Origin: a virus
Virus record (IMG/VR): IMGVR_UViG_3300032073_000347
Location: 1-20,256 of that record
DNA: 20,256 bases
Reading direction: 5' to 3' (one strand)
Shown here: piece after piece, positions 1 through 20,256 of the stretch
How the letters are laid out: each line of letters starts with the position of its first letter
Numbering within the stretch: the first letter of the stretch is position 1
The notes under the pieces: generated by a model
Told to the model about the DNA's origin: nothing
The model's input: the letters and a program-made list of their open reading frames with translations, nothing else
Databases searched by the model: none
Program-made: the position numbers and the translations under genes

Positions 1-1
1 A

Positions 2-1030
2 ACAGGCATAGCAAAAGGTATTCTCAAACAAGTATTCAATAGAGGTGTAGCTGCCTGGAAAACAGGTCATAGACCTGGCACAACACCTGAGCAATGGGGA
101 CATGCACGCGTGAATAGTTTTATAACAAAAGGTAAAGGAACATGGGGTAAGGCAGACAAAGACCTTGCAGATAAAGTTCGTGGTAAAAGTGAACAAGTAG
201 TCAATGAAGACAATGTTGCAGTTAGAACTGCTCTTGCAAAGGCCAAACAAGTTGACGAGATGGAGAAGTTAAAACTTCAACACATAAAAGAGATTGAGGC
301 ACTTCAGGCAGAACACGAGAGAGAAAACGAAGGACTTGCTCAACAAAAAGAAAAAGAAGTCCAGAACATGGCCATTCAGAAACAAAGAGAGGCAGATAGA
401 AAAGCTGCTGAAAAGTCAAGCACTTCCGAATCAGTTGAAGAAGGAAAACTTGTTGCAGATAAAAATACAATAGTAGACACTATACTCAAAAAGATTAAAC
501 AAAAAATTGAGAAAGAAATGTCTAGGAATAAAGAATCTGGTCTAAAACTAATTAATGACCTTGGTTCAATGATAGGACATAAAGCAACAGATAAGAAACA
601 AGAAAAAGGAAAATTATTTCTAAAGTTTGAAACAGAATTAGATGAAGCAAAGTATACTAACATACATAACAAAATTAAAAACATTAGAAATCTAAAAAGA
701 AAAGAATCAGAGTTTATTGCAAACATAGACCCAGCAGTAATGGGTCAAGTAGTCAAAGCACTTGCACCTATGTTTGGTTTAAAAGAAGAAACAATGCCAG
801 GTAAAGGTAATGCATCAGATGATGGTGTTTGTGAAGTAGGAACAGATGATATCAGACAAAAGTATCAGGCCGATACACCAGGTCAAGCAGAAGAAGGATA
901 TATACAAGAGACTGAGAAGGCCTTTCATGAACAAAAGTCAAAAGTAAAGAAAAACTTTAGAGATGTATTTCAAAATCCTTTGAAAGGATATCCTGCAAAC
1001 GAAGATTTTGAAGTAAAAGAAATTAAATAA
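2..1030 (+). CDS. DUF5824-like coiled-coil protein, 5'-truncated
   Basis: This gene enters from the left edge. The frame is open from base 2, so the GTG at 110 is internal and not the start. The first ~58 visible residues (GIAKGILKQVFNRG, then AAWKTGHRPGTTP and QWGHARVNSFITKG) match my recollection of the domain called DUF5824, common in marine T4-like phages and of unknown function. Residues ~83-138 are Lys/Glu/Gln-rich and should form a coiled coil. A second charged segment follows, then a C-terminal tail with DTPGQAEEG. At least 342 residues are present before TAA. It sits 1 nt upstream of the next gene, so the two are probably co-transcribed. A virion-internal or scaffold-related role is inferred only from neighbourhood. 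Function is unknown; confidence concerns the reality of the CDS. Confidence 0.85.
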   Translation, partial: TGIAKGILKQVFNRGVAAWKTGHRPGTTPEQWGHARVNSFITKGKGTWGKADKDLADKVRGKSEQVVNEDNVAVRTALAKAKQVDEMEKLKLQHIKEIEALQAEHERENEGLAQQKEKEVQNMAIQKQREADRKAAEKSSTSESVEEGKLVADKNTIVDTILKKIKQKIEKEMSRNKESGLKLINDLGSMIGHKATDKKQEKGKLFLKFETELDEAKYTNIHNKIKNIRNLKRKESEFIANIDPAVMGQVVKALAPMFGLKEETMPGKGNASDDGVCEVGTDDIRQKYQADTPGQAEEGYIQETEKAFHEQKSKVKKNFRDVFQNPLKGYPANEDFEVKEIK

Positions 1031-1031
1031 C

Positions 1032-1565
1032 ATGAAAACATTGAAAGAGGTTGCAATCGAGGAAACCCTAGATGCAATGCAAACTAAGGGAATCAATCTC
1101 TTAGACAATCCATTTAGACTAGGCTCTACGATGTATTTTGAATGCATTAAAGAGGCAAGAAAACTAGTATCAGAAAACAAATACACACTAACAGAAGTCG
1201 ACAAAAACATATTAGAGACTGATATAGGGTCGTTTGAAGTATATAAAGGTGAATTAGTGCCTTTAGACTGCCCTATGTATGAGATATCCGAAGAAGAAGA
1301 AAAGGAACTTAACAAACCTAAACGAGGTGGTCCTAAAAAATACTATGTTTATGTAAAAGACGGTGATAAGGTTAAGAAAATCACATGGGGAGATACAACA
1401 GGCCTCAAAGTTAAGTTAAACAATCCAAAAGCACGAAAATCATTCGCTGCTCGTCATCAATGTGACCAACAAAACGACAAAACAACAGCATCATATTGGG
1501 CATGTAGATTGCCTCATTATGCAAAACAACTCGGTTTATCAGGTGGAGGAGACTTTTTCTGGTAA
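1032..1565 (+). CDS. DUF5872-like protein
   Basis: A 177-aa protein beginning one base after the previous stop. The N-terminal ~90 residues are acidic and helical. Residues ~95-177 form a distinctive basic/aromatic C-terminal domain with KPKRGGPKKYYVYVKDG, KITWGDTTGLKVKLN, ARKSFAARHQC and SYWACRLPHY, ending GLSGGGDFFW. I recognise this as the domain labelled DUF5872, frequent in cyanophages and other marine T4-like phages. C144 and C158 are the conserved cysteines. No catalytic function is established to my knowledge. The adjacent DUF5824-like gene suggests the two work together, possibly as virion-associated proteins, but that is inference. Confidence 0.85.
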   Translation: MKTLKEVAIEETLDAMQTKGINLLDNPFRLGSTMYFECIKEARKLVSENKYTLTEVDKNILETDIGSFEVYKGELVPLDCPMYEISEEEEKELNKPKRGGPKKYYVYVKDGDKVKKITWGDTTGLKVKLNNPKARKSFAARHQCDQQNDKTTASYWACRLPHYAKQLGLSGGGDFFW

Positions 1566-1566
1566 C

Positions 1567-1573
1567 CTAAATA
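1567..1573 (+). promoter_or_regulatory. CTAAATA, weak late-promoter-like motif
   Basis: CTAAATA lies in the 16-nt gap before the ATG at 1582. It differs from the T4 late -10 octamer (TATAAATA) at the second base, and the preceding base is C. Two other intergenic gaps in this window carry the same heptamer. The match is short and could be chance. Confidence 0.3.
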
Positions 1574-1581
1574 TTAATATC

Positions 1582-1788
1582 ATGAAAGAAAGAACACTGT
1601 ATCATAACTATGCACAAGGTAATAGAATTGCAGAGGTGTATATGTCTCATTTAGGTTGGGAAGTCGACTTATTAGAAGACGAAATGTTTGTAGAATGTAG
1701 AAAAGTTCACAATCATTCAGAGTCATATGCTGAAGATGTTGCAGAAAATTGGTGTCAAGGTTTAATTAAACATGACGAAGCCGTATAA
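1582..1788 (+). CDS. small hypothetical phage protein (68 aa)
   Basis: The protein starts MKERTLYHNYAQGNRIAE. The same frame is open further upstream to 1462, but that extension lies wholly inside the DUF5872-like gene, so the ATG at 1582, just after that gene's stop, is preferred. The product is acidic, with aromatic and His residues (VRKVHNHS-type stretch near residue 40) and the pattern AEDVAENWCQG near the C-terminus. It has no signal peptide or membrane segment. It overlaps the next gene by 17 nt. I see no Shine-Dalgarno sequence. It resembles small conserved proteins of T4-like cyanophages in style, but I cannot name a family. Confidence 0.7.
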   Translation: MKERTLYHNYAQGNRIAEVYMSHLGWEVDLLEDEMFVECRKVHNHSESYAEDVAENWCQGLIKHDEAV

Positions 1789-2053
1789 AGAAGAAATACT
1801 AGAACAACACGGAACAGGCAGGTTATTCAAAGTGAGAACTTTTGACCATTCTGTTGAAGAAAAAGAACTAGTTTGGCATAGGGACAAGAATAATAGAACA
1901 GTTCATGTGTTAAGTGGAAAAGGTTGGAAACTACAGAATGACGATGAATTACCAAAAGAATTACATGTTGGTAAAGATTATTACATCGTCAAGAATAGTT
2001 ACCATAGATTAATCAAGGGAGAAAATAACCTAGTTATTCGTATAGAAGAGTAG
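1772..2053 (+). CDS. cupin-like small protein
   Basis: A 93-aa protein. Residues ~30-93 read as a compact beta-rich domain (ELVWHRDKNNRTVHVLSG, GWKLQND, LPKELHVGKDYYI, NSYHRLIKG, NLVIRIEE). The alternation of short strands, the Gly turn after 'VLSG', the 'HVGKDYYI' turn and the 'YHRLIKG' stretch resemble a single cupin barrel half. H36, H66 and H78 are candidate polar or metal residues, but no full cupin metal motif is evident. Function is unknown. The start codon lies 17 nt inside the previous gene, implying translational coupling. The cupin call is a fold-level impression only. Confidence 0.7.
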   Translation: MTKPYKEEILEQHGTGRLFKVRTFDHSVEEKELVWHRDKNNRTVHVLSGKGWKLQNDDELPKELHVGKDYYIVKNSYHRLIKGENNLVIRIEE

Positions 2054-2072
2054 GTTTCGAACTAAAATATAT

Positions 2073-2080
2073 TATAAATA
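2073..2080 (+). promoter_or_regulatory. T4-type late promoter (TATAAATA)
   Basis: A perfect match to the T4 late -10 octamer in the 32-nt gap before the ATG at 2086. Only 5 nt separate its last base from that ATG. Initiation is normally about six bases past the octamer, so the transcript should start at or next to the start codon. In T4 such promoters need gp55 sigma and gp33/gp45 equivalents, which are not in this window. Confidence 0.75.
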
Positions 2081-2085
2081 ATACT

Positions 2086-2556
2086 ATGAGTTATAAATCA
2101 GAAAACTGGAAAGAGAAACTAGAACAAGTGCGTTCTCATGTTGCACTCAAAGAAGGAAGTGTAGAGAAGAGTGCCGATGACATTCTTAATGACCAAATCG
2201 AAGAGGAACTAGCAACCTTTTTTGTAGAAGACGAGAAATTAGACGAAGTAACGACTAAGATGCCTGAAAAGGTTCAGAATCAAATCTTAGATATGATGAA
2301 TAAACTTATGGATTTACCATATGGTTCACCTGCTTTCAAAAAATTAAAGAAAGAACAAGATGCTCTACAAAAGAAATACTCAGTTAAGAGAGAAGAAGTA
2401 GAAGAAGTCAAAGAAGAAAAACTTTCCGTTGAAAGAACTGTAGAAAAACTCACTGAAAAAAATATGTTAGGTCGTTTATCTAAGTCCCTAAGACTAGATG
2501 AAGAAGGCAAAGAAAAATTATTCAACTATTTCGATAAAGGGGAATTAGAACAATGA
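2086..2556 (+). CDS. charged helical protein, probably late-expressed
   Basis: A 156-aa protein starting MSYKSENWKEKLEQV. It is very rich in Glu and Lys, has no cysteine, signal peptide or membrane segment, and is predicted almost entirely helical. There is a long coiled-coil-like stretch around residues 75-125 (KLKKEQDALQKKY, then the acidic VEEVKEEKLS). A perfect late-promoter octamer lies immediately upstream and no Shine-Dalgarno is visible, so translation may be leaderless. The gene overlaps the next by 4 nt (ATGA). It begins a co-directional run of similar charged proteins. I do not recognise a family; a virion core or internal head role is only a guess from context and composition. Confidence 0.8.
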   Translation: MSYKSENWKEKLEQVRSHVALKEGSVEKSADDILNDQIEEELATFFVEDEKLDEVTTKMPEKVQNQILDMMNKLMDLPYGSPAFKKLKKEQDALQKKYSVKREEVEEVKEEKLSVERTVEKLTEKNMLGRLSKSLRLDEEGKEKLFNYFDKGELEQ

Positions 2557-3191
2557 AATTCACATCATTAGGTTTATCAGATGACCTACTAGAAGCATCT
2601 AAACAAGTTTTACAAAACTCAAAAGAATACGAAGATTTCTTTAAAGCATCTTTAAAGAAATTTAATGTATCATCACCTGCTGATTTTAAATCAGACGAAG
2701 AGAAAAAGAAGTTCTTCGATTACATAGATAAGAACTACAAAGGTGAGAAGTCAGAAGAAGCAGAAATCAAAGAAAAGGATAAACCTGCAAAGAAATTTAT
2801 TAAACTTGGCGATAACGCTGAAAAAAAAAATGTAAAAGAAGCTACTAGAACCTACTTCAAAACAGTAGATGATTTAGCAGCTAAACATGGTGATGAAACA
2901 GGATTTATCTATAAATCACCTAAACTCAGCAAAATTTTATCTGAGTTCAAAAAACTAATTCAGAAAGAAGTTAAAGCAGGTTTTAAAGACTCTAAAAAGT
3001 ATGGTGACCAAGTAATGAAGCACCTACAAAAGATGGAAGTAATGGTATATAATGATAATGTTGTCATGACAAATAGTATGCATGGTAAATTCTCAAAATC
3101 TTTTGAAGGAGATACTGCATTTAGAGAAGATATGGCATCAATTATTATTGACAACGATGAGATACTAGCACACGCAATATTCGGAGTTTAA
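2553..3191 (+). CDS. hypothetical protein with phage structural N-terminal helix motif
   Basis: A 212-aa protein starting in the ATGA overlap with the previous gene. Residues ~27-60 contain FFKASLKKFNVSSPADF followed by EEKKKFFDYID. This short helical motif is one I have seen near the N-terminus of many marine phage virion-associated proteins. A Lys/Glu linker follows (residues ~62-100), then a more ordered domain (KSPKLSKILSEFKKL, EVMVYNDNVVMTNSM, ending EILAHAIFGV). Notable is a run of nine A bases at 2821-2829, a place where slippage or assembly error could occur, although the frame reads through cleanly. Function is unknown. It lies 1 nt before the next gene. Confidence 0.8.
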   Translation: MKFTSLGLSDDLLEASKQVLQNSKEYEDFFKASLKKFNVSSPADFKSDEEKKKFFDYIDKNYKGEKSEEAEIKEKDKPAKKFIKLGDNAEKKNVKEATRTYFKTVDDLAAKHGDETGFIYKSPKLSKILSEFKKLIQKEVKAGFKDSKKYGDQVMKHLQKMEVMVYNDNVVMTNSMHGKFSKSFEGDTAFREDMASIIIDNDEILAHAIFGV

Positions 3192-3192
3192 C

Positions 3193-4860
3193 ATGAACCT
3201 ATTTCATGAATCAAAAAAAATATTAGACAAAGATGGTAAAGTAAATCCATTAGGACCTTATGGTAAACAAAAACTTACTGGTCAAGAAATTGCAAACTAT
3301 TTCAGAAAGAATAAAGTATCAGATGCAAAAGTCAAAAAAGCAGTAGAAGTTGCACTTGATTTAGGTGGTGCATTTTCAGTCGCACAACAAGAAATCAAAA
3401 AGTTCTTTGGTAATTCTATACTAAAGAAGAAAGAAGTTCAAAATGCATTACGATATGCAAATGAAGAATTTCAAATGTCAGAAAATTTCAAAGATGTCAT
3501 CAAAATGTTTCCAAGAGACAATGATTGGAAAAAACTTATCACAAAACACAAAAGACATCTTGACGACTTCAGAAAAGGTAAAAAAGATTTAGATACTAAA
3601 GTAGAAGATGACCTTGTATCATGGGCATTAGATAATGGTGAAATTCGACACAAAGAAGATGTTGAAGATTTCATAGACCAAGTTCTAAATGCATCTTACA
3701 TCCCACAAGGTGACAACATGGTTAGTGAAGACTCTATAATGTCTTATCCAAAGAAAAACGAGAAAAAGATTCGACCTATGTTAATGAAGATTGCAAAGAA
3801 ACACCCTAAAGTTAAAGTATCATTTGGCACTCATTCAAAGGGTAAATTTGTAGATGACAATAACATAAATTTCAAAGGTCAAGACAAAGATGTTGATATG
3901 TTAATGAAAGACATTCAGAACAATCATAAGAATCTTGTTAAGATGATGGAAGCAGTTTCTCCAGAACAACAAGCCGCTATTGCAATTGCAAAGAAAGAAA
4001 AGAAAAAGAATGTTATGGATTCTTATAAAGAAATGTGGGAAAATGGTGAGAAATATGCACCTGAACCTATAGAAGAGGCATGTTGGGACGGATATGTGCA
4101 GAAAGGATTCAAAATGAAGAATGGTAAACAAGTACCAAATTGTGTCCCTGTATCAGAAGATATACAAGAAGGAAAACTTTCAGATGCAATTATTCGTAAA
4201 GACTTTTCAAATGTATGGGCTGCCTCTGCAAAAAACAAGAAGATTCTTAAAAACTTTCATCAAGTAGTAAACACAAACAACTATAGACAAATGAAGAAAG
4301 CATATCAAAAAGATATGAAGTCATTTGTTGATTCAATGTCAGAAGAAGTTATCGATGAGAAAAACATGTCCAGTGGTGACATGATTAAGAAATTGTTCAA
4401 ACTTAGAAATGACAAAGAAATCGCTGGAGTTGCAAATCTCATGAACATGACTGATGTCAAGGTTCTTCAAAAAATGCAGAGAGATAATCCAAAAGGTTTT
4501 GCACGAATGGCTGCGAAAATGGGTGAACTTCCTGCAATGGAAGAAGTCGAAGAAGTTAAAGAAGATAATTTAATGAACTCTTACAGAGATATGTCAGAGG
4601 CAAAATCATTCAACCAAAAAGATATTGACATAGTTGCAAAATTTACCGATAAAAATGAACATACATTATCACTTATGCATATTGCAAAAGTCGTAGGTGA
4701 TAAAAAGGCAGGAAAAAAACTAGAACTAATCTATAAAATGCATAATGAATATGGTTCTATGACCAAAGACCTTATGAGTATGAGAAATGCAATCTATGAC
4801 GATTTGAAGAAACAAATGAAGAGGTATGATAATTATGACGATATGTATGGAGCAACATAA
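3193..4860 (+). CDS. large modular charged phage protein (555 aa)
   Basis: The largest protein of the first block. It reads as a chain of small helical modules joined by acidic linkers. The first ~170 residues contain GKQKLTGQEIANYFRKN. Around residues 257-267 is PEQQAAIAIAKKEKKK, a phrase recurrent in marine phage structural proteins. At residues 297-317 is a paired-cysteine module beginning CWDGY and ending VPNC (C297 and C317 flanking a basic turn), also recurrent in these phages. NVMDSYKEMWENG (before that module) and NLMNSYRDMSEAK (nearer the C-terminus) look like degenerate copies of one linker motif. No enzyme motif is seen. It overlaps the next gene by one base (TAATG). A virion or prohead-internal role is inferred, not shown. 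Confidence 0.85.
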   Translation: MNLFHESKKILDKDGKVNPLGPYGKQKLTGQEIANYFRKNKVSDAKVKKAVEVALDLGGAFSVAQQEIKKFFGNSILKKKEVQNALRYANEEFQMSENFKDVIKMFPRDNDWKKLITKHKRHLDDFRKGKKDLDTKVEDDLVSWALDNGEIRHKEDVEDFIDQVLNASYIPQGDNMVSEDSIMSYPKKNEKKIRPMLMKIAKKHPKVKVSFGTHSKGKFVDDNNINFKGQDKDVDMLMKDIQNNHKNLVKMMEAVSPEQQAAIAIAKKEKKKNVMDSYKEMWENGEKYAPEPIEEACWDGYVQKGFKMKNGKQVPNCVPVSEDIQEGKLSDAIIRKDFSNVWAASAKNKKILKNFHQVVNTNNYRQMKKAYQKDMKSFVDSMSEEVIDEKNMSSGDMIKKLFKLRNDKEIAGVANLMNMTDVKVLQKMQRDNPKGFARMAAKMGELPAMEEVEEVKEDNLMNSYRDMSEAKSFNQKDIDIVAKFTDKNEHTLSLMHIAKVVGDKKAGKKLELIYKMHNEYGSMTKDLMSMRNAIYDDLKKQMKRYDNYDDMYGAT

Positions 4861-5423
4861 TGGCTAAGTATCAATCCCTAGTTCAAACAATTAAAGAACA
4901 TAATACACCAGTTGACCTTAGTGAGGTAACAGACCAAGAGATTAAGGCAGTCAAAAAACTTTCCAAAGATATGGAAAAGATAAAGAAAGACTACTTTAAG
5001 ATTGCAAAAATGGGTGATAAGACACTTCAACTTGCAGGTTTCAATAAACAATACGAAACAATTTTAAAGGCACAACAAGAAATTCTTAAAATTATTGGTG
5101 ACATGACAACCATGAAATCAATGAGTGATAGAGCTAAGAAGAATGAAGAAGTTATATCAGAAAGAATAGACTTTCATAAAAAAAGTCCTGCAGAAAAGAA
5201 AGGTTCTGATTTCGATAGAAAATTAGAAATCAATGGTTATAAAAAGATGGTCAAGGAAATTGAGAAACTAAACAAGTTTCATGAAAAGTTTCAATACAAT
5301 AACCGTGCAGCTGGTCCACATAAAATCTTTGATGCATTACAACAAGTAGAAAGAGTATGTTATGACATGATTGCTGAAATCGAAAGAGGAAAGTGGGACG
5401 GAAAGGTAACACTAGAAGATTAA
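4860..5423 (+). CDS. helical hypothetical protein
   Basis: A 187-aa protein whose ATG uses the last A of the previous stop. It is almost entirely charged helix (VKKLSKDMEKIKKDYFKIAK, then KAQQEILKIIGDMTTMKSM), with one cysteine near residue 167. It has no membrane segment or signal peptide. The C-terminal half contains NNRAAGPHKIFDALQQVERV, which looks more globular. TAATG overlaps on both sides indicate coupled translation with the 555-aa protein and the following gene. I do not recognise a family. Confidence 0.8.
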   Translation: MAKYQSLVQTIKEHNTPVDLSEVTDQEIKAVKKLSKDMEKIKKDYFKIAKMGDKTLQLAGFNKQYETILKAQQEILKIIGDMTTMKSMSDRAKKNEEVISERIDFHKKSPAEKKGSDFDRKLEINGYKKMVKEIEKLNKFHEKFQYNNRAAGPHKIFDALQQVERVCYDMIAEIERGKWDGKVTLED

Positions 5424-5995
5424 TGAAACCTACAAAAGAAGACATTAAAACTATCTTAACTACAGATGCAAGATATAAAGTTTTCAAAGAGAAAATTAAA
5501 AAACTTGGATACATAAAACAATCTGCAGTAGAAGTTAAAAAGGTCATGGAGAAACAATCAGATTTCTCAATGATGTCTGATGCAGGTAATAAAAAGATTG
5601 CTCGTGCAGTTGCACAAGCTAGAAATGAGAAAGACCTCAAGCAGAAACTAGAGAAAATCTCTACAATGGCAGGTGGTAAATACTCAGAAGCGTCTGAAGA
5701 TGAAGTCATGCAAAGAGCCCTTGATGCATGGCATGATAAATCAAGTGGTTCGGCTGCTTGGGCAGACAATAATATCTTTGTTCAATTAAAGAAATTTACT
5801 GATACAAAGAGAGATGGTGAAGTCCAGACTAAGGATAACAAGAAACAAAAGGTTAAAGGCAAAGATGCCGCGTTAGTTCATGACACTTTAATGCAAGTTA
5901 AAGCACCAATAAGGGATAAATACATTAGACTATTGGCGAAAGATGCTAAATCTTTCAAAAAAACATTTGATGCAATCTTAAAAGTTGCATCATAG
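5423..5995 (+). CDS. helical hypothetical protein
   Basis: A 190-aa protein starting MKPTKEDIKTILTTD. I chose the ATG at 5423, which overlaps the previous stop by one base, over the in-frame start at 5393, because the ten extra residues lie inside the upstream gene and the TAATG junction repeats that of the preceding gene pair. Features include a Lys-rich helical N-terminal half, EVMQRALDAWHDKSSGSAAW in the middle, and a conserved-looking C-terminal helix pair (LVHDTLMQVKAPIRDKYIRL). The absence of Cys and of membrane segments suggests a soluble or virion protein. It is the last member of the charged block; the next gene is preceded by a Shine-Dalgarno and differs sharply in composition. Confidence 0.8.
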   Translation: MKPTKEDIKTILTTDARYKVFKEKIKKLGYIKQSAVEVKKVMEKQSDFSMMSDAGNKKIARAVAQARNEKDLKQKLEKISTMAGGKYSEASEDEVMQRALDAWHDKSSGSAAWADNNIFVQLKKFTDTKRDGEVQTKDNKKQKVKGKDAALVHDTLMQVKAPIRDKYIRLLAKDAKSFKKTFDAILKVAS

Positions 5996-6015
5996 AATAG
6001 AAAACGGAGAAAAAA

Positions 6016-6588
6016 ATGGCACTATGGGGACATACAAGCGGAAGTGAAGACAAGCCAAATTGGTTAACGGACGCTCAGAAAACAAAAACACAAGCTAAAC
6101 CTTACGGTTGGGAACTTGAAGTAGAAAAATCAGGCAGAAGTCTAACAGAAGTGTTAGTTGCATGGTCTTCTTCAGGTCTTACAACTGCTTTAGGTGCTGC
6201 TAATATCACTGATATAGATTGGAATATCACTACATTCGATAAGAGTGCTGGTGGAACATTATCTGCAACTGTTGTATTCAACGAAGCAGTAGATGTCACT
6301 GGAACACCTCAACTATCTGTAACTAACGGAAACGAAGGAACAGGTTCAGGAAGAGGTCCACACACATTATCATATGCAAGTGGTTCAGGTTCAAACGAAC
6401 TAGTATTCACATTGGCAATAGGAGCTGCTAACGCTGCTACTAACGCAGATGATGTATTAGTATTCGGTGCGAATCCACTTTCATTAAATAGTGGAACTAT
6501 CAAAGATACTGGCACAAATACTGCATCAACAATTACATCAGTAGTAGGCATTGGAACTGCGGCTGGTGGTATTACTGTTGTTGCATAA
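6016..6588 (+). CDS. Ig-like domain virion structural protein
   Basis: A 190-aa protein preceded by GGAG at 6006-6009, six bases before ATG, one of the better ribosome binding sites here. The N-terminus (MALWGHTSGSEDKPNWLTDA) is a hallmark of a widespread marine phage structural family, in my memory. Residues ~50-185 form an Ig-like beta domain of the type seen in bacterial adhesins: GGTLSATVVFNEAVDVTGTP, LSYASGSGSNELVFTLAIG, LNSGTIKDTGTN. It is rich in Gly, Thr, Ser and Ala and lacks the Lys/Glu bias of the upstream block. A surface role (head decoration, neck or fibre) is likely, but which one cannot be told. It opens a group of three genes ending at hairpins. Confidence 0.85.
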   Translation: MALWGHTSGSEDKPNWLTDAQKTKTQAKPYGWELEVEKSGRSLTEVLVAWSSSGLTTALGAANITDIDWNITTFDKSAGGTLSATVVFNEAVDVTGTPQLSVTNGNEGTGSGRGPHTLSYASGSGSNELVFTLAIGAANAATNADDVLVFGANPLSLNSGTIKDTGTNTASTITSVVGIGTAAGGITVVA

Positions 6589-6605
6589 TAAGTAATAGGT
6601 AAACT

Positions 6606-6866
6606 ATGAAATTAAAATTATTAGGTTCAGAAGCCGCAATGGGAACATCTACAACAAACGGTAGTAATTTCTCTGGTGCAACGAATGTAAGAGTATTTAA
6701 CTCTACAGGAGCTGCTCATTTAGTGTCAGTTGAGACAAGTGCCAACTCATTGATTGGCACACTCACCGTTCCTGGCGGTGCTTCTGTAATAGTAGAAAAA
6801 GACCAAACAGATGAAATATTCGCTGCAAATGCGGGTGTTTTAGGTGTTGGCGTAGCAGTAAGGTAA
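6606..6866 (+). CDS. small beta-rich virion-type protein
   Basis: An 86-aa protein, Gly/Ala/Ser/Thr-rich, with short alternating strands (NVRVFNSTGAAHLVSVETS, LIGTLTVPGGASVIVEKD) and the ending DEIFAANAGVLGVGVAVR. The phrase 'KDQTDEIFAANA' resembles that in small conserved proteins next to structural genes in T4-like marine phages. There is a weak AGGT 6 nt before ATG. It follows the Ig-like gene by 17 nt and shares its composition, so the two are probably expressed together late. The exact virion role is unknown. Confidence 0.8.
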   Translation: MKLKLLGSEAAMGTSTTNGSNFSGATNVRVFNSTGAAHLVSVETSANSLIGTLTVPGGASVIVEKDQTDEIFAANAGVLGVGVAVR

Positions 6867-6870
6867 AATT

Positions 6871-7257
6871 ATGAAATCATTTAAAAACTTTTTATTCGAA
6901 AACACTGGACAATCTGTAGATGCCCCATATGAACTAGAAGATGCAGAAGTAGTCCAAAGAGTTAACGCAGTTTTAGGACATGTTGCAGTGTCAGAATACA
7001 TGAATCCACAGGCTGCCGTTGAACAGATGAAGTCTAAACTCTCACAAATAGGTTTAAATCCTGTTTCTTCAGAAGAAGAACTAGAATTCTCAGAGTCAGG
7101 TGAGTTTGACTTAAACTTCTCTCGTTATGGTGAAATCATGGGTAAATCAGTAGATACACCAATTGATGAACTAGAGAAAGAAGAGAAGATTGTTTCACTT
7201 AAAGTTAAGTATGAACAATTAGAAAATGGTTCATTCAAAGTATACGGAAGTATCTAA
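6871..7257 (+). CDS. hypothetical acidic phage protein
   Basis: A 128-aa protein beginning MKSFKNFLFEN, an N-terminal phrase common among virion-associated proteins of marine T4-like phages. The body is acidic (SSEEELEFSESGEFDLNFS) with a C-terminal beta hairpin-like segment (EKIVSLKVKYEQLENGSFKV). It has no cysteine and no membrane segment. Its stop codon lies inside a 10-bp perfect inverted repeat, so transcription of the block probably ends or is processed here. Function is unknown. Confidence 0.8.
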   Translation: MKSFKNFLFENTGQSVDAPYELEDAEVVQRVNAVLGHVAVSEYMNPQAAVEQMKSKLSQIGLNPVSSEEELEFSESGEFDLNFSRYGEIMGKSVDTPIDELEKEEKIVSLKVKYEQLENGSFKVYGSI

Positions 7258-7275
7258 GACATTTTAGATACTTTC
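7246..7275 (+). terminator. stem-loop overlapping a stop codon, likely terminator or 3' stabiliser
   Basis: AAGTATCTAA (7248-7257) is the exact reverse complement of TTAGATACTT (7264-7273), with a 6-nt loop. The stem extends by a G-U and a G-C pair to 7246-7275. It includes the TAA of the preceding gene. The stem is AT-rich and followed only by T then CCC, so it is a weak intrinsic terminator. It could instead protect the 3' end of the mRNA. Confidence 0.55.
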
Positions 7276-7278
7276 CCT

Positions 7279-7295
7279 ACACTATATATTAGTGT
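7279..7295. repeat. short palindrome ACACTA / TAGTGT
   Basis: A 6-bp perfect inverted repeat with a TATAT loop, four bases after the larger hairpin and 20 bases before the next ATG. It could be a second weak RNA hairpin or a protein-binding palindrome. No T tract follows. Confidence 0.4.
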
Positions 7296-7315
7296 AAACA
7301 ACAATTTATTATATT

Positions 7316-7687
7316 ATGGGTCTATTTGACAAACTAACCGCAAAGAACTTTAGTGCATTCGCACTACAACATTACGATGACCCGCAATGCACGGACATTG
7401 AGGACTTCGAAGAAGACTTACGAAGATTTAGATATCTAAAAAGATTGCTACATCGTTATCACGAAAATGGTGAAATGAGAGAAAGACTCATGTTAAACCA
7501 TCTAATCACACTCTTTAATGTATTTGGCTTTGACGCCTGCATGAGAATGTTAAAATTCAAAATCAAAGAAGATTCATATTGGCCAAGTGTCAAAACAATG
7601 CTCTTATACCTTGGTTATATCGAAGATACATGGAATCCTGATATAAACCTTGATATGGAACTATATAATAGATTACGAGAACTATAA
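7316..7687 (+). CDS. conserved hypothetical protein of T4-like marine phages
   Basis: A 123-aa protein: MGLFDKLTAKNFSAFALQHY, then DFEEDLRRFRYLKRLLHRYH, RERLMLNHLITLFNVFGFD and YWPSVKTMLLYLGYIED. The helical pattern with 'RERLMLNHLITLFNVFG' is one I recall as conserved among T4-like cyanophages, always unannotated. It has no membrane segment or catalytic motif. Its stop codon abuts the tRNA gene directly (stop at 7685-7687, tRNA from 7688). There is no Shine-Dalgarno upstream. Confidence 0.8.
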   Translation: MGLFDKLTAKNFSAFALQHYDDPQCTDIEDFEEDLRRFRYLKRLLHRYHENGEMRERLMLNHLITLFNVFGFDACMRMLKFKIKEDSYWPSVKTMLLYLGYIEDTWNPDINLDMELYNRLREL

Positions 7688-7764
7688 GCTACTGTAGCTC
7701 AGTTGGCCAGAGCAGGGGTTTTGTAAACCTCAGGTCGTCAGTTCGAATCTGACCAGTAGCTCCA
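7688..7764 (+). tRNA. tRNA-Thr (anticodon UGU), CCA encoded
   Basis: A full cloverleaf of 77 nt. Acceptor stem GCTACTG/CAGTAGC is 7 of 7 paired. D arm GCTC/GAGC and anticodon stem GGGGT/ACCTC (one G-U) bracket the loop TTTGTAA, with anticodon TGT at 7722-7724. The T arm is GTCAG/CTGAC around TTCGAAT. A discriminator T and an encoded CCA (7762-7764) follow. It reads ACA, a very frequent Thr codon in the surrounding genes. It is squeezed between the previous stop and a late promoter starting six bases later. Confidence 0.97.
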
Positions 7765-7769
7765 GATTA

Positions 7770-7777
7770 TATAAATA
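7770..7777 (+). promoter_or_regulatory. T4-type late promoter (TATAAATA)
   Basis: A perfect late octamer between the tRNA CCA end and the ATG at 7783, with 5 nt separating octamer and start codon, the same spacing as at 2073-2086. The expected transcript would begin at or beside the start codon, and no Shine-Dalgarno is present. Confidence 0.75.
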
Positions 7778-7782
7778 GATAT

Positions 7783-8358
7783 ATGGGTATAATAAACACA
7801 TTAGTAGTATTCAAAGTCCTCAAAATGCTTGTGACAAAGTTTAAAGACTTTGATGCATTCAAACTAGGTCTTATTGATAAGAACGGTAATAGAATCAAAT
7901 CTAAGGGTATAAACACCTCAGATGAGAAAGAATCTATGTCAATGTTGCATAGACTTGTATTCAATATCAAAAGAATCATACAAAAGGTACCATTCGGTAA
8001 GACTGCATTTGCCTCTTACGCAATTGCACTTGCACTTCTAAAAGAAAACTTAAATTTAAATGCAGACCAGATGGAAGAACTATGTGAAAAGTTCTATAGA
8101 CATCTAAAAGACGAAAATGTATTAGAGGCAGAGATGTTATCAGAGGCACACAAAGTAGGAACTCTGGATTTAGGAGAGACATACAATCTAAAAAGACAAC
8201 TCAAACAGAACTTCGATGAACAAGGAGAGTTTATCATATATCCTGAGAAGACTCCTGTTCACATCTTACAAGAACATAGTTTGATATTTGGTATAACCTG
8301 TTATATTGGTTATATCGATGAACATAGAGTATTGGTAACACAAGACGATGTATATTAA
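7783..8358 (+). CDS. conserved hypothetical protein of T4-like marine phages
   Basis: A 191-aa protein starting MGIINTLVVFKVLKMLVTKF, an amphipathic or hydrophobic N-terminus that could be membrane-peripheral. It continues DAFKLGLIDKNGN, LHRLVFNIKRIIQKVPFGKT and FASYAIALALLKENL. The Pro-Phe-Gly-Lys-Thr segment near residue 70 and the following Ala-rich helix are characteristic of an unannotated family I recall from T4-like phages. The C-terminus (ITCYIGYIDEHRVLVTQDD) is beta-like. It is expressed from the late promoter just upstream and overlaps the phosphatase gene by 11 nt. No function can be assigned. Confidence 0.8.
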   Translation: MGIINTLVVFKVLKMLVTKFKDFDAFKLGLIDKNGNRIKSKGINTSDEKESMSMLHRLVFNIKRIIQKVPFGKTAFASYAIALALLKENLNLNADQMEELCEKFYRHLKDENVLEAEMLSEAHKVGTLDLGETYNLKRQLKQNFDEQGEFIIYPEKTPVHILQEHSLIFGITCYIGYIDEHRVLVTQDDVY

Positions 8359-9115
8359 AGAAATATTAAAGATAGATGACCTGAAGTATGGTGATACCCC
8401 TAAAACATTTGATGCCAAACAGTGTAAGAAAATGTTTCGTGATGGTTGGTTAGAAGAAATAACTATTAGTCCACCACCTGCAAACTCATCTACACAAACT
8501 AGAAAAGAGATAATGGGTATGAAAGAGAACATGAAGAATCTTTCTGATGAACAGAAGAAAGTATACATCAATACAGACCATGATACTTCTTATTATATCA
8601 AAGAGTATATGTCCAACGAAGATTTAGATTGGGAAATAGAAGATATAGAAAAGATTATAAAGTCTGCTAAACATATTGGTAGATATTATAAGAATGAGTT
8701 TCAAAGACCAAGACCAAGACAAGTTGCAGAGAAACTAGGTATAGACTTCAAGTATATGGAGACTGAGACAACAGACTCACCTGCATATCCTTCTAATCAT
8801 GCCTTACAGGCAAAGGTAGTTGCACACTATTATAGTTCAATCTATCCAGAACATAAAACAAATTTACATATTATGGCAGAGAAATCTGCACAAGGAAGAG
8901 TTGATGCAGGCGTTCATTATCCTTCCGATAAAATGGCAGCTTATCAAGTTGCAGACCAGGCTATGAAGTTTTTTAAATATTCTAAGCTTGAAGAGGATGC
9001 ACCTATAAATGCAACAGGTTCAGCAGTATCTACAAATGTGCCTGTAGTAAGGAAAAAGAAGAATAAGTATGAACCATCTGCACTCTTTGACCTTATAAAA
9101 AATTACGCCAAGTAA
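8348..9115 (+). CDS. PAP2-family acid phosphatase-like protein
   Basis: A 255-aa protein with the complete three-part PAP2/acid phosphatase signature: K115-x6-RP (residues 122-123, within KNEFQRPRPRQ), PSNH at 148-151 (in place of the usual PSGH), and R184-x5-H190-x3-D194 (GRVDAGVHYPSD). In this family H190 would be the phosphate nucleophile and H151 the general acid. No signal peptide or membrane span is visible, so the enzyme should act in the host cytoplasm or be packaged in the virion. The N-terminal 100 residues are helical and charged; the C-terminal ~40 are a basic tail. The substrate is unknown; phosphomonoester or pyrophosphate hydrolysis is family knowledge. It is coupled to the upstream gene by overlap. 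Confidence 0.88.
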   Translation: MYIKEILKIDDLKYGDTPKTFDAKQCKKMFRDGWLEEITISPPPANSSTQTRKEIMGMKENMKNLSDEQKKVYINTDHDTSYYIKEYMSNEDLDWEIEDIEKIIKSAKHIGRYYKNEFQRPRPRQVAEKLGIDFKYMETETTDSPAYPSNHALQAKVVAHYYSSIYPEHKTNLHIMAEKSAQGRVDAGVHYPSDKMAAYQVADQAMKFFKYSKLEEDAPINATGSAVSTNVPVVRKKKNKYEPSALFDLIKNYAK

Positions 9116-9121
9116 TAAATT

Positions 9122-10306
9122 ATGAATAAATTTTTGAATTACCTAGCCCTATTTACCTCTATGTCAATCGCAGGCATAGCTGCGTATTTCTCAGTTATAG
9201 GACTTGCAACAATATTTGCAGGTGCATTCTTAGGTGTGGTAGTTATGGCAGGTGCCTTAGAGTTTGGTAAAATTGTGACGGCTGCTTATCTCCACCTATA
9301 TTGGGATAGACTCAATTACATGAAATACTATCTCACATTCTCAGTATTCATATTAATGTTAATCACATCACTTGGTATATTTGGATACCTTGCAAAGGCA
9401 TCTTCAGATACATCATATAAAACTTCAGTTGCACAATCAGAACTTCAAAAAATCGATGGCCAAATCCTCCGAACCGAGAACAATATCTCCCTAATAGAGG
9501 AAAGAATGAATTCCCTTGGAACTTCCACCATAGATGTATCAGAATCAATCAAACAACAAGAGGTCATCCGTGACGGAGCATGGCAAAGAGTTCAAGGGGA
9601 TATAGATTATGCACAAGGACAGATAGATAGTCTTAGAAATCAACTAACTACATTAGATACTGCAGTCAATGAACTAAGAGAAAAAGGTGTTGAGGTCATC
9701 ACCACCGATGAAGGAGGTCTCTTCCAAGGCAACGAAACAGAGAAAATAGACTATGTGCAACAGGCAAATACACTATTTCTACAACAAAAAGAACAAAGAG
9801 ACCAGATTCGTGCCGACATAAAGACACAACAAGACAACATAGACAAATACAGAGAACAGGCACAAGACACAATCAATGGTGCCAATACAGAAATTAAGAG
9901 ATTACAAGAAGCATCTACAGGAGATGCAGATGATATTATTTTAAAGACACAAGAATACCAGTTGCAGATAGATGACTTGTATGATATAATTAATGTATAT
10001 AAAGAAGAGAGATTTCCATTTGAACAGGAGATACTAAATTTTGAGAGAGAAGTTGGACCAATTAAATATGTCGCTGAGGTCATTTACGGTCAGGAATCTG
10101 CCAGAGATTACCTTGATAACGCAATACGATGGGTTATATTTGCTATTATATTTGTGTTTGACCCTTTGGCCATTCTTCTATTGATTACATCGATAGGTCT
10201 TATATCACACCCAAGAACAGGAACAATCAAACCTAAGACTATAGAGAACAGATATGTCTTACAGGTGCCAAAAGATAAGATTCTAAACATGAAAAAACCT
10301 AAATAA
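9122..10306 (+). CDS. multi-TM membrane protein with long coiled coil
   Basis: A 394-aa protein. Residues ~7-26, ~28-48 and ~69-90 are hydrophobic helices; residues ~336-360 (RWVIFAIIFVFDPLAILLL) are a fourth. Between them lies ~240 residues of Gln/Asp/Glu-rich coiled coil (SELQKIDGQILRTENNISLI, LRNQLTTLDTAVNELREKG, QKEQRDQIRADIKTQQDNI). Four spans would place both ends on the same side and the coil in one compartment, facing either periplasm or cytoplasm. The short C-terminal tail is basic. No enzyme motif is present. Similar unannotated membrane/coiled-coil proteins occur in marine T4-like phages. Inner-membrane remodelling, lysis timing or exclusion are possibilities without direct support. 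Confidence 0.85.
   Translation: MNKFLNYLALFTSMSIAGIAAYFSVIGLATIFAGAFLGVVVMAGALEFGKIVTAAYLHLYWDRLNYMKYYLTFSVFILMLITSLGIFGYLAKASSDTSYKTSVAQSELQKIDGQILRTENNISLIEERMNSLGTSTIDVSESIKQQEVIRDGAWQRVQGDIDYAQGQIDSLRNQLTTLDTAVNELREKGVEVITTDEGGLFQGNETEKIDYVQQANTLFLQQKEQRDQIRADIKTQQDNIDKYREQAQDTINGANTEIKRLQEASTGDADDIILKTQEYQLQIDDLYDIINVYKEERFPFEQEILNFEREVGPIKYVAEVIYGQESARDYLDNAIRWVIFAIIFVFDPLAILLLITSIGLISHPRTGTIKPKTIENRYVLQVPKDKILNMKKPK
10299..10305 (+). promoter_or_regulatory. CTAAATA, late-promoter-like motif
   Basis: The motif overlaps the TAA stop of the membrane protein and lies 29 nt before the ATG at 10335. That gives room for a normal leader containing AGGAG at 10324-10328. It deviates from TATAAATA at the first positions, so it is a candidate only. 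Confidence 0.35.
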
Positions 10307-10334
10307 ACTTGTAAATTCAATTTAGGAGATTAAC

Positions 10335-10550
10335 ATGCCAGCACCAGACGGATACACTACACCTACTATTCCAGGAATGGATGACTTAGCGGGTAGAAAA
10401 ACTTGGTTTGAAACAGGAGACGGTAAACCTGTCAAACCTAGTGGATATGATTCTATGGCTTCAGATGACCCACAAAAGGTCAAATACGATTCAAGCGTAA
10501 CCGAGAATACTTCTCAACTCGCGGCTCTTCAAGCACTAATAGACGCATAA
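10335..10550 (+). CDS. small hypothetical protein with strong RBS (71 aa)
   Basis: The protein begins MPAPDGYTTPTIPGMDDLAG. It is rich in Pro, Asp, Gly and Thr, with no cysteine, membrane segment or long helix apart from the last ~15 residues (SQLAALQALIDA). AGGAG at 10324-10328, six bases before ATG, is among the strongest ribosome binding sites in the window and implies abundant product. The composition resembles the virion-type genes near 6016-6866 rather than the primase operon that follows. It could be a minor structural protein. I do not recognise a family. Confidence 0.75.
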   Translation: MPAPDGYTTPTIPGMDDLAGRKTWFETGDGKPVKPSGYDSMASDDPQKVKYDSSVTENTSQLAALQALIDA

Positions 10551-10556
10551 AACCAC

Positions 10557-10585
10557 TTGTAATTCCAGACTAATCATAGTATAAT
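10557..10585 (+). promoter_or_regulatory. sigma70-like promoter for the primase-nrd operon
   Basis: TTGTAA at 10557-10562 and a perfect TATAAT at 10580-10585 are separated by exactly 17 nt, in the 42-nt gap before the primase. Only 7 nt lie between the -10 box and the ATG at 10593, so the expected start site falls at or one base before the start codon. This suits host-polymerase (early or middle) transcription. Confidence 0.65.
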
Positions 10586-10592
10586 AGTAGTT

Positions 10593-11636
10593 ATGCTATG
10601 GTTAGAAAGGAAATACCTTTCAATGGTCGTATCGAGTCTCGATTTGGCCAAATGGAAGAATGATAATACATTAAATCACAGATGTCCATACTGTGGTGAT
10701 TCTTCTAAAAATCAGTATAAAGCGAGAGGATATCATTTTGCGGTAGAGCAGAGTTTTATCTATAAATGCCATAATTGTGGCAAATCTACATCATCGGTGA
10801 ACTTTCTTAAAGATAATTTTCCTGTGATACATAAAGAGTATATTAAAGAATGGTTAAAAGAAAGTGGAAAAAGTCCGAAACGACAACAAAAAATGCCTTC
10901 ATCAAGTGCATTCAAGTTCACTCCCAATCCAGATTTACTAAATAAAAATGTCGAGACAATGTCAGTAGAGAATCTCAGAGCAGTATGTCATGGTGCATAC
11001 GATAGAATTGTAAGCAGAGAGTATTTACAGAACAGAAAGATACCAGATGATGCAATTAAGAAACTCTGGTATGTCGACAATGCACAAGTTCTATCTCATT
11101 TACACACTAAGTATAATGAGAGAGTTCTTGGTAATGACCCTAGAGTCATTCTGCCATTCATTAGTGAGAATGGGGAGTTATTGGGTTTAACAGGTCGTGC
11201 AATCAATGATTCACCACTTCGTTATCTTACCATGAGATTCCAAGATGATGTTCCACTCATCTTCAACTATGAAAATGTGGACAAATCAAAGGCTATCTAT
11301 GTAACCGAAGGACCAATAGATAGTCTATTCCTACCCAACTCAATAGCAGTTGCAGGTAGTGATTTCAAAAAGATAGATGATAGTATAAAAGAAAACGCGA
11401 TACTCATTTACGACAATGAACCAAGAAATACAGAGATTCTTAAAAAATTAGACGAAGTTATAGACTTAGGTTGGTCTGTATGTTTGTGGTCGGATAAAAG
11501 AGTATCAGGATTGAAAGATATCAATGATATGATACAAAGTGGATTGACCACTTCTGATATAACTGATATAATTACTTCTAATACATATAATGGTCTTTCG
11601 GCAAAATTGAAGTTTAAGGAGTATAAGAAGAAGTGA
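10593..11636 (+). CDS. 61: DNA primase, T4 gp61-like
   Basis: A 347-aa protein, close to the 342 aa of T4 gp61. It makes the RNA primers for lagging-strand synthesis together with the gp41-type helicase. An N-terminal zinc finger uses C31, C34 (CPYCGDS), C59 and C62 (CHNCG). The TOPRIM catalytic core shows E239 in YVTEGPIDSLF, the acidic cluster IYDNE at 272-276, and KDINDM at 308-313. The start at 10593 is kept because the residues from ERKYLSMV resemble the N-termini of related phage primases. The alternative Met at 10623, preceded by AAAGGA, would give 337 aa and remove the leaderless problem. A GTGA overlap couples it to nrdA. Confidence 0.93.
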   Translation: MLWLERKYLSMVVSSLDLAKWKNDNTLNHRCPYCGDSSKNQYKARGYHFAVEQSFIYKCHNCGKSTSSVNFLKDNFPVIHKEYIKEWLKESGKSPKRQQKMPSSSAFKFTPNPDLLNKNVETMSVENLRAVCHGAYDRIVSREYLQNRKIPDDAIKKLWYVDNAQVLSHLHTKYNERVLGNDPRVILPFISENGELLGLTGRAINDSPLRYLTMRFQDDVPLIFNYENVDKSKAIYVTEGPIDSLFLPNSIAVAGSDFKKIDDSIKENAILIYDNEPRNTEILKKLDEVIDLGWSVCLWSDKRVSGLKDINDMIQSGLTTSDITDIITSNTYNGLSAKLKFKEYKKK

Positions 11637-13918
11637 ATTCAGAAATCAGAGTAGTTAAGTCGGATGGTTCCAAAGTTGAGATAAACCTAGATAAGATTCA
11701 TAGAATGGTAGAAAAAGCCTGTAAAGATATCACAGGTGTCAGTGAGTCAGCAGTAGAAATGAATAGTGGTCTACAATTCTTTGATGGTATAACAACACAA
11801 GAAATTCAAAAAATATTAGTTAAAAGTGCAAGTGATTTAATTTCACTTGAATCACCAAATTACCAATTTGTAGCAGCGAGATTATTACTATTTGGTATTC
11901 AGAAACAAGTATTCAATACTAAATGGAAAGATTCAGAGATATATCCACCACTCAGAGATATAGTGGAAAGAAATGTTGATTTTAAGGTCTACGATAAAGA
12001 TATCTTAAATCAATATACTGATGAAGAGTTTACAAAGATAAACACTTACATCAAACATCAAAGAGACTTTGATTTTACATATGCAGGATTACAACAAGTA
12101 GTAGACAAATATCTTGTGCAAGATAGGTCAACCAATGTTGTTTTTGAGACACCTCAGTTCATGTATATGTTAATTGCAATGACTCTTTTTCAAAACTATG
12201 ACAAAGAAGGAAGATTAGACTATGTCAAAAAATACTACGATGCAATCTCTACATTCAAGATATCGATACCAACACCAATTATGGCAGGAGTTAGAACACC
12301 ACTTAGACAATTTGCATCATGTGTTCTTGTCGACTCAGACGACACACTCGACTCTTTATTCAGCAGTGATATGGCCATTGGACGCTATGTTGCACAAAGG
12401 GCGGGTATCGGGATTAACGCTGGAAGAATTAGAGGCCTTGGTTCAAAGATTAGAGGTGGTGAAGTCCAACATACTGGAGTTATCCCATTCCTTAAAAAAT
12501 TTGAGGCAACAGTTAGAAGTTGCACACAAAATGGTGTTCGAGGCGGGTCAGCAACAGTTCACTTTCCAGTATGGCACCAAGAAATAGAAGACATTATTGT
12601 CTTAAAGAACAACAAAGGAACAGAAGATAATAGAGTTAGAAAACTAGACTATTCTATTCAGTTATCAGAACTATTCTATAAGAGATTCTTACAGAACGGT
12701 GAGATAACATTGTTCTCTCCTCACAATGTTCCAGGTCTTTATGAGGCATTTGGAACACCAGAGTTTGATGAACTCTATGAAAAGTATGAGAGAGCAACAT
12801 CTATTCCTAAAACAAAGGTAAGTGCAAGAGAATTATTTACAGATATATTAAAAGAAAGAGCTGAGACTGGCAGAATCTATATTATGAATATAGACCACTG
12901 CAATACCCACAGTAGTTTCCTTGACAAAGTTAACATGAGTAATCTTTGTCAGGAAATTACTTTACCAACAGACCCAATAGAACACATAGACGGAGAAGGA
13001 GAAATCGCATTATGTATACTATCTGCAATCAATGTAGGTATTATCAAAATGGAAGAAATGTCTAACTTGTGTGATTTAGCAGTGAGAGGACTTGAAGAAC
13101 TGATAGATTACCAAGAATATCCTGTTGTAGCGGCCGAGAAATCAACTAGAGCAAGACGAAGTCTTGGTATTGGTTATATCGGCCTTGCACATTTTCTTGC
13201 AAAGAACAAGGTTGAATATGGTTCTAGTGAGAGTCTACAATTAATACATGAACTTACAGAGAGTTTTCAATACAACCTATTATGTGCAAGTAATCAAATT
13301 GCATCAGAGAAAGGTGAATGTGATGGTTTTGCACATACAAAGTATGCAGAGGGAAAACTACCTATCGACCACTACAAAAAAGATGTTGACGACTTAGTTA
13401 AACCTAATTACAAATGTGATTGGGAAAGACTAAGAACTAGAATTAAAGTTCACGGTCTAAGACATTCAACATTGACTGCACAAATGCCTAGTGAATCATC
13501 TAGTGTTGTATCAAATGCAACCAATGGCATAGAACCACCTAGAGACCACTTGTCAGTTAAGAAGAGTAAAAAAGGAACACTCAAACAAGTTGTTCCACAA
13601 TATCAGATGTTAAAGAACTTCTATACCTTACTATGGGATATGCCATCTAACGAGGGTTATATCAAAATAGTTGCAGTAATGCAGAAGTTTTTTGACCAGG
13701 CAATATCAGGTAATTGGTCATACAATCCAGAAAACTATCCTAACGGAGAAGTTCCTGTTTCTGTTATGGCAAAAGACCTTTTAAACACATATAAATACGG
13801 ATGGAAAACATCTTACTATCATAATACTATGGATGGTAAACAAGAAGATGTTGTCGAAGAGTTACCTTTAGGTGATGAAACAAGTGAGGAAGAAGACTGC
13901 GATGCATGTGCAATCTAA
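11633..13918 (+). CDS. nrdA: class Ia ribonucleotide reductase large subunit
   Basis: A 761-aa protein (T4 NrdA is 754) that reduces ribonucleoside diphosphates to deoxy forms with NrdB. The start is GTG at 11633, overlapping the primase stop, with AAGGAG at 11616-11621. Residues ~3-90 are an ATP-cone-like allosteric domain (VVKSDGSKVEINLDKI). The redox pair is C230 (RQFASCVLV) and C461 (ALCILSA). The catalytic loop is N437-x-C439-x-E441 (NLCQEI). Radical-transfer tyrosines are Y728/Y729 (SYYHNT). The C-terminal swinging cysteines are C756/C759 (CDACAI), comparable to CAACKL in T4. All residues needed for activity are present. The protein aligns along its length with T4 NrdA as I recall it, e.g. 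ISIPTPIMAGVRTP and RAGIGIN. Confidence 0.97.
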   Translation: MNSEIRVVKSDGSKVEINLDKIHRMVEKACKDITGVSESAVEMNSGLQFFDGITTQEIQKILVKSASDLISLESPNYQFVAARLLLFGIQKQVFNTKWKDSEIYPPLRDIVERNVDFKVYDKDILNQYTDEEFTKINTYIKHQRDFDFTYAGLQQVVDKYLVQDRSTNVVFETPQFMYMLIAMTLFQNYDKEGRLDYVKKYYDAISTFKISIPTPIMAGVRTPLRQFASCVLVDSDDTLDSLFSSDMAIGRYVAQRAGIGINAGRIRGLGSKIRGGEVQHTGVIPFLKKFEATVRSCTQNGVRGGSATVHFPVWHQEIEDIIVLKNNKGTEDNRVRKLDYSIQLSELFYKRFLQNGEITLFSPHNVPGLYEAFGTPEFDELYEKYERATSIPKTKVSARELFTDILKERAETGRIYIMNIDHCNTHSSFLDKVNMSNLCQEITLPTDPIEHIDGEGEIALCILSAINVGIIKMEEMSNLCDLAVRGLEELIDYQEYPVVAAEKSTRARRSLGIGYIGLAHFLAKNKVEYGSSESLQLIHELTESFQYNLLCASNQIASEKGECDGFAHTKYAEGKLPIDHYKKDVDDLVKPNYKCDWERLRTRIKVHGLRHSTLTAQMPSESSSVVSNATNGIEPPRDHLSVKKSKKGTLKQVVPQYQMLKNFYTLLWDMPSNEGYIKIVAVMQKFFDQAISGNWSYNPENYPNGEVPVSVMAKDLLNTYKYGWKTSYYHNTMDGKQEDVVEELPLGDETSEEEDCDACAI
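13790..13797 (+). promoter_or_regulatory. TATAAATA inside nrdA, possible internal late promoter
   Basis: A perfect late octamer in the nrdA 3' coding region (it encodes part of NTYKYGW), about 105 nt before the oxygenase start. One or two such octamers are expected in coding sequence this AT-rich by chance, so a function is unproven. If active, it would give late expression of the oxygenase and nrdB without nrdA. Confidence 0.25.
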
Positions 13919-14903
13919 AAAAGATAAACTATATGATTTTGATGTACCTGTAGTAAAGAACAGAGGTGATAATGACAAAATTCAATGGGGTGGTAAAACA
14001 AATCAGACAACTTTAGATTTTGTGAACAACAGATATGTTGTATTAAGAGACTTCATACCTAAAGAACTCATCAGAATGACCATGGACACATGGAGAAGTA
14101 TTGAGAATGACGATAGGTCTTTCAATGCACACTTTAGAGCAGAAGATGAGTTGACTCACAATACACCAGAAGAACAAAGAAAAAAATCACACGGAGCATA
14201 CAACTTTCCTGTCGCAGTAGGCCTACATACTTGGCTAAAAAATAAATTAAACAATGTTTTAGATATAAAACTACAAGAGACATACTCTTATAGTAGAAAA
14301 TATTACAGAGGTGCTTCACTATCTGCACATACAGATAGACCATCTTGTGAGATTAGTGTTACCTTTCCTTTAGATTATAAGACTGATGATAACACACCTT
14401 GGAAGATATGGTTGAATAATGAGGGTAACTGGATTAATTGTCAAGACAAAGCAGGACAACAATTCATTAAATCAAACACCCAAGATATTCATAGAGGTAA
14501 ATCAATAGAACTTGAACTAGGTGATGTTCTGTTATATCAAGGTCCTAATATACCACATTGGAGAAATACATTAGTTGGTGATTATAGTTATCATATGTTT
14601 CTACATTTCTTCAATCAGAGAAGTCGTATGACTCAGATGGCAGGTTTTGAATATCAAGAACACCATAAACATGGAGTTGTTCCTAATAGTTCTCCTAATA
14701 GTAGGAAATTTATATTAGATTGGGACGGTTGTGTAAGCAAATGGGACAACACTAGAAGAATGGGTGCTGGTGAATTAGAACCATGGATTGATAATGTGTA
14801 TAGTCAATTTAGAGGTGAACACCATTTATATGTAAATAATTATTCATATCTAACAGGTAAAGTAGAAGAAGATTTAATAGTCAGTGCAGAGGATTTAGAA
14901 TGA
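13902..14903 (+). CDS. 2-oxoglutarate/Fe(II)-dependent oxygenase (prolyl 4-hydroxylase-like), between nrdA and nrdB
   Basis: A 333-aa protein. The iron triad is read as H143-x-D145 (SLSAHTDRPSCEISVTFPL) with distal H219 in GPNIPHWRNT, followed by basic residues that could bind 2-oxoglutarate. The segment LELGDVLLYQGPNIPHWRN is typical of the prolyl-4-hydroxylase/2OG-Fe(II) superfamily. The ATG at 13902, 17 nt inside nrdA and downstream of GAGGA at 13886-13890, is preferred to 13872, which would need a longer overlap. A C-terminal ~85-residue extension (FILDWDGCVSKWDN onward) lies beyond the core. It is coupled to nrdB by ATGA. The substrate is unknown: a protein side chain, a nucleotide or a lipid are all possible. 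It is not part of the usual RNR complex. Confidence 0.88.
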   Translation: MHVQSKKDKLYDFDVPVVKNRGDNDKIQWGGKTNQTTLDFVNNRYVVLRDFIPKELIRMTMDTWRSIENDDRSFNAHFRAEDELTHNTPEEQRKKSHGAYNFPVAVGLHTWLKNKLNNVLDIKLQETYSYSRKYYRGASLSAHTDRPSCEISVTFPLDYKTDDNTPWKIWLNNEGNWINCQDKAGQQFIKSNTQDIHRGKSIELELGDVLLYQGPNIPHWRNTLVGDYSYHMFLHFFNQRSRMTQMAGFEYQEHHKHGVVPNSSPNSRKFILDWDGCVSKWDNTRRMGAGELEPWIDNVYSQFRGEHHLYVNNYSYLTGKVEEDLIVSAEDLE

Positions 14904-15997
14904 CAGTATTCAATAAAAATAATATAGACTTCACTAAGAATAAGATATTCTTTGGTGAAGAATTGAATACACAAAGATTTGATGAGTTTAAATATCCTAT
15001 ATTTGACAAACTAACACAAAGACAACTAAGTTTCTTTTGGAGACCAGAAGAAGTATCTTTACAGAAAGATAGAGCAGATTATCAGACACTAACTGATGCA
15101 CAAAAACACATATTTACCTCAAATCTGAGGTATCAAACTTTACTCGACTCAGTTCAAGGTAGGGCACCAAGCATAGCATTTTTACCTTTTGTGACCTTGC
15201 CTGAACTAGAGTCTTGTATTATTACATGGGACTTCATGGAAACTATTCATAGTAGAAGTTATACACACATTATTAAGAATGTATACCCAAATCCAAGTGA
15301 TGTATTCGACACTATACTAGAAGAAGATGCAATTATTAAGAGAGCAGAAATGGTTACGGAAAAGTATGACAACTTTATCCAACTAGGTAGAAGGAGATTA
15401 CTAGGACTCAAAGTTGATGATTATGACCTATACAAGGCATTATATCTGGCACTTATATCAGTAAACATCTTAGAAGGAATTAGATTCTTTGTATCATTTG
15501 CCTGTAGTTTTGCATTTGGTGAACTCAAACTGATGGAAGGAAGTGCAAAGATTATATCTCTTATTGCAAGAGACGAATCACAACACCTTGCAGTATCACA
15601 ACACATACTAAAGTGTTATAAGAAACATGAGAACGATAAACTTATGTTGAAAGTAATTAAAGATTGTGAACCAGAAGTATACAAAATGTATGAAGATGCA
15701 GTAGAACAGGAAAAAGAATGGGCAGAGTTTTTATTTAAAGATGGTTCTATGATAGGTTTATCAGTACCATTACTAGGTCAATATGTAGAGTTTATTGCAA
15801 ACAAAAGATTAAGAACAATTGGTTTAGAACCAATATATGACATAAGTTCAACTAACAATCCTTTACCATGGACACAACATTGGTTTAACAGTAGAGGATT
15901 ACAAAATGCACCACAAGAGACAGAGATTGAATCTTATCTAATTGGTGGTATAAAACAAGATGTTGATGATTCAACATTTGAGGACTTTAAATTATGA
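14900..15997 (+). CDS. nrdB: class Ia ribonucleotide reductase small subunit
   Basis: A 365-aa protein (T4 NrdB is 388) that holds the diiron-tyrosyl radical cofactor for NrdA. Metal ligands are visible: D83 (QTLLDSVQGR), E114 and H117 (DFMETIHSRSYTH), E192 (NILEGIRFF), E226 and H229 (ARDESQHLA). The radical tyrosine is Y121, so this is the classical tyrosyl-radical type and not a Tyr-less subclass. The C-terminal tail ends FEDFKL, consistent with the peptide that docks onto NrdA. It starts in an ATGA overlap with the oxygenase gene and ends in another ATGA with the small membrane protein. No intron or homing endonuclease interrupts it, unlike T4 nrdB. Confidence 0.97.
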   Translation: MTVFNKNNIDFTKNKIFFGEELNTQRFDEFKYPIFDKLTQRQLSFFWRPEEVSLQKDRADYQTLTDAQKHIFTSNLRYQTLLDSVQGRAPSIAFLPFVTLPELESCIITWDFMETIHSRSYTHIIKNVYPNPSDVFDTILEEDAIIKRAEMVTEKYDNFIQLGRRRLLGLKVDDYDLYKALYLALISVNILEGIRFFVSFACSFAFGELKLMEGSAKIISLIARDESQHLAVSQHILKCYKKHENDKLMLKVIKDCEPEVYKMYEDAVEQEKEWAEFLFKDGSMIGLSVPLLGQYVEFIANKRLRTIGLEPIYDISSTNNPLPWTQHWFNSRGLQNAPQETEIESYLIGGIKQDVDDSTFEDFKL

Positions 15998-16164
15998 TGG
16001 AAGCAATTATATTAGTATTTGCAGTGTGGTTTTCTATAGTGGCCATAATGACATTTTTATTCTTTGGTGAGGGTACCAAAGGTATTGAAAAACAACCGTA
16101 TTATGGTCGTAAAACAGGAACCATATATACAGCTAAGAAAGAAAGGGAGACACATATAGTATGA
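15994..16164 (+). CDS. small single-TM membrane protein (56 aa)
   Basis: Begins MMEAIILVFAVWFSIVAIMT; residues ~3-24 form one transmembrane helix. A basic tail with tyrosines follows (EKQPYYGRKTGTIYTAKKER). Both boundaries are ATGA overlaps: with the nrdB stop at 15994-15997 and with the start of the next gene at 16161-16164. That is strong evidence for a real, coupled gene despite its size. Two tandem ATGs (15994 and 15997) are possible starts. Topology by the positive-inside rule is N-out, C-in. Function is unknown. Confidence 0.8.
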   Translation: MMEAIILVFAVWFSIVAIMTFLFFGEGTKGIEKQPYYGRKTGTIYTAKKERETHIV

Positions 16165-16376
16165 TGAAAAAAATATCTCAAATATTATGGGGAAGTCCTG
16201 CAGAAGAACAGGCAATGAAAGAGAAGATTGAAAAATCTCCAGACCCAGCAGAATTGACAATTGAAAATGCATATAAGACCAGATGGATATGGTATCACAC
16301 CATATTAGGTCTATTGATGTTCTTTGCAAACATCATTATGTTAGGAATCTTTATATTATTAGCAGTGAAATTATAG
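16161..16376 (+). CDS. small single-TM membrane protein (71 aa)
   Basis: MMKKISQILWGSPAEEQAMK opens a charged cytoplasmic-type N-terminal ~40 residues. One strong transmembrane helix ends the protein (TILGLLMFFANIIMLGIFIL, residues ~47-68). It is thus a tail-anchored arrangement, opposite to the preceding 56-aa protein, with which it shares an ATGA junction. The ATG at 16164 is an equally good start. The two may form a pair in the inner membrane. No homolog is recognised. Confidence 0.8.
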   Translation: MMKKISQILWGSPAEEQAMKEKIEKSPDPAELTIENAYKTRWIWYHTILGLLMFFANIIMLGIFILLAVKL

Positions 16377-16385
16377 GAGTAAATT

Positions 16386-16619
16386 ATGATAGAGATATAC
16401 AGTAAACCAGCATGTCCGTATTGCACAAGAGCAAAACAGTTATGTGAAATGAAAGGGTATGAATACACATACTTAATGTTAGATGAAGACTTCACTAGAG
16501 AAGAACTCTTTGAGAGATTTCCTGGTGCAAGAACATTTCCACAAATCAAAGTTCATGGTGAGAACATAGGTGGATTCACTGAACTAGAAGAATGGTCTAA
16601 AGGGTATAGAAAACTATGA
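16386..16619 (+). CDS. grx: glutaredoxin
   Basis: A 77-aa thioredoxin-fold protein, the usual small glutaredoxin length. The CPYC active site is at C10-C13, the cis-proline motif TFP at 50-52, and the glutathione-binding GG at 62-63 (NIGGFTEL). It should reduce the C-terminal disulfide of NrdA during dNTP synthesis, as T4 NrdC does, and its place three genes after nrdB fits. GGAG at 16376-16379 lies six bases before ATG, sharing a base with the previous stop. An ATGA overlap leads into the next mini-gene. Confidence 0.95.
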   Translation: MIEIYSKPACPYCTRAKQLCEMKGYEYTYLMLDEDFTREELFERFPGARTFPQIKVHGENIGGFTELEEWSKGYRKL

Positions 16620-16702
16620 GACCACAACAACAGCAAAGACCAATAGATAAAGAATTGGAAAAGAAGAAGAAAGAACAAGCTCAGGATAGAAGAAATGGTT
16701 GA
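16616..16702 (+). CDS. 28-aa basic peptide
   Basis: MRPQQQQRPIDKELEKKKKE continues to a TGA at 16700-16702. It starts in an ATGA overlap with glutaredoxin and overlaps the following gene by 8 nt, so it fills exactly the space between two coupled genes. It has 28 residues, rich in Gln, Lys and Arg, with no fold expected. The phrase 'RPIDKEL' is reminiscent of short basic proteins near nrdC in T4-like cyanophages. It may be translated chiefly to carry ribosomes to the next gene. Confidence 0.55.
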   Translation: MRPQQQQRPIDKELEKKKKEQAQDRRNG

Positions 16703-16979
16703 GTATTTACTATATCTACCACCAGAACATGACCAAGTTGGTGAGAAAAAACTAATTTGTGAGAGGTGGAAACATCTTATGGCCATGGTTGATAGAGAAT
16801 ATCAAACATGTAGAACATATATTGTTGGTATAGATGTAGACCAAGATAAGGCAGAAACTAAACTACCTTATTGCACAATCAATGGAAAGATAACAGGTTT
16901 TCCAGAGGCTTTCAACAAAATAATGGTAAAATCAATGCGTGCCGTAGATGGTACGACATTCGATGAGGATATTTTATAA
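16695..16979 (+). CDS. hypothetical protein (94 aa)
   Basis: MVEYLLYLPPEHDQVGEKKL begins a small soluble protein with helices (LICERWKHLMAMVDREY) and a strand-turn segment (TYIVGIDVDQDKAETKLPYC). Three cysteines (C22, C39 and C60) are not arranged as a zinc motif. It has no signal peptide or membrane segment. It overlaps the 28-aa peptide and abuts the zinc-ribbon gene through TAATG. The family is not recognised, but the gene lies within the nucleotide-metabolism operon. Confidence 0.75.
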   Translation: MVEYLLYLPPEHDQVGEKKLICERWKHLMAMVDREYQTCRTYIVGIDVDQDKAETKLPYCTINGKITGFPEAFNKIMVKSMRAVDGTTFDEDIL

Positions 16980-17122
16980 TGGATAGTGAGAAGGAGTTAT
17001 TATATTGTGATAACTGTATGTGTGAATGTGAAATCGAACATGACGGAGACCATTTGATAAGGTTTTGTCCGTTTTGTGGTGATTCTTATGGTGATGAAAT
17101 AGAAGATGGAGATATATTGTAA
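16979..17122 (+). CDS. 47-aa zinc-ribbon protein
   Basis: MDSEKELLYCDNCMCECEIE, then a hydrophobic turn and FCPFCGDSYGDE. C10-x2-C13 and C30-x2-C33 form two knuckles about 17 residues apart, with extra C15 and C17: a minimal zinc ribbon. It starts at TAATG with the previous gene and overlaps the next by 17 nt. The knuckle CPFCGDS resembles the CPYCGDS of the primase zinc finger in the same operon. Function is unknown; nucleic-acid or protein binding is the usual role of such ribbons. Confidence 0.75.
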   Translation: MDSEKELLYCDNCMCECEIEHDGDHLIRFCPFCGDSYGDEIEDGDIL

Positions 17123-17429
17123 AGACAAGTGGATGTTGCATAATGCCGTATTCTTGGCAGAACAACTAGACATTTCCACTAAATTCTGCGTAGTCAATAT
17201 CAAAAGACTACCCCCTACCATGCCTCAAAAAGGCCTAATTGAGTTCTCTAAATCAGATGAGGACATAGACATATTCATTAAATACGATAACGAAAGGTTT
17301 ATAACCCTTGCACACGAAATGGTGCATGTCCGACAGATATTAACTACTGGAATATGTGATGAAATAGAGGCTGGAAGACTAGAAAATACGCTGAAAACGC
17401 TTGCCAAAGCGGACATAAATTTGTTATAA
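17106..17429 (+). CDS. HEXXH putative metallopeptidase (107 aa)
   Basis: RFITLAHEMVHVRQILTTG carries the zincin motif H70-E71-x2-H74, preceded by a hydrophobic helix. E87 or E89 in CDEIEAGRLE could be the third zinc ligand, in the spacing of a short gluzincin-like fold. At 107 aa it is small for a secreted protease and has no signal peptide, so it should act in the cytoplasm, perhaps on phage or host proteins. Related unannotated HEXXH mini-proteins occur in T4-like cyanophages. The peptidase call rests on the motif alone. Confidence 0.75.
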   Translation: MEIYCKDKWMLHNAVFLAEQLDISTKFCVVNIKRLPPTMPQKGLIEFSKSDEDIDIFIKYDNERFITLAHEMVHVRQILTTGICDEIEAGRLENTLKTLAKADINLL

Positions 17430-17430
17430 T
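17401..17430 (+). promoter_or_regulatory. sigma70-like promoter for the HAD gene
   Basis: TTGCCA at 17401-17406 and a perfect TATAAT at 17425-17430 are separated by 18 nt, within the 3' end of the HEXXH gene. Six bases lie between the -10 box and the ATG at 17437, so the transcript would begin at about the start codon, as at the primase promoter. No Shine-Dalgarno is present. Confidence 0.6.
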
Positions 17431-17436
17431 ATACAT

Positions 17437-17946
17437 ATGAAAAGTGAGATAAAAAGAATTTTCCTTGATATGGACGGTGTGTTGGCCGACTTCCAGACTG
17501 GTGCTTCTAAACTTGCAGGTGTTAACATAACACCAGATAGTGCAGGACACAAGTTATACGATGCAAGGAAAGAAGAATTAACAAACAAAAGGTTGTTCAG
17601 AAACTTACCAACAATGGTCGATATGTATGATTTACTTGCATATGTCAGACATACAGGCATACCGTGGGAAATACTAACGGCTGCTGGTGAAGTGAACAGA
17701 GAGTTATGTGTGTATGATAAAAACGAGTGGATTAGAGAGTTTGTAGACCCTACCATTGCTGTTACTTGCACATTTACAGGTAGTCAGAAAGGTATGTATG
17801 CCTTTGAAGGAAGTGTTCTTATTGATGATAGACAAAAGAACATAGACCATTGGATTGAGAATGGTGGTATTGGTATTGTTCATACTAGTGCAGAGAATAC
17901 TATCAACGAATTAAAACTTTTAAGAAATGGTGTGGGTGGTGAATAA
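17437..17946 (+). CDS. HAD-superfamily 5'(3')-deoxyribonucleotidase-like phosphatase
   Basis: A 169-aa protein with the HAD motif I sequence IFLDMDGVLADF (nucleophile D11, general acid D13). Motif II threonine is in ILTAAG (T81), motif III lysine is near K118 (TGSQKGMYA), and motif IV is the acidic pair D130-D131 (VLIDDRQKNI). Size and motif I match the NT5C-type cytosolic deoxynucleotidases, which dephosphorylate dNMPs. With ribonucleotide reductase just upstream it could adjust dNMP pools, but substrate choice is inferred. The first Met must be used, since the next one lies inside motif I. This makes the apparent lack of a leader hard to avoid. Confidence 0.85.
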   Translation: MKSEIKRIFLDMDGVLADFQTGASKLAGVNITPDSAGHKLYDARKEELTNKRLFRNLPTMVDMYDLLAYVRHTGIPWEILTAAGEVNRELCVYDKNEWIREFVDPTIAVTCTFTGSQKGMYAFEGSVLIDDRQKNIDHWIENGGIGIVHTSAENTINELKLLRNGVGGE

Positions 17947-18034
17947 GACCCTTAATTGGAATTGTCTTATCGAGAACCAGCAGAAAGGTGCCAGTTGGAC
18001 ACACTATTTCAGTCGTTCTTTTACATTTGCGTAG
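17927..18034 (+). CDS. possible 35-aa ORF in GC-richer intergenic stretch (alternatively RNA)
   Basis: In the +1 frame relative to the HAD gene, an ORF runs ATG (17927) or GTG (17936/17939) to TAG. It reads KTLNWNCLIENQQ followed by GASWTHYFSRSFTFA. The aromatic-rich sequence looks protein-like, but its codons (GAG, AAC, CAG, GCC, ATC) are unlike the A/T-ending ones of the neighbours. Possible hairpins are GTGCC/GG-A-CAC (17989-18003) and GTCGTT/AACGAC (18012-18046). The stretch is followed by a strong terminator. It may therefore be a structured RNA rather than a gene. Bases 18035-18088 hold nothing else I can name. Confidence 0.35.
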   Translation: MVWVVNKTLNWNCLIENQQKGASWTHYFSRSFTFA

Positions 18035-18088
18035 GGTTATAACGACATAAAATAACTATAGCCAAAAGTGCAGTCGATTTTTCGGTGC

Positions 18089-18122
18089 GGGAGTTTAGAC
18101 TTTAAAGAAACTCCCCTTTTTT
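18089..18122 (+). terminator. rho-independent terminator
   Basis: GGGAGTTT (18089-18096) pairs perfectly with AAACTCCC (18108-18115) across an 11-nt loop. C and six T residues follow (18117-18122). This is the clearest intrinsic terminator in the window. It closes the transcription unit that includes the HAD gene. Confidence 0.9.
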
Positions 18123-18128
18123 CGCATA

Positions 18129-18135
18129 CTAAATA
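18129..18135 (+). promoter_or_regulatory. CTAAATA, late-promoter-like motif
   Basis: It lies six bases after the terminator T tract and 21 nt before the ATG at 18157, with GAGGA (18146-18150) in the leader. The position just after a strong terminator makes a promoter necessary here. The heptamer is the best candidate, read as the preceding A plus CTAAATA compared with TATAAATA. Confidence 0.45.
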
Positions 18136-18156
18136 AGAGTGTATCGAGGATATATT

Positions 18157-18399
18157 ATGGAAAACAAAACATTCATGGACAAAGTAATGAACTTTCTCAG
18201 AGCTTTGTTTCACACTGAATACGAAATCACCATCTACAGACAATCAGAACAAACTGGCCAAATGTATAAATCACATTATGTCGCCAGAAAGATACTTATT
18301 CAAAAAGAAAAACATCTAAAGTTCCGTGATTGGGAAAGTAAGAAGATGATAGAAGTCAGAGCTTCAAGTGGCCTTGACTATAAAATAGAGGAGAAATAA
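18157..18399 (+). CDS. small conserved hypothetical phage protein (80 aa)
   Basis: It starts MENKTFMDKVMNFLRALFHT. The ATG at 18157 is chosen because GAGGA sits six bases upstream; an in-frame GTG at 18139 would put that site inside the gene. A beta-rich body follows (EYEITIYRQSE, HYVARKILIQKEKHLKF) with the ending SSGLDYKIEE. The last phrase ('DYKIEE') resembles that of small unannotated proteins of T4-like cyanophages. No catalytic motif is seen. It is the first gene after the terminator and is joined by TAATG to the i-spanin. Confidence 0.8.
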   Translation: MENKTFMDKVMNFLRALFHTEYEITIYRQSEQTGQMYKSHYVARKILIQKEKHLKFRDWESKKMIEVRASSGLDYKIEEK

Positions 18400-18782
18400 T
18401 GCAACAAGCACTTATAGGTATATTACTAGTGTTGGGAATCGCATCCTATTGGTTATATACAGAGAATCAAACCCTTACTGAAAATAATATGAAGTTAGAA
18501 TTTGCAGTAGAGGAACAGAAACAAACTATGGCAATCATGAAAGAACAATATGAGAAACAAGGTGAATCCTTGATGAACATGAGTCGTATGAATGCACAAA
18601 TAGAGAAAGAAAAGGCAGAGTATCTTGCCATTTTCAGTAGACATAATTTAGATTTACTTGCAACAAAAAAGCCAGGTCTAATAGAATCAAGATTTAACAA
18701 TGCCTCAGAGGCAGTAATGGAGGGACTGGAAGATGATACAGAAGCACTTTATAGCATCGATAATCCTACTACTAACGATTAG
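18399..18782 (+). CDS. i-spanin (Rz-like inner-membrane spanin subunit)
   Basis: A 127-aa protein with an N-terminal signal-anchor helix (residues ~3-20, ALIGILLVLGIASYWLY). A periplasmic coiled coil follows (residues ~24-80, EFAVEEQKQTMAIMKEQYEK), then an acidic tail. This is the standard i-spanin plan: inserted in the inner membrane, it pairs with a lipoprotein o-spanin to fuse the two membranes at the last step of lysis. The identity rests on architecture and on the overlapping lipoprotein gene, not on sequence family. The final 50 nt overlap the o-spanin in another frame. No endolysin or holin is seen in this window. Confidence 0.75.
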   Translation: MQQALIGILLVLGIASYWLYTENQTLTENNMKLEFAVEEQKQTMAIMKEQYEKQGESLMNMSRMNAQIEKEKAEYLAIFSRHNLDLLATKKPGLIESRFNNASEAVMEGLEDDTEALYSIDNPTTND

Positions 18783-19269
18783 TGGTTGTTCTTTATTAGG
18801 AACAAAAAAGGTTGAGGTTGTATCTAAACCTATACAGATTGACATCATGCAACCAGGTCTTCCTAGACCAGTAGAACTTACTGCACCACAATGGTATGTG
18901 GTATCAGAGGCACGAATAGTAAATCCTTGTAGAAAGTCTATATCATTTGAACCTAAAAGGTTTGATGAAAACAAAGTAGAACAACTTAAAAGACCAAAGA
19001 CTTGTAATTTAGAAGATAGAGAGAATCCAGATTGGCCTGAGGATTATACATATCTTGACAGATTCTTAGATGAAATGAAAGAACTCAATAGTGGAGAAGT
19101 TGTATTTGTTGCAACGACTGTTGGTGATTACAAAGTTATGGCAGAAGACATGCAAGAGTTAAAAAGATACATCAAACAACTAGGAGAAGTTGTGATATAT
19201 TATAGAAATGTAACCATGCCTGATGGTCAGAAAGGTGTTGGTCTTGAAGTAGAAAAGAAAGGCAATTAA
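18733..19269 (+). CDS. o-spanin-like outer-membrane lipoprotein
   Basis: A 178-aa protein with a lipoprotein signal: MIQKH, a hydrophobic stretch, and lipobox ISGC with C19. The residue after C19 is Ser, so sorting to the outer membrane is expected. It starts 50 nt inside the i-spanin gene with a strong GGAGGG (18719-18724), eight bases before ATG. The mature part is ~160 residues, much longer than typical o-spanins. It includes two further cysteines (NPCRK, KTCNL), a helix pair (YTYLDRFLDEMKELNSG, MQELKRYIKQLGEVVIYYRN) and a beta tail. Residues from YLDRFLDEM onward may form an extra globular domain. The spanin role is inferred from gene overlap plus lipobox. Confidence 0.8.
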   Translation: MIQKHFIASIILLLTISGCSLLGTKKVEVVSKPIQIDIMQPGLPRPVELTAPQWYVVSEARIVNPCRKSISFEPKRFDENKVEQLKRPKTCNLEDRENPDWPEDYTYLDRFLDEMKELNSGEVVFVATTVGDYKVMAEDMQELKRYIKQLGEVVIYYRNVTMPDGQKGVGLEVEKKGN

Positions 19270-19271
19270 AT

Positions 19272-20129
19272 ATGACTTGGAGTAAACCATCTACAACTGA
19301 ATTCAAACCTGCAATCAATTGTGAACAGATTGATATGTTTTCAATACCTATTTTAAGAGGTGATTTACAAGAAATCAATATAGAAGAAGTTCAACAAGAC
19401 TGTAGAAGATTAGTTAAAGAAGCTTCACAAAGACATGGTGATAATAATTCTATGAATTACACCACATACTTTGATGAAGAACTCAGACAAGAAATGATTA
19501 AACTTCCTTGGTATGCTAATTTTGCAGAACAAGTAAAAGATACTTACATACAATTTATACAAATCTGTTATGGCCAACAGGTCGGCCATATCAATAGAGC
19601 AGATTTACATTTGTTTGCATGGATTAATGTATATGGTGCACCACATCATCATGTTCCACATAATCATATAAACTCTTATATGTCAGGCACATGGTATCTA
19701 AAAGTGGAAGAGAATACACCACAACCTATACAATTTCTAAATCCAAATCCTGCAATGGCACATGCATTGAATTTACCTATTGAAGAATTTGGTAGTGAGG
19801 CAATACCCAATATGAAAAATATTGGAAGTGCATATTATCATGACCAAGTGGAGTTCTATCCTGTTGAGAATCAATTTCTATTATGGCCAAGTGCATTGAT
19901 GCACGGTGTTCCTATGAATCACGATGATGTTGACCCTAATTACGAAAGAATATCTATATCATTTAATCTACATCACCCAATAGGAGTTCCTAATCAGAAT
20001 GAGGCAGGTGAAGATTTAGAATATGAATTTCTTGAACAACCACCAGTCGAAGAACCAATAGAAGAATTACCAAGTGCAGTAGATGACGCTGCTGAAGTTA
20101 TGAGTAGACCAAAAGGAGTCTTATTTTGA
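19272..20129 (+). CDS. 2-oxoglutarate/Fe(II) oxygenase, TIGR02466-like
   Basis: A 285-aa protein. The double-stranded beta-helix core has HNHINSYMSGTWYLKV (H130, H132), the distal histidine H211 in LLWPSALMHGVPMN, and the 2OG-binding arginine R226 in ERISISFNLH. This pattern, including 'NSYMSGTWYL' and 'RISISFN', matches the family I know as TIGR02466, putative 2OG-Fe(II) oxygenases of phages and bacteria. The last ~50 residues are an acidic, Pro/Glu-rich tail (EQPPVEEPIEEL) outside the core. Only a 2-nt gap separates it from the o-spanin and the ribosome binding site is weak. The substrate is unknown. Confidence 0.87.
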   Translation: MTWSKPSTTEFKPAINCEQIDMFSIPILRGDLQEINIEEVQQDCRRLVKEASQRHGDNNSMNYTTYFDEELRQEMIKLPWYANFAEQVKDTYIQFIQICYGQQVGHINRADLHLFAWINVYGAPHHHVPHNHINSYMSGTWYLKVEENTPQPIQFLNPNPAMAHALNLPIEEFGSEAIPNMKNIGSAYYHDQVEFYPVENQFLLWPSALMHGVPMNHDDVDPNYERISISFNLHHPIGVPNQNEAGEDLEYEFLEQPPVEEPIEELPSAVDDAAEVMSRPKGVLF

Positions 20130-20256
20130 ACAAAGTATATGACATGGATGAACTGTATGCATTTGCAGATACTTGGAATCCAACATTCGATGGTTTCTGT
20201 TTAACAATAGATAACTTTTATCAGAATGCAGAAGATTTACATGACCATATAATGGG
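20126..20256 (+). CDS. gene start (TTG), cut by right edge; possibly another oxygenase
   Basis: An open frame begins at TTG 20126, overlapping the previous TGA. AAGGAG at 20113-20118 lies seven bases upstream, which supports TTG over the in-frame ATG at 20144 that has no ribosome binding site. The visible ~43 residues include DMDELYAFADTWNP and FCLTIDNFYQNAEDLHDHIM. The 'TIDNFYQNAEDLHD' pattern resembles the N-terminus of phage 2OG-Fe(II) oxygenases (VIDNFL..PE.v), but that is a weak inference. The gene continues past the window. Confidence 0.65.
   Translation, partial: MNKVYDMDELYAFADTWNPTFDGFCLTIDNFYQNAEDLHDHIM

Follow-up and report, generated by a model that had tools for sequence, protein, structure and literature searches.

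Predicted leaderless transcripts at T4-type late promoters and sigma70-like promoters in a clade of T4-like marine phages

According to our analysis, the virus studied here and its relatives probably produce a sizeable number of leaderless mRNAs, a reading to which we assign a probability of about 0.88. Judging from sequence comparison, promoters of the sigma70-like and of the gp55 type are both predicted to give rise to such mRNAs, with leaderless and leadered initiation used side by side. In the proposed mechanism, the host RNA polymerase with a phage late sigma factor of the gp55 family would read the late genes through the box N[A/C]TAAATA at −13 to −6, and a box lying 5 nt before an ATG would make the A of that ATG the +1 nucleotide. 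For early-type genes, a sigma70-like promoter whose −10 hexamer ends 6 to 7 nt before the ATG would lead to the same outcome. Translation would start on the resulting 5′-terminal AUG with no need for Shine-Dalgarno pairing. Further late genes of the same genomes would have a leader of 10 to 35 nt with a Shine-Dalgarno sequence. The transcription start points and the route of ribosome initiation are the parts of this explanation that we infer.

Promoter-to-ATG sites in the window and their orthologues

The window, i.e., the whole 20,256-base uncultivated virus record that we analysed, derives from a T4-like marine myovirus. It encodes a primase, NrdA/NrdB, and a glutaredoxin-like protein together with virion-type genes and one tRNA-Thr, and its ribonucleotide reductase shows 72% identity to cyanophage proteins. 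As read from the sequence, the late-promoter box TATAAATA at 2073..2080 (plus strand, as are all window features given here) lies 5 nt before the ATG at 2086 of a predicted leaderless late gene (2086..2556, 156 aa, MSYKSENW family), which has no Shine-Dalgarno sequence and whose start residue is kept in the relatives. Another copy of the box, at 7770..7777 directly after the tRNA-Thr gene, lies 5 nt before the ATG at 7783 of a second predicted leaderless late gene (7783..8358, 191 aa, phrog_18642). The tRNA gene itself, tRNA-Thr(TGT), occupies 7688-7764 and ends 18 nt before gene 7783. The sigma70-like promoter TTGTAA-N17-TATAAT (10557..10585) ends 7 nt before the ATG at 10593 of the gp61-like DNA primase gene (10593..11636, phrog_47), predicted to be leaderless and with a conserved N terminus, and TTGCCA-N18-TATAAT (17401..17430) ends 6 nt before the ATG at 17437 of a 5′-3′ deoxyribonucleotidase gene of the NT5C family (17437..17946), also predicted to be leaderless. 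These two sigma70-like sites match the consensus at 10/12 and 11/12 positions, with −35/−10 spacings of 17 to 18 nt.

A preliminary description of this DNA had reported all four placements, which we found unchanged when reading the coordinates directly, and the sequence agrees with its statement that none of the four genes has a Shine-Dalgarno sequence. It had also assigned such a sequence to the genes at 10335 and 18157, where we find AGGAG (10324-10328) and GAGG (18146-18149), respectively. We add that each of these genes has an upstream CTAAATA late box, located at 10299..10305 (29 nt to the ATG) and at 18129..18135 (21 nt to the ATG); both belong to the leadered group of late genes. A possible further case is CTAAATA at 1567..1573, 8 nt before the ATG at 1583, which corresponds to a 3-nt leader, although an open reading frame (ORF) found at this place in the relative G001 is preceded by the box at a distance of 17 nt. 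The 20 kb of the window contain only four or five cases. The exact TATAAATA occurs three times on its plus strand, and two of the three copies stand exactly 5 nt before the ATG of an ORF, for which the chance is about 6e-5 (0.0046 such ATGs per position). The number of TATAAATA-like or sigma70-like matches in the window shows no excess over shuffles, and the nonrandom feature of the window boxes is their spacing, not their number.

Box and spacing are kept in the orthologues of all four genes while the flanking DNA diverges. In the family of gene 2086, the box lies 5 to 8 nt before the ATG in 50 of 51 distinct upstreams (5 nt in 19/51, 8 nt in 28/51, and 6 to 7 nt in 3/51). In the family of gene 7783, where the N terminus varies in length and the 5-nt spacing remains unchanged, the box is found at 5 nt in 40/47 distinct upstreams and at 6 nt in 3. 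The primase promoter lies 6 to 9 nt before the ATG in 43 of 55 distinct upstreams, split between 6 and 7 nt, and the other 12/55 have no promoter match by the criteria used. For the deoxynucleotidase, a TTGACA-type promoter is located at 6 nt in 26 of 39 distinct upstreams and at 9 nt in 3, with 10/39 lacking a match by the criteria used, and the −35 TTGACA is kept in most orthologues.

The start codons themselves are authentic. Nearly all relatives share the primase N terminus MLWLE[RK]K[YF]LS, and codons 2 to 10 carry 187 synonymous versus 21 nonsynonymous changes, the mark of purifying selection. Since these codons are conserved, the primase starts at 10593, and the start at 10623, which the preliminary description had named beforehand as speaking against its reading, is ruled out. 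Each of the nine ATAAATA-N5-ATG sites of HTVC008M, a Pelagibacter phage available in culture, falls on the annotated start of a virion or other gene, among which are the genes for the tail tape measure, the DNA end protector, the baseplate tail-tube cap, and the baseplate wedge.

Promoter spacing and late transcription factors across relatives

We compared about 200 related virus loci and nine long relatives, of each of which 80 to 154 kb was read. Spacings were pooled over nine genomes, namely, seven of the long relatives, the window, and HTVC008M. In this pool, a spacing of exactly 5 nt between ATAAATA and the ATG of an ORF is found 69 times, compared with 1 to 7 times for each remaining spacing in the 3- to 9-nt range and a mean of 3.5 over spacings of 10 to 39 nt. 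When all 21 one-base variants of ATAAATA were scanned, the peak was kept by CTAAATA only (24 sites at 5 nt), so the late box of the clade is N[A/C]TAAATA. Taken together, [AC]TAAATA occurs 93 times at 5 nt against about 5 times per other spacing (Poisson P of ~1e-78 in the pool, kinship ignored), in a peak that is one nucleotide wide. Poisson values of this kind disregard kinship, which is addressed by protein-family counts: the late class of predicted leaderless genes comprises 38 protein families, 21 of them present in at least 2 genomes. No 5-nt peak was detected in T4, Syn9, P-SSM2, and S-PM2, with 1 site in T4 and 3 in the three cyanophages together.

In T4, the late box is located at −13 to −6 and no −35 element is present (PMC2988020); a box in this position followed by a 5-nt spacer would place the A of the ATG at +1. 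The C accepted at −12 in the clade has also been reported in the Aeromonas phage Aeh1 (PMC2988020). It may partly explain why standard searches for late promoters failed in Pelagibacter myophages, in whose genomes late-promoter prediction was reported to be unsuccessful (PMC7029224).

The sigma70-like promoters show a comparable preference. TATAAT accompanied by a −35 hexamer stands 17 times at 6 nt and 9 times at 7 nt in the pool, where the mean is 1.07 per spacing; the 26 promoters at 6 to 7 nt compare with 2.1 expected (P of ~1e-19, kinship ignored). The sigma70 −10 hexamer is positioned at −12 to −7, so that a 6-nt spacer would put +1 at the ATG and a spacer of 7 nt would leave a leader of a single nucleotide. 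In such promoters, the −35 and −10 elements stand 16 to 18 nt apart, and the predicted sigma70-type leaderless class includes 12 protein families in at least 2 genomes. Cases at 7- to 8-nt spacing may carry leaders of 1 to 3 nt.

When we searched the long relatives by tblastn with HTVC008M queries, we identified homologues of both gp55 and the gp45 clamp in eight of nine, the exception (G009) being a partial contig; the 20-kb window is too short to hold these genes. The gp55 homologues of the clade are 45 to 54% identical to HTVC008M gp55, and the gp55 gene itself has TATAAT 6 nt before its ATG in three relatives and the form TATTAT in a fourth. For the gp33-family coactivator, only four relatives gave matches, which were weak (27 to 33% identity, E values between 3e-5 and 2e-6).

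Shine-Dalgarno sequences and alternative explanations

The preliminary description had proposed comparing promoter spacing with the presence of a Shine-Dalgarno sequence across related genomes. In the 5-nt class, such sequences occur at the background rate: 28% of the sites, versus 24% of random sequence, match over 4 nt or more, and 6% of both match over 5 nt or more. They are enriched in leadered late promoters, where boxes 16 to 40 nt upstream are accompanied by matches of 4 nt or more in 72% and of 5 nt or more in 34% of cases. The comparative data thus support the view, put forward in that description, that leaderless starts occur at early- and late-type promoters and that two initiation modes exist. 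The boxes, their spacing and conservation, the missing Shine-Dalgarno sequences, the authentic starts, and the gp55 genes are direct observations, and we weighed three other ways of accounting for them.

Transcription might start slightly upstream or downstream of the expected position, resulting in leaders of a few nucleotides or in mRNAs that begin inside the gene. The choice of start point does vary at natural promoters, and both the frequent 8-nt spacing in the 2086 family (28/51) and the division of the primases between 6 and 7 nt would fit such a shift; nevertheless, we regard it as unlikely, given that the late-class peak is only one nucleotide wide and that the start codons are authentic according to the primase codons and the HTVC008M annotation. 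It is less probable still that the boxes are promoters while translation proceeds mainly from longer readthrough transcripts coupled to the upstream gene. An upstream stop codon does fall inside the box or spacer, or the genes overlap, in about 29 of the 93 late sites (~30%, counting ends within 12 nt), where coupling on a longer readthrough mRNA may occur, and the three gene 7783 orthologues without a box all adjoin their upstream gene. However, the remaining two thirds of the sites have no such neighbor within 12 nt, and the fixed 5-nt spacing to a promoter box would be left unexplained. Moreover, the upstream neighbor of gene 7783 is a tRNA gene, as is often the case in its family, which excludes translational coupling there, and a terminator-like hairpin with a T run stands directly upstream of 9/93 leaderless late sites versus 10/1253 other ORF starts.

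That AT-rich sequence and the shared ancestry of a few intergenic regions produced the whole pattern has, in our judgment, a negligible probability. The genomes are indeed related and contain 33 to 38% G+C, so that the counts are not independent. Yet the 38 protein families carrying the pattern are mostly different ones in HTVC008M and in the window clade, and chance in AT-rich DNA is ruled out by the one-base variants, by permuted octamers of the same composition, which give no spacing peak, and by T4 and P-SSM2, which are equally AT-rich and have no peak.

Gene content, switching between modes, and known systems

The sigma70-type leaderless class includes replication and nucleotide genes, such as those encoding DNA polymerase, primase, and deoxynucleotidase, together with a peptidase and a DNA methyltransferase. 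The late class includes virion genes, such as those for the portal, DNA end protector, baseplate wedge, tail tube-like, and tail-fibre assembly proteins, along with a NifU-like protein and unknown proteins. Orthologues appear to switch initiation mode between relatives, as judged from box position. The portal gene has its box at 5 to 8 nt, and would be leaderless or nearly so, in seven long relatives, while the distance is 25 to 31 nt in HTVC008M, Melnitz, the three cyanophages, and a Rhizobium phage; conversely, the gp13 gene has a spacing of 8 nt in HTVC008M versus 22 to 33 nt in the window clade. HTVC008M also differs from the clade in having few sigma70-type cases. Some genes in G004 (~117180, forward sequence), G001, G008, and G005 have a late box and then TATAAT close to the same ATG, which suggests that one gene can be served by early and late promoters.

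The sheath, tube, and major capsid genes have a Shine-Dalgarno sequence in the seven relatives and HTVC008M. An attractive but tentative model, which we consider rather doubtful, is that initiation mode sets virion stoichiometry, with the most abundant virion parts (tail sheath gp18, tube gp19, and capsid gp23) made from leadered messages with a Shine-Dalgarno sequence and the low-copy portal, DNA end protector, and baseplate wedge from leaderless ones, and that bS21 might bias ribosomes between the modes; the link between low copy number and leaderless starts concerns few genes. Ribosomal protein bS21 (PF01165) is encoded in seven of the nine long relatives (G001 to G006 and G009; e.g., G004:C1:18391-18537), and its role as a modulator of initiation mode is speculation.

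In the textbook case of T4, late mRNAs have leaders to which ribosomes bind. The promoters described here share with T4-type late promoters the box TATAAATA, its expected position at −13 to −6, an AT-rich spacer, and a gp55 homologue, whereas T4 and cyanophage boxes lie mostly 14 to 35 nt before the ATG, usually leaving a leader, and 93 lie at 5 nt here. Bacteria and the cI gene of phage lambda provide known examples of leaderless mRNA, and the present cases resemble these in the expected 5′-terminal AUG, the lack of a Shine-Dalgarno sequence, and the single promoter-distance from the −10 element; they differ in being genome-wide in a lytic phage and in relying on polymerase of two specificities, one of them given by a phage sigma factor. 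A report on Deinococcus-Thermus describes −10 regions adjacent to ORFs and leaderless mRNA (PMC12340547), a likeness in that the −10 box directly precedes the ORF; that case concerns a bacterial phylum and its own promoters, whereas ours concerns a T4-like phage and late promoters too. A paper on phage AR9 states that phage transcripts are often leaderless (PMC5312081). Our search of the open-access literature, which by its nature leaves aside subscription papers and with them most cyanophage transcriptomes, turned up no account of leaderless late transcripts for T4-like phages. Leaderless mRNA being already known, leaderless starts at T4-type late promoters would be the new element. A marine branch of the T4 lineage has apparently removed the leader from many genes, with the mode alternating gene by gene, and offers a testable case for the evolution of translation initiation mode. 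In practical terms, gene-start prediction in these genomes can be corrected, and the spacing provides a position-specific signature for finding late promoters.

We also considered whether the trait was copied from a SAR11 host, which is not supported by promoter spacing in Pelagibacter: a 400-kb stretch of one genome lacked a peak in TATAAT-ATG spacing and contained very few promoters of the TTGAC type, and a strict form of the pattern occurred 0 times in three genomes. With one host genome compared, this suggests that the window clade infects a host whose promoters are unlike those of SAR11. Weak signals were found in the Rhizobium phage RHph_I1_18 (4 sites, with 2 of 4 checked being annotated starts) and in Melnitz (3 sites, with both of the 2 checked being annotated starts). 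Finally, the window contains a noncoding stretch of about 180 nt (17947-18128), which has no Rfam match and a folding energy no better than that of shuffles. It is 78 to 95% identical in four related loci and ends in a hairpin followed by a T run, likely a terminator.

Follow-up and report, generated by a model that had tools for sequence, protein, structure and literature searches.

A gene family named "ferrochelatase" in PHROGs (phrog_2954) has been noted in marine phages at least since 2010, when it appeared in a table as "Hyp. with ferrochetalase domain" (PMC3037559). In 2022, every pelagiphage encoding the ferrochelatase was reported to have an adjacent 2-oxoglutarate (2OG) oxygenase, and both were read as haem enzymes (PMC9599517), while in 2024 phrog2954 was used as a separate seasonal gene category (PMC11561400). 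No paper correcting the label was found in the literature. A member of this family lies between the two genes of a ribonucleotide reductase (RNR) in a virus fragment from IMG/VR, the 20,256 bases of which constitute the whole stretch of DNA analysed here (the window). The genes most relevant to the following discussion are:

11633-13918, plus strand: nrdA, class Ia RNR large subunit, GTG start (Pfam PF02867, E 9e-134, PF00317 and ATP-cone; phrog_84).
13902-14903, plus strand: predicted prolyl-4-hydroxylase (P4H)-like Fe(II)/2OG oxygenase of about 333 aa, ATG to TGA, from the family labelled "ferrochelatase" (phrog_2954, E 4e-38).
14900-15997, plus strand: nrdB, class Ia RNR small subunit, ATG start (PF00268, E 1e-54; aligned to E. 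coli NrdB).
16386-16619, plus strand: glutaredoxin, downstream and kept in the clade (PF00462, E 4e-14; synteny).
17437-17946, plus strand: 5'-deoxynucleotidase-like gene, downstream and kept in the clade (PF06941, E 4e-6; phrog_2643, E 3e-34; synteny).
19272-20129, plus strand: second 2OG-Fe(II) oxygenase, from another sequence family and kept in the clade (PF13759, E 3e-14; phrog_81, E 2e-29; synteny).

The RNR genes are ordinary class Ia, as judged from Pfam and from the alignment of the window NrdB with E. coli class Ia NrdB (E 4e-118), in which the radical tyrosine region is aligned and the ETIHSRSYTHII segment conserved. The nearest cultured relative of this NrdB is that of Pelagibacter phage HTVC008M (69%). 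The oxygenase frame overlaps nrdB by an ATGA (14900-14903) and nrdA by 17 nt (13902-13918), as the first-pass annotation had described, the latter value presuming the ATG at 13902; upstream in-frame starts are also open (ATG 44 nt, GTG 35 and 47 nt before the nrdA end), and among relatives several have an in-frame ATG at 17 nt and others only at 26-44 nt. These overlaps would suggest translation in amounts similar to those of RNR. Elsewhere in the window, a small conserved gene (17106-17429) has an HExxH-like stretch (HEMVH) and possibly a metallopeptidase fold, and a gene at 8348-9115, kept upstream in the clade and fast-evolving (median identity 47%), has no PHROG match and carries a GVHYPSD stretch reminiscent of PAP2-type phosphatases.

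Pfam alone did not recognise the oxygenase gene. No Pfam 2OG domain matched either the RNR-linked members of the family or those lying beside other oxygenases (cassette members), scans of phrog_2954 with Pfam and NCBIfam gave no relevant model, and the search of PDB chain sequences with the family profiles returned only noise. The call of a 2OG-Fe(II)-type oxygenase, made initially from the bare sequence, was nevertheless borne out by the HxD...H motif and by Foldseek searches with an AlphaFold2 model. The model of the window oxygenase, built from a 51-sequence alignment, has a mean pLDDT of 87.5, and its PDB matches (612 at E <= 0.001) are led by PHD2 and P. putida prolyl-4-hydroxylase (E 3e-9 to 9e-9) together with lysine hydroxylase/halogenase relatives. 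With a second member modelled at pLDDT 94.3, a double-stranded beta-helix fold is supported by the predicted structures of two members and their Foldseek matches to PHD2/P4H, and on these models a P4H-like oxygenase fold and enzyme class can be considered very probable. The residues that would form the active site are encoded as follows:

14295-14297, plus strand: R132 codon, arginine on the strand preceding HxD (strand 124-135 in the model).
14328-14336, plus strand: H143-T144-D145 codons, HxD part of the predicted Fe(II) site (sequence read directly).
14556-14564, plus strand: H219-W220-R221 codons, distal Fe(II) histidine and arginine.

The HxD...H triad (H143, D145 and H219) is invariant in the 51 sequences, as are R132, R146, R221 and H235, although part of this conservation results from selection, the loci of one search having been chosen by patterns covering D145-S152 (DRPSCE) or the H219 region (YQGPNxH); loci chosen without those patterns keep the same residues. 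The Fe site, whose loss would have undermined the proposed enzyme activity, is thus intact in sequence, and the structure prediction and Foldseek match P4H-like oxygenases. The usual 2OG-binding basic residue of these enzymes sits about 9-10 positions after the distal histidine (R383 in PHD2). In the family alignment of the RNR-linked oxygenase, no conserved R/K was found at H219+9 to +13, which is a real gap in the argument for the predicted use of 2OG. Members of the 2OG-Fe(II) oxygenase superfamily differ in where this residue lies, so its absence is compatible with membership. From the conservation pattern, R132, R221 or H235 may replace the usual 2OG-anchoring residue, R132 with R221 being the candidate binder of the 2OG carboxylate.

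The same evidence bears on the name of the family. All 51 sequences match phrog_2954, and tblastn with the window oxygenase retrieved 146 phage records, mostly from cyanophages and pelagiphages, with about 26-30% identity and mostly named ferrochelatase among the matches listed. The RNR-linked and cassette profiles align with probability 100 and E 1e-46 (hhalign), and the second modelled protein, a distant short cassette "ferrochelatase" (L134:1439-2086), has P. putida P4H as its best PDB match (E 8e-9). The Pfam ferrochelatase model (PF00762) matched none of 35 cassette and none of 20 RNR-linked members at the thresholds used, and it was absent from 6 phage records, four of them isolates with a family gene annotated "ferrochelatase", while 10 of 14 control genomes matched. 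Neither model (window oxygenase or L134 member) had a ferrochelatase among its 50 best PDB matches, and the matches in a viral structure library included the S-SM1 "Ferrochelatase" itself, along with proteins named prolyl 4-hydroxylase. Moreover, the S-SCSM1 family gene forms a fusion with a phrog_61 2OG oxygenase domain, which the original record names 2OG-Fe(II) oxygenase, and one record title reads "putative ferrochelatase / putative Fe(II) dependent" oxygenase. The label therefore looks wrong for phrog_2954, being contradicted by sequence searches and by predicted structures. That the protein is truly a ferrochelatase, inserting iron into porphyrin, would agree with the name used by PHROGs (phrog_2954, phrog_3531) and many phage records and with the 2010 description as hypothetical with a "ferrochetalase" domain (PMC3037559), but it can hardly be entertained given the lack of Pfam matches in cassette members, RNR-linked members and phage records alike, and the 2OG oxygenases that match both predicted folds. 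The strongest consequence of this work is the correction of a family label used in two studies (PMC9599517, PMC11561400). If the family itself consists of 2OG oxygenases, the published co-occurrence would be one of oxygenases beside oxygenases, and inferences on phage haem metabolism would need revision.

In the 26 loci found with the window oxygenase, the gene was always positioned between nrdA and nrdB (26/26). To avoid the circularity of an oxygenase-based search, nrdB and nrdA were also used as queries. The nrdB scan found the gene in the gap of all 12 contigs with a complete interval and nrdB identity >= 74%, and in none of 62 at lower identity; with nrdA it was in the gap of 8 of 8 close contigs and in 0 of 62 more distant complete intervals. 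Combined, the two scans showed 15 different close contigs, all of which carry the oxygenase in the nrdA-nrdB gap; most of the junctions still overlap or abut. In one distant contig (L309) a 28% relative is found outside the gap, downstream of nrdB and on the other strand. Eight contigs of the clade (43-140 kb) have one phrog_2954 gene each, always the one between nrdA and nrdB. The oxygenase gene is therefore embedded in the RNR operon, as first proposed for the window, and this arrangement, which recurs too consistently to be due to chance, is conserved in a phage lineage. Its retention there suggests selection for co-expression.

In other clades the nrdA-nrdB gap holds phrog_3704, dNMP kinase-like, IMPDH-like or glycosyltransferase-like genes, or other 2OG oxygenases, and in many it is empty. 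A phrog_3704 gene occupies it in L061 (1014-2185), where a phrog_81 2OG oxygenase follows, and in HTVC008M (L190:3822-4999); the family is named ferredoxin and carries a PurM-like note in one record, two incompatible names, and no Pfam domain was found in it. In two contigs the family member shares the gap with an adjacent 2OG-Fe(II) oxygenase of a different kind (PF13640, phrog_61; L004:7388-7966 and L005:1431-2006).

Away from RNR, most cassette-type viral contigs that were examined have the family gene next to at least one other 2OG oxygenase, the annotated cases lying beside tail, neck or structural genes, and no nrdA or nrdB was recognised in these contigs up to 6 kb on each side of it. 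In bacteria, copies are found in SAR86 and Lysobacter, among others. Two bacterial contigs (L194 and L195) carry the phage nrd arrangement, and otherwise only L207 has nrd genes, distant ones, nearby. Some gammaproteobacterial copies come after a pan operon and have a PanD-like gene upstream of them, a mutS-like gene is found near two Lysobacter copies, and the SAR86 copies differ in their neighbours; searched for a functional clue, none of these bacterial neighbours points to nucleotides. One gammaproteobacterial chromosomal member downstream of a PanD-like gene (L220:5845-6585) ends in a SEC-C-like cysteine motif, CPCGSGLRFRDCHG. In a tree of 75 sequences, all RNR-linked copies and three chromosomal copies from SAR86 form one clade (support 100/99), with SAR86 attaching somewhere among the deepest RNR-linked branches. 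This sequence tree fits the gene having arisen once in the nrd operon and been inherited from then on, with a transfer, one way or the other, between these phages and SAR86. The three SAR86 copies (L196, L197 and L198) are the closest cellular relatives, two of them looking truncated or frameshifted, and may hint at SAR86 or another gammaproteobacterial host for the phage clade. The nrdA-nrdB position is thus retained but restricted to one lineage. The first-pass annotation had looked to the neighbours of homologs for a link with RNR, and their tabulation gives a divided answer: the RNR-linked clade keeps the position between nrdA and nrdB, whereas other members are mostly found in oxygenase clusters or on chromosomes, away from nrd.

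The genes of the operon also differ in evolutionary rate. Compared pairwise over 25 loci, the oxygenase has a median identity of 43%, NrdA one of 81% and NrdB one of 87%; the second oxygenase, which 19 of the 25 loci contain, likewise has a median of 43%. For seven close pairs, dN/dS ranges from 0.12 to 0.38 in the oxygenase and from 0.03 to 0.12 in NrdB. The oxygenase is under purifying selection yet variable, evolving far faster than RNR. Together with the wider distribution of the family, this argues against RNR or nucleotides as the substrate, although fast evolution may also reflect weak constraint.

In the explanation that we put forward, and to which we would give an even chance of being right as a whole, the gene product is a P4H-like Fe(II)/2OG hydroxylase from a family present in phages and bacteria; it would be translated with RNR during DNA replication, would bind Fe(II) and 2OG and would hydroxylate a host or virion polypeptide, not RNR or a nucleotide; the nrd position would supply timing and expression coupling, not shared chemistry. 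We lean to a polypeptide substrate, tentatively and at slightly under an even chance, because of the P4H-type fold neighbours, the cassettes near virion genes and the SEC-C-like tail of one chromosomal member. The fold does not fix the substrate, since enzymes acting on small molecules (lysine hydroxylase/halogenases, HygX, EctD and PhyH) are among the fold matches as well. A small metabolite is a less likely but quite plausible substrate. The corresponding role, in which an amino acid or another metabolite is oxidised or 2OG is drawn down to alter host nitrogen sensing, finds some backing in structural matches that include BesD-like lysine hydroxylase, HalA/B/D, HygX and EctD, and such drawdown has been proposed for cyanophage 2OG oxygenases (PMC3037559). 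We nonetheless hold this role somewhat unlikely, as an enzyme whose substrate is a metabolite in wide use should change more slowly than this one does, and no metabolic gene consistently accompanies the family from one location to another.

The first-pass annotation had suggested a link to RNR, among other possibilities through O2 and Fe or through nucleotide chemistry. The oxygenase would then modify NrdA or NrdB, support formation of the diiron-tyrosyl radical or oxidise a (deoxy)nucleotide that the operon produces, as in base modification. The overlapping frames and the retention of the gene in the nrdA-nrdB gap throughout the clade speak for such a partnership, as do the glutaredoxin and deoxynucleotidase-like genes kept downstream and an NrdB apparently of the class Ia type that depends on O2 and Fe. 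However, family members outside the one clade are not near nrd, more distant marine phages with nrdAB have no copy in the gap, the same gap holds other genes in other clades, and within the clade the oxygenase diverges at about the rate of the second oxygenase and much faster than either RNR subunit. A joint action with RNR is accordingly unlikely, and the link through shared chemistry finds no support. The oxygenase being a phage-specific RNR accessory enzyme, dedicated to tuning or maturing the phage RNR or to oxidising its nucleotide, is decidedly unlikely; a nucleotide or nucleic acid as substrate is improbable, and RNR itself highly so. A further possibility, somewhat doubtful but deserving consideration, is that the position is meaningless, the nrdA-nrdB gap being an insertion spot of which the clade merely inherited one resident. 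The different residents in other clades, and the many gaps with none, would agree with this, while the purifying selection on the oxygenase, its mostly overlapping or abutting junctions and its presence in every one of the 15 close contigs, down to an nrdB identity of 74%, go against it. As history, an insertion spot is compatible with the polypeptide hydroxylase proposed above, and the two are not exclusive. For this hydroxylase, the RNR-linked clade offers a defined, co-located member, present once per contig examined, which makes the targets of marine phage 2OG oxygenases more directly testable.

Compared with described proteins, the family shares only its name with true ferrochelatase (PF00762, HemH), there being no sequence match and the fold matches being different. 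Other phage 2OG-Fe(II) oxygenases (phrog_61/PF13640 and phrog_81/PF13759) are of the same predicted enzyme class, lie beside the family in cassettes and are in one case fused to it (S-SCSM1); a profile link to a mixed alignment of such oxygenases was not obtained (probability 0.3% for both profiles), the comparison profile being thin and its set small and divergent. The best PDB fold matches are double-stranded beta-helix oxygenases, namely P. putida prolyl-4-hydroxylase (4j25, and 4iw3 with EF-Tu) and human PHD2/EGLN1, from which the window oxygenase differs by its low identity (11-18% in the listed matches) and by lacking a basic residue at the usual place beyond the distal histidine. The marine phage "ferrochelatase" of phrog_2954/T4-GC 615 (HTVC008M, S-SM2, Mosig and S-SCSM1) belongs to the same family (phrog_2954 E 4e-38, profile probability 100), with the same HxDRPxC...HWR motifs. 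Outside the RNR-linked clade, members mostly measure about 180-260 aa and are located on chromosomes or in oxygenase clusters, whereas those linked to RNR are of about 290-360 aa, have an insert and a C-terminal tail, and lie between nrdA and nrdB.
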